39,750 bases of DNA from a virus, in the IMG/VR virus record IMGVR_UViG_3300020215_000094, positions 1 to 39,750 of that record; one strand, written 5' to 3'. The notes beneath the pieces were generated by a model, which saw only the letters and a list, made by a program, of their open reading frames with translations, had not been told where the DNA came from and searched no databases. Positions within the stretch are counted from its first letter, which is position 1; each line of letters begins with the position of its first letter. The translations under genes were made by a program, and so were the position numbers. This document shows, one piece after another, positions 1-39,750 of this stretch.

Positions 1-154
1 GCCTCCGGTCAAGCTGCCATTCAACGACGATCTTGTAGGACCCACACGCCTTGGTCACCTTGACCAGCGCCCAGTCGGCGGCGACTGCCAGCGCGCCGAT
101 CCCAAGAACCAGCAGGAGCAAGCGCCCGATCCAGAGCGCCACGACGTCAACCAT
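1..154 (-). CDS. Partial copy of small membrane protein (complete at 39525-39734)
   Basis: This is the first 51 codons of the gene that is complete at the right end, cut by the contig edge. It starts at ATG 154-152 and overlaps the end of the upstream gene (147-371) by 8 bp. The single base that differs from the right-end copy changes a Cys codon from TGC to TGT, so the protein is unchanged. It should not be counted as a second gene. Confidence 0.8.
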   Translation of the reverse strand, partial: MVDVVALWIGRLLLLVLGIGALAVAADWALVKVTKACGSYKIVVEWQLDRR

Positions 155-170
155 CGCCCGACCCCTCGGC
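1..170. repeat. Left copy of 170-bp terminal direct repeat
   Basis: These 170 bases recur at 39581-39750 with a single difference (A at 44, G at 39624). The repeat lies inside one gene and its overlap with the next, so it is best read as the closing overlap of a circular assembly (or a terminally redundant/circularly permuted genome). A true short direct terminal repeat is possible but less likely because the repeat has no special structure and cuts through a gene. Confidence 0.9.
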
Positions 171-371
171 CCTCTCGGGGGCGTCCTGTCCCCCGAGGCC
201 CATCTGCGGCCAGAACAGCGCCGCCAATTCACGGCAGCGTCCCGGCTCGTCTTTCAAGCGCGCTGGCATGTACGTCCGGATGAAGTCGCCGAACGGCCCG
301 GGGCCTTCCATCTGATTGGCATAGGAACGGAGCGCCGAGGCGATCAATCGGCGATCGATGTCGTCAAACAT
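147..371 (-). CDS. Small early protein, 74 aa, unknown function
   Basis: The start at ATG 371 is chosen because it overlaps the stop of the upstream gene (364) and gives a sensible N-terminus (MFDDIDRRLI). The longer open frame upstream is the antisense of the neighbour. The protein is soluble, has no recognisable domain, and ends in an acidic Gly/Glu tail. It is one link in the leftward chain of small early genes and overlaps the next gene by 8 bp at its stop. Function not recognised. Confidence 0.6.
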   Translation of the reverse strand: MFDDIDRRLIASALRSYANQMEGPGPFGDFIRTYMPARLKDEPGRCRELAALFWPQMGLGGQDAPERAEGSGDG

Positions 372-660
372 CCCCCTCCCCCAAGCCGGCCTCGGCAAGC
401 GCGGCGCGTGCGATAGCAGCGACCCCAGTGTTTCGGCTCGCGATGGACCGCAGCGCCGCCGCGAGGAGGTCACGCTGGCGCTTCACGTCGGCCATCTCCG
501 ACGCACAGGGCGTGCCGCAGTTCGCCGTGTCGCGGAGAGACCGCACCTCCTCCCGCAGCCGGTCGCGCTCGGCCTCTAGCTCGGCGATGCGAGCGTCACG
601 CTCGTCAATCTGCTCGATGCAGGAGTCCACCATCGCCCGCAGGGCCGTCAGGTCACTCAC
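364..660 (-). CDS. Coiled-coil early protein, 98 aa
   Basis: It starts at GTG 660 with a GGGAGGG Shine-Dalgarno a few bases upstream. Residues about 15-45 form a strong charged heptad coiled coil rich in Glu/Arg/Leu (IAELEAERDRLREEV), followed by a Cys-containing linker and an Ala-rich helical C-terminus. Such short coiled-coil proteins are common in phage early operons without an assigned role. It overlaps the downstream gene's start by 8 bp. Confidence 0.65.
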   Translation of the reverse strand: MSDLTALRAMVDSCIEQIDERDARIAELEAERDRLREEVRSLRDTANCGTPCASEMADVKRQRDLLAAALRSIASRNTGVAAIARAALAEAGLGEGDV

Positions 661-690
661 GCGAGCCCTCCCCGCCGTCGCCTTCGCCGA

Positions 691-927
691 TCATTCGCAC
701 GACCGCTCGACCTGCTCCACCTCCGTGCCGTCACGCTCGATCTGTTCGTCGCGGATCGCCTTGCCGGTCCACATGTAGGCTTCCTCCAACGATGTCAGCA
801 GCAGCGACTTCGGCCGACTATCTTTCAAGACGGCCTCCGCGTAGGACTCGATCCGCTCAAACATCTCCTTGAACACTTGTTGCTTGTCCTGGCTAATCTT
901 GTCGTACTTCACGTAGCTGAACCGCAT
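691..927 (-). CDS. Acb2/Tad1-hairpin-like protein, candidate cyclic-nucleotide sponge
   Basis: The 78-residue protein starts at ATG 927 with GGGAGAG upstream; the longer frame is antisense of the neighbour. It is all-helical. Residues 40-58 read KSLLLTSLEEAYMWTGKAI, which matches my memory of the signature of the Acb2/Tad1 hairpin family (a P/R-x-x-S-L-x-x-T-x-L-E-E-A-x-M-W pattern near the C-terminus). Members of this family are phage anti-defence proteins that bind cyclic oligonucleotide signals of CBASS or the gcADPR signal of Thoeris. The position in an early operon of tiny genes fits. Alternative: a family member of unknown ligand or no sponge activity. Confidence 0.6.
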   Translation of the reverse strand: MRFSYVKYDKISQDKQQVFKEMFERIESYAEAVLKDSRPKSLLLTSLEEAYMWTGKAIRDEQIERDGTEVEQVERSCE

Positions 928-929
928 CG

Positions 930-1166
930 TCACTCTCCCTTGGTGGGTTGTTCCCCAAACGTCTCCACGATCCAGGCCGCGAGGGCGAGGGCTTCGGTAG
1001 CATTGAGCGCGAGCCGGCAAACCAGCCGGCCGTCGTCATCGACAAAGGCAATCTCGCCGCCCGGCGTGTCGCCCGTGACCATGCCGACCCTGCGCGGCAG
1101 GAGTAGCCTCAATCTGTCGTCCTTCAACTTTCGGCACCGCGCCGCATACTCAGACGCCTTGCTCAT
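930..1166 (-). CDS. Small early protein, 78 aa, unknown function
   Basis: The start at ATG 1166 has AGAGGAG upstream and overlaps the stop of the previous gene (ATGA at 1166-1163). The N-terminal third is basic and helical (KASEYAARCRKLKDDRLRLL); the rest looks like a beta-rich segment (EIAFVDDDGRLVCRLAL) followed by an Ala-rich helix. No known family recognised. The translation start region is a near-identical duplicate of that at 1372 (see findings). Confidence 0.6.
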   Translation of the reverse strand: MSKASEYAARCRKLKDDRLRLLLPRRVGMVTGDTPGGEIAFVDDDGRLVCRLALNATEALALAAWIVETFGEQPTKGE

Positions 1167-1372
1167 CGGGGCTCCTCTCGGCCGCATTCGGAAATGACAC
1201 GCCGAAGCTCTGCTAGCCCGCAGGTGCAGGGCCGCGCATAGATCGCCGGGCACAGCGGCGCGTGGTGACGGATCGCCTTCGCCGCACCGAACAGATACAG
1301 GAACGCGCGCGCGACCAGCACGCCCCGGCGCTTGCGCTTGACGGCCAAGTGCGCCAACTCAAGCGGGCTCAT
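1163..1372 (-). CDS. Small early protein, 69 aa, unknown function
   Basis: Starts at ATG 1372 behind the same AGAGGAG leader as the next gene and ends in an ATGA overlap with it. It has a basic N-terminus, a short hydrophobic stretch (GVLVARAFLYLFGAAKAI) that could be an amphipathic or weak membrane helix, and three Cys plus two His residues in the middle (HHAPLCPAIYARPCTCG) that could bind a metal. Function not recognised. Confidence 0.5.
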   Translation of the reverse strand: MSPLELAHLAVKRKRRGVLVARAFLYLFGAAKAIRHHAPLCPAIYARPCTCGLAELRRVISECGREEPR

Positions 1373-1613
1373 CGGGGCTCCTCTCGGTGCGGAGGCGGTT
1401 CAGCACGTCGCGCAGGTGCAGCGCCCAAGCGGGCAGCGGCTTGTCCTCGTCGCCTCGCCAGACCTCGGAGGCCAGGATCATCTCGCAGTTGTCGGTCAGG
1501 TCGAGGAACGCGCGGGCCACGTCCACAGCCACGCCCGCAGGCACCGTCCCGCGCATGCTCGGCGCTGTGGGCCAGCCCTTCACGAGCTTGCGCGCCGCAT
1601 CCAGCGGGGTCAT
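1359..1613 (-). CDS. Small early protein, 84 aa, unknown function
   Basis: Starts at ATG 1613, overlapping the stop of the upstream gene (ATGA), and runs 14 bases past the start of the next gene. A second open frame at 1369-1629 covers the same DNA, but its Arg-rich composition is typical of an out-of-frame reading, whereas this frame has a normal residue mix (MTPLDAARKLVKGW; ARAFLDLTDNCEMILA). No family recognised. Confidence 0.55.
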   Translation of the reverse strand: MTPLDAARKLVKGWPTAPSMRGTVPAGVAVDVARAFLDLTDNCEMILASEVWRGDEDKPLPAWALHLRDVLNRLRTERSPDEPA

Positions 1614-1909
1614 GGCTTCGGCTCCTCAAAGAATTGCCGCAGGATCTTGGCTAGCTCGTCATATGCGCGGGCCCTCCGGATCGTCTCCGGATCGGCCTTG
1701 AGGAAGGCGAAGACCGCGTCAATCGCCTTATGGTCGCCGTCCTTGCCATAGTCGCCGGAGTCTACCCATTCGATGTCGTGCAGCGCCTCGGCGATGAGAA
1801 AGAGGAGACCCCGGAATGCTGCGCGCCTTGGGTCGCGGTCAACATGCTCTAGGCGCTCGGCGAGGTCGCGCACCTTGTAGAAGAAGTACTCATAGCTTCC
1901 GCCGCTCAT
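1610..1909 (-). CDS. Conserved phage protein, SGGSYEY/ALHDIEWVDSGDYG type, 99 aa
   Basis: The N-terminus MSGGSYEYFFYKV and the central ALHDIEWVDSGDYG block are, from memory, hallmarks of a small protein found in many unrelated tailed phages; no biochemical role is established that I know of. It is mostly helical. The start ATG 1909 overlaps the upstream gene's stop at 1906. It sits in the middle of the leftward early operon. Confidence 0.65.
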   Translation of the reverse strand: MSGGSYEYFFYKVRDLAERLEHVDRDPRRAAFRGLLFLIAEALHDIEWVDSGDYGKDGDHKAIDAVFAFLKADPETIRRARAYDELAKILRQFFEEPKP

Positions 1910-2208
1910 GATTCACGCCCCGCGCGCCAGGCTTCGAGGGCCTTGAACACGTCGAACTTCGCGTCCTCGTACATCAGTTGCGCGTTGGGCGCCGGCGAGT
2001 CGTCGGCCTCCCAGAGCGCTGTCGCTGCCGTCGCCAAGGCCCGGAGCACGCGCAGTTCGGCGAGGGCCGCCGGCGCCTGTGAAATCAGCCACGACAGCTT
2101 CGCCCCGTCGAGAATCTCGACCTCGTGGCCGTCGATCGTCTCGGTGGTCCGCAGCGTCTCCACGCGCCCCACGAACGCCTCTAGCTCATTGTCCGTCAAC
2201 CAACGCAT
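1906..2208 (-). CDS. Small early protein, 100 aa, unknown function
   Basis: ATG 2208 is chosen for its TTGGAG ribosome site and sensible N-terminus (MRWLTDNELEAFVGRVETL); the longer frame upstream is antisense. The pattern of a short N-terminal acidic helix, a W-x-x-x-A segment (LSWLISQAPAALAEL) and an Ala-rich C-terminal helix resembles small phage early proteins of unknown function. It overlaps the next gene's start by 4 bases. Confidence 0.6.
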   Translation of the reverse strand: MRWLTDNELEAFVGRVETLRTTETIDGHEVEILDGAKLSWLISQAPAALAELRVLRALATAATALWEADDSPAPNAQLMYEDAKFDVFKALEAWRAGRES

Positions 2209-2210
2209 CG

Positions 2211-2507
2211 TCACTCCAAGCCCAGGCGCTTCATCAGTTCGTCGCGCCAGTTCAGCGCCGACGGGATCACGAGGCGCTTCGCCATTCCCTCGCAGTACTG
2301 TTCGGTGTCGCGCCAAGCCGCAAGAAACTGCTCCCGCGTCACCGTCACGGGCGCGGGCTCTAGCTCCCAATCGGTGGCCAAAACATCGTCATGGCTCACG
2401 ACAAAAACCCGGTCAGATCCTAGCCACCCGGCGGGCGCTACATCATGTTGTTGGTTGTGCCTGCGCCTAAACCGCCGGCCGGACTTTACGGCGTCGAGCA
2501 AGTTGAT
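2211..2507 (-). CDS. Possible Tad2-like (DUF2829-type) protein; apparent AUC start
   Basis: The N-terminal block LLDAVKSGRRFRRR and the later DDVLATDWELEP resemble the DUF2829/Tad2 family pattern (a helix with a Gly-Lys/Arg-x-x-R-R turn, a beta barrel, then a D-L/V-L-A-x-D-W motif). Tad2 binds Thoeris signal molecules. This copy has a shorter middle than usual and a C-terminal helical extension ending MKRLGLE. The annotated start is the AUC at 2507, because GGAGG lies 7 bases before it and the family normally begins M-N-x-x-x-A. A longer frame from ATG 2573 exists but would cross the divergent promoter at 2536-2564 and has only a crowded ribosome site; TTG 2501 is another choice. Family assignment is tentative. 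Confidence 0.45.
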   Translation of the reverse strand: MNLLDAVKSGRRFRRRHNQQHDVAPAGWLGSDRVFVVSHDDVLATDWELEPAPVTVTREQFLAAWRDTEQYCEGMAKRLVIPSALNWRDELMKRLGLE

Positions 2508-2535
2508 GGCGCGTCCTCCAACGTAAACGAGAGGT

Positions 2536-2564
2536 TTGACATTTTGGTTCCGGCCATTTACGAT
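2536..2564 (+). promoter_or_regulatory. Sigma70-type promoter for winged-helix gene
   Basis: A perfect -35 TTGACA (2536-2541) and a -10 TACGAT (2559-2564) are separated by exactly 17 bases, putting transcription start near 2571, 25 bases before the ATG at 2596. This is the best-looking promoter in the window, and it marks the plus-strand island as an independently transcribed unit within minus-strand genes. Confidence 0.65.
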
Positions 2565-2595
2565 CCCTTCCATCCTTCACCGACGACGAGCGCCG

Positions 2596-2982
2596 ATGCC
2601 CCGCAAGTCCAAGCCCCGCCGCCTTCCCGCGTCGCCCGACGCGAAGCTAGAGCGCGTCGCAGCGCAGCTGCAGGAAGCGGCGAAAGCCTTGATCGATGCG
2701 GCCGGCCAGCTACTCGAGATTCGAGCAGCGATGCGCGCTGCGCCCGCGGCCGAGGCGCCGAAGCGTGGGCGTAGCGGGCTCTACGAGCACCTTGACGTGA
2801 TTCTAAGGGAGCGACCCGGCGGCGCGACGGTTGCTGAGCTGATACGAGAGGTGCAGCGCCGCGGCCTCGGGAAGAAGTATGCCAACTTGAGGGCGATCGT
2901 TTACATGTCGTTGTACAAGCGGCCGGAGCTGTTTCGGCAGGTCTCGCGGGGGCACTGGCAGAGCACCATTTTCGACAAGTGA
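2596..2982 (+). CDS. Winged-helix-like regulator, paralogue A, 128 aa
   Basis: The start at ATG 2596 follows the promoter by about 25 bases; the longer frame begins upstream of the predicted transcript. After a basic N-terminus comes an Ala-rich helix (residues about 15-40), then from about residue 60 a winged-helix-like domain: LYEHLDVILRERPGG, AELIREVQRRG, a recognition-like helix and a terminal F-R-x-V-S-x-G-H-W wing. The layout recalls HARE-HTH/winged-helix modules (G-x-W/F at the end of the wing). It is clearly related to the gene at 4717-5061 and, like it, is followed by a tiny membrane peptide. A DNA-binding regulator is inferred. Confidence 0.6.
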   Translation: MPRKSKPRRLPASPDAKLERVAAQLQEAAKALIDAAGQLLEIRAAMRAAPAAEAPKRGRSGLYEHLDVILRERPGGATVAELIREVQRRGLGKKYANLRAIVYMSLYKRPELFRQVSRGHWQSTIFDK

Positions 2983-2988
2983 ATCGAA

Positions 2989-3030
2989 AAGCAAAAGGCC
3001 CCCGGGTGCAACCGGAAGGCCTTTGCTTTA
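2989..3030 (+). terminator. Intrinsic terminator after winged-helix gene
   Basis: An imperfect stem AAGCAAAAGGCC / GGCCTTTGCTT (2989-3000 with 3018-3028, one bulged A) ends in a short T-rich run, 6 bases after the stop of the winged-helix gene. An inner CCGG/CCGG pairing may extend it. Confidence 0.65.
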
Positions 3031-3136
3031 CCCAGCCGCTGGCGCAGAGGGGCAAAGAGGGGACTAGTCCAATTCCCTGATACCCCGCGGTTAACTCTGC
3101 GTCAACTAGCGGCGCTTCCAGGAAGGAGGGGCTGCA

Positions 3137-3235
3137 ATGGAGATGCATGTCTACGTTGACCCCAAACTGATCGCGCTGTTGTTCGCCATGTGGATACTGA
3201 CGGCGTCGCTCGCCGCTGCTGACGAGCCCGGTTGA
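3137..3235 (+). CDS. Tiny one-helix membrane peptide, 32 aa
   Basis: ATG 3137 lies 7 bases after a perfect AAGGAGG ribosome site (3123-3129), which is why this very short frame is called. The peptide begins MEMHVYVDPKL, then has a hydrophobic helix (LIALLFAMWILTASLAA) and a short acidic tail. It could be a small inner-membrane peptide (for example a regulator of a host membrane protein or a minimal holin/antiholin). It is the counterpart of the 39-aa peptide at 5227-5346, which also follows a winged-helix gene. Confidence 0.6.
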   Translation: MEMHVYVDPKLIALLFAMWILTASLAAADEPG

Positions 3236-3241
3236 CGTCAT

Positions 3242-3269
3242 GCCGGGCAGCTCACCCGAGTTGCCCGGC
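3242..3269. terminator. Bidirectional terminator between convergent genes
   Basis: A perfect 8-bp stem GCCGGGCA / TGCCCGGC (3242-3249 and 3262-3269) lies exactly in the 35-base gap between the stop of the plus-strand membrane peptide (3235) and the stop of the minus-strand membrane protein (3271). T-tracts are modest on either side. Confidence 0.55.
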
Positions 3270-3270
3270 T

Positions 3271-3384
3271 TCATTCCTCTCCCAACTCCCTGCGCCACCC
3301 CACCGCCACCAGCGCCACCGCCAGCATCACCGTCGAGAGGGCGAAGATCACGGCCGCGGCGCGCCAGGCCCAGTCGGGGATCAT
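3271..3384 (-). CDS. Tiny membrane protein, 37 aa
   Basis: ATG 3384 overlaps the stop of the upstream gene (ATGA, 3384-3381). The product, beginning MIPDWAWRAA, has one hydrophobic helix (VIFALSTVMLAVALVAVGW) and a charged RRELGEE tail. It is the last gene of the short minus-strand group 4044-3271. Function unknown; too short for domain matching. Confidence 0.55.
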   Translation of the reverse strand: MIPDWAWRAAAVIFALSTVMLAVALVAVGWRRELGEE

Positions 3385-3620
3385 AGGCCCTCCAGCGCGG
3401 GATTCTTGGCGCCGCAGCGGGGGCATCCGTGCTTGGCCCAGATGTAGGAGTTTATCTGTTCCTCGGTCATGGGCTTGTTGTCGTGCGCCACGAGCGTCAT
3501 CAGAAGCAGCCGCTCAGGCTCGGTCAGGTGCTCGAGCCGCCAGAGCGTGCGCCATCGCATCTGCTCGGCGCCCTCCTTCCCGCCCGTGTACCAAAGCTTC
3601 AGGCGCGCGTTCAGGTTCAC
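3381..3620 (-). CDS. Small protein with C-terminal CxxC, 79 aa
   Basis: GTG 3620 is preferred because it overlaps the upstream stop (GTGA) in the manner of the surrounding genes. The protein is helical (MRWRTLWRLEHLTEPERLLL, AHDNKPMTEEQINSYIW) and ends with a CPRCGAKNP zinc-knuckle-like motif; with only one CxxC pair visible, metal binding would need a second protein or dimer. It is part of a four-gene overlapping minus-strand group. Function not recognised. Confidence 0.55.
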   Translation of the reverse strand: MNLNARLKLWYTGGKEGAEQMRWRTLWRLEHLTEPERLLLMTLVAHDNKPMTEEQINSYIWAKHGCPRCGAKNPALEGL

Positions 3621-3847
3621 CGAAGCTCCTTCCTCGGCCTCGAGCCGGCGTGTCGCTCTCTGTCGCGCTTTCTCTGGAGGGACGTTCGGAAAGGCTGCGC
3701 CTTCAGGCAGGCCGGACATGACGTCACGTCCAGCCACGTCCCGGGCCGAGGGCCGCCTTTGCGGAAGTGCAGGGCGCCGCAGCCGCAGATTGCGTTAGCC
3801 ATGCGGTAGGCGGCGGCTAGGCGGTAGGCGGGGGGTTGGGAGGTCAT
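3617..3847 (-). CDS. Small Cys-rich basic protein, 76 aa
   Basis: ATG 3847 overlaps the upstream stop at 3844; the longer frame is antisense to the lipoprotein gene. The middle carries CGCG and CPAC pairs about 22 residues apart (AICGCGALHF ... VTSCPACLKA), consistent with a small zinc ribbon, and the C-terminus is strongly basic. It could bind nucleic acid. No family recognised. Confidence 0.55.
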   Translation of the reverse strand: MTSQPPAYRLAAAYRMANAICGCGALHFRKGGPRPGTWLDVTSCPACLKAQPFRTSLQRKRDRERHAGSRPRKELR

Positions 3848-4044
3848 CTCTTCACCACCGGCTCCCAGCACGTCGGCGGCAGCGTCGTCGCGTCGCACCA
3901 GGCGGGCCCGCCGTCGCGCATGAGCCACGTCTTCGGCTCATTCGAGATGAAGTAAGACCCGGGCTTGTGCGGCTGGCATGACGCCGCGCACGCGACGGCG
4001 ACGACGAGAATCACGAAGAACGAATTCGCCTCGGACGTGGTCAT
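3844..4044 (-). CDS. Small lipoprotein-like exported protein, 66 aa
   Basis: ATG 4044 has a strong GGAGGAG ribosome site. The N-terminal hydrophobic stretch (FFVILVVAVACAAS) ends at a Cys in an AASC lipobox-like context at about residue 23, followed by a short polar domain with two further Cys residues (WCDATTLPPTCWEP) that may form a disulfide. It is probably exported and lipid-anchored. A superinfection or envelope role is possible but not shown. Confidence 0.5.
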   Translation of the reverse strand: MTTSEANSFFVILVVAVACAASCQPHKPGSYFISNEPKTWLMRDGGPAWCDATTLPPTCWEPVVKR

Positions 4045-4057
4045 GCGAGCTCCTCCG

Positions 4058-4132
4058 GCGGACAAGACGAGGCATGGCAAAGCGAGACATGGCGCAACTG
4101 GACATGACATAGCCTGGCGCGACACAACGTGA
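4058..4132. repeat. Five degenerate 15-bp tandem units
   Basis: Starting at 4058, 4073, 4088, 4103 and 4118, units of exactly 15 bases share the pattern CATGRC-(A-rich)-RCG-WGR, most clearly CATGGCAAAGCGAGA and CATGGCGCAACTGGA. The array fills the 94-base gap upstream of the lipoprotein gene on its promoter side. It may be a decayed minisatellite or a set of regulator sites spaced 1.5 helical turns apart. Confidence 0.45.
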
Positions 4133-4138
4133 TCGGAG

Positions 4139-4477
4139 TCATCCCGCCTTCCCCCACCGCGCCAGCTCGCGCGCAACGTCATCGATCGACCGCGCGACAA
4201 AGCCGATGCCGCCGGCCTTGCGGAAGTCGGCGAGGAACTTCTCCTGCGCCTCGGTGGGCTTGCCCCGGGGCGCCTTGACCTCAATGGCAAGCGGCCAGCC
4301 GAGCCAGATGCCGAGGATGTCCGAGACGCCCGCGCGGAAGTGCTTCCCGGGGCGCCGGTAGACGCGCTTTGTCGGATCGAATAGGCCGACCGAGGCCGTC
4401 GGCCAGGCGAGGCAGCGATGGGCTGCCAGCCAATCCAGAATGGCGTTCTGGATCGCCTTCTCGGGCGTCGTCTTCAA
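4139..4477 (-). CDS. VRR-NUC-type nuclease, 112 aa
   Basis: The protein has the compact PD-(D/E)xK layout of phage VRR-NUC proteins: an N-terminal helix starting PEKAIQNAILDWL, then GVSDILG with Asp53, then AIEVKAPRG with Glu66 and Lys68, then the typical KPTEAQEKFLADFRKAGG block and a C-terminal helix. These small enzymes are viewed as Holliday-junction resolvase or flap-type nucleases in phage replication and recombination. The start is TTG 4477 with AAGAG about 8 bases upstream; no better start exists. Catalytic residues look intact. Confidence 0.85.
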   Translation of the reverse strand: MKTTPEKAIQNAILDWLAAHRCLAWPTASVGLFDPTKRVYRRPGKHFRAGVSDILGIWLGWPLAIEVKAPRGKPTEAQEKFLADFRKAGGIGFVARSIDDVARELARWGKAG

Positions 4478-4640
4478 GGGAAGGGCTCTTGACGCGGCTG
4501 GGCGCCGCTATTGCCGGGGGATGGCAGAACCCTTCTAGCCCGCGCGGGGCGGGCGGTCAACGACATCCGGGCGCGCGGCGTCGGCGTCGGCGACGGCGGG
4601 GAGGTTCGGGGAGAGTCGGTTTCGTGCGGCGAAAACCGGG

Positions 4641-4672
4641 GAAAACGGTTGGCGGAACGCTCGTGTTATAAG
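4641..4672 (+). promoter_or_regulatory. Possible extended -10 promoter for second winged-helix gene
   Basis: TGTTATAAG (4664-4672) is an extended -10 element (TGn followed by TATAAG). No good -35 is seen at the usual distance. It lies in the 239-base gap between the divergent nuclease gene and the gene starting at 4717, about 38 bases before that start. Confidence 0.4.
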
Positions 4673-4716
4673 TTGCTTTCGGCAATCCGGAGCAGTAGTA
4701 TGGGAGTACAAGCCAC

Positions 4717-5061
4717 ATGCCAGAACCAGCGCCCGCAGCGGCTTCCACGCCTGTCGGGCGACTCGACGAGGAGATCGCCTTCCTCGCCTCGAGCGTCGAA
4801 TCCTTGCGCCAACAGCTCCGCGAAAAAGTCCGAGAGCGGCGCGCTCTGGCCCGCGTCGAGCCGCTGCATGAGGTCATCCACGTGATTCTCACCGAACATC
4901 CTGGAGGCTTGAGCATGAGCGAGCTGGTACGAGCGCTTCAGGCGCGCGGCCGCCTGCTGACCAACGCCCACCCCGCCATCAACGTGGCGACCCAGTTGAA
5001 GCGCCACCGCACGCGCTTCACGCGGCGCAACGGCCGCTGGTACGCGCGCCGTCAGCCGTAG
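4717..5061 (+). CDS. Winged-helix-like regulator, paralogue B, 114 aa
   Basis: Starts at ATG 4717 with GGGAG about 10 bases upstream. Residues about 15-45 form a coiled coil (EEIAFLASSVESLRQQLREK); the rest is a winged-helix-like domain: LHEVIHVILTEHPGG, SELVRALQARG, a recognition-like helix and FTRRNGRWYA as the wing. Aligned to paralogue A (2596-2982) it keeps L-x-E, V-I-L-x-E-x-P-G-G, E-L-x-R-x-x-Q-x-R-G and the final F-x-R-x-x-x-G-x-W. The coiled coil suggests dimers. It is followed by a tiny membrane peptide, as in the other island. Confidence 0.6.
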   Translation: MPEPAPAAASTPVGRLDEEIAFLASSVESLRQQLREKVRERRALARVEPLHEVIHVILTEHPGGLSMSELVRALQARGRLLTNAHPAINVATQLKRHRTRFTRRNGRWYARRQP

Positions 5062-5095
5062 CTCTTACAGCCGCAGGGAGCGGCTGATACGAAGC

Positions 5096-5127
5096 GGCCT
5101 CGCATCGGTCATCACCCGAGCGAGGCC
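5096..5127 (+). terminator. Hairpin between winged-helix gene B and membrane peptide
   Basis: GGCCTCGC (5096-5103) pairs with GCGAGGCC (5120-5127), extended inward by TCGG/CCGA across a bulged A. There is no T-run after it, so it may be a processing or attenuation structure rather than a full intrinsic terminator. It sits in the same relative place as the terminator at 2989-3030 in the paralogous island. Confidence 0.4.
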
Positions 5128-5226
5128 ACCATCTAAGCTTGGCGCCAAGAGAGCCAAAGCGTAGTGCGTACCTTCAGGGTAGCGCCGCGGCTTTCTGCGC
5201 GTCAAGCGATGCAGGGAGGCCGGGGT

Positions 5227-5346
5227 ATGCGAGTCCTAGGGTATCAGCTTGTGATCATTGTCGTCGTAGTGGCGATTGCGGCGACGGCGATCGCCCATCT
5301 CGTCACCGCACGCGGTGGGGAGGTGACGCTCCACATCCGGCACTGA
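5227..5346 (+). CDS. Tiny one-helix membrane peptide, 39 aa
   Basis: ATG 5227 lies 7 bases after AGGGAGG (5213-5219), so it is preferred over the GTG at 5164. The peptide has a long hydrophobic helix (VLGYQLVIIVVVVAIAATA) then a His-containing polar tail (HLVTARGGEVTLHIRH). It mirrors the 32-aa peptide at 3137-3235 in position, size and topology, although sequence similarity is slight. Function unknown; an inner-membrane micropeptide is inferred. Confidence 0.55.
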   Translation: MRVLGYQLVIIVVVVAIAATAIAHLVTARGGEVTLHIRH

Positions 5347-5360
5347 GCGAGGCCGATGCG

Positions 5361-5394
5361 ACGGGCCGCGTGGGGCATCCTGCGCGGCCCGTTT
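5361..5394 (+). terminator. Strong intrinsic terminator after membrane peptide
   Basis: A perfect 10-bp stem ACGGGCCGCG / CGCGGCCCGT (5361-5370 and 5383-5392) with a 12-base loop is followed by TTCT, 15 bases after the stop at 5346. It closes the second plus-strand island. Confidence 0.75.
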
Positions 5395-5396
5395 CT

Positions 5397-5413
5397 ATCG
5401 CATTAAATGCGAT
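5397..5413. other. AT-rich 17-bp palindrome
   Basis: ATCGCAT-TAA-ATGCGAT is a perfect 7-bp inverted repeat with a 3-base centre, placed between the plus-strand terminator and the 3' end of the minus-strand lipoprotein gene. It could be the 3' hairpin of the lipoprotein mRNA or a protein-binding site. Confidence 0.35.
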
Positions 5414-5444
5414 GCCGACCCTCGCCTCGTCGCGCGCTCGGGGG

Positions 5445-6140
5445 CTAGGGATAGCCTTTCGTGCAATCGACCGTTGCCTTCTGGGTCTCATCGGCCTTGT
5501 TTACATACGTCGCCTTGTGAGTCGCGATCGAGTACTCGACGAAAACGTGGAACGGGTCGCAGAGCAGCTTCCCCTCGCCGACCGCGACGCTCGACCCAGA
5601 GTAGAAATCCGATGCAGAACCTCGGTCTAGATCGCCGGAGCCCGAGTAATAGGCGATGGCGCTCTGGCAGGTAACGAAGTAGTCGCCACTCGAAAAGCGC
5701 GTTACCGAGAGGTCGACGCCGCGCCTCTCGACATTTGGGTCAGGATCCAGGTCGGCGGCCGCGATCGAGCAATCCCAGGTCTCGGCGACCGTCATTCCGT
5801 CGCCCTTCGGACCCGCCGGCCCCGCAGCGCCCGCCGCCCCATCCTTCCCCTTCAGATCGATGTCCGTCCACGCCGCGCCGTCGCAGTGCTTGAACGTCGC
5901 CGCGGCCTTCACGTAGACGAGCCGGTCCTTCGCCGCCGCATCGCATTTCGGGAGCGCTGCGTCGTCGGCGACGAGCATGACGTAGGGGCCGCCTGGCGCG
6001 TTAGCGCCCGCCGGATCGCCGCCCGCCTTCTCGTCGGGCTTCACGACGCCCGGGTGTCCGCCCGTTAGCTCCGGAGCCGTTCCGCCGTCCGACGCGCCGC
6101 AGCCAAGCACCAGGACCGAGAGAGCCAGAATCCGTTTCAT
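5445..6140 (-). CDS. Collagen-like lipoprotein, candidate lysogenic-conversion gene
   Basis: This 231-residue protein starts at ATG 6140 behind GGAGGCGG. It has a lipoprotein signal (MKRILALSVLVLGC, lipidated Cys14), a Gly/Asp/Pro-rich spacer, a compact domain (CDAAAKDRLVYVKAAATFKHC) and a short collagen-like GxY stretch around residues 95-115 (GKDGAAGAAGPAGPKGDG), then a beta-rich C-terminal domain. It lies between the XRE repressor and the early region, is a single gene with no phage homology that I recognise, and looks like a cell-surface protein made by the lysogen. Such lipoproteins with collagen-like inserts are common in some deltaproteobacterial lineages. Lipidation is predicted from sequence; the role (for example receptor masking or superinfection exclusion) is inference. 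Confidence 0.65.
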   Translation of the reverse strand: MKRILALSVLVLGCGASDGGTAPELTGGHPGVVKPDEKAGGDPAGANAPGGPYVMLVADDAALPKCDAAAKDRLVYVKAAATFKHCDGAAWTDIDLKGKDGAAGAAGPAGPKGDGMTVAETWDCSIAAADLDPDPNVERRGVDLSVTRFSSGDYFVTCQSAIAYYSGSGDLDRGSASDFYSGSSVAVGEGKLLCDPFHVFVEYSIATHKATYVNKADETQKATVDCTKGYP

Positions 6141-6250
6141 CGCCGCCTCCCACCAAGTTGGCGAGGCCCGGATCGGTGGATTTCGGCGCTAGGTAAGACA
6201 AGATTTGCGCATAGGATTAACGCCCTATGGCTCATGCAACTGACTTCGGA

Positions 6251-6571
6251 TTACGCTTTACCAGAAGTCTTTCGCTTGAGCACGAGTTCCGGCATGTGGG
6301 CGTTGATGACCCGGAGGGCCTCCATAAGCGCCACGGGGACGGGCACTTTTGCCGGCGGCGCCCCCTCCAGAAGTAGCTCGTGGAGCGGGACGCCGAAAAC
6401 CTCAGCAATCCCTTGAAGAGTCTCCTGCCCGATCCAAGTATCCCCCGTCTCCAGCCGCGAGACGGTCGGAATCGATAGACCCGCCTTTTCCGCCAAATCC
6501 GCTTGGCTCCAGCTGCGCTCCTTCCGGAGCCGCCGGATGTTTTTCCCCAAGACCAACGCAGGCCGAGCCAT
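6251..6571 (-). CDS. XRE-family repressor-like regulator, 106 aa
   Basis: Starts at ATG 6571, preceded by GGGGGAG; the frame is open to 6634 but that segment has no ribosome site. Residues about 10-65 form a classic five-helix Cro/CI HTH (LGKNIRRLRKERSWSQADLA, then EKAGLSIPTVSRLETG). The C-terminal 35 residues are short and lack the LexA/CI peptidase domain, so RecA-triggered self-cleavage is unlikely. It faces the divergent promoters and palindrome at 6633-6698 and probably acts as the lysogeny repressor or a Cro-like switch; no second regulator is found on the plus side. Confidence 0.8.
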   Translation of the reverse strand: MARPALVLGKNIRRLRKERSWSQADLAEKAGLSIPTVSRLETGDTWIGQETLQGIAEVFGVPLHELLLEGAPPAKVPVPVALMEALRVINAHMPELVLKRKTSGKA

Positions 6572-6632
6572 GTCTCCCCCGTAAACGGGTTGAGCGACAT
6601 GTAACACGGGCGTAGCGGCATTTCCCTCAATC

Positions 6633-6638
6633 ATTGTA
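6633..6638 (-). promoter_or_regulatory. Leftward promoter -10 (repressor)
   Basis: On the minus strand the sequence reads TGC-TACAAT, an extended -10. The palindrome 6646-6663 would overlap the region where the -35 should be, so the repressor could regulate its own gene. About 60 bases of leader separate it from ATG 6571. Confidence 0.45.
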
Positions 6639-6645
6639 GCATATT

Positions 6646-6663
6646 AGACGTTCCCAAACGTCT
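6646..6663. promoter_or_regulatory. Operator-like palindrome AGACGTT-CCCA-AACGTCT
   Basis: A perfect 7+4+7 inverted repeat lies between the two opposing promoters, overlapping the -35 zone of the leftward one and ending 5 bases before the -35 of the rightward one. This is the expected position for binding of the XRE dimer encoded next door. Confidence 0.55.
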
Positions 6664-6668
6664 TCAGA

Positions 6669-6698
6669 TTGCAGAATATCTAAATTACGTGCTAATAG
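6669..6698 (+). promoter_or_regulatory. Rightward promoter of the main operon
   Basis: TTGCAG (6669-6674), an 18-base spacer, then TGC-TAATAG (extended -10, hexamer 6693-6698). The -10 regions of both promoters share a TGCTA core in opposite orientation. Expected start near 6705, giving a leader of about 210 bases before ATG 6916. Confidence 0.45.
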
Positions 6699-6826
6699 AT
6701 TCCGACGAGCTGAAAGCTCGCGGACGGCGCAGACACGGGGGGTGGCGGCGCAGTAGGCGGGTGAAAGGCTCAGGAATGTAGCTTGGTTGGACTTGCCGGG
6801 GCTTAGGGATGGGCTCGGCTTGGGTA

Positions 6827-6875
6827 GGGGCTCCTCAGGTTCTCCACGGAGGGTCTGAGGAGCCCCTCTGCTTTA
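6827..6875 (+). terminator. Strong leader terminator upstream of first rightward gene
   Basis: A perfect 12-bp stem GGGGCTCCTCAG / CTGAGGAGCCCC (6827-6838 and 6855-6866) is followed by TCTGCTTTA. It lies between the rightward promoter and the first gene at 6916, so transcription must read through it: an attenuator or antitermination checkpoint is implied, unless a promoter lies in 6876-6905. Confidence 0.75.
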
Positions 6876-6915
6876 CCTCAGCCACGGAGGGGAATTCAAC
6901 CTAGGAGTTCCACCG

Positions 6916-7530
6916 ATGACCGCCGCTGACTCCCTTCCGCCCGAACCAACCCCGCCGTCGGTTCTCGACCTCCTGCTCGCGCGCTTTGCCGACGCCGCGA
7001 ACACGCTCTCGTTCGACGAGCTGATGATCCTCGACGACGCCGTCGACGCGGCGGAGGTCGCGTTCACGGCCGACGAGCGCCGCCGTCTCGACGAGCTGCT
7101 CGCCACCAAGATCGACGGCTGGGCCGCCTACCTGTCGGCCGAGCGCGCGGTCGCCAACTTCCACGACGACGTCGTCAGGCGCCACACCGCCCGGAAACGG
7201 GCGCGGCTCGATCGCATCGAGAAGAAGCGCCAACGGCTTGCCGAAATCATGCGCCAGCGCGGGCGCGACAAGGCCTACGGCCACGACTTCTACGTCTGGC
7301 TGAAACGCGACGAGTCCTGCGAGACTCTGCGTGCTCCGACCGAGGCCGACGCCTTGGCCTACCCGCAGTTCGTTTCCGCCAAGCTCGAGCTGAGCTGGAA
7401 GAAAAACGAGATCAAGGCGGCCATCCGCGCGGCGCTCGCTGCCGGAAAGGCGGCCCCCGTAGACTTTGCTACCATCCGCGAATCCTACTCCCCGCAGATC
7501 GAAGACAACGTGAAAGGACTGAAGTCGTGA
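6916..7530 (+). CDS. Siphovirus Gp157-like protein
   Basis: The 204-aa product shows the Gp157 family layout: an N-terminal acidic helical region (residues 1-60), KIDGWAAYLSAERAVANF, a basic coiled coil (residues about 80-115), a beta segment (YGHDFYVWLKRDES), and a C-terminal ELSWKKNEIKAAIRAALAAG where the family has its K-x-x-I-K-x-x-L-K-x-G motif. Gp157 proteins sit beside recombination or ssDNA-binding genes in many phages; a resistance-related role was suggested in streptococcal phages but is not established. First gene of the rightward operon; its end overlaps the next start (GTGA). Confidence 0.75.
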   Translation: MTAADSLPPEPTPPSVLDLLLARFADAANTLSFDELMILDDAVDAAEVAFTADERRRLDELLATKIDGWAAYLSAERAVANFHDDVVRRHTARKRARLDRIEKKRQRLAEIMRQRGRDKAYGHDFYVWLKRDESCETLRAPTEADALAYPQFVSAKLELSWKKNEIKAAIRAALAAGKAAPVDFATIRESYSPQIEDNVKGLKS

Positions 7531-8276
7531 CGACCGCCATCCAAGTGCGCCCTGACGCGCCGGCGCCAAGCATCTTTGACCTTCGGCCGTCGGCCATGAT
7601 CGCCGTGGCGACGGAGGTCGCCAATGAGCTTCGCTCGATCATCTCGAGCCAGAAGCTCTACGTGAAAATCCAGAACCGCGACTACGTGAAGTGCGAGGGC
7701 TGGACAACGATGGGCGCCATGCTCGGCATCACGCCCCGGGAGCGGTCGGTCCTCGAACTCGAGGACGGCAGCTACGAGGCCCACGTCGACCTCATCAACC
7801 TCCGCACCGGCGTCGTCGTCGGCGGCGCCTCGGCCCTCTGCGGCTCCGAGGAGCGGCGCTGGGGCGACGCCGATCGCTACGCCCGCCGCTCCATGGCGAT
7901 CACGCGCGCCACGGGGAAAGCCTACCGGCTGGCCTTCTCGTGGGTCATGACCTTGGCCGGCTACGAGCCGACGCCCTACGAGGAGATGCCGCACGAGCCG
8001 GCGGCAGAACAGCAGCAGCAGACCAAAACGCGAACGGTCGTCGACGAGTCCTCGGGCGCCAAGATCATCGCGAAGGCGGGGCCGAAGAAGCCGCCCTACG
8101 ACGGCTCGTCGGAGGCCCAGGCGAAGCTCATGCAGATGCTCGTCGCCCGGAAGGTCCCCGAGGATCTCTGGGCGCCAATCGACGCGGCGATGATCGGGAA
8201 GAACTCCGACCAGCTCGACGCGATCATCGAGGCCGTCCGGCGCGCGGAGGCCATTCCGGCGGAATTCAGCGAGTGA
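7527..8276 (+). CDS. Conserved phage protein, probable DNA-metabolism role, 249 aa
   Basis: Starts at GTG 7527, overlapping the Gp157 stop. The central part (YVKCEGWTTMGAMLGITP; RWGDADRYARRSMAITRATG; KAYRLAFSWVMTLAGYEPTP) is a pattern I recall from conserved phage proteins encoded next to Gp157, ERF or RecT-like genes. The C-terminus after a Gln-rich linker (about residue 165) carries a second small helical domain (EAQAKLMQMLVARKVPEDLW) similar to those at the ends of RecT/ERF-type proteins. A single-strand annealing or ssDNA-related role is an inference from context, not from catalytic residues. Confidence 0.55.
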   Translation: MTTAIQVRPDAPAPSIFDLRPSAMIAVATEVANELRSIISSQKLYVKIQNRDYVKCEGWTTMGAMLGITPRERSVLELEDGSYEAHVDLINLRTGVVVGGASALCGSEERRWGDADRYARRSMAITRATGKAYRLAFSWVMTLAGYEPTPYEEMPHEPAAEQQQQTKTRTVVDESSGAKIIAKAGPKKPPYDGSSEAQAKLMQMLVARKVPEDLWAPIDAAMIGKNSDQLDAIIEAVRRAEAIPAEFSE

Positions 8277-8320
8277 GCGGGGACAAGGGGATGTGGAGCT
8301 ACGCACCGGGAGGAGTGGGA

Positions 8321-9184
8321 ATGGGCGACATGCGGATTCGGTCGATCAAGCCGAGGTTCTGGGTCTCCGGCGACGTGAAGCGGATGAGTGACTCCGTCGC
8401 GCTGTTTTTCATCGGGCTTTGGAACGCCGCCGAGGACGACGGAAAGCTCAAGTGGGACCCCGTCGAACTTGCCGCTCAACTCGGTGGCAGGTGGCACGTA
8501 GGTAAGGTCCGACTCTTCATCAAGAAGCTAGTAACTGGCGGGCAAGTCGTCCTCAGCTCCGACGCAACTTGGATTCTAATCGTCAACTGGTCGCATCAAA
8601 AGATCGACAAGCCGCGTCAACATCTCGTGAAGGCATCCGAGATTCAGTGGCTTAGCCAAAGCGATTCGACGACGGCTCTCGAATCGTCGCGAAAAAGCGG
8701 CGCTGTATTGGATAGTATTGGATTGGATAGGGATAGGATCCCTATCGGGGCGAAGGTTCGCAGCCGTCGGGAAAAGCGCCCCCCGGCCGAGCCTCCGAAA
8801 GAGCAGCTCGCTCCGCTCGCGACGACGGCCGAGCCGTCGTCCCCCGTGAAAGATTTCATCGCGGTCTACTGCGACGCCTTCAAGTCCCGCTACGGCACCT
8901 GGCCGACGGTGGGGAAGAAAGGCGCCGGGATCGCCCGCCGCATCGTCGCCGAGGTCGGCTTCGAGAAGGCAAAGCTCTGCGCCCAGGCCTACGTGGCGAT
9001 GGGGGACGCGTGGTTCCTCACCCGCAACCACGACCTGGCGACGCTGGAGAGCAACCTCACGAAGGTCGCCGCCTACGCGGACACCGGCCAGACCATCACG
9101 TCGGCCGGCGCCCGGCAGGCCGAGCTCTACTCGCACAACGCCGCCGTCGTCGACGCGATGCTTCGGGAGGACGGCGCGTCATGA
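8321..9184 (+). CDS. Phage replication initiator-like protein (O/DnaD-type), 287 aa
   Basis: ATG 8321 follows GGGAGGAG by 5 bases; the frame is open far upstream but that is the shadow of the previous gene. Residues 1-105 look like the winged-helix N-terminal domain of phage replication proteins (MRIRSIKPRFWVSGDVKRMS; VALFFIGLWNAAEDDGKL). A proline-rich linker follows, then a helical C-terminal domain (DFIAVYCDAFKSRYGTWPTV; NHDLATLESNLTKV) like DnaD-like/loader-interacting domains. Neighbouring helicase-loader-like gene fits. It probably binds the phage origin and recruits helicase loader. Confidence 0.7.
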   Translation: MGDMRIRSIKPRFWVSGDVKRMSDSVALFFIGLWNAAEDDGKLKWDPVELAAQLGGRWHVGKVRLFIKKLVTGGQVVLSSDATWILIVNWSHQKIDKPRQHLVKASEIQWLSQSDSTTALESSRKSGAVLDSIGLDRDRIPIGAKVRSRREKRPPAEPPKEQLAPLATTAEPSSPVKDFIAVYCDAFKSRYGTWPTVGKKGAGIARRIVAEVGFEKAKLCAQAYVAMGDAWFLTRNHDLATLESNLTKVAAYADTGQTITSAGARQAELYSHNAAVVDAMLREDGAS

Positions 9185-9765
9185 CCGAGCGCGAGGCGTT
9201 CTTGAAGATGCTCGCCGTGGTGGCCGACCTCTGCGCCTACCGTCTCTCGCCGGAGGTCGCCCGCCTCTACGCCGACCACATCGCCCCGCACGGACTCCTG
9301 GCGGCGGCGGAGGCGCTGAAGCGCCTGATGGTCGATCTCAAGCCCGGCCGCTCTTTCCCGTCGGTGAACGACGTCCTCTCGGCGATGGGCAAGACGCCGC
9401 TCTCTGACGACGCCCAGGCGCGCGACACGGTCTCGAAGATCGTCCAGGCCATCTCGACCCACGGCTACAACTGGCCGCACCGCGCGCGAGCTGCCGTCGG
9501 CGAGATCGGCTGGGCGATCGTCCACCGGATGGGCGGCTGGGAGACCGTCTGCGAGGACTACACCTACGCCCGCGAGAAAACCGTGATGCTCGCCCAGTGG
9601 CGCGAGCTGGCGAAGGCCTTGGCCGAGCGCGCCCGCTTCGGAGAACTGGACGCGGCGCCGGCGCTGCCGCCAGGTCCCGATGCGGCCCGACCGGCCGTCA
9701 CCAACCCCTTCGCTCGTCGGGCTCTCGCCATCGCCAACGGGAAGCCACCTGAGGACGACGCATGA
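9181..9765 (+). CDS. Helicase-loader-like replication protein (G39P-type), 194 aa
   Basis: Overlaps the initiator gene by ATGA. The N-terminal 65 residues (LKMLAVVADLCAYRLSPEVA, then LYADHIAPHGLLAAAEALKR and RSFPSVNDVLSAMG) match the pattern of the G39P/phage helicase-loader N-terminal domain, in which a helical bundle ends with an F-P-x-x-x-D/E-I/V segment. No Walker motifs are visible, so it is not a DnaC-type ATPase. The C-terminus is Ala/Pro-rich. A role in loading or regulating the host replicative helicase is inferred from this and from its neighbour. Confidence 0.5.
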   Translation: MTEREAFLKMLAVVADLCAYRLSPEVARLYADHIAPHGLLAAAEALKRLMVDLKPGRSFPSVNDVLSAMGKTPLSDDAQARDTVSKIVQAISTHGYNWPHRARAAVGEIGWAIVHRMGGWETVCEDYTYAREKTVMLAQWRELAKALAERARFGELDAAPALPPGPDAARPAVTNPFARRALAIANGKPPEDDA

Positions 9766-9929
9766 GGCTCTCCCGTCTCGTCCGTTGGCTTTCCCTCGTC
9801 TGGCGCCGCCTCATCCGCCGACGCGATTCCAGACCCAAATCCGCCGGCCTGGTGCGGTCGAGCTACCAGCCCCTAGAGCCGCTCAACCTCTACCGCCTCG
9901 ACAAGCAGCAAAGGAGACCCAAGCCATGA
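9762..9929 (+). CDS. Small basic protein, 55 aa
   Basis: A frame too short for routine calling: ATG 9762 overlaps the previous stop (ATGA), and its own stop overlaps the next ATG at 9926. The N-terminus is an arginine- and tryptophan-rich helix (LSRLVRWLSLVWRRLIRRR) and the rest is polar. It could bind membrane or nucleic acid. Called because both ends use the same 4-base overlap seen along this operon. Confidence 0.5.
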   Translation: MRLSRLVRWLSLVWRRLIRRRDSRPKSAGLVRSSYQPLEPLNLYRLDKQQRRPKP

Positions 9930-10141
9930 GACACCGCGACGCCTGGATCCACTGCACCGGCTGCGGCCATACGTTCCCGCGCGGCTTTGACGTCGGCTGC
10001 AATTGCCAGATGGAGCTTCGCCTGCTCGACCCCGAGGACGTCCCCAGAGACGCCTGGGCGCGCTACGACGGCGGCGTGCATCCCTTGGACCGCGAGGGCG
10101 AGAGAGAGTGGGACTTGGGCGACTTGAGGGAGGGGTTGTGA
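9926..10141 (+). CDS. Small zinc-ribbon-like protein, 71 aa
   Basis: ATG 9926 is chosen over longer starts because of the ATGA overlap and the AAGGAG ribosome site just upstream. Cysteines occur as CTGCG and CNC (CTGCGHTFPRGFDVGCNC) within 18 residues, a compact treble-clef or zinc-ribbon-like site. The C-terminal half is acidic. Unknown role in the middle operon. Confidence 0.6.
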   Translation: MRHRDAWIHCTGCGHTFPRGFDVGCNCQMELRLLDPEDVPRDAWARYDGGVHPLDREGEREWDLGDLREGL

Positions 10142-10470
10142 GCCTGCGGGACGACCTGAAGGCGATCCAGGACGCGCGTACCGCCGACTTCGCGGTGCTC
10201 GACGCGATCGGCGTGGAGATCAAAGAGGTCGAGGCGGCGCTCGAAGCCGCCGGCTTGCGCGAGGAGATCGAGGTGCCCATCGGCGACGGCGAGAACCTCG
10301 TCTGGGCGCGCGGCAACGGGCGCCGGTGGCGACTCATGTACGACGACCCGGACCACGACTGCTTTCGGCCGCTAATCGAGACGCCGCAGGCGGTCCGCGC
10401 GCGGATGCGCGACCCGCTGCGCGAGTTCGTCGCGGCCGTCAGGCGGCGCGTCACGGAGGGACGCCGATGA
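10138..10470 (+). CDS. Small middle-operon protein, 110 aa, unknown
   Basis: GTG 10138 overlaps the previous stop (GTGA). The first 45 residues are helical (LRDDLKAIQDARTADFAVLD; EVEAALEAAG); the middle is beta-like (VPIGDGENLVWARGNGRRWR) and resembles a short nucleic-acid-binding barrel, followed by a basic C-terminal helix. No family recognised. Confidence 0.55.
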   Translation: MSLRDDLKAIQDARTADFAVLDAIGVEIKEVEAALEAAGLREEIEVPIGDGENLVWARGNGRRWRLMYDDPDHDCFRPLIETPQAVRARMRDPLREFVAAVRRRVTEGRR

Positions 10471-10673
10471 GCCCGCGCGACAAGCCACGGGCCGGCGGCC
10501 TCGTCGTCAGCATGCGCGTTGGCGAGTCGGTGTTCGTCGGGACGGCGAAAATCACGCTCATCAAGCGTCGCAAAGGCGACGTCGGCGGCCTCCAGCTGCT
10601 CATCAAGGCGCCAAAGGATGTCCTCGTCGTGATGCCCCACCACAGAGCCGCCGCCAAGGAGGGTGACGAGTGA
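10467..10673 (+). CDS. CsrA/RsmA-like RNA-binding protein, 68 aa
   Basis: ATG 10467 overlaps the previous stop (ATGA). From residue 12 the protein reads GLVVSMRVGESVFVG, then ITLIKRRKGDVGGLQLLIKA, then PKDVLVV. This follows the CsrA fold order: strand 1 with R-x-G-E (as in bacterial L-x-L-x-R-R-V-G-E), a strand 2-3 hairpin, and strand 4-5 with the I-x-A-P-K-D/E-V motif. CsrA dimers bind GGA motifs near ribosome sites and repress or stabilise host mRNAs. The phage copy has an N-terminal extension and a short C-terminus. A phage-borne CsrA could reprogramme host translation or tune the phage's own GGA-rich leaders. Confidence 0.7.
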   Translation: MSPRDKPRAGGLVVSMRVGESVFVGTAKITLIKRRKGDVGGLQLLIKAPKDVLVVMPHHRAAAKEGDE

Positions 10674-10846
10674 CCCCGCCAACCCCCGAATCCTCCCTCG
10701 ACCGTCAGGTCAGAGAGATCGTCGCGGCTGTCCGCTGCCTCTGGCGCTGTCGGCGGTGCGGCCGGATCTACCGCGACGAGCCCTTGGTCTGCGAGCCTAG
10801 AGGGTGCGACGGCCTGAGCTTCGAGGCCGTGGAGGTACCCAATTGA
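10670..10846 (+). CDS. Small zinc-ribbon protein, 58 aa
   Basis: Starts at GTG 10670 (GTGA overlap with the CsrA-like stop) and was found by extending the overlap chain. It carries CRRCG at about residue 26 and CEPRGC about 11 residues later, a four-cysteine zinc ribbon of rubredoxin-like spacing. A metal-binding or nucleic acid-binding role is likely. No specific family recognised. Confidence 0.6.
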   Translation: MTPPTPESSLDRQVREIVAAVRCLWRCRRCGRIYRDEPLVCEPRGCDGLSFEAVEVPN

Positions 10847-11160
10847 GCGTGGTCGTGGACTTCGAGCGCGTCTTAGAGCGCCAGCGGGAGCAGGCTGAGC
10901 GCGCCTATGACTTGGCGCTAGCCAGGGAGGCGGCCGACGACGCCTACCGCGAGCACGCCATTCGCGAGGAGCGGTACCAGTGCCTCCACGGCCTGCGCGC
11001 CGAGCTAAGGCGGGGCATCAAGCCTGGTCGCCTCACCGCGGAGAAGCTGGACGCCGTCGTCGATGAAGCCAAGCGCGACTTGGAGGAGGCGGAGATGGCG
11101 CTAGACCTCGCGGTGGCCACGTATCTCAGACTCGGCGGCGATCCGCGCGAGTACCAATAG
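10843..11160 (+). CDS. Coiled-coil protein, 105 aa
   Basis: The start is TTG 10843, overlapping the previous stop as TTGA, with GGAGGT 6 bases upstream (10831-10836); GTG 10849 is an alternative. It is almost entirely helical and charged (FERVLERQREQAERAYDLAL; EAKRDLEEAEMALDLAVATY). It ends the replication/middle group; its stop is 100 bases before the attP core. Confidence 0.6.
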   Translation: MSVVVDFERVLERQREQAERAYDLALAREAADDAYREHAIREERYQCLHGLRAELRRGIKPGRLTAEKLDAVVDEAKRDLEEAEMALDLAVATYLRLGGDPREYQ

Positions 11161-11259
11161 GCGAGTGAAAGAGCTGGCTTAGAGACGCGCAGCCGGCGTC
11201 CAGCTAACCCGGTTAAGGCCGGGGGCCGAAGGCCTACCCAGCGCCATAGACTAACGGTG

Positions 11260-11311
11260 CTTAAAATCCTGGGACCGAGAGGTCGTGCAGGTTCAAATCC
11301 TGCCGCGGGCA
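11260..11311 (+). other. attP core: 3' half of a tRNA-Leu(UAA) gene
   Basis: The 52 bases reproduce the 3' half of a class II tRNA: anticodon loop CTTAAAA (11260-11266, anticodon TAA), anticodon 3' stem TCCTG, a long variable arm GACC-GAGA-GGTC (11274-11284 region), T-arm GCAGG-TTCAAAT-CCTGC (11287-11303), acceptor 3' strand CGCGGGC (11304-11310) and discriminator A (11311). No matching 5' half exists: an acceptor GCCCGCG at the proper distance upstream is missing and the 5' anticodon stem does not pair. This is the standard layout of a phage attachment site that restores a host tRNA gene on integration; the integrase follows at once. Confidence 0.85.
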
Positions 11312-11336
11312 CGCCACCTTACGGAGTTTTCCACCT

Positions 11337-11579
11337 GTGGATACACAGACTGAAAAGTCTACCGCCCATAGACTTTCTATGGCGCCCGTCTCGCTTTGGG
11401 CTTACGCCCGGGCTAAGGCCATGCTCGAGGACGCCCGAAAGCTCGGTATCAAGGGGGCGACTCTAGAGGGCTTTTACGAGACGGGGCTCGAGCTTGAGAG
11501 GGCGCGACTTCTTTCACGTCCGAAAGCCCGGCGCCGCCGGCAAGCGGTGGGCGATCGCGCGCCAACGCCGGGGGGCTGA
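11337..11579 (+). CDS. Small protein upstream of integrase, possible excisionase
   Basis: An 80-residue frame starting at GTG 11337 (ATG 11379 is an alternative), 25 bases after the attP core and overlapping the integrase start by 86 bases. The core (LWAYARAKAMLEDARKLG; ATLEGFYETGLELERARLL) is helical; the last 25 residues are Arg/Pro-rich and lie in the overlap, so they may be incidental. Its place between attP and int is where directionality factors are often encoded, but no excisionase signature is seen. Confidence 0.35.
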   Translation: MDTQTEKSTAHRLSMAPVSLWAYARAKAMLEDARKLGIKGATLEGFYETGLELERARLLSRPKARRRRQAVGDRAPTPGG

Positions 11580-12579
11580 CGGCAAGTCGACCTACACGGT
11601 GATCCCCGAGAGCGACCTGCCCGAGCTCGCCGGCATCAATCGCGCGTTCCTGGCCGGCATCCACGACTTCGCTCAGGCCTACGCCCAGGTCTTGGACCTC
11701 CGAAAGCGGCTCTATAAGAGAGAGCGCGAGGCCGACCCCAAGCCCCTCACCCACGCCGAGAACGTGGCCCTGATGGAGCGCTACTGGGCGTCGGAGTACC
11801 TGGACAGGGATATCGTCGACCCAGGGTCCATGAAGCGCTCGCTGCGCCGCGCTGTCGAGGCGGTCGGCACGCTCTCGCTCCTCACGGCCTCGCGCCAAGA
11901 CCTCTGGCTGGCCTTGGCCAACCTGCCGGCCGAGAAGCAGCGCCGGGCGGCCAGCCGGCTAAACCAACTTTTGCGCTTTGCCGGCCGGACAGACGTGCGC
12001 GTGCGGCTAAAGCGGCCTGAGCGTCCCGACGTCCGCTACGTGACCCTGGCCCAGCTTCGCGAGCTCTCCCCCAAGCTCACCCAGCCGGCGCGCGATTTGG
12101 CGTGGATCGCCTTTGCCACGGGCCTAAGGGCTGGCGAGATCTTTGGCCTCCGCCCAGAGTCGGTGCGGATGGAGGGCCGCGAGGTCTACGTCGAGAGCCA
12201 GATCGTCCCCTCAGGCCAAAGGCGGCCGACGAAGACGAGAGAGCCCCGGTCGACGCTCGTGGTCCCCGCAGGCCTGCCGGCCCTTGAGCGGTGGCTAGCG
12301 CGCCCCGAAGCCGAGCGCCACGCGCTCCGGAATGAGCGCTACTCGAAGGAGATCCGCGACGCCGCCAGAAGGCTCTGGCCCCATGAGCCCCGGCGGCATG
12401 TGACGCTCCACGGCCTCCGCCACAGCTTCGCCATCCACCTGCTCTCCAAAGACATCGCAATCAAGCGCGTGGCCGAGCTCCTGGGAAACTCGGTCGTCGT
12501 CTGCGAGCGCTACTATGCGGGCTTCAAGACGGCCGACGATGACCTGGCGGCCTTAGCGAAGCGGCTAGCCAAGGCCTAG
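11494..12579 (+). CDS. int: Tyrosine recombinase (phage integrase)
   Basis: A 361-aa integrase with an N-terminal arm-binding region, a SAM-like core-binding domain (residues about 75-165) and a C-terminal catalytic domain. Catalytic residues are visible: Arg212 in ATGLRAGEI, Lys247 in PTKTREPRS, His306-x-x-Arg309 in LHGLRHSF, and Tyr340/341 in CERYYAGF. The position usually held by His/Trp in LGHS is Asn here (LGNS), a tolerated but less common variation. The start TTG 11494 is the first possible in frame and has only a weak ribosome site. It recombines attP (11260-11311) with a host tRNA-Leu gene. Confidence 0.93.
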   Translation: MRGRDFFHVRKPGAAGKRWAIARQRRGADGKSTYTVIPESDLPELAGINRAFLAGIHDFAQAYAQVLDLRKRLYKREREADPKPLTHAENVALMERYWASEYLDRDIVDPGSMKRSLRRAVEAVGTLSLLTASRQDLWLALANLPAEKQRRAASRLNQLLRFAGRTDVRVRLKRPERPDVRYVTLAQLRELSPKLTQPARDLAWIAFATGLRAGEIFGLRPESVRMEGREVYVESQIVPSGQRRPTKTREPRSTLVVPAGLPALERWLARPEAERHALRNERYSKEIRDAARRLWPHEPRRHVTLHGLRHSFAIHLLSKDIAIKRVAELLGNSVVVCERYYAGFKTADDDLAALAKRLAKA

Positions 12580-12622
12580 CCTTCCGAGGCATGCTCAAGA
12601 AAGAAACAGCGAAGGTGCAGCG

Positions 12623-13021
12623 ATCGCGAAGGGCAGGAAAACGGGCGGCAGGGACTTCGCCAAGGGCCAGTCGGGCAATCCGGCCGGCAGAGCGCCCATC
12701 CCGCCGGACCTGAAGGCGGTCAAGGCCCTCTCGGCCGACACCTTCAAGCGGCTCGCCACGGTCTACCTCGAGATGCCTTTCCCCGAGGTCGAGGCCACGG
12801 CCGAGGGCAACGGGCCGGCTCTGAACAAGCTGGTGGCGTCGATCATCGTGCAGGCCACCAAGTACGGGGACCACTCGCGGATGAACGCGCTCCTGGACCG
12901 GATCGTGGGCAAGGCGACGGACAAACTTGAGCTGACGCTGCCCGAGCCCTTCATCGTGCGGCGGCTCACGGGAGAGGAGGTCGTCATGGGAGCTAAGAAG
13001 CCCGACGAGGAGGCCTCGTGA
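12623..13021 (+). CDS. Terminase small subunit-like (KGQSGNPAGR motif); apparent AUC start
   Basis: The frame contains GGRDFAKGQSGNPAGRAPIP, the DUF5681 signature often found at the N-terminus of phage terminase small subunits, followed by a helical domain (ALNKLVASIIVQATKYGDHS; RMNALLDRIVGKATDKL). Family proteins begin M-A/P-K-G-R-K-T-G-G-R, and here that first residue is encoded by ATC (12623-12625), with AAGGTG 5 bases before it. No ATG, GTG or TTG lies in frame between the integrase stop and the motif; the first ATG in frame is at 12773, inside the conserved region. It should form the DNA-recognition ring of the packaging motor. Its stop overlaps the next start (GTGA). Confidence 0.7.
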   Translation: MAKGRKTGGRDFAKGQSGNPAGRAPIPPDLKAVKALSADTFKRLATVYLEMPFPEVEATAEGNGPALNKLVASIIVQATKYGDHSRMNALLDRIVGKATDKLELTLPEPFIVRRLTGEEVVMGAKKPDEEAS

Positions 13022-13992
13022 CGCGTCTATTCGAAGCCCGCCCGTTTCTGGTGGCCGAGGTGGGATCAAACCACCTTGGCCTGAGTGACTGCCTCGAGTC
13101 GATTGCCAAGGCTGCCAAGTGCGGGGCCGACGCGTGCAAGTTCCAGCTTTTCGACGGCGCCGCGCTCTACGGCCGCCCCGACCTCGCGCCCAAGGGATCG
13201 ATCGACCCGCTCTGGCTCCCCAAGCTCCGCGAGAAAGCCGACGCCTGCGGGATCGAGCTGGGCGTCACGGCGTTCAGCCCGGAGCTCGTCAAGGCAGTCG
13301 ACCCCTACGTGGGATGGCACAAGGTGGCGAGCAGTGACTGCGCGTGGCCGCAGATGCTGGATGCGGTGGCGGCAACCGGCAAGCCCATCATCATCAGCTT
13401 CGGAGCCCACGGTGTGGCGGATACGATGGCTGCGCTTCAAACACTGGCTCATCACGGGAGAGCGGTCGGGGAGCATGTGGTGCCGATGTACTGCGCCGCA
13501 GCATACCCGTCACGAAGACACGAGCCATACCTCCTGCGCGATATGCAGCAGGCTGTTGGTGGTCCGGTCGGATTTTCTGATCATAGCCAGGACGTCTATT
13601 CCGCCCCAGTTGTGGCCGCCCGAGAGTTCGGGGCCATCGTCCTAGAAAAGCACGTCACCTTCATCGACGCCGACACGCCCGATCGCCCGCACTCGCTGGA
13701 TGCCGACGGCTTCAAGCTGATGGTCGATACGATCCGGGGGAAGCGGGTGCCGACCCTGGGGCCGTCGCCGGAAGAAAAGGCGATGGTGCTCCGGCATAAC
13801 CGGAGGCTCATCGCCACCCGCGATATCGCCCAGGGCGAGACGCTGCGCTACGGCGAGAACTTCGGCGCCTACCGCTCGCTCGAGGACGACTACCGCGGCC
13901 TCTCGCCCTGGGCGTGGGAGGCGGTCGAGGGGAAGCGGGCGACCAAGGCGATCGCGAGAGGGAAGGGCGTGGGGCCGGGGGACTTCGAGTGA
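13018..13992 (+). CDS. NeuB/PseI-type nonulosonic acid synthase with SAF domain
   Basis: A full-length 324-residue enzyme. The TIM-barrel part opens with FLVAEVGSNHLG and GADACKFQLFD, has the GFSDHS motif (Ser187-Asp188-His189-Ser190) and LEKHVTF (Glu210-Lys211-His212), then PDRPHSLD. The C-terminal SAF/antifreeze-like domain (about 260-324) contains RRLIATRDIAQGETL and ends with the typical G-K-x-A-T-x-x-I pattern. Family members condense phosphoenolpyruvate with a 6-deoxy-hexosamine or ManNAc derivative to make sialic, legionaminic or pseudaminic acids. It is translationally coupled to terS (GTGA) and to the next small gene, deep inside the packaging module, so it must be expressed late. 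Exact sugar cannot be decided from sequence. Confidence 0.9.
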   Translation: MTRLFEARPFLVAEVGSNHLGLSDCLESIAKAAKCGADACKFQLFDGAALYGRPDLAPKGSIDPLWLPKLREKADACGIELGVTAFSPELVKAVDPYVGWHKVASSDCAWPQMLDAVAATGKPIIISFGAHGVADTMAALQTLAHHGRAVGEHVVPMYCAAAYPSRRHEPYLLRDMQQAVGGPVGFSDHSQDVYSAPVVAAREFGAIVLEKHVTFIDADTPDRPHSLDADGFKLMVDTIRGKRVPTLGPSPEEKAMVLRHNRRLIATRDIAQGETLRYGENFGAYRSLEDDYRGLSPWAWEAVEGKRATKAIARGKGVGPGDFE

Positions 13993-14162
13993 TCATCCCG
14001 AGGCCAGGGCGCGTGCCGATCATCGTGCCGGATCCCGTCGTCAACGGCGGCGGCGTTGAGGCGTCGTGGTGGATGGTGCCGCTAGCTGCTCTGGCCATCT
14101 TCGCGGCAATTTGCCTCATCGTGTTTTTCGCATGTCGCGCGGCGGAGTTTTTCTCTGCCTGA
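13989..14162 (+). CDS. Small membrane protein, 57 aa
   Basis: GTG 13989 overlaps the NeuB stop (GTGA). The protein has a Pro/Val-rich N-terminus (IIPRPGRVPIIVPDPVV) and a strong membrane helix (WMVPLAALAIFAAICLIVFF) followed by a short tail. It lies between the sugar synthase and terL and overlaps the apparent terL start by 8 bases. Role unknown. Confidence 0.6.
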   Translation: MIIPRPGRVPIIVPDPVVNGGGVEASWWMVPLAALAIFAAICLIVFFACRAAEFFSA

Positions 14163-15477
14163 ATGGTCCCCCCACAGCCCAAAGCAGGAGCGGGCGGTCT
14201 TCACCGACCGCCGCATCACCGTCTGCGGAACGGGCGTCCAGTGGGGCAAGTCCACCGTGGGCGCGGTGCGGCTCAAAATGCTCATGCACGAGCACTCTGC
14301 CGCGGGCGACGCCTTCGTCGTGGCGACGCCGACGTACAAGGTGCTGAAGCAGGCGACGCTGCCGGCGTTCCTGAACGTCATGCGAGGGCTCGGCACCTAC
14401 TCGGCCGCCGACGCCGTCTTCACGACGTCCTGGGGCTCCCAGGTCTACTTTCGGACGGGGACTGATCCCGACTCGGTGATCGGTATCACCAACGTCCGCG
14501 GCGTCTGGGGCGACGAGGCGGGCCTTTTCTCCCTCTACTTCTGGGAGAACCTCCAGGCCAGAGCCGCCTTCAAGGAGGCGCCGATCGTCCTCACGACCTC
14601 GCCGTACACGCTCAATTGGGTCTTCTCCGAGATCATCCGCCCCCGGCAGAAGGACCCCGCGGCGCGCCCCGACGTCGAGCTGGTGCAGGCCCGCTCGGAC
14701 GAAAATCCGTACTTCCCCAAGGAGGAGTACGAGAGGCGCAAGGCGACCATGGACCCCCGCCGCTTCCGCATGGTCTTCGGCGGCCAGTGGGAGAAGATGG
14801 AGGGCCTCGTCTACGACTGTTTCGACGATGAAGAGAACGTCGTGGACCCCTTCCCGCTGCCCACCGGCACCAAGTTCTACGGCGGGATCGACTGGGGCTA
14901 TAACCCGGACCCCTTCGTCCTCCTGATCCGGGCTGTGACGCCTGACGGCAAGCACTTCGAGGTCTCCGAGCACTACCAGACGGGGCTCACACCCTCGCAG
15001 ATGGTCTCGCTGGTCCAGCAAAAGCGCCAAGTCTGGGGCGTGAGGCAGTTCTTCTGCGACCCGAGCCAGCCAGGCCTCATCGCCGAGCTCAATCGCCACG
15101 GGTGCGTCGCCACCGGGGCCGACAACGACATCCTGGTGGGCATCGGCCGGCACTATGAGCTCGTGAAGACCCGCCGCTACCGGGTCTTCAGAGGGGCGTG
15201 CCCGCACCTACTCGACGAGCTGTCGATGTATCATTACCCTGAGCCCCAGGATCTAAAGCCCGACCAGAATCCCAAAGAGCCAAAGCCCGTGGACCAGCAC
15301 AATCACGCGGCCGACGCCATGCGCTACGTGACGATGGGGACCTGGAACCTAGCCGGCGAGCGGCGGCCCATCGTGCCGAGCGGCGAGGGCGGCAGGCCTA
15401 AGCCCGAAGAAGACCAGTTCAAGCGCATCGAGAGACTAAAGCGCCGCTCGGCTCGGGGCGGTTTGGAGGAGTGGTGA
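14155..15477 (+). CDS. terL: Terminase large subunit; no standard start codon
   Basis: A 440-aa packaging ATPase-nuclease. Walker A is GTGVQWGKST (residues about 26-35, Lys32), Walker B is GVWGDEAG (Asp120, Glu121), coupling motif TTSPYTLNW follows. The RNase H-like nuclease domain has Asp246 (GGIDWGY), Asp302 (FFCDPSQ) and Asp387 (NHAADAMRY). No ATG/GTG/TTG occurs in frame before Walker A after the stop at 14083; CTG 14155 has GGAG 7 bases upstream and gives MPEWSPHSPKQERAVF. Alternatively the real start is ATG 14163 with a +1 shift in the six-C run 14168-14173, or that run is a miscount. All catalytic residues are intact. Confidence 0.9.
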   Translation: MPEWSPHSPKQERAVFTDRRITVCGTGVQWGKSTVGAVRLKMLMHEHSAAGDAFVVATPTYKVLKQATLPAFLNVMRGLGTYSAADAVFTTSWGSQVYFRTGTDPDSVIGITNVRGVWGDEAGLFSLYFWENLQARAAFKEAPIVLTTSPYTLNWVFSEIIRPRQKDPAARPDVELVQARSDENPYFPKEEYERRKATMDPRRFRMVFGGQWEKMEGLVYDCFDDEENVVDPFPLPTGTKFYGGIDWGYNPDPFVLLIRAVTPDGKHFEVSEHYQTGLTPSQMVSLVQQKRQVWGVRQFFCDPSQPGLIAELNRHGCVATGADNDILVGIGRHYELVKTRRYRVFRGACPHLLDELSMYHYPEPQDLKPDQNPKEPKPVDQHNHAADAMRYVTMGTWNLAGERRPIVPSGEGGRPKPEEDQFKRIERLKRRSARGGLEEW

Positions 15478-15843
15478 GTGCCTGCGTACCCCTATAGCTG
15501 CACGGCTTGCGTCGATTCGGCCTTCGAGGTCGTCCACCGGATCAGCGACTGGAACGCCGCTGAAGTCTGCCGCCGGTGCGGCGGTCCGGCTCACCGCACC
15601 ATCTGCGCCGTAAACTTCAACGGCGCCTCCGACTGGGGCAAGGTCGAGTTCAACCACGGCTTGGGGCAGTGGACGACGGGCAAAAGGGACCGCGATGAGA
15701 AGGCCAAGCGCCAAGGGATGGTCGAGATCGGAAACGACTTCGGCTCGCCCGAAAAGCAGATCGCCCACGACGAGAAGCGCAGAGAGGAAAAGCGCCAGCA
15801 GCGCTGGGCCGACGCCCTCCGAGAAAAGGTCTACGAGGACTGA
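15478..15843 (+). CDS. FmdB-like zinc-ribbon protein in the head module, 121 aa
   Basis: Starts at GTG 15478 directly after the terL stop. Residues 1-50 follow the FmdB/zinc-ribbon pattern: PAYPYSCTACVDSAFEVVHR, then CRRCGGPAHRTI, with two CxxC pairs. The remainder is a charged helix typical of phage FmdB-like proteins located next to terL or portal genes. Its function is unknown; a late regulator or head assembly factor is possible. Confidence 0.7.
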   Translation: MPAYPYSCTACVDSAFEVVHRISDWNAAEVCRRCGGPAHRTICAVNFNGASDWGKVEFNHGLGQWTTGKRDRDEKAKRQGMVEIGNDFGSPEKQIAHDEKRREEKRQQRWADALREKVYED

Positions 15844-15909
15844 CGCCGCGCCTGTGTACATGGATTTATGGACATGGGGCCGCGTGGCCCTCGAGATGGA
15901 GCCCGCCAG

Positions 15910-17793
15910 ATGCTAGACGAGCACGCCCCCAGGACCGGCCCCGAGGACGAGAAAAAGCCCGCCCAAGAGGCCTGGGAGGGGACGCCGGCCGAGCGAAAGC
16001 TGGTCAAGCGGCTCAAGAAGAAGTTCGAGGAGGCCAAAAAGCACAAGAGCCTCTTCGACGCCAACTGGCTCACCTACTACAAGATGTACCGCGGCCGGCA
16101 GTGGGAGACGATGCGCCCCAGCTACCGCCACGGCGAGGTTGTAAACTTCATCTTTCAGAACGCCCAGAGCATGGTGCCGATCATGCTCGACACGAGGCCC
16201 AAGTTCGAGTTCATGGCGACCGAGCCGACCGACCGCGAGTTTGCCGAGATCATGAACGACCTGGCGGCCTCGGACTGGGAGAAAAAGGGCTGGATGGGCG
16301 TTCTGACGGAAGTGGCGTTCGACGGCTGGCAGTACGGCTCTGGCCTCTCTCGCATGAAGTACGACCCCGAGGCCGGCCAGGGCTTAGGCGAGATCGACTA
16401 CCGCTCGGCCGACCCGTTCTACTGCTTTCCCGACCCGGATAGCTCCAAGGTGAACGACGAGGACCCCTTCGTCGGCTCCGACTACTTCTGCTACGCGCAG
16501 CCGGTCTCCCTTCGGAAGCTGAAAAAGGCCTTCCCGAAGTACGCCAAGTACATGAAGGCCGACCTGGTCGATCTCACGAGCGACACCAAGCACGACGTGA
16601 CGCCGCTTCGGATTCGCTCGCCGATCGACAACCGCTCGGTGGTCGAGACGACGGCCGAGACGGAGTTTCAGCTCCGCGACAAGGCGCTCATGATCGAGAT
16701 GGTCTGGCGCTGCGACGAGATCGAAGAGATCGAGGTCCCAGGCGGTGTGGACGCCAACGGCGCGCCCGTGCCGCCGGTCTATGAGCAGCGGCTCAAGTAC
16801 CCCAACGGCCGCTACACGGTGATCGTCAACGACATCCCCGTCTTTGACGGCCCAGCGCCCTTGGAGGACGGGACCTTCCCGTGGCAGAAGTTCGACAACT
16901 ACGTGCTCCAGCGCGAATTCTGGGGCGTGTCGGAGGTCGAGAACCTCAAGAGCCCGCAGCAGGTCTTCAACAAGCTCGTCTCCTTCTCGCTCGACGTCCT
17001 GGCGCTGATGGGCAACCCCATTTGGCTGAACCCCTTTGACTCAGGCGTCGAGGACGACCAGCTTGAGAACCGCACGGGCCTCGTCATCCCGCACAACCGC
17101 GAGGCGCCGCCGCAGCGGATCGAGGGGGTAAACCTCCAGCCGTGGGTGAGCCAGTTCATCGACAAGTTCGCCGACTGGTTCAACCAGGTGGGCGGCAGCC
17201 AGGACATCACGAGAGGCGTGAACCCCACGGGCGTCACCGCTGCGTCGGCCATCTCGAGCCTCCAGGACGCCGCGCAGACGAGAGTCCGCCAGAAGTCGCG
17301 GAATCTGGACCTCTACCTCCAGCAAGTCGGCCAGTGCTACGCCCAGCTCGTGATGCAGCATTACTCGGCGCCCCGGGTTTTCCGGCTCACCGGCAAAGAC
17401 GGCGCGCAGACCTACTTCAAAGCGCACATCTCCAAGGCCCAGGACGGGACGACCATGCTCGTGAGAGAGACCTTCTCGCCCGAAGGCCTCTCGACCGGCA
17501 TCCAGGAGTACGCGCTCAGAGGGAAGCTCGACGTTCGCGTCTCCACGGGCTCCTCGCTGCCGTTCAACAAGGCCGAAAAGCGCTCCCAGACGCTGGAGCT
17601 GTTCGACCGCGGCCTCATCGACCAGGAGGAGGCCTTGAAGCACGTCGACTGGCCGAATTACGAGGCCGTCCTGCAACGCATGCAGGCCGCCGCCGCTCAA
17701 GCCCAGGCCGCCGAGGCCGAAGCGGCGGCTATGAAAGCCGGCGGCAGCGGCGCAGCACCCGCTCCCTCAGCGCCGCCGCCACCGGCTGCCTAA
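15910..17793 (+). CDS. Portal protein (podovirus head-tail connector type)
   Basis: A 627-aa portal with a helical N-terminus (LKKKFEEAKKHKSLFDANWL, YYKMYRGRQWE) and the usual block VNFIFQNAQSMVPIMLDTRP, a wing/stem region, VGGSQDITRGVNPTGVTAAS (a conserved loop near the tunnel) and an Ala/Gln-rich C-terminal barrel helix. Size and pattern fit portals of short-tailed phages related to P22-type. ATG 15910 is preferred (GGAG 8 bases upstream) over ATG 15868, which has no ribosome site. It forms the dodecameric ring to which the adaptor (23576-24205) docks. Confidence 0.85.
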   Translation: MLDEHAPRTGPEDEKKPAQEAWEGTPAERKLVKRLKKKFEEAKKHKSLFDANWLTYYKMYRGRQWETMRPSYRHGEVVNFIFQNAQSMVPIMLDTRPKFEFMATEPTDREFAEIMNDLAASDWEKKGWMGVLTEVAFDGWQYGSGLSRMKYDPEAGQGLGEIDYRSADPFYCFPDPDSSKVNDEDPFVGSDYFCYAQPVSLRKLKKAFPKYAKYMKADLVDLTSDTKHDVTPLRIRSPIDNRSVVETTAETEFQLRDKALMIEMVWRCDEIEEIEVPGGVDANGAPVPPVYEQRLKYPNGRYTVIVNDIPVFDGPAPLEDGTFPWQKFDNYVLQREFWGVSEVENLKSPQQVFNKLVSFSLDVLALMGNPIWLNPFDSGVEDDQLENRTGLVIPHNREAPPQRIEGVNLQPWVSQFIDKFADWFNQVGGSQDITRGVNPTGVTAASAISSLQDAAQTRVRQKSRNLDLYLQQVGQCYAQLVMQHYSAPRVFRLTGKDGAQTYFKAHISKAQDGTTMLVRETFSPEGLSTGIQEYALRGKLDVRVSTGSSLPFNKAEKRSQTLELFDRGLIDQEEALKHVDWPNYEAVLQRMQAAAAQAQAAEAEAAAMKAGGSGAAPAPSAPPPPAA

Positions 17794-17856
17794 TGTTGCG
17801 GCAATTTCGCCGATAAGGCACATTGGATCTAGCCCAGCACTTTCCGTTTTCTCCCC

Positions 17857-17874
17857 GGCGACCTTAGGGTCGCC
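17857..17874. terminator. Hairpin between portal and scaffold genes
   Basis: GGCGACC-TTAG-GGTCGCC is a perfect 7-bp stem within the 135-base gap after the portal. It lacks a T-run, so it may modulate late gene ratios by RNA processing or partial termination rather than terminate fully. Confidence 0.45.
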
Positions 17875-17928
17875 GCCATTTAGCGCCTAGATTTCCCCAA
17901 AAACTCGCAGCGAGAAGCGAGGCATTCC

Positions 17929-18198
17929 ATGGGTCCATCCATGGGGGGAAACGGCGCCGCGCCGTCGGCTCCGGCCGAAGCCCCCGACGAGCGCTCCCCC
18001 GAAGGTCTGGTCGATCAAGTCGGCTCGGGCCTCATGGCCTTGGCGCAAGGCGCGCCGCCGGCCATCGGCCGCAAGCTTGAGGCGCTCGCCCAGGCCTTTG
18101 CCGGCGTCGTCGACGAGCTGAAGTCCGGCCCGTCTAAAGCCTCGGGCGCCGCTCCGGTGGAAGCAGGCGCTAACGAGGACGTTCAACCCGCGTACTGA
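17929..18198 (+). CDS. Small head-module protein, 89 aa
   Basis: ATG 17929 has GCGAGG 6 bases before it. Ala/Pro/Gly-rich ends flank a helical core (EGLVDQVGSGLMALAQGAPP; LEALAQAFAGVVDELKSG). It lies between portal and scaffold, where small accessory head or scaffold-related proteins are common. Not assigned to a family. Confidence 0.6.
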   Translation: MGPSMGGNGAAPSAPAEAPDERSPEGLVDQVGSGLMALAQGAPPAIGRKLEALAQAFAGVVDELKSGPSKASGAAPVEAGANEDVQPAY

Positions 18199-18212
18199 CG
18201 GACGCCAGCCGC

Positions 18213-19175
18213 ATGCTCATGCCCGAATCCGGCCCCGAGGACAGCAGCTTCGACGCCGACAGCTTTCTGTCGACGCTTTCCGGTCCGTCGTCCCACATTC
18301 AAGACGACGCGCCGCTGGCCGACGAGGAGCCCGGTGCTGATACCGCTCCTCCGCAAACGCCTGAGACGTCCGGCTCCCAGGCTCCGGCGACTTCCGCACC
18401 AAAGACGCCGGAGCCGTTTCAGGGGCTAGAGTTCGACGCCGCCGGCAAGCGCGTCCAAGTGCCGTTTGCCGACCCGCGCGTCAAGCAGTGGGTCGCCCAG
18501 GGCTACGACTACGCCCAGCGCATGGCGGCCTTCAAGCAGGAGCAGCAGGCGTGGGAGGCCCAAAGGCAGGGCTACTCCAAGTACGCCGAGATCGACCAGT
18601 TCGTTAAGTCCGACCCCCGCGGCAAAGACTGGCTGGAGCACGTCAACCGCGCCTGGGAGCAGCGTGAGCAGCTCCTCGCCAATGGCCAGCTTGACCCGGT
18701 GAAGGCGACCGTGGAGCAGCTCGTTCAAGAGCGGCTGGCGCCCTTCCAAAAAGACCTCGAGGCACGGCAGGCAGCCGAGCGCGAGGCGAAGATTCAGCAC
18801 GAAAACGAGGCTCTCGACCAGGAGATCAAGTCCATCCGCGACCAGTTCGCGGATCTAGACTGGGATGCTCCCGGCCAAGACGGTCTCTCGCTAGAGCTGC
18901 GCGTTCTGAAGCATGCCAACCAAAACGGCATCAACTCGTTTCGCGCCGCCTTCCGGGACCTGATGGCCGACGACTTGGTGAAGAGAGCCGAGGCCCGCGG
19001 CAAGGAGGCCGCGGCGAAAGAGATCCAGGCCACAAAGCGCCAGGGACTACTCGGGCAAACCCGAGCTCCCACCAAGGGCGAGCTTCAGACGGCCGCGGAT
19101 CGCCGGGGAAAGAGCCTTCGGGACCTCACGCGTGAGGGCCTGGACGAGCTCGGCATTCAAATCGACGGCCTATAA
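18213..19175 (+). CDS. Capsid scaffolding protein
   Basis: A 320-aa protein just before the major capsid gene. The N-terminal 75 residues are acidic and disordered (Pro/Ser/Asp-rich), the middle and C-terminal parts are long charged helices (YAQRMAAFKQEQQAWEAQRQ; LEARQAAEREAKIQHENEAL) and the C-terminus is basic, which matches podovirus/siphovirus scaffolds that direct procapsid assembly and then leave or are cleaved. Start at ATG 18213; ATG 18222 is an alternative, neither with a strong ribosome site. Confidence 0.75.
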   Translation: MLMPESGPEDSSFDADSFLSTLSGPSSHIQDDAPLADEEPGADTAPPQTPETSGSQAPATSAPKTPEPFQGLEFDAAGKRVQVPFADPRVKQWVAQGYDYAQRMAAFKQEQQAWEAQRQGYSKYAEIDQFVKSDPRGKDWLEHVNRAWEQREQLLANGQLDPVKATVEQLVQERLAPFQKDLEARQAAEREAKIQHENEALDQEIKSIRDQFADLDWDAPGQDGLSLELRVLKHANQNGINSFRAAFRDLMADDLVKRAEARGKEAAAKEIQATKRQGLLGQTRAPTKGELQTAADRRGKSLRDLTREGLDELGIQIDGL

Positions 19176-19190
19176 GGGGGGATGGGCGCC

Positions 19191-20114
19191 ATGGCGCTTA
19201 CCTGGAACCAAGTCAATGCGCTGACCGAGAAGAAGTGGCTTCCGAAACTGGTCGACAACATCTTCGACTCCGACCCGCTTCTGGCGCGCTCGAAGTCGGA
19301 GGGCTGGTACACGAAGGAGGACGGCGGCACCTCCATCATGCAGCCGCTCCTCTACGCCTCGCTCACCGCCGCCGGCTGGTATCAGGGGGCCGACACCCTG
19401 TCCACCGCCGACAATGAGACCTTCACGGCGGCCGAGTTCGCCTGGAAGCAGCTCTACGTCAACGTCACGATCTCGCGTCGTGACGAGCTGATCAACTCGG
19501 GCGACGCCGCCAAGATCAAGCTGGTGGAGAGCAAGCTCCAGGTCGCCGAAAAGACCATGAAGGACTACCTGGGCGACGGCCTCTACAACGCCGGCACCGA
19601 CTCCAAGGCGATCGGCGGCCTGCGCCACATCGTCTCGACGTCGAACACGGTGGGCGGCATCGCCCAGGGGACCTATTCGTGGTGGCAGGCCGAGGTCGAT
19701 TCGTCGACTACGACGCTCACCCTCTCGGCCCTTCAGACCATGGACTCCAACCTCACCATCGACGGCGAGGGGCCGACGGTCTGGATCGCGACCCGGGCCA
19801 ACTACAACCGGCTCTACGCGCTCCTGCAGCCGCAGCAGCGGTTCGTGGACCAGAAGACGGCCAAGGCCGGCTTCACGAGCCTGATGTTCAACGGCAAGCC
19901 GTACATCGTCGGCTCCAAGGTCCCGGCCAACTACATCTTCGCGCTCAACGAGAAGTACCTGAAGCTGGTCGCCCACAAAGACGAGGACATGCGTATGAGC
20001 AAGTTCCTCGACTTCACCAACCAGAACGCCCGGACGGCCAAGCTTTACTGGATGGGTAACCTCACCAGCTCCAACAACCGCATGCACGGCGTCTTCAGCG
20101 CCGTCGCCGCCTAA
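19191..20114 (+). CDS. Major capsid protein (HK97 fold)
   Basis: ATG 19191 is preferred to 19182 because the G-rich ribosome site (AAGGGGGG, 19173-19180) would be too close to the latter; the product then begins MALTWNQVNALTEKKWLPK, as related capsid proteins do. At 307 residues it has the spine-helix and P-domain pattern of HK97-type shells (LQVAEKTMKDYLGDGLYNAG; WIATRANYNRLYALLQPQQR) and a C-terminal E-loop/A-domain region. No N-terminal prohead-cleaved delta domain is present, consistent with a separate scaffold. Confidence 0.88.
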   Translation: MALTWNQVNALTEKKWLPKLVDNIFDSDPLLARSKSEGWYTKEDGGTSIMQPLLYASLTAAGWYQGADTLSTADNETFTAAEFAWKQLYVNVTISRRDELINSGDAAKIKLVESKLQVAEKTMKDYLGDGLYNAGTDSKAIGGLRHIVSTSNTVGGIAQGTYSWWQAEVDSSTTTLTLSALQTMDSNLTIDGEGPTVWIATRANYNRLYALLQPQQRFVDQKTAKAGFTSLMFNGKPYIVGSKVPANYIFALNEKYLKLVAHKDEDMRMSKFLDFTNQNARTAKLYWMGNLTSSNNRMHGVFSAVAA

Positions 20115-20126
20115 GGAGGTACCCCC

Positions 20127-20609
20127 ATGACCGTCTACGCGCAAAACGCGGGCGCTTGGTTCGACTCGGTCTCGATGGTGACGGCGACGCTGGGCACCAA
20201 TGACCCGGAAGTTGGCACGGTGCGCCGCGAAGGGGACGAGGAGTACCTCTTCGTCTACAACACCGGCTCCAACGCCCAGATCAGCCCCGGCTACGTGGCC
20301 ACGGTCTCGGCCGTCACCGGTTACTCGGTCACCGTCTCGACGACGACGATGATCGACCACCCGGTGGGCGTCTGTAAGCACGCCACGATCACGACGGGCG
20401 CCTACGGCTGGCTCCTCCGCTACGGCTTCGGCACGGCGAAGATGCCCGCCAACTCCGGCTGTGCGGCGGGTCAACTGCTCACGGTGGGCGCCGACGGCGT
20501 CTCGGCCGTGAAGTCGATCTCCACCGACGCGCCGGGGATCGTCTACGGCAAGGTCATGGAAGCGACCGGCTCGGCCGGCGTCGCCACGGCCTTCTTCAAG
20601 TTCTTCTGA
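20127..20609 (+). CDS. Head decoration-type protein
   Basis: ATG 20127 follows a perfect TAAGGAGGT ribosome site, implying abundant synthesis. The 160-aa product is beta-rich and Gly/Thr-rich (EYLFVYNTGSNAQISPGYVA; TAKMPANSGCAAGQLLTVGA), like the DUF2190-type or small decoration proteins that follow capsid genes in many phages. It probably coats or stabilises the capsid and is one possible target of the downstream glycosyltransferase-like protein. Confidence 0.7.
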   Translation: MTVYAQNAGAWFDSVSMVTATLGTNDPEVGTVRREGDEEYLFVYNTGSNAQISPGYVATVSAVTGYSVTVSTTTMIDHPVGVCKHATITTGAYGWLLRYGFGTAKMPANSGCAAGQLLTVGADGVSAVKSISTDAPGIVYGKVMEATGSAGVATAFFKFF

Positions 20610-20626
20610 CGGAACGAGGCTAGCGA

Positions 20627-21643
20627 GTGGTCAAGAAGGCCGAGGTCTACCTTAGCTACCAGGGGCTCATCTCAGAGCCCCCGGTGGCCCGCAGCGCCCT
20701 TTACAGCCAGGCGTGCTCCAACGACGGCGTCACGATCTCCTCGTGGCGGCCGACCTGGATCAAGCACGCCAAGGCCAACAAGAAGCGCTTCGGGGCCTTT
20801 AAGGACCACTCGCTAGGCCAGCTTTGGGGGAAGGGACTTTACCGCCCGGCGATCATCGCTGGCGCGGGACCTTCCCTCAAAGGCAACGCGCATCTGCTGA
20901 AAGACCGAGGCGAGGGCATCCCGCTCGTCTCGTGTCTGCACAACTTCCACTACCTCGAGGACTTGGGCTGCCCGGCGGACTACTACGTCTCGCTGGACGC
21001 CGGCGAGGTCGTGGTCGAGGAGGTTTCCGAAGGCGGGCAGCGCTCGGCCGACGAGTATTGGGCGCTGACGAAGGATCGGACGCTCATCTGCTACATCGGG
21101 ACTCACCCCGAGCTCCTCGAGAAGTGGCAGGGCCGGGTCCTGTTCTTCAACTGCCCCGTGCCGGACGACGAGCTGAAGAAGGCCCTCTCGGAGATCGAGA
21201 CCTTCGGCTGCCACGTCTCCAACGGCGGCAACGTGCTCGGGGCCTGCCTCTACATCGCCAAGGGGTATCTCGGGGCCTCTGACATCGTCTTCGTGGGGGC
21301 GGACTTCTGCTTCTCCTACGATCACAAGTTCCACGCCTGGGACTCCAAGTACGACAAGCACCTTGGCCACTGCGTGAGCCTCACCGACGTCTACGGCGTG
21401 CGGCGGCTCACCTGGCAGTCCTATGCCAACTTCAAGGCGTGGTTCGACCACATCGCTTTGACGGTCCCCGGGACCTGGGTGAACGCCACCGAGGGCGGCT
21501 GCCTTGGGTCCTACCCGACCGGGAACCTTGCGGCCTTCAAGTACATGGACCTAGCCGACGTCTTCAAGACCTGGCGCATGCTGGAACATACGCGCAAGCA
21601 GGCCTTCGAGCCCGAGGCCGACGACAAAACCATCCTCTTCTAA
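20627..21643 (+). CDS. Maf/MptE-like (DUF115) protein, candidate nonulosonic acid transferase
   Basis: A 338-aa protein starting at GTG 20627. The core contains PAIIAGAGPSLKGNAHLL (Gly-rich loop at about 79-84), LVSCLHNFHYLEDLGCPADY, YVSLDAG (Asp124) and, after NGGNVLGACLYIAKGYLGA, IVFVGADFCFSYD (Asp226). This is the DUF115/MAF_flag10 pattern. In bacteria Maf proteins transfer pseudaminic or legionaminic acid from CMP-sugar to Ser/Thr of flagellin; archaeal MptE, also in this superfamily, is a pterin pyrophosphokinase. Being placed directly after capsid and decoration genes and in the same genome as a NeuB and sugar cassette, it is most simply read as a virion glycosyltransferase. Short compared with flagellar Maf (600+ aa) because it lacks flanking domains. 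Confidence 0.8.
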   Translation: MVKKAEVYLSYQGLISEPPVARSALYSQACSNDGVTISSWRPTWIKHAKANKKRFGAFKDHSLGQLWGKGLYRPAIIAGAGPSLKGNAHLLKDRGEGIPLVSCLHNFHYLEDLGCPADYYVSLDAGEVVVEEVSEGGQRSADEYWALTKDRTLICYIGTHPELLEKWQGRVLFFNCPVPDDELKKALSEIETFGCHVSNGGNVLGACLYIAKGYLGASDIVFVGADFCFSYDHKFHAWDSKYDKHLGHCVSLTDVYGVRRLTWQSYANFKAWFDHIALTVPGTWVNATEGGCLGSYPTGNLAAFKYMDLADVFKTWRMLEHTRKQAFEPEADDKTILF

Positions 21644-21655
21644 GGGAGGCCTGCC

Positions 21656-21931
21656 ATGGCCTGGACCGTGACCCGGTATCCGACCGTCTTCGGGAACAAG
21701 GCCGCCGTGGGTCTGAAGCTCACCGCCGACGCGGCGACGCAGACCATCGAGACGGGCCTTAAGACCATCGAGTGGTACGCGCTTGGTACCTTCAACTCCA
21801 TGGCGAGCCAGACCGGCCGCTACATCTACATCAACAGCAACGCCTCGGGCGTGCAGTCCCACGGCGTCCTGGGCTGCTCGGGCTTTGCCGCGGGCGACGA
21901 CGTCTACGTCACCGTCTTCGGCACGCGGTGA
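21656..21931 (+). CDS. Small beta-rich virion-type protein, 91 aa
   Basis: ATG 21656 has AAGGGAGG upstream. The product is Thr/Gly/Val-rich, predicted beta (GLKTIEWYALGTFNSMASQT; YIYINSNASGVQSHGVLGCS) and located among structural genes. It resembles small head-tail or decoration proteins. Function not recognised. Confidence 0.6.
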   Translation: MAWTVTRYPTVFGNKAAVGLKLTADAATQTIETGLKTIEWYALGTFNSMASQTGRYIYINSNASGVQSHGVLGCSGFAAGDDVYVTVFGTR

Positions 21932-21937
21932 CGCGCC

Positions 21938-22288
21938 ATGCCGCACCGCGGACTAAAGACCTTCACGGTCACCATGGCCTCGGGCGAGAGCCTGACGGCC
22001 GCCTTTCAGCCGGGCGGGCCGTGGTCGGCCGTCTATGCGCTCATCCCGAGCTTCTCGACGAACGCCGCCGTCGAGGTCTTCGGGTCTAACGACGGGACGA
22101 CCTACAACCGGGTCATGCACCCGCCCATCAACTCGTCCACGGTCGGCACCAACGCCTTCGTCGTCGCCTCGGGCGTCACGGGCTGGGTACCGATCCATCC
22201 GGCCGGAGCCTTCTACTCGGTGAAGCTCCATGCCACCGGCGCGGTCGCCAACGGCGCCGAATTCAAGATCATCTGCGCGCAAAGCTAG
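21938..22288 (+). CDS. Small beta-rich virion-type protein, 116 aa
   Basis: Starts at ATG 21938, 6 bases after the previous stop. The sequence has an alternating beta pattern (KTFTVTMASGESLTAAFQPG; AVEVFGSNDGTTYNRVMHPP; PAGAFYSVKLHATGAV), a jelly-roll-like composition seen in small phage surface proteins. Probable structural protein; exact place in the virion is unknown. Confidence 0.55.
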   Translation: MPHRGLKTFTVTMASGESLTAAFQPGGPWSAVYALIPSFSTNAAVEVFGSNDGTTYNRVMHPPINSSTVGTNAFVVASGVTGWVPIHPAGAFYSVKLHATGAVANGAEFKIICAQS

Positions 22289-22296
22289 GAGAGCCG

Positions 22297-22725
22297 ATGC
22301 CACTGGTCCGCGTTTGGAACGACAACGTCCACCCCTTCCGCCAGACCTTCAAGGGCGAGGAGATCGCCATTCCGCCGCGGTCTTTCATCATGATGGACCG
22401 CGAGGAGGCGATTCAGTTCAAGGGGACCTTCTCGCCCATCGAGAGAGACGGCGGCGGCGTGCCGCTGCCGACCTCCTACAAGATGATCCGGGTCGAGAGG
22501 ACGCCGCCGTCGCCAGAGGAGCGCGAGGCCGTCGAGGCGCAGCACGTGAACCCGGTCACTGGCCGGCGTTTTGCCACCAAGGCCGAACTCGAGGCCGACC
22601 TGAAGGCTTACGCCACCGAGCACCCGGACGCCGTGGCGCATGACGCCGAGGCCGAAGCTGAGATCAAGGCGCAGGTGCCGCGGCGCGGCCCAGGCCGCCC
22701 CAAGAAGGCCGAGGTGCCGCAGTGA
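22297..22725 (+). CDS. Virion-region protein with AT-hook-like C-terminus, 142 aa
   Basis: ATG 22297 follows TAGGAGAG. The N-terminal half is compact and beta-like (PLVRVWNDNVHPFRQTFKGE; EEIAIPPRSFIMMDREEAIQ), as in small head completion proteins. The C-terminus is acidic-helical and ends with PRRGPGRPKKAEVPQ, an AT-hook-like GRP core in a basic context that could touch packaged DNA. Same operon as flanking genes with a GTGA overlap into the next gene. Confidence 0.55.
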   Translation: MPLVRVWNDNVHPFRQTFKGEEIAIPPRSFIMMDREEAIQFKGTFSPIERDGGGVPLPTSYKMIRVERTPPSPEEREAVEAQHVNPVTGRRFATKAELEADLKAYATEHPDAVAHDAEAEAEIKAQVPRRGPGRPKKAEVPQ

Positions 22726-23177
22726 GCGATTCGGGCTTCATCAAGGTCTACGGCCGGTGGACGAAGACGCTCACCGGCCCGGACGGCGCCGTTAAGGCGC
22801 AGCTTGAGGGCCCGAACGTCGTCACCACGGTCGGGAAGGAATTCCTGGCGAGCTTCCTCTACTCGGCCGCCGCCGCGGCGTCGACCTTCACCGCGAAGTA
22901 CGTGGCGATTGGCACCGACGCCACGGCCGAGGCCGTGGGCAATACGAGCCTTGGGACCGAGCTGGCGCGCCATACGGGCACCGTCTCCTACATCTCGGGC
23001 GCCATCTACCGCGTCACGGCGACGTTCGCGGCCGGCACCGGCACCGGCGCCATCGTCGAGTACGGGCTTCTCTCGTCCTCGACGGGCGGGACCTTGCTCG
23101 CGCGCGACACGGAGTCGGTCATCAACAAGGGCGCCTCGGACACCCTCACCGTGCAGGCCAACTTCACCTTCTCATGA
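22722..23177 (+). CDS. Virion structural protein, 151 aa
   Basis: GTG 22722 overlaps the previous stop. The protein has the pattern KYVAIGTDATAEAVGNTSLG then TELARHTGTVSYISGAIYRV, which I recall from phage tail/baseplate-associated small proteins, and is beta-rich throughout (TGAIVEYGLLSSSTGGTLLA). Rich in Ser/Thr/Ala. A short fibre, knob or adaptor-like role is plausible. Confidence 0.55.
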   Translation: MSDSGFIKVYGRWTKTLTGPDGAVKAQLEGPNVVTTVGKEFLASFLYSAAAAASTFTAKYVAIGTDATAEAVGNTSLGTELARHTGTVSYISGAIYRVTATFAAGTGTGAIVEYGLLSSSTGGTLLARDTESVINKGASDTLTVQANFTFS

Positions 23178-23183
23178 TGGGCC

Positions 23184-23579
23184 ATGGCGGATTTCAGCGT
23201 CACGATCAACAACTCCATCAATTCGTGGGGGCCCGCCCCCTCGAACAAGTGGGGCGCGTGGAACTGGAACGCCTTCAAGTGGGGCGAGGGGACGCACGAC
23301 CTCACGACCGAAACGGTCAAGGTCTCATCTGAGACCCTCTCGCTGAGCCAGTCCCTCTCGCTCGCCGCCGACTTCGTCATCTCGCTCGCGAACTCCGTCG
23401 CCTCCACCGAGGACTTGGGCTCCGAAGTCCTCCGCTCCGGCTCCTACTCCTACGTTTTCCCCTCGAACGTGACCGACGGCGAGAGCCGGTCGTTTGCCAC
23501 CTGGACCTCGGGCTCCGTGGCGTCGGTCACCTGGACCTCGGGCACGGCCACCTCAACCTCGTGGAGTAGCGCCGCATGA
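23184..23579 (+). CDS. Ser/Thr/Trp-rich virion protein with short repeats, 131 aa
   Basis: ATG 23184 lies 7 bases after the previous stop. The N-terminus has a W-G-x-W-N-W-N-x-F-K-W-G cluster; the middle is Ser/Leu-rich; the C-terminus has near-repeats TWTSGSVASV and TWTSGTATSTSW. Low-complexity Ser/Thr stretches like this are possible O-glycosylation sites, which is relevant to the Maf-like gene upstream. The stop overlaps the adaptor start. Confidence 0.55.
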   Translation: MADFSVTINNSINSWGPAPSNKWGAWNWNAFKWGEGTHDLTTETVKVSSETLSLSQSLSLAADFVISLANSVASTEDLGSEVLRSGSYSYVFPSNVTDGESRSFATWTSGSVASVTWTSGTATSTSWSSAA

Positions 23580-24205
23580 CGCCGCTCGAGATCGAGACCA
23601 TGGCGCGCCAGCGCTACAACGCCGTCGGCGACAGCTTTTGGGCGTCGACCGAGATGATGGGCCTCATCTGGCAGGCCTGCCAGGAGCTGGCCAGAGAGGC
23701 GAAGTGCATCCGGCGCGTCTTCACGACGACGACTGTGGCAGGCACCCGCGAGTACGCCTTCCCGACCAACGTCACCGCCATCAAGCGGATCATCTACAAC
23801 GGGATTCGCTTGGACGAGGTGCAGTTCACGGTCGATGACGACCTCACGAGCTTCTACGAGACGACGACGAACCAGGGCCCGCCGGAGACCTTCGTCCAGT
23901 GGAACGAGACGCTCTATCTCAGGCCCATCCCCGACGGCGCCTACACGCTGAAAATCTATGGGTACTGCGAGCCGCAGGAGGTCACTTCGACTTCGACGCT
24001 CGAGGTTCCGACTGAGTACCATCAAGGCCTCTGCGACTACCTCAATATGATGATGGCGGCCAAGGATAAGAACCTCCAGGCCGCCCAGTGGTTCGAGAAG
24101 CGCTGGGACCTCACCAAGGCCAAGGCCGTCCGCCAGGAGCGGGCGAAATACCGGGGCGGAAACCTCATCTCGGTCTATGACGCCGAAGGCTGGCTGTCGC
24201 GGTGA
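23576..24205 (+). CDS. Head-tail adaptor (podovirus tail tubular A/gp4-like)
   Basis: A 209-aa helical-then-beta protein that starts MTPLEIETMARQRYNAVGD and continues LIWQACQELAREAKCIRRVF, REYAFPTNVTAIKRIIYNG and ETLYLRPIPDGAYTLKIYGY, the pattern of podoviral adaptor/tail tubular A proteins that bind under the portal. It overlaps the previous gene by ATGA and the tail hub gene by GTGA, so adaptor and hub are made together. Confidence 0.75.
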   Translation: MTPLEIETMARQRYNAVGDSFWASTEMMGLIWQACQELAREAKCIRRVFTTTTVAGTREYAFPTNVTAIKRIIYNGIRLDEVQFTVDDDLTSFYETTTNQGPPETFVQWNETLYLRPIPDGAYTLKIYGYCEPQEVTSTSTLEVPTEYHQGLCDYLNMMMAAKDKNLQAAQWFEKRWDLTKAKAVRQERAKYRGGNLISVYDAEGWLSR

Positions 24206-26103
24206 GGCGTGACGGCTACAACGTCGTCTTCCCCCTCGACGGCCGGCAGGCCTTCGACGGCGGCATGAACTCGAAGTTCGAGCGGGCGCTGATCGCTCCG
24301 AACGAGAGCCCGGACTGCCAGAACGTCGTCTTTGCCAACGGCGCGGTGGCCACGAGAGAGGCGGCGACCCAGCTCAACACGACGGCCGTGGGCTCGTTCG
24401 TCTGCGACGGCATCTACACGCGGCGCGCCAATACGGGCGCTGAGACCATGGTCGCCTGGTTCGGCGGCACGGCCTGGAACCTCACCGGCACGTCGACCTT
24501 CGCCACGATCGCCTCGGCGCAGTCGGTCTACACGGCTGGCCAGCGCGTGGGGGCGGCGCAGTACGAGAACCACATCTTTTTCGGCAACGGCGGCACGCTC
24601 CCCTACAAGTGGAACGGCACCGATTTCACCCGCCACGGCGTCTATCCGCCGACCCAGACGGCGACAGCGGCGAGCATCGCCGGAACGCTCTCGGGCGATC
24701 AGTCCTACAAGATGACCTACGTCAACAGCCAGCTCGCCGAAAGCGACCTGGGGCCGGCGACGACGTTCTCGGTCACGGCCACGGGCGGCGGCGTGCGCCT
24801 TTCCTCTCTGCCGGTGGCGCCGCAGAGCTTCGGCGTCTCCAGCCGGCGCATCTACCGCTACGACTCTGGCTCCTATAAGCGCGTCGGCACCATCGGCGAC
24901 AACACGACGACGACGTTTGACGACGCGGGCGCGACGGCCGGCGCCACCGCCCCCACCGACAACGGCGTACCGCCGCTCTGGCGCGTGGCCGTGGCCCACC
25001 AAGACCGGCTCTTCATGATCGATGCCACGACCCCCAACCAGGTCTGGTACTCGAACCTGGGCGAGCCGTACACGGTGGCCTCCACCAACTTCGACACCTT
25101 CGGCGACGCCTCGGCCGATCTGCCGAAGGCGCTCGAGGTCTACGACAACTCGCTGGTCGTCATCTGCGAGAACAGCCAGTGGGTCTGGTACATGCCGTCC
25201 ACGACGGTCTCCGACTGGCGCAAGGTCAAGGTCCGCTCCTCCTACGGCAGCCGCTCCCCTTACGGCGCCGCCCAGGTCGACGGCGGCGTCATGTTCCCAG
25301 CGATCCAGAACTCCAAGCTCGTGGGCTTTGGCATCGTCTCTGGCGACACCTTGCAGCCGTCGACGACCCTTCTCACCGTCTCGGCCATGCAGTCGGATCT
25401 GGCGTCGGACCGGATCGAGCCCGAGATCTTCGACATCCAAGAGGCCTACGTCTCGAACATCTCGGCCTTCGTCTTTAGGAACAAGGCCTACCTCGCCGTC
25501 ACCTACGGCTCGGGCGCGACGACCAACAACCGCGTCTTCGTCTACGACTTCTCGGTGCAGCGCCTGAACAAGCCGCAGCGCGCCGCCTGGACGATCTACA
25601 AGGGCGCCAACGCCGCCCAGTTCACGGTCTATGACGGGAAACTGTACTTCGGCTCGGCCACGGCCAACGGCCTGGTCTACCGGCTGGAACACGAGTCCGT
25701 CTACACGGACGCTGGAAGCGCGGCGATCGACAGCTACTTCTGGACCAAGGAATTCGCGGGGCTCAAGGGCCACGAGAACCTCGAGAAAGACTTCCGCTGG
25801 GCCAAGGTCTTGGTCGACATGGCCGGCGCCTACTACATGACGATGCGCTACCGCACCGACTCCGACTCGGGCGATGGCCAGTCGGTGCAGCTCTCGCTCA
25901 ACCCCGGCTCGATGATTTGGGGGACGGGCGTCTGGGGGCAATCAACCTGGGGCTCGGGCTCGACGCAGAAAGAGATCTCGGTGCCTCTGGGGCAGTGCCG
26001 GGGAAAACGCATCCAGTTCCAGTTCTCCAACCAAAACACCGCGGGCCAGCGCTTTAAGGTCCACGGCCTCAACTTCACCTACAACGTCAAAGGGGAGCGC
26101 TGA
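24202..26103 (+). CDS. Tail hub/stabilisation protein (podovirus tail tubular B/gp10-like)
   Basis: A 633-aa, beta-rich protein beginning at GTG 24202. The opening FPLDGRQAFDGGMNSKFERA, followed by LIAPNESPDCQNVVFANGAV, is the common start of podoviral hub/stabilisation proteins. Next come beta-propeller-like blades (RRIYRYDSGSYKRVGTIGDN; FVYDFSVQRLNKPQRAAWTI) and a C-terminal beta-sandwich with GMIWGTGVWGQS-like tryptophan-rich turns. It would close the tail and contact fibres. Together with the adaptor gene this is the main evidence for a short-tailed virion. Confidence 0.78.
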   Translation: MRRDGYNVVFPLDGRQAFDGGMNSKFERALIAPNESPDCQNVVFANGAVATREAATQLNTTAVGSFVCDGIYTRRANTGAETMVAWFGGTAWNLTGTSTFATIASAQSVYTAGQRVGAAQYENHIFFGNGGTLPYKWNGTDFTRHGVYPPTQTATAASIAGTLSGDQSYKMTYVNSQLAESDLGPATTFSVTATGGGVRLSSLPVAPQSFGVSSRRIYRYDSGSYKRVGTIGDNTTTTFDDAGATAGATAPTDNGVPPLWRVAVAHQDRLFMIDATTPNQVWYSNLGEPYTVASTNFDTFGDASADLPKALEVYDNSLVVICENSQWVWYMPSTTVSDWRKVKVRSSYGSRSPYGAAQVDGGVMFPAIQNSKLVGFGIVSGDTLQPSTTLLTVSAMQSDLASDRIEPEIFDIQEAYVSNISAFVFRNKAYLAVTYGSGATTNNRVFVYDFSVQRLNKPQRAAWTIYKGANAAQFTVYDGKLYFGSATANGLVYRLEHESVYTDAGSAAIDSYFWTKEFAGLKGHENLEKDFRWAKVLVDMAGAYYMTMRYRTDSDSGDGQSVQLSLNPGSMIWGTGVWGQSTWGSGSTQKEISVPLGQCRGKRIQFQFSNQNTAGQRFKVHGLNFTYNVKGER

Positions 26104-26948
26104 TGGCCATGCCGGCAGCTCAAGCCCAAGGCCCCGACGAGTTCGAGCTCGCCAGACGGCGCGCGCAGCAGCAGGTCACCGCCGCGACGCAGGCCAAGAC
26201 CGACGCCATCAAGCGCCGCATGTCGGCCGCTGGGGCGCTGAACTCCGGGGCGGCGATCAAGCAGGAGCAGATCGCCCATGACGAGGGCCAGCAGCAGCTC
26301 CAGCAGGCCACCGAGCAAGTGGACGCAGCCGAGCGGGCGGAGTTTCGCCGCCGGCGTGAGGTGCAGGAGGGGCGGGACTTCGCGCGAAGCGAGCGGGAAG
26401 CGAGCCAGCAGTTCGCCTCGGGCGAGTCGCGTCTGGGTCGCGAGTTCACGGCCGGCGAATCGGCCTTGGGGCGCCGCTTCCAGGAGCAGATGCAGGGCCA
26501 GCAGTTCGGCTTCACGGCCGACCAGGCGCGCCTTGGCCGGGAGTTCCAGACCTCGGAGCGCTTGGGCCAGCAGACCTGGCAGGAGGGCATGGTGGGCCAA
26601 GCCCAAGGCTTCGCCCAGCGCGAGCGCGAGGCGACGCAGGCCTGGCAGGGTGGACAGGCCGACAAAGCATTCCAGCAGCAGGTGCAGCTTCAGCACGGCG
26701 AACAGGGCTTCCAGCGCGAGATGCAGCAGCAGCAACTCGCCCAGGCCCAGCGCCAGTTTGATCAGCAGATGGCCTTGGCCGAGCGGCAATTCCAGCTCGA
26801 CGGCGACGTCACGGCCTTTAACCGCCGGATGGCCGAAGCCGAGGCCAACAAGAAAAGCCTCGTCGACAAGATCGCCGGAGCCGCGACGCTGGGCGCCTCG
26901 AGCGAAGGCGGCTTCCTTCAGCAAACCGCTCGCCGGTGGGGGATCTAA
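26103..26948 (+). CDS. Internal virion protein of 11-residue repeats, 281 aa
   Basis: Overlaps the hub stop (TGATG). From about residue 90 to 245 the chain is built of 11-residue units with Phe or Trp at one fixed place: QQFASGESRLG, REFTAGESALG, RRFQEQMQGQQ, FGFTADQARLG, REFQTSERLGQ, QTWQEGMVGQA, QGFAQREREAT and so on, extremely rich in Gln, Glu and Arg. Hendecad repeats form long straight coiled coils or amphipathic helices. In position it matches the first of the ejection-protein genes of podoviruses. A role in the internal core or the DNA-ejection conduit is inferred. Confidence 0.6.
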   Translation: MAMPAAQAQGPDEFELARRRAQQQVTAATQAKTDAIKRRMSAAGALNSGAAIKQEQIAHDEGQQQLQQATEQVDAAERAEFRRRREVQEGRDFARSEREASQQFASGESRLGREFTAGESALGRRFQEQMQGQQFGFTADQARLGREFQTSERLGQQTWQEGMVGQAQGFAQREREATQAWQGGQADKAFQQQVQLQHGEQGFQREMQQQQLAQAQRQFDQQMALAERQFQLDGDVTAFNRRMAEAEANKKSLVDKIAGAATLGASSEGGFLQQTARRWGI

Positions 26949-26951
26949 GCC

Positions 26952-27329
26952 ATGGCCCGTGACGTCTACCGTCCGCAGCGAGACCAGACCGACCAGCAGA
27001 TCATCCCGCTTGCCGCCCAGCTCGCCGGCACCTACTTCGGCGGCCCCGTGGGCGGCGCCGTCGCCGGCCAAGTCGCCGGCCAAGCGGCAGCGAAGCCGGG
27101 AGGGGGCGGCGCCGTCTCGGCGACGCAGATGCCGTCCAAAGCGCCAGCCGCCCAGATGCCCCCAACGGCTCCCGGGCCGTCGGCCATGGCCGACGCGATG
27201 CAGCGGCGGGCGACTCTTCTTGAGGCGCAGAATGCCGCCGCGCGCCTGCCCAAGCCCTTGGCCGACCAGTACGTGCCGATTCTCCAGGAGGCCAGCCACC
27301 AGCAGACGCTTCAGCGGAGGACCTTCTAA
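26952..27329 (+). CDS. Small internal virion protein with glycine zipper, 125 aa
   Basis: ATG 26952 follows GGGGGAT. Residues about 17-45 (IIPLAAQLAGTYFGGPVGGA, then VAGQVAGQAAAKPG) are a GxxxG/AxxxG-rich helix typical of membrane-inserting or oligomerising segments. The rest is Ala/Pro/Met-rich, ending in an amphipathic helix. Likely an ejection protein that could enter the host envelope; supported by position between other internal protein genes. Confidence 0.55.
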   Translation: MARDVYRPQRDQTDQQIIPLAAQLAGTYFGGPVGGAVAGQVAGQAAAKPGGGGAVSATQMPSKAPAAQMPPTAPGPSAMADAMQRRATLLEAQNAAARLPKPLADQYVPILQEASHQQTLQRRTF

Positions 27330-28501
27330 TGGTCGTCGCCGTCCAACGTCCGACCCCGAAGGACTCGGACATCGACACGATCCTGAAGGGCCTGCAGATC
27401 GCGCAATCCGTGTACGGCATCAAGTCGAACATGGATCAGCTTGAGATGATGAAGGCCGAGCAGGCGGCCAAACAGCAGGCGCTGGCCGACGAGCGTGCGG
27501 GCTTCGTCTCGCGCAAGGAACTCCTGGCTCTCGGCAAGGATTACGACTTCGCTGGAAAGGCCTCGGAAGGCAGCTTCGAGGTCAAGGTCAAGGGGGCGAC
27601 AGACACCGACGCGCCGTCGATCTACCACGCGATGCCCAGGCGCAAAGAAGGTCTCACGACGCCCAAGACGCAGGCTATCGAGACGGTCGACGCCAACGGA
27701 AAGCCGGTGACGCGGTTCGTCGAACCCAAGCCCGGCGCGGAATTCCCGGCTTTCGTGAAGCCGAGAGACGCGTCGGCCGCGGATACCCGCCGCGAGGACG
27801 CTAGGGACGAGCGGTTCAAGTCCGCCATCGAGCGCAAAACGGCCGAGCACAACCGGATCATGGGCAACATCGAGGAGGAGACAGCGGCGGCCAACCGCAT
27901 CCCTCAACTCGTCGAGGCCGCGAGGGCCGGCAACGCCATGGCGTCGAACGTGCTGGGCGTGACACTCGCGCGCGCCGCCGGCGAAAAGGGCGTCCTGACC
28001 GACGCCGACGCGCAGCGCTATGGCGGCTCCCAGGGCTTCGTCGACCGCTTCAATCGCTACGTCGAGCGGTCTGTCAGCGGCAGCGCGACGGACGAAGATC
28101 TGCAGTTCGCCCAGGACTTCGCGCGCATCATGACCGAGGCCGCCGAGCGCCGGAAGGAACAAAAGACGACCGAGCTGGTGCATCAGTTCACGCGCGCTCG
28201 CGGCGGGGACTTCGCCGAGAACTACGCGACGATCACGGGACGTGACTACCAGCCCCCCGCGCCGCGGCCGGCGGCCGCCTCGCCTGCTCCGGCCGCGGCG
28301 CCTGCCAATACCTCCATCGCCGGCGGCCCGAGGGGCGCTGAGAACCGGCTGCCGCAGCCGCAGACGATGACCTTGCCGTCCGGCCAGCAGATCCAATGGT
28401 CGCCGGAAGCGCAGGCCGCCGCCCGCAGGCTTCTTGAGCAGCAATCGGCCCCGCCGCCGTCCTTCGGTCCGCCGCCCGCTATGGGCTTTGGGAGACGCTA
28501 G
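27329..28501 (+). CDS. Internal virion/ejection-type protein, 390 aa
   Basis: Starts at ATG 27329, overlapping the previous stop (TAATG). It is mostly helical and charged (LKGLQIAQSVYGIKSNMDQL; MKAEQAAKQQALADERAG), with a segment ATLARAAGEKGVLTDADAQR-like in the middle (ARAAGEKGVLTDADAQRYGG), common in phage internal proteins, and an Ala/Pro-rich tail. Part of the ejection module by position; no enzyme motif seen. Confidence 0.55.
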   Translation: MVVAVQRPTPKDSDIDTILKGLQIAQSVYGIKSNMDQLEMMKAEQAAKQQALADERAGFVSRKELLALGKDYDFAGKASEGSFEVKVKGATDTDAPSIYHAMPRRKEGLTTPKTQAIETVDANGKPVTRFVEPKPGAEFPAFVKPRDASAADTRREDARDERFKSAIERKTAEHNRIMGNIEEETAAANRIPQLVEAARAGNAMASNVLGVTLARAAGEKGVLTDADAQRYGGSQGFVDRFNRYVERSVSGSATDEDLQFAQDFARIMTEAAERRKEQKTTELVHQFTRARGGDFAENYATITGRDYQPPAPRPAAASPAPAAAPANTSIAGGPRGAENRLPQPQTMTLPSGQQIQWSPEAQAAARRLLEQQSAPPPSFGPPPAMGFGRR

Positions 28502-30633
28502 TGGACCTCTCGAAGCTTTCAAGGCGGGACCTTGAGGCTATCGCCGCCGGGCCGGCGCCGCAGCAGCAGGCGGCCATGCCGGACCTCGCGAAGCTCTCGC
28601 CCGAGGATCTCAAGGCCATCGCCGCGGGACCATCGGACCCGGGGCTTGTCGAGCAGGCATCGACCAAGGCCCTCGCCGCTGGCCAGACTGTCGGCTCCTA
28701 CGCCAAAGGCGCCGCCGGTTGGATCGGCAGCGCCGTCGACCGCCTCACGGGCGCTCCGGTGAGGGCTGGTATCGACGAGGCCATGGCCCCCGGCGCGCCG
28801 TTCGAGGGTCTGGCGGGCGCTGCCCGCCGCGTCGCCAGCCGCGTCGGCCGCCAATACCTCGAGCCAGCCGAGACCGCGCCCACCGGCAAGGAGATCGCTG
28901 CCAAGGCGGGCTTCTCTACCGAGGCTAACCTGCTCGCTCCCTTTAAAGACGTCACCGGCGCCAACGTGAAGGCCTCGCCCGCGGGCGTCGCTGGCTTCGG
29001 GATCGACGTCGCCGCGGACCCGACGAACCTCATCCCGGGGCGGACCTTGGCGGGCGCCGGCGCGAAGGTGGGCGTCGTCGGCGTCGGCATGGCGGCAAAG
29101 GGGACGGCGAAGGCCGTCGACGCGGCGACCGGCATGAAAGCGGCGTCGCGGCTTGTTGGCGCCACGGGCGACGTGAAAAAGGCGGCCTCCGAGACCTTTC
29201 AGGCCGTCTTCAACCCGAAGCAGGCCCTGGACTTCGGCGAGATGGTGGCGATCGCCCAGCGAAACGGCATCGACCCGCGTCTTCTCCCGGAGGCGGTGGA
29301 GTTCGGCCCGGATTCGATCGTCTCGCGGGTGGGTAGAGCACGCGCCGAAGGACCCCTGGGGCAGCCTCACATCGAAAAGTTCCGTGCGGGCCAGGAATCC
29401 GTGAGAAAGGCTACCGAAGCCAAGATCGGCCAGATCGCGGGCGGCCCGCCGCTTACTCGCCAGGACGCCGGCTCCCTCATCCGCCGGGCCTACGATGAGC
29501 GCGTCTCGGAGTTCCTCGGGCAATTTGAGGACACCTACTCCAAAGTCGGCCAGCGGCACCCGGGCCTCCAGATGCCCTATGAGATCCAAAGCCGCTTGGC
29601 CGACACGCTGAACGACGTCGAGGCCTTCGCCCAGCGGCGCCTTTCGCACGGCATCACGGGCGAACAGCAAAGCCAGGCCCGAAGCCTCATGAACGCCTCG
29701 CGGGCCCTCCAGAACGCGAACGGGAGCTATCAGGGGACGCTCGAGGTTCTACGGAATTTAGGCGACGCGGCCTATAAGTCGAAGACGGCCCTCAGCCTCG
29801 ACCCGCCGGACGTGAAGCGCCTGCGCGAGCTCTACGGCAAGGTGTCCGACGCCTTGGTCGACACGGTCGCCGCCACCGAAGGCCCAGAAGTCGCCAAGGC
29901 CCTTCGTGCCAACAACCAGCAGATGTCGCAGTTCTTCGGCGACAAGTCGGTCCTCGATGGCATCGTCGGCAACAAGATGCTGTCCGACGAGCGGGTCTTC
30001 GACGCCGTGATCACGTCGGGCGACTCGAAAAAGATCGCCGCACTCAGGTCGATCTTGGGGCCTGAGGAGCTTCAGCGTCTCAAGGGCAGCTTTCTCGACT
30101 CGCTCTTGGCGCCGGACCTCAACGGTGAGTGGAGCTTCCCAAGGCTCGAGTCGGCGCTCAAGAGCCCGAGGGGGCGCCAGGTTCTTGAGAACCTCTTCGA
30201 GCCCGCCGAGGTGAAAGAGATCGTCGACCTCGTGCGCCTTGGCGACCGCTTCGGCGACTGGAAGCTTTCGAGCTCGGGCTCAAGCGCCGGTCTCGTGCTG
30301 TCCAATATGAAAGAGGGGACCAAAGGCGCCTTCATCACCGACTCCTTCCTGCGCCGCGCCATGGAACGCGCGCGCTCTCGCCCAGGGGCCATCATCCCCG
30401 ACGCGAAGATCAAAGGGTCCGAGACCATGAGCGGGCTCGCCGACGAGTTCGGCCCGCCCACCGGCAAGGCCCCTAGGAAAGGCGGCCCCGTGTCCAGCGC
30501 TCTGCCCGAAGCCTTCCGCCGCGGCCCCGTCGAATGGCGGAGCAAGGCGACCCAGGTCTACTCGACCCAAGATACCGACGAGAACAACGCGCGCCGCGAG
30601 GCCATCCGCCGCAAGCTCCAGGGAGGGAGATAA
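28501..30633 (+). CDS. Large ejection protein, 710 aa, with duplicated N-terminal motif
   Basis: GTG 28501 overlaps the previous stop TAG by one base. Residues 3-18 (LSKLSRRDLEAIAAGP) and 29-44 (LAKLSPEDLKAIAAGP) are near repeats of a D-L-x-x-L-S-x-x-D-L-x-A motif that I associate with the N-terminus of P22 gp16-like and related ejection proteins. A glycine/alanine-rich amphipathic region follows (about 60-160, for example AGIDEAMAPGAPFEGLAGAA), then a long helical body. No lysozyme or peptidase motif was seen. It is probably ejected with DNA across the envelope. Confidence 0.65.
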   Translation: MDLSKLSRRDLEAIAAGPAPQQQAAMPDLAKLSPEDLKAIAAGPSDPGLVEQASTKALAAGQTVGSYAKGAAGWIGSAVDRLTGAPVRAGIDEAMAPGAPFEGLAGAARRVASRVGRQYLEPAETAPTGKEIAAKAGFSTEANLLAPFKDVTGANVKASPAGVAGFGIDVAADPTNLIPGRTLAGAGAKVGVVGVGMAAKGTAKAVDAATGMKAASRLVGATGDVKKAASETFQAVFNPKQALDFGEMVAIAQRNGIDPRLLPEAVEFGPDSIVSRVGRARAEGPLGQPHIEKFRAGQESVRKATEAKIGQIAGGPPLTRQDAGSLIRRAYDERVSEFLGQFEDTYSKVGQRHPGLQMPYEIQSRLADTLNDVEAFAQRRLSHGITGEQQSQARSLMNASRALQNANGSYQGTLEVLRNLGDAAYKSKTALSLDPPDVKRLRELYGKVSDALVDTVAATEGPEVAKALRANNQQMSQFFGDKSVLDGIVGNKMLSDERVFDAVITSGDSKKIAALRSILGPEELQRLKGSFLDSLLAPDLNGEWSFPRLESALKSPRGRQVLENLFEPAEVKEIVDLVRLGDRFGDWKLSSSGSSAGLVLSNMKEGTKGAFITDSFLRRAMERARSRPGAIIPDAKIKGSETMSGLADEFGPPTGKAPRKGGPVSSALPEAFRRGPVEWRSKATQVYSTQDTDENNARREAIRRKLQGGR

Positions 30634-30635
30634 CC

Positions 30636-31526
30636 ATGCCCGCGCCTTCGTACACCTACACGCTCACCAACGGCACGACGGCCGACGCGAGCCAGGTTCA
30701 GCAGAACTTTACCGACATCCTGAACGGCGTCTCGGACGGCACGAAAGACTTGTCCATCAGCGCTCTGACGGTCGCTGGCACGGCGACGCTGAACGGCAAC
30801 GTCAACCTGGGCAACGCCTCGGGCGACGACCTGACGATCACGGCGTCGCTGGCGTCGACAATCCCCATCAAGACGACGGCGAGCTATGACATCGGTTCGT
30901 CGACCTTGGGCCTCCGGGCGCTCTACTTCGGGGCCAACAGCCAGACGGTGAACATCAAGGGCTCGTCCTCGATGTCGGCGACGTGGACCTTGACGCTGCC
31001 GGTGTCGGCGGGGACGGCCAACTACCTGCTCACGACGAACGGCTCCGGCGTCACGTCGTGGACCGCTCACAGCGATAGCGCCTTCAACGCCACGTCCTCG
31101 GCCGCCGGCAACGTCAGCTACTACGCCGACGCGCAGACGTGGACCCCGGTCATGACGGGCTCAGGCGGCGCGCCGACGAACACCTACACGACGCAGACCG
31201 GTTACTACGCCCGTATCGGCAAGGTCGTCTTCATCTGGGGCATGGTCGCTTGGAGCGACAGCTCCGGCGGCTCCGGCAACCTCAGGATCACGGGCCTGCC
31301 GTTCGCGGCGGCGCAGCGCGCTCGGATCCTGCTGCATCCGTCGAACATCAGCCAGTCAGGCATCACGAGCACCGGCTGGTTCAACGGCGAGGTCGATACG
31401 AGCACGAGCTACATCGCCATCGAGCATGGCCAGGAGGGAGGGACGGTCGCGAGCACGGCGCTCGGCGACAACAACGGCGCCGTGGCGCGCTCCATCCAGT
31501 TCTCCGGCGTCTACTTCACCTCGTGA
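30636..31526 (+). CDS. Tail fibre/spike-like protein, 296 aa
   Basis: ATG 30636 lies 6-7 bases after GGGAGGGAG; the longer frame is the shadow of the previous gene. The N-terminus (YTYTLTNGTTADASQVQQNF) is the common start of virion-attached fibre proteins, followed by parallel-beta segments (LTVAGTATLNGNVNLGNASG) and a C-terminal receptor-type domain with GYYARIGKVVFIWGMVAW. It is rich in Ser/Thr/Gly, hence also a possible glycosylation target. It ends the virion module. Confidence 0.7.
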   Translation: MPAPSYTYTLTNGTTADASQVQQNFTDILNGVSDGTKDLSISALTVAGTATLNGNVNLGNASGDDLTITASLASTIPIKTTASYDIGSSTLGLRALYFGANSQTVNIKGSSSMSATWTLTLPVSAGTANYLLTTNGSGVTSWTAHSDSAFNATSSAAGNVSYYADAQTWTPVMTGSGGAPTNTYTTQTGYYARIGKVVFIWGMVAWSDSSGGSGNLRITGLPFAAAQRARILLHPSNISQSGITSTGWFNGEVDTSTSYIAIEHGQEGGTVASTALGDNNGAVARSIQFSGVYFTS

Positions 31527-31532
31527 CCATTG

Positions 31533-31549
31533 CCTCGGGCTCCGAGGCC
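31533..31549. terminator. Hairpin after tail fibre gene
   Basis: GCCTCGG-GCT-CCGAGGC is a perfect 7-bp stem with a 3-base loop, 7 bases after the fibre stop. The downstream T content is low, so it may act as a partial terminator or mRNA end-protection structure between virion and sugar genes. Confidence 0.45.
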
Positions 31550-31562
31550 TGCTACCTTGCCC

Positions 31563-31579
31563 GATAAATCAGATTTATC
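31563..31579. promoter_or_regulatory. AT-rich palindrome GATAAATC-A-GATTTATC
   Basis: A perfect 8+1+8 inverted repeat in a GC-rich genome, in the 71-base gap between the fibre gene and the start of the sugar cassette. This could be an operator or part of a promoter for the cassette. No clear -35/-10 pair accompanies it. Confidence 0.45.
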
Positions 31580-31597
31580 GCCGTCGGATTTCTATTG

Positions 31598-31876
31598 ATG
31601 GATTTGATCACCTGGGCTCTCGCCCTCGGCCTATTAACCGTCGTGCAGGCCGCAGGGTTCCTGGCCTGGCGTCTCCGAAGGGAGCGCCAGGCCTATAGCG
31701 CAGCGCTCGCCGCCCATGAAAAGCGCGCCGCCGAGCAGCTAGCCGCAGCCGAGAAGGCGCCGGCACCGACCCATGACGCCAAGCGCGTCTTGGCCGCCCT
31801 GGCGTCCTCGTCGGCCATCGTCCGCATCGACGTCCTCGATCCGGGGGACTTCTTCATCCGCTCACCACGGGGATAG
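31598..31876 (+). CDS. Small membrane protein opening the sugar cassette, 92 aa
   Basis: ATG 31598 (TTG 31595 in frame is less likely). An N-terminal membrane helix (LITWALALGLLTVVQAAGFL) is followed by a basic stop-transfer RLRRERQ and an Ala-rich helix, then a small beta segment (IVRIDVLDPGDFFIRSPRG). Ribosome site is weak. A similar one-helix membrane protein closes the cassette at 35836-36144, and they may be a pair. Function unknown. Confidence 0.5.
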   Translation: MDLITWALALGLLTVVQAAGFLAWRLRRERQAYSAALAAHEKRAAEQLAAAEKAPAPTHDAKRVLAALASSSAIVRIDVLDPGDFFIRSPRG

Positions 31877-31880
31877 CGGC

Positions 31881-32774
31881 ATGCGCTACGTCATCGTCGG
31901 CGGCACGGGGACCATGGGCAAAGCGCTCACCAAGGCGCTGCTCACCAAGAAGGACACCGAGCGCGTCCTCATCGTCTCGCGCGGCGAGCTAAAGCAAAAG
32001 GAGCTTAGGGACGCCAACCCCGGCGAGTACGCGCGTGGGCGCCTGCGCTTTGTGATCGGCGACGTGCGCGACAAAGACGCGATGTACGAGGCGATCGACC
32101 CGGGCGTCTCGGCCGTCTTTCTCTGCGCGGCTTTGAAGCACGTCGACGTCGCCGAGGACAACCCGCTCGAGGCGCTCAAGACCAACGCCCTGGGCGTCGC
32201 CAACGTCGCGGAAGCGGCGATGACGGCCGACGTCCCGCACGTCGTCTTCAGCTCGACCGACAAGGCCTGTCTCCCGGTCAACGCCTACGGGATGAGCAAG
32301 GCCTGGGCCGAGCGGTATCTGTGGGCCATGAACCGCCGGCAGGTCGCCACCCGCTTTGCCGTCTACCGCTGGGGGAACGTCCTGGGCTCGCGCGGCTCGG
32401 TGATCCACGACTTCATCCGAACGCTTGAAACCTCGCGCTCGGTCTCGGTCACCGACCCTCGGATGACGCGCTTTTGGCTCAAGATCGAGGAGGCCGTCGC
32501 CTTCATGCTCTCGACCTACCGCGACGCCGCCCCTGATCGGCCGATGATTCCCAAGATGCGGGCCTCGAGCGTCATGGAGCTGGCCGAGGCGACCGCCCGG
32601 CTCATGAAGATGACCGACTTCGAGGTCAAGGTGGTCGGCATCCGCAACGGCGAGAAGCTTCACGAGACCATCGAATCGACGCACGAGAAGTGCCTCAGGT
32701 CCGACACGGCCGAACGCTTCTCGAAAGAGGACCTTGAGGCCCTCATTGCTCCGCTCATCGAGGGCTGCGCGTGA
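31881..32774 (+). CDS. PseB/FlaA1-like UDP-sugar 4,6-dehydratase
   Basis: A 297-aa extended short-chain dehydrogenase. ATG 31881 has GGGGA 7 bases upstream. The NAD(P) motif is GGTGTMG (residues 7-13); then VSRGELKQKEL, RLRFVIGDVRDK, AALKHVDVAEDNPLEALKTN, FSSTDKA (Thr126-Asp127-Lys128) and YGMSK (Tyr136, Lys140), followed by RWGNVLGSRGSV. These are the hallmark blocks of inverting UDP-GlcNAc 4,6-dehydratases that start pseudaminic acid synthesis, including the Asp-Lys in place of the usual Asp-Glu catalytic pair. Expected product is a 4-keto-6-deoxy UDP-hexose. It is the first of five overlapping enzyme genes. Confidence 0.85.
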   Translation: MRYVIVGGTGTMGKALTKALLTKKDTERVLIVSRGELKQKELRDANPGEYARGRLRFVIGDVRDKDAMYEAIDPGVSAVFLCAALKHVDVAEDNPLEALKTNALGVANVAEAAMTADVPHVVFSSTDKACLPVNAYGMSKAWAERYLWAMNRRQVATRFAVYRWGNVLGSRGSVIHDFIRTLETSRSVSVTDPRMTRFWLKIEEAVAFMLSTYRDAAPDRPMIPKMRASSVMELAEATARLMKMTDFEVKVVGIRNGEKLHETIESTHEKCLRSDTAERFSKEDLEALIAPLIEGCA

Positions 32775-33394
32775 GAAAGGTCTGCCTCGTCGGTCACCGC
32801 GGCGGCATGGGTCGCCGCTATCAGGCGGTCCTCAAGCACCTCGGCTACCGGGTCGTCGGCCACGACTTGGCCGACGGCTACAAGCCCCTGCGCGTCCGTA
32901 TCGCCGAAGCCCAGGGATGCGACGGGGTACTCATCGCCACGCCGACCGACGCCCACATTGCGTCCATCCACGAGTACATGCGCGCCGGGCGCCCCATCCT
33001 CTGCGAGAAGCCCATCTCCCGCGACCCCTTTGCGCTGCGCGCGCTCTTAGACGACGTGCAGGCCCGAAAGGCGCCGCTCCAGATGGTCCGCCAGTACGAG
33101 AGGCTGGTGGAGGAGAAGGACGAGGGCCTCACCGAGTACGACTACTTTCGCTCAGGATCGGACGGCCTCCATTGGGACTGCATCTCGATCGTGTCGCTGG
33201 CCAAGGGGACGGTCCGGCTGGCAAGCGAGAGCCCCCTGTGGAAGTGCCAGATCAACGGCCGGCGTCTGTCGCTTGCCGACATGGACCGTGCCTACGTGGA
33301 GATGGTGGACGAATGGCTGAAGGCCCCGCGCGACGACTCCGGGCGGCTCATGGAGTGGCACCTGAAGGTCGCCCAGATGAAGGCCTCGGCGTGA
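32771..33394 (+). CDS. Short Gfo/Idh/MocA-type oxidoreductase-like protein
   Basis: Starts at GTG 32771 (GTGA overlap). The Rossmann part begins KVCLVGHRGGMGRRYQAVLK and contains VLIATPTDAHIASIHEYMRA followed by ILCEKPISRDP, the E-K-P motif of Gfo/Idh/MocA enzymes. At 207 residues it is well below the usual 320-380; much of the C-terminal alpha/beta oxidoreductase domain is missing or compressed. Relatives occur in legionaminic and bacillosamine-like clusters as sugar-nucleotide redox enzymes. Whether this short form is active is uncertain. Confidence 0.7.
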   Translation: MRKVCLVGHRGGMGRRYQAVLKHLGYRVVGHDLADGYKPLRVRIAEAQGCDGVLIATPTDAHIASIHEYMRAGRPILCEKPISRDPFALRALLDDVQARKAPLQMVRQYERLVEEKDEGLTEYDYFRSGSDGLHWDCISIVSLAKGTVRLASESPLWKCQINGRRLSLADMDRAYVEMVDEWLKAPRDDSGRLMEWHLKVAQMKASA

Positions 33395-34122
33395 AGACGG
33401 TACTCATCGGCATCCAGGCCCGGTCGACCTCGACGCGGCTGCCGAGAAAGGCGTTTGCCACGATCGGCGATCGGATGCTCCTAGACCACGTCTTGAAGGC
33501 CTGTAAGGACTCGGCCTTTTACCTCAACAACGCGCGCCGCCGGACCCAACTGGCCCGCGTGGCCCTGCTCGTGCCCGAGGGCGATCCGATCGCCGCGGCC
33601 TTTCGCGACCGCTGCTACATCGTCGAAGGCCCCGAGGACGACGTCCTGACGCGCTATGCTTACGCCGCCCAGGAGTTTAGCGCCCACTACGTGGTCCGAA
33701 TCACGGCCGACTGCCCCAAGATCCCGCCCTACGTGATCTCGGCCCACGTCGCTCGTGCCCTGGCACCCGGGACGCCGCTCGACTATCTGTCCAACGTCGA
33801 CGAGGACGCCCGCACGTCGCCCGACGGCCACGACTGCGAGGTCATCAGCCGGCGGCTTCTGGACCACGTCCACGCCGAGGCGAAGTCGGCCTTTGACAGA
33901 GAGCACGTGACGACCTTCATCCGCCGCGGCGTGAGAGAGAGGACGCTCTCTAGGGACTTTCGCTGCAAGGTGACGGTGGGCTTTACCGACGACTCGGCCA
34001 AAAAGCTCTCCGTCGACACCGAGGACGACCTAAGGCGCGTCAGAGAGGATGACGACCGCGTCGAGGCCAAGATCCGCCGGGGCCTTGAGATCTACGGCCC
34101 CGAGGGAGTCCTGCGCCTATGA
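33391..34122 (+). CDS. SpsF-type cytidylyltransferase (CMP-sugar synthetase-like)
   Basis: A 243-aa protein, GTG 33391 overlapping the previous stop. The N-terminal IGIQARSTSTRLPRKA (residues about 7-21) is the nucleotide-binding signature of the CMP-NeuAc/CMP-Kdo synthetase family, in its SpsF form. VVRITADCPKIPPYVI and DEDARTSPDGHDCEVI follow the family's metal- and sugar-binding pattern, and SVDTEDDLRRV is the conserved C-terminal block. It would activate the product of the NeuB-like synthase as CMP-sugar. SpsF proteins also serve spore-coat sugar pathways, so the acceptor is not certain. Confidence 0.82.
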   Translation: MKTVLIGIQARSTSTRLPRKAFATIGDRMLLDHVLKACKDSAFYLNNARRRTQLARVALLVPEGDPIAAAFRDRCYIVEGPEDDVLTRYAYAAQEFSAHYVVRITADCPKIPPYVISAHVARALAPGTPLDYLSNVDEDARTSPDGHDCEVISRRLLDHVHAEAKSAFDREHVTTFIRRGVRERTLSRDFRCKVTVGFTDDSAKKLSVDTEDDLRRVREDDDRVEAKIRRGLEIYGPEGVLRL

Positions 34123-35330
34123 TCGACTTCTCGGATCAGCGCCGCGCCAATCTCTCGATCGCGCAAGGGGCGCTCACCAACTCCAAGCGCCCTGAGATCT
34201 TCGTAAAGGGCGTCTACCCCACGCACGTCATCCGCGGCCAAGGCTGCTTTCTCTGGGACACGGCCGGCCGCAAGTACGTCGACTACATCTGCGGCCTGGG
34301 CTCGAACCTCATGGGCTACGCGCACGAGACCATTACGTCGGCCGTGATCTCGCAGATGGGCGCCGGCGCGACGCTCTCGCTCTCGACCGTGCTCGAGATG
34401 GAGGTGGCCGAGCGGATCAAGGGCCTCGTGCCCTTCATCGACGCCGTGAAGTTCCTGAAGACCGGCACCGAGGCCTGCATGGCGGCGATCAAGATTGCCC
34501 GGGCCAAGACAGGCAGAAGGCTAGTCTTATCAGATGGATACCATGGCTGGTCGGACCCCTTCGTCTCGCTCACGCCGCCCGCCGCCGGCGTCGTCCCCGA
34601 CTCTGAGTCGCTCTGCGTGGCCAAGCTCACCGACTTCTCGCAGATCACGCCGTCGGTGGCCGCGGTCATCGTCGAGCCCGTCGTCACCGACTGGTCGGCC
34701 GAGCGCCGCCGCTATCTTGAGCAGCTGCGCGCGGCCTGCGATCGGGCCGGCGCGCTCCTCATCTACGACGAGGTCATCACCGGCTGGCGCTGGCCGAGCT
34801 ACACGGTCGCGCAGGCCTGGGGCGTGACGCCGGATCTCATCTGCCTCGGCAAAGCCATCGGCGGGGGGCTGCCGCTCTCGGTCGTCGGCGGCAAGTACGC
34901 CGTGATGAATGGCTCTGAGTACTTCGTCTCGTCCACGTTCGCCGGCGACCAGGCGGCCCTGGCGGCGGCCAACTCGGTGATGGCTCTCTTGGGCGGCCGC
35001 TACTCGCTCTCGCGCCTTTGGGAGCAGGGGGCGGCGTTTCTCGAGCGCTTCAATCGCCTCTGGCCGGACGCCATCAAGATCGTCGGCTATCCCACCCGCG
35101 GCGCCTTCCAGGGGGACGCCGGCGTCAAGGCGCTGCTGTGGCAGGAGGCCTGCCGCGCGGGGATTCTGCTCGGGCCATCGTGGTTCTACTGCTTCCCGCA
35201 TATCGACGAGCAGGAGGCCGTCCTGGGGACCTTGGCGGACATCATGAAGCGCATCCGGGCCGGCCAGGTGGAACTGAAAGGCGAGCCGCCGCGCTCGCCG
35301 TTTGCCGCACAGGTGAGGGGGAAGGCGTGA
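34119..35330 (+). CDS. Class III PLP aminotransferase (GSA-like)
   Basis: A 403-aa enzyme starting at ATG 34119 (ATGA overlap). Visible landmarks are VIRGQGCFLWDTAGRKYVDY at the substrate entry, FLKTGTEACMAAIKIARAKT, Asp217 in YDEVITGW, and the PLP lysine Lys245 in CLGKAIGGGLPLSVVGG. It is closest in pattern to glutamate-1-semialdehyde aminomutase-type enzymes that also occur in sugar clusters with SpsF and NeuB. The usual pseudaminic pathway uses a DegT-type PseC aminotransferase, so here a class III enzyme would be the replacement. A role in haem synthesis is unlikely in this context. Confidence 0.85.
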   Translation: MIDFSDQRRANLSIAQGALTNSKRPEIFVKGVYPTHVIRGQGCFLWDTAGRKYVDYICGLGSNLMGYAHETITSAVISQMGAGATLSLSTVLEMEVAERIKGLVPFIDAVKFLKTGTEACMAAIKIARAKTGRRLVLSDGYHGWSDPFVSLTPPAAGVVPDSESLCVAKLTDFSQITPSVAAVIVEPVVTDWSAERRRYLEQLRAACDRAGALLIYDEVITGWRWPSYTVAQAWGVTPDLICLGKAIGGGLPLSVVGGKYAVMNGSEYFVSSTFAGDQAALAAANSVMALLGGRYSLSRLWEQGAAFLERFNRLWPDAIKIVGYPTRGAFQGDAGVKALLWQEACRAGILLGPSWFYCFPHIDEQEAVLGTLADIMKRIRAGQVELKGEPPRSPFAAQVRGKA

Positions 35331-36097
35331 ACGTGACCTTGGAGCTCGGGCCACTCGATAGCTCGGACATCGAGCAGATCCGCCGCTGGCGGAACGACCC
35401 GCGGATCTGGCGCTGGACTCGGCAGAGCTGCTTCATCTCAGACGTCGCCCAGCGCGATTGGTTCGACCGCATGTCCAAGTGCAACCAGACGCGCATGTTC
35501 CGGATCAACCTGCGGATCGACGACCGCCCAGCTGAAGCCGTCGGCGTCTGCGGCCTAACCAACATCGACTGGGGAAACCGGCGGACCGAGCTGTCGCTCT
35601 ACATCGCGCCCGAGCACCATCGCAAAGGCTTTGGCCGCAGGGCCTGCGATCTGCTCCTCATGCACGCCTTCGTGAACCTCAACCTCAGGCTCGTCTGGGC
35701 TGAGAGCTTCGACGGGAATCCTGCGATCAAGATGTTCGAGAGCCTGGGGTTTGTTCGCGAGGGCACCCGGCGTGACTTCTACTGGAAGGACGGCAGATAT
35801 TGGAACGCCCACCTTCTTTCGATCAAGGTAGACGAATGGATTACCTCGAAATCGCCCACCTCGCCATCAGCCTCGCCATCCTCGTCCTCATCGCCCTCGG
35901 CTTCCGTAGCTCCCTTGGATGCAGCCGTCAGCACGCCCCAGAAGATCGCGACCGCCATGAGGCGCCCGCGCGGCAGGCCCCGGAGGCTAGGCCAACCCCT
36001 CCCCCCGGCAGCGCCTACGCCGGCCCCCCTAGAGCCGCTAGCGGAAGCGGCAAGCGACGCCCCATCGCCATCGACGACGCCCGGGCTTACCGGCTAG
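35327..36097 (+). CDS. PseH-like GNAT acetyltransferase with unusual tail
   Basis: GTG 35327 overlaps the aminotransferase stop. Residues 1-175 are a GNAT: ELGPLDSSDIEQIRRWRNDP, the acetyl-CoA loop HHRKGFGRRA (97-106), NPAIKMFESLGFVREGTRRD and the family end W-K-D-G-R-Y-W-N. This is the PseH type, which acetylates the 4-amino group of UDP-4-amino-sugars. The frame continues for about 86 Ser/Pro/Ala-rich residues simply because no stop occurs; that part coincides with the better-supported membrane gene 35836-36144 in another frame. The tail may be translated but is probably not folded. Confidence 0.8.
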   Translation: MNVTLELGPLDSSDIEQIRRWRNDPRIWRWTRQSCFISDVAQRDWFDRMSKCNQTRMFRINLRIDDRPAEAVGVCGLTNIDWGNRRTELSLYIAPEHHRKGFGRRACDLLLMHAFVNLNLRLVWAESFDGNPAIKMFESLGFVREGTRRDFYWKDGRYWNAHLLSIKVDEWITSKSPTSPSASPSSSSSPSASVAPLDAAVSTPQKIATAMRRPRGRPRRLGQPLPPAAPTPAPLEPLAEAASDAPSPSTTPGLTG

Positions 36098-36144
36098 AGC
36101 GGCGCCGCGAGCGTGAGGCGGCCGACGACGATGGTATAATCTAG
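35836..36144 (+). CDS. Small membrane protein closing the sugar cassette, 102 aa
   Basis: ATG 35836 follows AAGGTAG by 5 bases, which is why this frame is called although it lies inside the tail of the acetyltransferase frame. An N-terminal membrane helix (YLEIAHLAISLAILVLIALG) is followed by a Pro/Ala-rich linker and a basic-acidic C-terminus (AYRLERRREREAADDDGII). It might belong to lysis (spanin-like, but without lipobox) or to the cassette. Its last codons contain an extended -10 promoter. Confidence 0.6.
   Translation: MDYLEIAHLAISLAILVLIALGFRSSLGCSRQHAPEDRDRHEAPARQAPEARPTPPPGSAYAGPPRAASGSGKRRPIAIDDARAYRLERRREREAADDDGII
36132..36140 (+). promoter_or_regulatory. Extended -10 promoter TGGTATAAT
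   Basis: A consensus TATAAT (36135-36140) preceded by TGG forms an extended -10, placed in the last codons of the membrane gene. No strong -35 is visible. Start of transcription would be near 36147, just before the structured element at 36152-36221. Confidence 0.55.
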
Positions 36145-36151
36145 GGCAGAC

Positions 36152-36221
36152 CCGTCCGATCAGGATTTCAGAGGCCTCCACGTCGAAAGACGTCGGGGCC
36201 TTTTTGGTTCCTATCGGACGG
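36152..36221 (+). terminator. Nested hairpin: terminator within a 9-bp closing stem
   Basis: The inner hairpin (36173-36200) has an ACGTC-GAAA-GACGT core and GGCC/GGCC base, then TTTTT (36201-36205), an intrinsic terminator. It is enclosed by a perfect outer inverted repeat CCGTCCGAT (36152-36160) and ATCGGACGG (36213-36221). With the promoter just upstream, this could make a small RNA of about 60 bases or control transcription into the lysis genes. Confidence 0.7.
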
Positions 36222-36252
36222 AGCTTTGCGCACTGAGCTCTCCAATACGGAT

Positions 36253-36288
36253 GGCCCCCGGGGCGACTGCGCTTCGGGGGCCCTTTCC
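36253..36288 (+). terminator. Second hairpin before lysis genes
   Basis: GGCCCCCG (36253-36260) pairs with CGGGGGCC (36275-36282), followed by CTTTCC. It lies 5-10 bases before the first lysis-cassette start (36293), so the second arm may also influence ribosome access. Confidence 0.55.
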
Positions 36289-36292
36289 CCCG

Positions 36293-36556
36293 ATGGACGC
36301 AATCACCGACAGCTTCATCAAGTGGGCCGTGGGCGCCATCTGCACGGGCGCCGTCTGGCTCGTCAAAACCGTCTGGGCGACGCGCCGCGACGTCGACCAG
36401 GCCTTTCGCAAAATCCGCGCGCTGGAGGCACGCTATGACCGAGGTCATGAGGATCGAGATCCCGCCGCCTGCGCCTGCCCCCAAGAAGGCCTGGCAGAGC
36501 AAAACGGTCTGGACGAACATCGCCCTGGCCGCGGCGCCGCTGGTCCCGGGGGCTGA
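36293..36556 (+). CDS. Membrane protein of lysis cassette (holin-like or accessory)
   Basis: ATG 36293. One membrane helix (SFIKWAVGAICTGAVWLVKT) is followed by a charged helix (TRRDVDQAFRKIRALEARYD). This layout occurs in small phage proteins beside holins. The last 40 residues overlap the next gene in another frame and look like incidental read-through (Pro/Gly/Asp-rich). The true functional part is probably the first 47-50 residues. Confidence 0.55.
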   Translation: MDAITDSFIKWAVGAICTGAVWLVKTVWATRRDVDQAFRKIRALEARYDRGHEDRDPAACACPQEGLAEQNGLDEHRPGRGAAGPGG

Positions 36557-36671
36557 CGCCTGGGTGAAGTCGAACCCGGAGGCCTTCGGCCTCATCGTCG
36601 GCGTGCTGAACGTCGTCCTGCGCGCCGTGACGACCCGCGGGGTCTCGTGGCCGTGGTCGGTGAAGCTGTGA
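36435..36671 (+). CDS. Holin-like membrane protein, 78 aa
   Basis: ATG 36435; the pattern WQSKTVWTNIALAAAPLVPG, then NPEAFGLIVGVLNVVLRAVT, is the one I recall for a widespread family of small phage holins (S-K-T-x-W-x-N at the first helix, N-x-V-L-R-x-x-T at the second). Two membrane helices are likely, N-terminus cytoplasmic. It overlaps the lysin start by GTGA. It would form the hole that releases the lysin. Confidence 0.7.
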   Translation: MTEVMRIEIPPPAPAPKKAWQSKTVWTNIALAAAPLVPGADAWVKSNPEAFGLIVGVLNVVLRAVTTRGVSWPWSVKL

Positions 36672-37120
36672 CGGCGCTCGAGGTCGATCGCGAGCTGATC
36701 TATGACCTGGCCCTCTCACTTGTCGGCCTGCCCTACCGATACGGCGGGGCGAGCCCGATGGAGGGCCTCGACTGCTCGGGGCTTTGTGTCGAGCTCCTTC
36801 AGGCCTGGGGCCGGGTAGGTCACGGAACAGACCTCTCGGCTCAGGGCCTGCATGACCGCTTCAAGATGCTGGCCTCGACCTTGGGCGCCGGCACCAAGCC
36901 CGACTTCGGGTGGCTGGCCTTCTACGGCAAGGGGCCGGCCGTGGTGACCCACGTCGGCTTCTGCCTCTCGGGGAACTCGATCCTCGAGGCCGGCGGCGGC
37001 GACGCCCAGACGACGACCTTGGAGGCCGCGATCAAGCGCCGGGCCTTCGTCCGCGTCCGCCCGATCAAATACCGCCGCGACTTTCTCTGCTGCTATCCCA
37101 CCGCGCCCGGGGCGGTATAA
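36668..37120 (+). CDS. NlpC/P60-type endolysin, 150 aa
   Basis: GTG 36668 overlaps the holin stop. The catalytic triad layout is visible: Cys36 in EGLDCSGLCVELLQAWG, His95 in VVTHVGFCLSG, and a third polar residue downstream in a region near EAGGGDAQ. The nearby YRYGGASP motif before the catalytic Cys is standard for NlpC/P60. It should cut peptide stems of peptidoglycan. No signal peptide, so release depends on the holin. Last plus-strand gene. Confidence 0.85.
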   Translation: MTALEVDRELIYDLALSLVGLPYRYGGASPMEGLDCSGLCVELLQAWGRVGHGTDLSAQGLHDRFKMLASTLGAGTKPDFGWLAFYGKGPAVVTHVGFCLSGNSILEAGGGDAQTTTLEAAIKRRAFVRVRPIKYRRDFLCCYPTAPGAV

Positions 37121-37164
37121 TAGCGGCATCCCACCACGCCCCTCTCTCGGATGCGCGCCGAAGG

Positions 37165-37200
37165 TCACGCCTGCCCAGCCCCGGCGGCGGCGTGATTCTT
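37165..37200 (+). terminator. Candidate terminator after lysin
   Basis: TCACGCC (37165-37171) pairs with GGCGTGA (37189-37195) followed by TTCTTCT, in the 86-base gap between the rightward lysin and the leftward gene ending at 37207. Inner GC pairs may strengthen it. Confidence 0.5.
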
Positions 37201-37206
37201 CTCGGC

Positions 37207-37383
37207 CTAGTTGACGGCGTGGAACAGCTCGCGGCGCTCTAGCTCGATCTGCCGGTCGATCTCGGCGAGCCAGGCTTCCAAGGATGCGCGGCGGCAGTAG
37301 TCAACCCACTCCGGCTCAACGGCTTCGAGGCGAGCGAGCTGGGCGAGGATGGCGCGACGTTCTTGGACGAGGACGGCTAACAT
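37207..37383 (-). CDS. Small helical early protein, 58 aa
   Basis: A frame too short for routine calling, supported by GGGAGGG 6 bases before ATG 37383. The chain is helical and charged (VLVQERRAILAQLARLEAVE; WLAEIDRQIELERRELFHAV). It is the last gene of the leftward early operon and converges with the lysin. Confidence 0.55.
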   Translation of the reverse strand: MLAVLVQERRAILAQLARLEAVEPEWVDYCRRASLEAWLAEIDRQIELERRELFHAVN

Positions 37384-37419
37384 GGGAATCCCTCCCGGAT
37401 AAACAGGACGGACGTTTCC

Positions 37420-37620
37420 CTATATTACCACGAACTCCGCGTCTATTGACTTCTCCGCCCGCTCCTGGAGCCGCTTTCGGAGCGTCTCGATCTCTGCGAT
37501 GGCGGCTGGCAGATCTTCTTCGAGCAACCGCCGCACCGCCTGCGAGTGACCGTAGACGTTGGCGCGGACGCCGGGGGAAACGGCGCCCCATCTCGCACGG
37601 ATCGCCGACAGATCGATCAC
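37420..37620 (-). CDS. Small helical early protein, 66 aa
   Basis: GTG 37620 overlaps the upstream stop (GTGA) and has GGGAGG a few bases upstream. N-terminus IDLSAIRARWGAVSPGVRAN; the rest is a helix pair with a coiled-coil look (LPAAIAEIETLRKRLQERAE). Similar to small phage proteins with an I-R-x-R-x-x-x-x-x-P-G start. Function unknown. Confidence 0.6.
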   Translation of the reverse strand: MIDLSAIRARWGAVSPGVRANVYGHSQAVRRLLEEDLPAAIAEIETLRKRLQERAEKSIDAEFVVI

Positions 37621-37868
37621 GGCACCTCCCCTCGCGCGGGCTTGAAGACGCCGACCACGGCACGCATGACGCGCCGGCCATCTAGGTTCTCAACCACGTC
37701 GAACTGCGCGTAGCCCGACTTTACGAAGGCATCGGCGAGCGCCTTCGCCATCTGCACGCGGAGCTGCCGCGCAAGCGCCGGGCTCGGGTCGACGCCGGGC
37801 GCCAGAGCCGTCTGCACGTAGAGCATTTGCGGCAAAGCATTCCCAACGATGACGCCTTCGCGAATCAC
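37617..37868 (-). CDS. Small early protein, 83 aa
   Basis: GTG 37868 is chosen by its overlap with the upstream stop; the longer frame upstream is a shadow. A beta-helix-beta order (LPQMLYVQTALAPG; LRVQMAKALADAFVKSGYAQ; FDVVENLDGRRVMRAVVGVF) suggests a small alpha/beta fold. No family recognised. Confidence 0.55.
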   Translation of the reverse strand: MIREGVIVGNALPQMLYVQTALAPGVDPSPALARQLRVQMAKALADAFVKSGYAQFDVVENLDGRRVMRAVVGVFKPARGEVP

Positions 37869-38575
37869 CCCCCGCCCCCTTCGCCCTCGTCCTTCGCCTC
37901 TAGTGCGGCCTTCAGGCCCGTCCACGCCTTGTACGCCTCGCTCTCTAGGTCGCCCTCGGCCAAGTAGAACGCGCGCAGGACGGTCTCTCCGGCGGCCCGC
38001 AGCCTCGCCACCTCGGCTTCGGCCTCGTGACACATGCGCGCCCAGTTGCGCTTGTCGAAGTGAGCGACCTCGAAGCGCTCCTTGCACCGCTTCGCCGCCG
38101 CCTTCCATCTCTTGGCCCACGCCTTGTCGGCCTTTCGCCATTCCGCGTAGAGAGCGAACCGGTTTGCCCACCTGGCCCGCGCCTCATCCCGCTCGCGCTC
38201 GGCCTCGACTAGCTCGGTGAGGGACTCCTCCAGCTCGGCTTTCAGTCTGTCCCGCTCGCGCTCGGCGGCTTCGGCTCGGGCGTTGGCGTCTTTGTAGGCT
38301 TCGACCCAAGCAAAGCACTCGTCTCGGACGCGGAGGTGATTCTCGCGAGCCTCGTCCCGCTCGGCCTCCAGGCGCCGTCGCTCCTCCAGCAGCTCGGTGA
38401 TCCGCTGCGACATGGCCAGCGGATCGCGGGCGGCTAGCTCGGCCTCCAGGCGGCGGGCATACGCAAGAAGGCCGCATACAGCGACGCGCGCAGCCTTTGG
38501 CGACGTAATGGTAGCGCCCCATTCGTCCAGCTCGCGCTCGATCGCGTCCAGATCCGGCCTCTCACTCAACGTCAT
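37865..38575 (-). CDS. Long coiled-coil early protein, 236 aa
   Basis: The largest gene of the leftward operon. It starts at ATG 38575, overlapping the upstream gene by 14 bases. After an N-terminal block (LDAIERELDEWGATITSPKA) the chain is almost wholly coiled coil (residues about 60-215, for example RRRLEAERDEARENHLRVRD). C-terminus ends GEGGGG. Tail-less early proteins of this type could scaffold or inhibit host complexes; no specific function seen. Confidence 0.6.
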   Translation of the reverse strand: MTLSERPDLDAIERELDEWGATITSPKAARVAVCGLLAYARRLEAELAARDPLAMSQRITELLEERRRLEAERDEARENHLRVRDECFAWVEAYKDANARAEAAERERDRLKAELEESLTELVEAERERDEARARWANRFALYAEWRKADKAWAKRWKAAAKRCKERFEVAHFDKRNWARMCHEAEAEVARLRAAGETVLRAFYLAEGDLESEAYKAWTGLKAALEAKDEGEGGGG

Positions 38576-38780
38576 CGAGACTCACCCCTTCCCCCGCAAG
38601 CATCTCGTGCAGCTTGTCCCGCGCCTTCTCGGCCCAATCGCCGTCCTCGTCGGAGTGCTTGGCCAGGCCGCGGAGCCACTGGTCATAGTCCCATAGCACC
38701 GTCCAGTAGCGCCGGGCGTTGACGGCGAGACGGTGCGCGGCCTCGTCGTCCGGGAGCGAAAAAACGAGAGTGGCTTTCAT
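38562..38780 (-). CDS. Conserved small phage protein, 72 aa
   Basis: The sequence MKATLVFSLPDDEAAHRLAV followed by YWTVLWDYDQWLRGLAKH and LHEMLAGEGVSLDDVE matches, from memory, a very widespread small phage protein (pattern A-x-L-x-F-x-L-P-D-E/D, W-D-x-D-x-W-L-R) that lacks a known function. It is helical with a beta start. It lies early in the leftward operon. Confidence 0.7.
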   Translation of the reverse strand: MKATLVFSLPDDEAAHRLAVNARRYWTVLWDYDQWLRGLAKHSDEDGDWAEKARDKLHEMLAGEGVSLDDVE

Positions 38781-38817
38781 TGGCTCACGCCTTATGTAAA
38801 TTCCGGCCGCGCGTCAC

Positions 38818-39027
38818 TCATGCCCACGGATCCTCCAGCGTGTAACGCTGTTCATCTTCCCAAATGCCGTAGGGGCCAAACTCGGAGTAGATCACGCGCC
38901 AGCGCTGCTGAACGCCATACCGCTCCAGCCAGACGGCTTTGTCGTCGATGCGCGTGGGCAGCCAGGCGAAGCGTCTCACCTGCCGTCGATCGTGCTCTTT
39001 AGGTTCGGCGCGGCACTTCCAGCGCAT
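38818..39027 (-). CDS. Small basic early protein, 69 aa
   Basis: ATG 39027 overlaps the upstream stop as TGATG; GTG 39030 directly before it is an equally possible start. Basic N-terminus, then RRFAWLPTRIDDKAVWLERY and QQRWRVIYSEFGPYG, a compact Trp/Tyr-rich fold as seen in small phage DNA-mimic or inhibitor-type proteins. Not assigned. Confidence 0.6.
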   Translation of the reverse strand: MRWKCRAEPKEHDRRQVRRFAWLPTRIDDKAVWLERYGVQQRWRVIYSEFGPYGIWEDEQRYTLEDPWA

Positions 39028-39224
39028 CACCGGCCCCCGAGGGCGTCGAGGGCTTCGATCGCTTCCTGGTACTCGCGCATCAGGTCGTTCCGAAGCATCA
39101 ACCCGTCGATCGTGTTCTCTTGGCGCCTGATGATGTCGATGACCCGCTCCAACCTCGCCATCCTCTCCGCCAGCTTGCCGGGGTCGAGGGTCGCCAGCCG
39201 CTTGATCTCGGACTTGCTGGTCAC
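39027..39224 (-). CDS. Small coiled-coil early protein, 65 aa
   Basis: Overlaps both neighbours (ATGA-type at the start, TGATG at the end). It is all-helical: LDPGKLAERMARLERVIDII and MREYQEAIEALDALGG. Function unknown. Confidence 0.6.
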   Translation of the reverse strand: MTSKSEIKRLATLDPGKLAERMARLERVIDIIRRQENTIDGLMLRNDLMREYQEAIEALDALGGR

Positions 39225-39532
39225 GGGGCCTCCAGGGCGTCGAGGGCTTCGCGTAGGGCGTCCATGGCCACGCGCTCTCGGCTGCCCCCGTATGCAGCTT
39301 CGGCCGCGCGAGCCGCCTCCGCGACCCGCAGCAAGGCGGGCAGGGCCTCGCGCATCGCTCGCAAAAGCGCCTCGTCCTCGGCGCGGATTTCGACGCCGAA
39401 ATACTCCTCCAGGGGCATGAGAAACGGCCCCGGGTCGTGCCCCGCGCCGTCAGTCCATCCCCACGGCCCCGGCGTCGCGCGCTTCTCTAGCTCGCGAAGC
39501 TCCGTAAGGTAATGCCGCGTTACCTTAGCCAT
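39221..39532 (-). CDS. Ea22-like/conserved phage protein with ATPGPW motif, 103 aa
   Basis: ATG 39532. The start (HYLTELRELEKRATPGPWGW) and the later EDEALLRAMREALPALLRVA follow a widespread phage pattern in which a helix ends in A-T-P-G-P-W and is followed by a segment about screening D-x-x-x-I-A-x-A-R. Ea22-like family is the closest name I can offer. Function unknown. Overlaps the membrane gene by 8 bases. Confidence 0.6.
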   Translation of the reverse strand: MAKVTRHYLTELRELEKRATPGPWGWTDGAGHDPGPFLMPLEEYFGVEIRAEDEALLRAMREALPALLRVAEAARAAEAAYGGSRERVAMDALREALDALEAP

Positions 39533-39734
39533 CGCCCGCCCCCTCCTCGGTCCTCTTCACCAGCCGCCCCCGCCTGCGCCGCCTCCGGTCAAGCTGCCAT
39601 TCAACGACGATCTTGTAGGACCCGCACGCCTTGGTCACCTTGACCAGCGCCCAGTCGGCGGCGACTGCCAGCGCGCCGATCCCAAGAACCAGCAGGAGCA
39701 AGCGCCCGATCCAGAGCGCCACGACGTCAACCAT
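39525..39734 (-). CDS. Small membrane protein spanning the contig junction, 69 aa
   Basis: The N-terminus is a membrane helix (VALWIGRLLLLVLGIGALAV), followed by a short polar part and a strongly basic RRRRRRGR tail, then an acidic end. A complete copy exists only here; the left end of the contig repeats the first part. Upstream (at 147-371 in the left copy) it continues the overlapping early operon, confirming circular continuity. Confidence 0.65.
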   Translation of the reverse strand: MVDVVALWIGRLLLLVLGIGALAVAADWALVKVTKACGSYKIVVEWQLDRRRRRRGRLVKRTEEGAGDG

Positions 39735-39750
39735 CGCCCGACCCCTCGGC
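39581..39750. repeat. Right copy of 170-bp terminal direct repeat
   Basis: Identical to 1-170 except G at 39624 versus A at 44. Joining the ends here restores the overlapping gene chain 371-147 and 39734-39525. Confidence 0.9.

Follow-up and report, generated by a model that had tools for sequence, protein, structure and literature searches.

Examination of the window, that is, the whole 39,750-nucleotide stretch of viral DNA analysed here, revealed two units on the plus strand, unit 1 (2536-3270) and unit 2 (4640-5400), each lying head-on to flanking minus-strand genes. In both units, the same parts follow in the same order, namely, a promoter-like site, a gene encoding a regulator, a hairpin, a 66-nt leader, a gene encoding a micropeptide and a terminator-like hairpin. 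The regulators, of 128 and 114 aa, are encoded by regA (2596..2982) and regB (4717..5061), respectively, and micropeptides 1 and 2, of 32 and 39 aa, by plus-strand ORFs at 3137..3235 and 5227..5346. The original prediction of a module present twice on the plus strand amid minus-strand genes was confirmed and can be extended, in that the whole unit, rather than the regulator gene alone, has been duplicated, given the presence of the 66-nt element in both copies. The flanking minus-strand genes are conserved in the closest relative, termed here the sister phage (L016; terminase 91% identical), with the VRR-NUC gene kept at 95% and a 66-aa lipoprotein-like gene at 100%.

The predicted paralogy of regA and regB, both found at the positions first assigned to them, was upheld by two common motifs, VILxExPGG and ELxRxxQxRG, and by BLASTP (52% over 29 aa; E = 4e-8, calculated for a single comparison). 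Third-position GC in the plus-strand frame is 80% in each gene, and substitutions between regB and its sister orthologue fall mostly at position 3 (36/24/49 by codon position). A long antisense ORF covering unit 1 (2558-3298) was ruled out, its third-position GC being 56%, as compared to 80% in the plus frame. Since the TTG at 2536, readable as a start of regA, sits in the -35 box, the ATG at 2596 is the likely start.

Assignment of both regulators to the winged-helix type was likewise supported by profile searches and structural modeling. The HARE-HTH domain family, Pfam PF05066, is said to have been described by Aravind and Iyer in 2012. The sister orthologue of RegB passed this profile (29.3 bits vs. 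a gathering cut-off of 25.9), with RegA (16.7 bits; E 0.0097) and RegB (15.8 bits) both falling below the same cut-off. The AlphaFold (AF2) model of RegB comprises a coiled coil (residues 12-44) and a winged helix (50-110), the latter with pLDDT values mostly >75, and that of RegA, with an N-terminal coiled coil and a C-terminal HARE-HTH-like winged helix, contains helices at 14-48, 62-72, 79-88 and 98-108. Among the structures matched by the RegB model were the ASXL1 HARE-HTH structure 8h1t_K (probability 0.98; TM 0.70 by target length; rmsd 2.3; Z 8.4) and RNAP delta. A feature of HARE-HTH domains is an additional helix inserted within the HTH (PMC11037411); the RegB model presents three helices, together with a 9-residue coil at 77-85. 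The regulators differ from the HARE-HTH family in being stand-alone phage proteins of 114-128 aa that bear an N-terminal coiled coil and lack any fused nuclease or remodeller. No profile match was obtained among PADLOC defence families, and PHROGs profiles yielded nothing better than E 0.12 for regulators or micropeptides.

As originally proposed, each regulator gene has a promoter-like site of its own. When a sigma70 matrix was applied to all 79,500 strand positions, with sites being consensus matches only, the regA site (TTGACA-17-TACGAT; 2536..2564) was the best in the whole 39.75 kb on either strand, and the regB site (TTGCTT-17-TAGTAT; 4673..4701) ranked fifth. The sister counterpart of the latter, TTGACG-17-TAACCT, ranks fourth in the first 12 kb of that phage, and a conserved TGTTATAA is found directly upstream of the unit 2 site. 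The hairpin predicted to separate regulator and micropeptide was seen in both units, with a folding stability above that of shuffled sequence (z -4.3 each). That following regA (2985..3030; z for 2976-3030) has U-rich tails on both strands and is hence bidirectional terminator-like, and regB is followed by two hairpins (5066..5130; z for 5055-5145), the second stem of which is kept in the sister phage. A final hairpin closes unit 1 at 3242..3269 (z -5.6; 3232-3280) and unit 2 at 5358..5398 (z -3.9; 5340-5405), the latter being the most conserved part of unit 2 (93% to the sister). Each unit thus has its own promoter and terminator, as judged by consensus and folding only. For the minus strand, the hairpin following regA is recorded at 3018-2999.

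The leader element, TGGCGC-N53-GCGTCAA, has a fixed length of 66 nt and lies between regulator and micropeptide in both units (3040..3105 and 5140..5205). Two copies of this pattern, and no more, are present in the genome and a single one in the sister phage, as against none in 100 shuffles. With a consensus built from unit 2 and the sister only, unit 1 ranked second in the genome (27/38, vs. 22-23 for the next sites). It is on these fixed-spacing and independent-consensus tests that identification of the element relies, and not on intergenic alignments, where strict local alignment missed the element and permissive scorings gave p 0-0.07 by scheme and pair. The arms pair as an RNA stem, forming a long stem-loop, with a G.U pair in the arms being possible on the plus strand alone. 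Being invariant, the arms provide no covariation signal; at one inner pair, both sides vary (A-U, G-C, G-U). Plus-strand folding gave z values of -4.2 for unit 2, -4.0 for the sister and -1.3 for unit 1, whose stability is not clearly above that of shuffles; the minus strand folded more weakly. The ribosome sites of both micropeptides lie outside the leader stem. On the minus strand, the element reads TTGACG-17-TATCAG in unit 1 and TTGACG-18-TACCCT in unit 2. Rfam returned no match at gathering score. A scan with a 15-base leader word, a poorly chosen pattern, produced 119 mostly unrelated loci; longer leader and terminator patterns matched the sister phage only.

Both micropeptides contain one hydrophobic span. 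The proposal that these are tiny membrane peptides with an ideal ribosome site held in part. In a census of the whole window for ATG ORFs of 25-60 aa with an SD match of at least 5/6 and a hydrophobic segment, exactly three ORFs qualified, two of them being micropeptides 1 and 2; the SD of micropeptide 1 matches at 6/6 positions, but that of micropeptide 2 at 5/6. GC by codon position in micropeptide 1 is 61/39/76. Micropeptides 1 and 2 could not be aligned to one another, and no known toxin family was matched by sequence. The sister micropeptide (7373-7489 in that phage; 38 aa) shares the topology of micropeptide 2 and retains, as GGEV...H, its RGGEVTLHIRH tail. Changes between the two are distributed 18/17/16 by codon position, with no excess of silent changes, and residue pairing exceeds that of permutations (p 0.00015). 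Such fast divergence, with the topology preserved, suggests that the peptide adapts to a target that itself changes. A role for the micropeptides as lysis holin was thought unlikely, with the NlpC/P60 gene found far off at 36647-37120.

The sister phage keeps unit 2 whole, including a regB orthologue (62% identical), the element, a micropeptide of like topology and the terminator. Unit 1, the cassette spanning 2528..3265, is missing, and an HNH_3 endonuclease gene occupies its place between conserved flanks (2460-2527 and 3266-3384, corresponding to sister 4899-4966 and 5405-5523). This exchange identifies unit 1 as a swappable moron-type cassette, in agreement with the moron character first suggested. 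The pairing of regulator and peptide, the recurrence of which in other phages was originally to be checked, is kept in a second phage and is known from these two genomes only. Apart from the sister, no relatives of regA or regB were detected in ~50,000 phage records, 72,000 plasmids and 85,000 genomes, and single-protein and alignment searches of the rest of IMG/VR again found the sister as the only regulator relative. The regulators and the 66-nt element are both absent from 11 further related records, several of them fragments, that were traced via the terminase, and no terminase relative marked a host prophage. A weak regB match (G006) sits inside a 780-aa protein and was ascribed to chance; another (L131) was limited to the coiled coil.

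Conservation and anatomy, as directly observed, make it highly probable that units 1 and 2 are self-contained accessory (moron-type) cassettes of a temperate phage. Like phage morons, they possess their own promoter-like site and terminator, lie between opposite-strand genes and are present or absent at one site in relatives; unlike morons, two related copies tied by a common 66-nt leader are found in a single genome. Among unexplained phage genes, those for small winged-helix proteins and for tiny membrane peptides rank with the commonest, and the two kinds are rarely linked. Toxicity, exclusion and regulation by the cassette we infer, lysogeny control, also suggested at first, being putative, and an accessory cassette in which regulator and leader control a membrane peptide is tentatively put forward as the best explanation overall. 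In the regulatory scheme, proposed somewhat more tentatively, the winged-helix protein would be produced constitutively in the lysogen and bind DNA as a coiled-coil oligomer, probably regulating its own cassette. The first hairpin would stop most transcripts, and those reading through would carry the stem-loop leader, such that ribosome loading would be slower or processing would be needed before the peptide is made, a behaviour known of type I toxin mRNAs. Once inserted in the inner membrane, the peptide could serve as an exclusion or growth-arrest factor.

In this reading, the winged-helix protein and structured leader may restrain a small membrane effector, with an organisation like that of a type I toxin mRNA. 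Comparably small, leader-controlled membrane peptides are found among type I toxins, such as TisB (with IstR-1) and BsrG, a 38-aa peptide encoded by prophage SPbeta (PMC8309996). In common with the tisB/istR-1, bsrG/SR4 and yonT/SR6 loci, the units combine a tiny single-span peptide, a long structured leader and a possible antisense RNA, and loci of this type are known from prophages (PMC8309996, PMC5848175); here, by contrast, a winged-helix gene is linked, and antisense RNA and toxicity are putative. The two copies, the third in a relative and the fixed-length cis-element define a unit with clear borders that can be cloned and tested whole. Were the proposed scheme true, it would offer a prophage a way of holding a membrane effector under protein and RNA control, and the succession of regulator, 66-nt element and micropeptide would provide a search pattern for other such units. 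It is a speculative step further to propose a cassette class, in which a HARE-HTH protein, a fixed-length RNA leader with an antisense promoter and a fast-evolving micropeptide form a mobile, duplicable unit exerting dual protein/RNA control over an exclusion or growth-arrest effector.

It is conceivable, albeit unlikely, that the units are instead true type I toxin-antitoxin loci, with an antisense RNA transcribed from the minus-strand TTGACG in the leader back through the regulator-end hairpin blocking a toxic peptide, and the winged-helix gene being a co-transcribed partner. A precedent exists in yonT/SR6, a polycistronic toxin and ~100-nt antisense RNA on a prophage (PMC5848175). Promoter-like sites on the minus strand, ranking 24th and 25th among the 79,500 positions, are equivalently placed in the two units, as well as in the sister leader (rank 14 of the first 12 kb), although their -10 boxes are weak and the TTGACG doubles as a leader stem arm, so that its conservation may have another cause. 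For unit 1, the predicted antisense RNA would run from about 3070 to 2985 and terminate in a hairpin with a U-rich tail, whereas that of unit 2 is without a clear U-tract; the nearest Rfam match to the former is the antisense RNA ctRNA_pGA1 (E 0.055), which scored 21 bits where 45 are required. The leader could also be considered as a 66-bp DNA operator, where RegA/RegB dimers on inverted TTGRCGC end half-sites would act on the micropeptide gene by repression or looping, with the RNA stem as a by-product. The 59 bp spacing of these half-sites is fixed in 3/3 copies, each adjoining the gene of a DNA-binding protein. Still, this is doubtful, as a good plus-strand promoter was not found inside the element and plus-strand RNA stability is above expectation in 2/3 leaders.

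Less probable again is a role for the regulators as xenogeneic silencers or counter-silencers of the Rok/H-NS type, with targets throughout the phage or host genome, the micropeptides then being unlinked small membrane genes in the same transcription unit. Rok also combines a coiled coil with a C-terminal DNA-binding winged helix, but similarity to its winged helix is not significant (WH_Rok 12.3 bits, E 0.19, vs. a cut-off of 27.6; Foldseek E 0.13 for the DNA-binding domain) and such matches are common to many winged helices, while the kept pairing and the leader argue for linkage of regulator and peptide. A structured non-coding RNA following the regulator, in place of translated micropeptides, would account for the four hairpins found in about 340 nt and for the even spread of micropeptide 2 changes across codon positions. 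This, too, seems quite improbable, as two of only three SD-plus-membrane micro-ORFs window-wide are found here, and the sister keeps frame, length, topology and tail, with the residue pairing noted above (p 0.00015).

The regulator genes of the two plus-strand cassettes, regA of unit 1 (2596-2982; 128 aa) and regB of unit 2 (4717-5061; 114 aa), had been predicted to be paralogues encoding winged-helix proteins. Their products share 52% identity across 29 residues (E = 4e-8) and 29% over their whole length, confirming the relationship. HARE-HTH is the nearest Pfam family of each, as a weak match, and the regB orthologue of the closest relative, the sister phage IMGVR_UViG_3300021057_000023, scores above the threshold for this family (29.3 vs 25.9 bits; E = 1.2e-6). 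In the AlphaFold2 model of regB, a single long helix (12-44) precedes a winged helix (50-110), and regA, modelled alone, presents the same order of helices. Likenesses of the winged helix in the PDB include the ASXL1 HARE-HTH domain, RNA polymerase delta and the Rok DNA-binding domain, as well as linker histones and forkhead domains. As such, both the models and the score of the orthologue bear out a predicted fold that is clearly a winged helix; since every Foldseek E-value exceeded 0.05, assignment to HARE-HTH as the exact family hangs on the score that the sister protein obtains in Pfam.

Between regulator and micropeptide, each unit contains a 66-nt element, TGGCGC-N53-GCGTCAA (unit 1, 3040-3105; unit 2, 5140-5205), found nowhere else in the window nor in 100 shuffles. 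The sister carries one copy at the equivalent position, and none was detected in 11 other related records. Because this pattern was defined post hoc, from sequences already seen, a consensus of unit 2 and the sister only was slid along both genome strands as an independent test. Unit 1 ranked second (27 of 38 columns), followed by the reverse of unit 2 itself (23) and unrelated sites (22). In unit 1, unit 2 and the sister, respectively, the element lies 57, 78 and 86 nt from the regulator stop and 31, 21 and 25 nt from the start codon. The shared element and like distances thus indicate, at the sequence level, that the whole unit is of common descent, beyond the regulator gene alone, in line with the original prediction of a duplicated module.

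The window has 230 ORFs of 25-60 aa that start with ATG, and only three of them combine a hydrophobic span with a good ribosome site, namely, micropeptide 1 (3137-3235) and micropeptide 2 (5227-5346), as expected of the predicted membrane peptides, and a minus-strand 37-aa gene (3271-3384). The latter, a single-span membrane gene with its own ribosome site, adjoins the border of unit 1 and is 86% identical in the sister.

The sister (39,698 bases; terminase 91% identical) was compared over its positions 1-12,000. A search of other phages for the regulator-micropeptide pair found it here, as unit 2, with a regulator 62% identical and a micropeptide of 38 aa presenting a basic second residue, a single hydrophobic span and, in comparison with unit 2, the tail GGEV[TS]xx[IY][RK]H. 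DNA conservation is 93% in the final hairpin/terminator, 76% in the leader and 48% in the micropeptide. Over 33 codons, changes in the latter are uniform by codon position (18/17/16), with frame, length, topology and tail unchanged; residue pairing is better than permutation gives (p = 0.00015), and micropeptide 2 scores highest of the six in its true frame. Such a pattern is compatible with selection, relaxed or diversifying, on a putative membrane effector and is not in itself proof of translation. Unit 1 is missing from the sister, where a minus-strand HNH_3 endonuclease gene occupies the site between flanks matching window positions 2460-2527 and 3266-3384, and unit 1 is accordingly a discrete, exchangeable cassette of ~740 bases between two minus-strand genes. 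Nearby, a 66-aa lipoprotein-like gene (3844-4044, minus) is 100% identical in the two phages though its neighbours diverge; a partial second copy (46% over 37 aa) lies within the sister's other lipoprotein gene. Another lipoprotein-like gene (5445-6140, minus) contains a collagen-like GKDGAAGAAGPAGPKGDG stretch, its sister counterpart having a similar kind of signal sequence and then a different protein.

The 39,750-base window, an entire virus record, ends in a 170-base direct terminal repeat (1-170 and 39581-39750; 99.4% identity) and is therefore probably a complete genome; with respect to the window, the record of the sister is permuted. Given an integrase gene, a Cro/CI-type repressor (6251-6634, minus) and a P22-like portal, the phage looks temperate. 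Left of the repressor the conserved genes occupy the minus strand, with units 1 and 2 among them on the plus strand, as originally described.

Beyond the established anatomy, duplication, second-phage conservation and exchangeability of the units, a mechanism may be proposed. Near-consensus promoters would drive constitutive expression, the coiled-coil/winged-helix protein may oligomerize on DNA and control the cassette, and transcription would partially terminate after the regulator gene. A structured leader could then hold back the micropeptide, as in type I toxins such as tisB, which are so restrained (PMC8309996), and the micropeptide would act at the inner membrane as an exclusion or growth-arrest factor. 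In plus-strand RNA, the ends of the element pair over 7 bp in unit 2 and in the sister; in unit 1, 6 of these pairs are possible and the stem is extended by GCCGCU/AGCGGC and AGAG/CUCU. Plus-strand folding gives z-scores of -4.2 for unit 2, -4.0 for the sister and -1.3 for unit 1, against -1.8, -2.6 and -0.3, respectively, for the minus strand, and one stem pair is G.U, possible in the plus strand only. The main stem is without covariation because its arm sequences are invariant; a single inner pair varies from A-U to G-C to G-U.

The main rival is that the units are complete type I toxin-antitoxin systems with an antisense RNA, prophage examples with a polycistronic toxin mRNA being known, as in yonT/SR6 (PMC5848175). 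Read on the minus strand, the right-hand arm of the element is TTGACG, and a -10-like box follows after 17-18 bases, these sites ranking 24 and 25 of 79,500 positions. An antisense RNA started here would proceed to the hairpin that follows the regulator gene. In unit 1, this hairpin ends in a terminator-like U tail when read on the minus strand; the nearest Rfam family at this region is an antisense RNA, far under threshold. The element is a possible RNA leader, a possible antisense promoter or a possible DNA operator. The units are read here, from a sample of two genomes, as moron cassettes with a type-I-toxin-like expression unit, and exchange at the unit 1 site fits the moron class originally proposed. 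The ingredients are of already known kinds; their combination was seen, among all collections searched, in the window phage and its sister only.

Elsewhere, the window probably encodes a nonulosonic-acid (sialic-acid-like sugar) pathway (13018-13992; 20627-21643; 31881-35330), with predicted genes for NeuB with a SAF domain, a Polysacc_synt_2 dehydratase, a class-III aminotransferase and a CMP-sugar-type cytidylyltransferase. Alongside these, an MptE-like protein, of a Pfam family that takes in Maf flagellin glycosyltransferases, is found among the structural genes, and NeuB homologues lie near the terminase in several related phages.

Follow-up and report, generated by a model that had tools for sequence, protein, structure and literature searches.

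General features of the genome

The DNA under study (the window) is an IMG/VR contig of 39,750 bases. Direct repeats of 170 bases at its two ends indicate that the record is essentially complete, with a genome of about 39.6 kb; it is a near-complete podovirus-type genome. Major features are summarized in Table 1. The major capsid protein (MCP) is about 25-34% identical to the MCPs of Myxococcus phages Mx8/Mx9 and others, but these and similar phages, unlike the window, have no relative of Maf or NeuB according to a tblastn search of INPHARED. The protein encoded at 24202-26103 has an amidase-like PHROG match. Since an integrase is encoded, the phage is probably temperate, and the lytic operon to which the initial annotation had assigned the sugar genes is too narrow a description.

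Genes for a nonulosonic acid-like sugar lie in three separate places: a NeuB/PseI-type synthase gene directly upstream of the terminase large subunit gene (TerL), a Maf-type transferase gene and a cassette of five genes. Pfam and NCBIfam recovered every one of them where the initial annotation had placed it.

Table 1. Position of the sugar genes and of the main phage features in the window
Feature	Position	Strand	Evidence
Direct terminal repeat	1..170, copy at 39581-39750	.	1 mismatch
Integrase	11494..12579	+	PHROG phrog_1 4.7e-23
NeuB/PseI-type nonulosonic acid synthase with SAF domain	13018..13992	+	PF03102 3.8e-36, PF08666
Terminase large subunit (TerL)	14257..15477	+	phrog_2 2.4e-36
Portal protein	15868..17793	+	phrog_156 2e-56
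Major capsid protein (MCP), possible acceptor	19182..20114	+	phrog_9953 1.1e-55
Predicted capsid decoration / head-fibre-base protein, candidate acceptor	20127..20609	+	Ser/Thr 20%; Foldseek
Maf-type (MptE-like, pfam01973) transferase	20627..21643	+	PF01973 4.8e-22
SU10-type adaptor	23576-24205		Pfam
PseB-like UDP-GlcNAc 4,6-dehydratase (inverting type)	31881..32774	+	PF02719 2.2e-76
Short Gfo/Idh/MocA-like protein, 207 aa	32771..33394	+	PF01408 1.4e-6, partial; family alignment; PDB profile matches
SpsF-type cytidylyltransferase (putative CMP activation)	33391..34122	+	PF02348 (CTP_transf_3) 9.2e-14
Class III PLP aminotransferase (AT3; putative PseC replacement)	34119..35330	+	PF00202 3.9e-43
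PseH-like GNAT N-acetyltransferase	35327..36097	+	GNAT 8e-19; TIGR03585 PseH 1.1e-18

Enzymes of sugar biosynthesis

The acidic nine-carbon relatives of sialic acid are chiefly known as components of the flagella and capsules of bacteria. In Campylobacter and Helicobacter, pseudaminic acid (Pse) is made by the pathway PseB-C-H-G-I-F; known Pse and legionaminic acid (Leg) pathways employ an aminotransferase of the DegT type, and the standard pathway requires a UDP-sugar hydrolase. The window resembles the Pse pathway in its PseB-like dehydratase and PseI/NeuB synthase and, more tentatively, in its PseH-like acetyltransferase and CMP-type cytidylyltransferase. It differs in having a class III aminotransferase for the DegT-type PseC and an SpsF-type enzyme for PseF, in lacking PseG, in the additional short MocA protein, and in being carried by a phage. 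The initial annotation had counted nearly all steps of such a pathway as present, and there are candidates for the dehydratase, aminotransferase, acetyltransferase, synthase, cytidylyltransferase and Maf, but none for the hydrolase.

The synthase has the NeuB plus SAF domain composition of PseI, with NCBIfam scores below the equivalog cut-offs. Its family profile has the pseudaminic acid synthase 8h2c as top PDB match (2.4e-57), ahead of SpsE, the Leg-pathway synthase of B. subtilis (3.5e-51), and of NeuB (1e-37). K41, K102, H189, H212 and R263, comprising two lysines, the histidines of SDH and E(K)H and an arginine of the SAF domain, are kept in 26/26 aligned sequences. The dehydratase is of the inverting UDP-GlcNAc 4,6-dehydratase (PseB) kind that opens the Pse pathway: it scores 234.6 bits (1.3e-69) against TIGR03589 (PseB), short of the equivalog cut-off of 407.75, versus 36.1 bits against TIGR04180 (LegB), so the PseB type fits better. 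Its family profile matches the UDP-GlcNAc C6 dehydratase 2gn4 (2.1e-83), TDK and YxxxK are kept in 22/22 sequences, and its predicted start is plausible given that homologues start at the same place. The aminotransferase is a class III enzyme, not a DegT-family PseC, and may be functionally equivalent to PseC; its PLP lysine, K245, is kept in 20/21 sequences. The catalytic status of these conserved synthase, dehydratase and aminotransferase residues is well established for their families.

The acetyltransferase comes closest to PseH among NCBIfam families, reaching 67.9 bits against TIGR03585 (cut-off 93.1). The cytidylyltransferase belongs to CTP_transf_3 of the SpsF type, with no match to a PseF model; its family profile matches 6oew (1.4e-32), and KdsB is matched as well. 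The family alignment of the short MocA protein shows a conserved glycine motif and EK(P). Adjacent genes of the cassette share four bases each (GTGA/GTGA/ATGA/GTGA), in keeping with translational coupling. The enzyme families proposed initially are thus upheld by HMM and structure searches alike (Pfam, NCBIfam, PDB profiles and the Foldseek match 5mu5), and alignment revealed no loss of catalytic residues in the window. Several NCBIfam matches fall under their equivalog cut-offs, so that exact substrates can be assigned only tentatively.

It is conceivable, though we hold it to be the lesser prospect, that the pathway yields some other acidic or amino sugar (legionaminic-like, eight-carbon, or 3-keto/3-amino by way of MocA) that Maf then puts on the virion. 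Such a product would suit the scores below cut-off, an aminotransferase class and a MocA protein foreign to the standard Pse route, the KdsB match and the absence of PseG; the dehydratase, nearer to PseB than to LegB, and the synthase profile, which ranks PseI above NeuB with SpsE close behind, speak for a Pse-like sugar instead. The sps pathway of B. subtilis, which makes Leg and in which SpsF is required for Leg delivery to the spore surface (PMC7439481), shares with the window an SpsE-like synthase, an SpsF-type cytidylyltransferase and UDP-linked precursors, but the window has no SpsG and another aminotransferase, and sps serves the spore crust.

The missing hydrolase

The system had been described at the outset as self-contained. 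However, neither PseG (TIGR03590) nor NeuC/Epimerase_2 has a match in 23 contigs (the window and 22 relatives), while the PseG and NeuC-type profiles matched in bacterial genomes used as positive controls. Inspection of the ORFs that flank the cassette in six relatives likewise turned up no hydrolase, just small coiled-coil, HNH and lysis-type genes. The pathway is therefore not shown to be self-contained: the host may supply the enzyme, a phage protein of another family may do the work, or a different route may be taken.

Relatives of MocA carry out unusual, NAD-dependent reactions on sugars, which makes the short MocA protein a candidate substitute for the hydrolase, although we know of no role for a Gfo/Idh/MocA protein in a nonulosonic acid pathway. 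Loss of the hydrolase gene spsG in B. subtilis strongly reduces Leg on the spore surface but leaves some (PMC7439481), suggesting that the hydrolase step may be partly replaceable. On the other hand, two relatives (G040 and G041) do not have MocA, which speaks against an essential role. A variant pathway in which this NAD-binding, non-homologous protein replaces the UDP-sugar hydrolase and feeds a capsid-dedicated Maf is, in our judgement, doubtful; if true, it would mean a new route to acidic sugars together with a phage-encoded, sialic-acid-like coat. A search at E 1e-15 of 395 GTDB genomes, all from one phylum, did not recover the short MocA form, a weak result, as the search had no positive control.

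The Maf-type transferase and its capsid neighbour

The proposed Maf-type transferase is borne out by the Maf_flag10/MptE-like core domain (pfam01973), found by Pfam and by fold. Foldseek places the predicted model (pLDDT 87) closest to 5mu5, the Maf glycosyltransferase of Magnetospirillum (E 9.7e-10). Next comes the archaeal HPPK/MptE 8sd5 of the same superfamily (3.1e-5), followed, with lower significance, by the human sialyltransferase ST8SiaIII. With a sequence profile against the PDB, 5mu5 was the sole match (E 0.0075). At 338 aa, the phage protein does not have the three-domain architecture of the solved Maf and spans part of the 632-residue 5mu5 chain only (TM-score on target 0.28). Its best viral matches are MptE-like proteins of uncultured phages at low identity, so the domain is present in other phages also. 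The second-best fold match raises the idea that the protein is a pyrophosphokinase-like enzyme akin to archaeal MptE, the sugar genes serving a host polysaccharide or phage DNA modification. We regard this as highly improbable, as 5mu5 is the top match, human sialyltransferases are matched as well, and Maf strongly co-occurs and co-varies with NeuB and the cassette.

Directly before Maf lies the gene of a beta-rich protein (AlphaFold pLDDT 81) whose Foldseek matches are capsid proteins of cyanophage Pam3, the phi29 gp8.5 base, HFTV1 and T1. In relatives the gene order is always MCP, decoration protein, then Maf. This position beside the capsid genes favours modification of the virion, one of the two targets, along with the host surface, that had been put forward. 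To our knowledge, no Maf sequon is known. Bacterial Mafs O-glycosylate Ser/Thr of surface-exposed flagellin with nonulosonic acids (PMC11339370) and, by analogy, the decoration protein or the MCP is the likely acceptor. Decoration-protein distances follow those of Maf no better than those of other genes (r 0.53). Further Ser/Thr-rich virion proteins, encoded at 21656-21931, 22722-23177 and 23184-23579, are additional candidates. Like the flagellin glycosyltransferases (5mu5; C. botulinum Maf, PMC11339370), the phage enzyme combines the pfam01973 core fold and a nonulosonic acid link with a gene beside that of a surface-exposed structural protein, but it is shorter and lies within a capsid gene cluster.

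Alternatively, the nonulosonic acid could be meant for the host: while infecting or as a prophage, the phage would modify flagellin or a different protein of the cell surface and thereby change motility or block superinfection (conversion). The integrase, the flagellin substrates of known Mafs (PMC11339370) and the location of the cassette between the tail-fibre region and the lysis genes, a usual spot for accessory genes, would all agree with this. We nevertheless consider it rather unlikely, given that Maf lies within the head-gene cluster in every relative, whereas conversion genes tend to vary between relatives, and that a large part of 5mu5, a flagellin Maf, has no counterpart in the phage protein.

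Conservation in the phage lineage

Two scans of IMG/VR retrieved 24 relatives with the Maf protein and 159 with the Maf family profile. At least 159 IMG/VR contigs thus carry a related Maf gene, 40-99% identical to that of the window at the protein level. When long relatives were searched with in-house profiles for the seven genes, all seven were found in the window and 17 long relatives; most others are cut by contig ends. The common layout has NeuB directly before TerL (adjoining in nearly all relatives), Maf behind the capsid gene with the gene of a small protein in between, and the cassette after the tail-fibre region. Scans with NeuB and MocA profiles retrieved mostly the same lineage, and its TerL is present at 71/79 independently fetched NeuB loci. 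What had been ascribed to one phage is a trait of the whole lineage.

The cassette of a sister group (L225, L227, G023) also contains NeuB, alongside PseB, MocA, SpsF, AT3 and sometimes GNAT (missing in G023), indicating that the split loci of the window are functionally linked, as first supposed. Losses are seen in some relatives. G040 has neither dehydratase (PseB) nor MocA, and G041 no MocA. In G032, Maf is still present, but NeuB, dehydratase, MocA, SpsF and GNAT are all missing, and what remains of the aminotransferase no longer has the PLP lysine.

The sugar genes and Maf show a mean pairwise identity of 38-53%, close to the 43-55% of terminase, portal and capsid, and their divergence follows that of terminase and portal. 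The functional link is further supported by co-varying protein distances, with correlations of 0.83 for Maf-NeuB, 0.81 for both Maf-AT3 and AT3-NeuB and 0.75 for AT3-TerL (all Mantel p 0.0005). Six proteins (NeuB, Maf, aminotransferase, dehydratase, MocA and SpsF) correlate in their distances with terminase at r 0.62-0.81; Mantel permutation gave p 0.0005 for the pairs tested, among them terminase with NeuB, Maf, aminotransferase or dehydratase. The sugar genes and Maf are a core trait of the phage lineage and no stray acquisition. Their divergence with conserved active sites suggests that they are old in the lineage and have been kept by selection. A chance collection of generic sugar genes is ruled out by conservation and co-variation, as the same genes recur in the same places in many divergent relatives.

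Relatives outside the lineage

DNA and protein searches of INPHARED detected no relative of Maf or NeuB; MocA had partial matches only, and aminotransferase matches were generic, many of them in records resembling host DNA. A prophage/host search of GTDB genomes found only distant bacterial Mafs, at no more than 28% identity, and searches of the open-access literature met no description of a nonulosonic acid pathway in a phage. The parts are of known kinds; neither INPHARED nor the open-access literature showed them assembled into a core phage module with a capsid-linked Maf, although this may not be the first such case. Few cases of phage virion glycosylation are known to us. Virion proteins of mycobacteriophages (capsid, tail tube) carry sugars, according to Freeman et al. 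2023 as cited in PMC12619734; compared with that cited case, the window represents another lineage, with a dedicated acidic-sugar pathway and a Maf-type enzyme through which its virion would be glycosylated.

A model for virion glycosylation

From the enzyme families, the kept catalytic residues, the conservation and co-variation throughout the lineage and the Maf fold, all established by sequence analysis and structure prediction, we infer the nature of the sugar, the order of steps, the acceptor and the benefit to the phage. During infection, this presumably temperate, podovirus-type lineage probably synthesizes a nonulosonic acid resembling pseudaminic acid, which it puts on its own virion. 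UDP-GlcNAc would enter through the PseB-like dehydratase, receive an amino group at C4 from the class III aminotransferase and be acetylated by the PseH-like GNAT. A hydrolase of the host, or a phage protein without homology to the known hydrolases (the short MocA, for example), would release the free 6-deoxy sugar, which the NeuB/PseI synthase would condense with PEP and the SpsF-type enzyme convert to the CMP-sugar. The Maf-type enzyme would then place the sugar on Ser/Thr of a protein at the capsid surface; the decoration protein, whose gene directly precedes that of Maf, or the MCP is the most likely target.

Our analysis suggests that a widespread group of uncultured phages decorates its own particles with an acidic nine-carbon sugar, which may serve as receptor or immune disguise. 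If so, phages can build a sialic-acid-like surface of their own, in a lineage of at least 159 environmental contigs with seven core genes and the transferase among the capsid genes. The purpose of the coat, be it stability, adsorption, surface binding or protection, would become testable, and the lineage would provide a Maf enzyme of minimal size whose acceptor is a small structural protein.

Variation of the sugar genes among related phages

Most head and cassette proteins of the close relative G001, an IMG/VR contig (locus L044), are 99-100% identical to those of the window, whereas its NeuB/PseI-type synthase is only 70% and its terminase large subunit (TerL) 91% identical. Judging from these identities, the synthase gene seems to be swapped by recombination.

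In many related contigs (G018, G025, G029, G033 and G040), a gene for a 61-70 aa protein, probably a coiled coil, separates the class III aminotransferase from the PseH-like acetyltransferase; unlike these relatives, the window has no such small ORF between the two genes. The cassettes of G029, G033 and G040 carry HNH-type ORFs, placed between genes or overlapping the aminotransferase frame, which look like homing endonucleases invading the sugar cassette. In one subgroup (loci L202, L219-L221 and L228), a lone short Gfo/Idh/MocA-like gene lies on the opposite strand between the terminase and portal genes. The window has a Mu Gam-like match in an otherwise podovirus-type genome.

Locations of features in the window and related contigs
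Feature	Source	Location	Match
NeuB/PseI-type synthase	window	13018-13992
Mu Gam-like end-protection protein	window	6916-7530	phrog_253, 4e-6
HNH-type, zinc-finger-like ORF	G029	L143:11305-11751
HNH-type, zinc-finger-like ORF	G033	L151:5697-6272
HNH-type, zinc-finger-like ORF	G040	L158:1450-1914
Maf-type gene retained, sugar pathway lost	G032	L149:8131-9090

The related contig G032 retains the Maf-type transferase gene, and its sugar pathway is gone except for a decayed aminotransferase missing the PLP lysine. The sugar for this transferase is perhaps supplied by the host.
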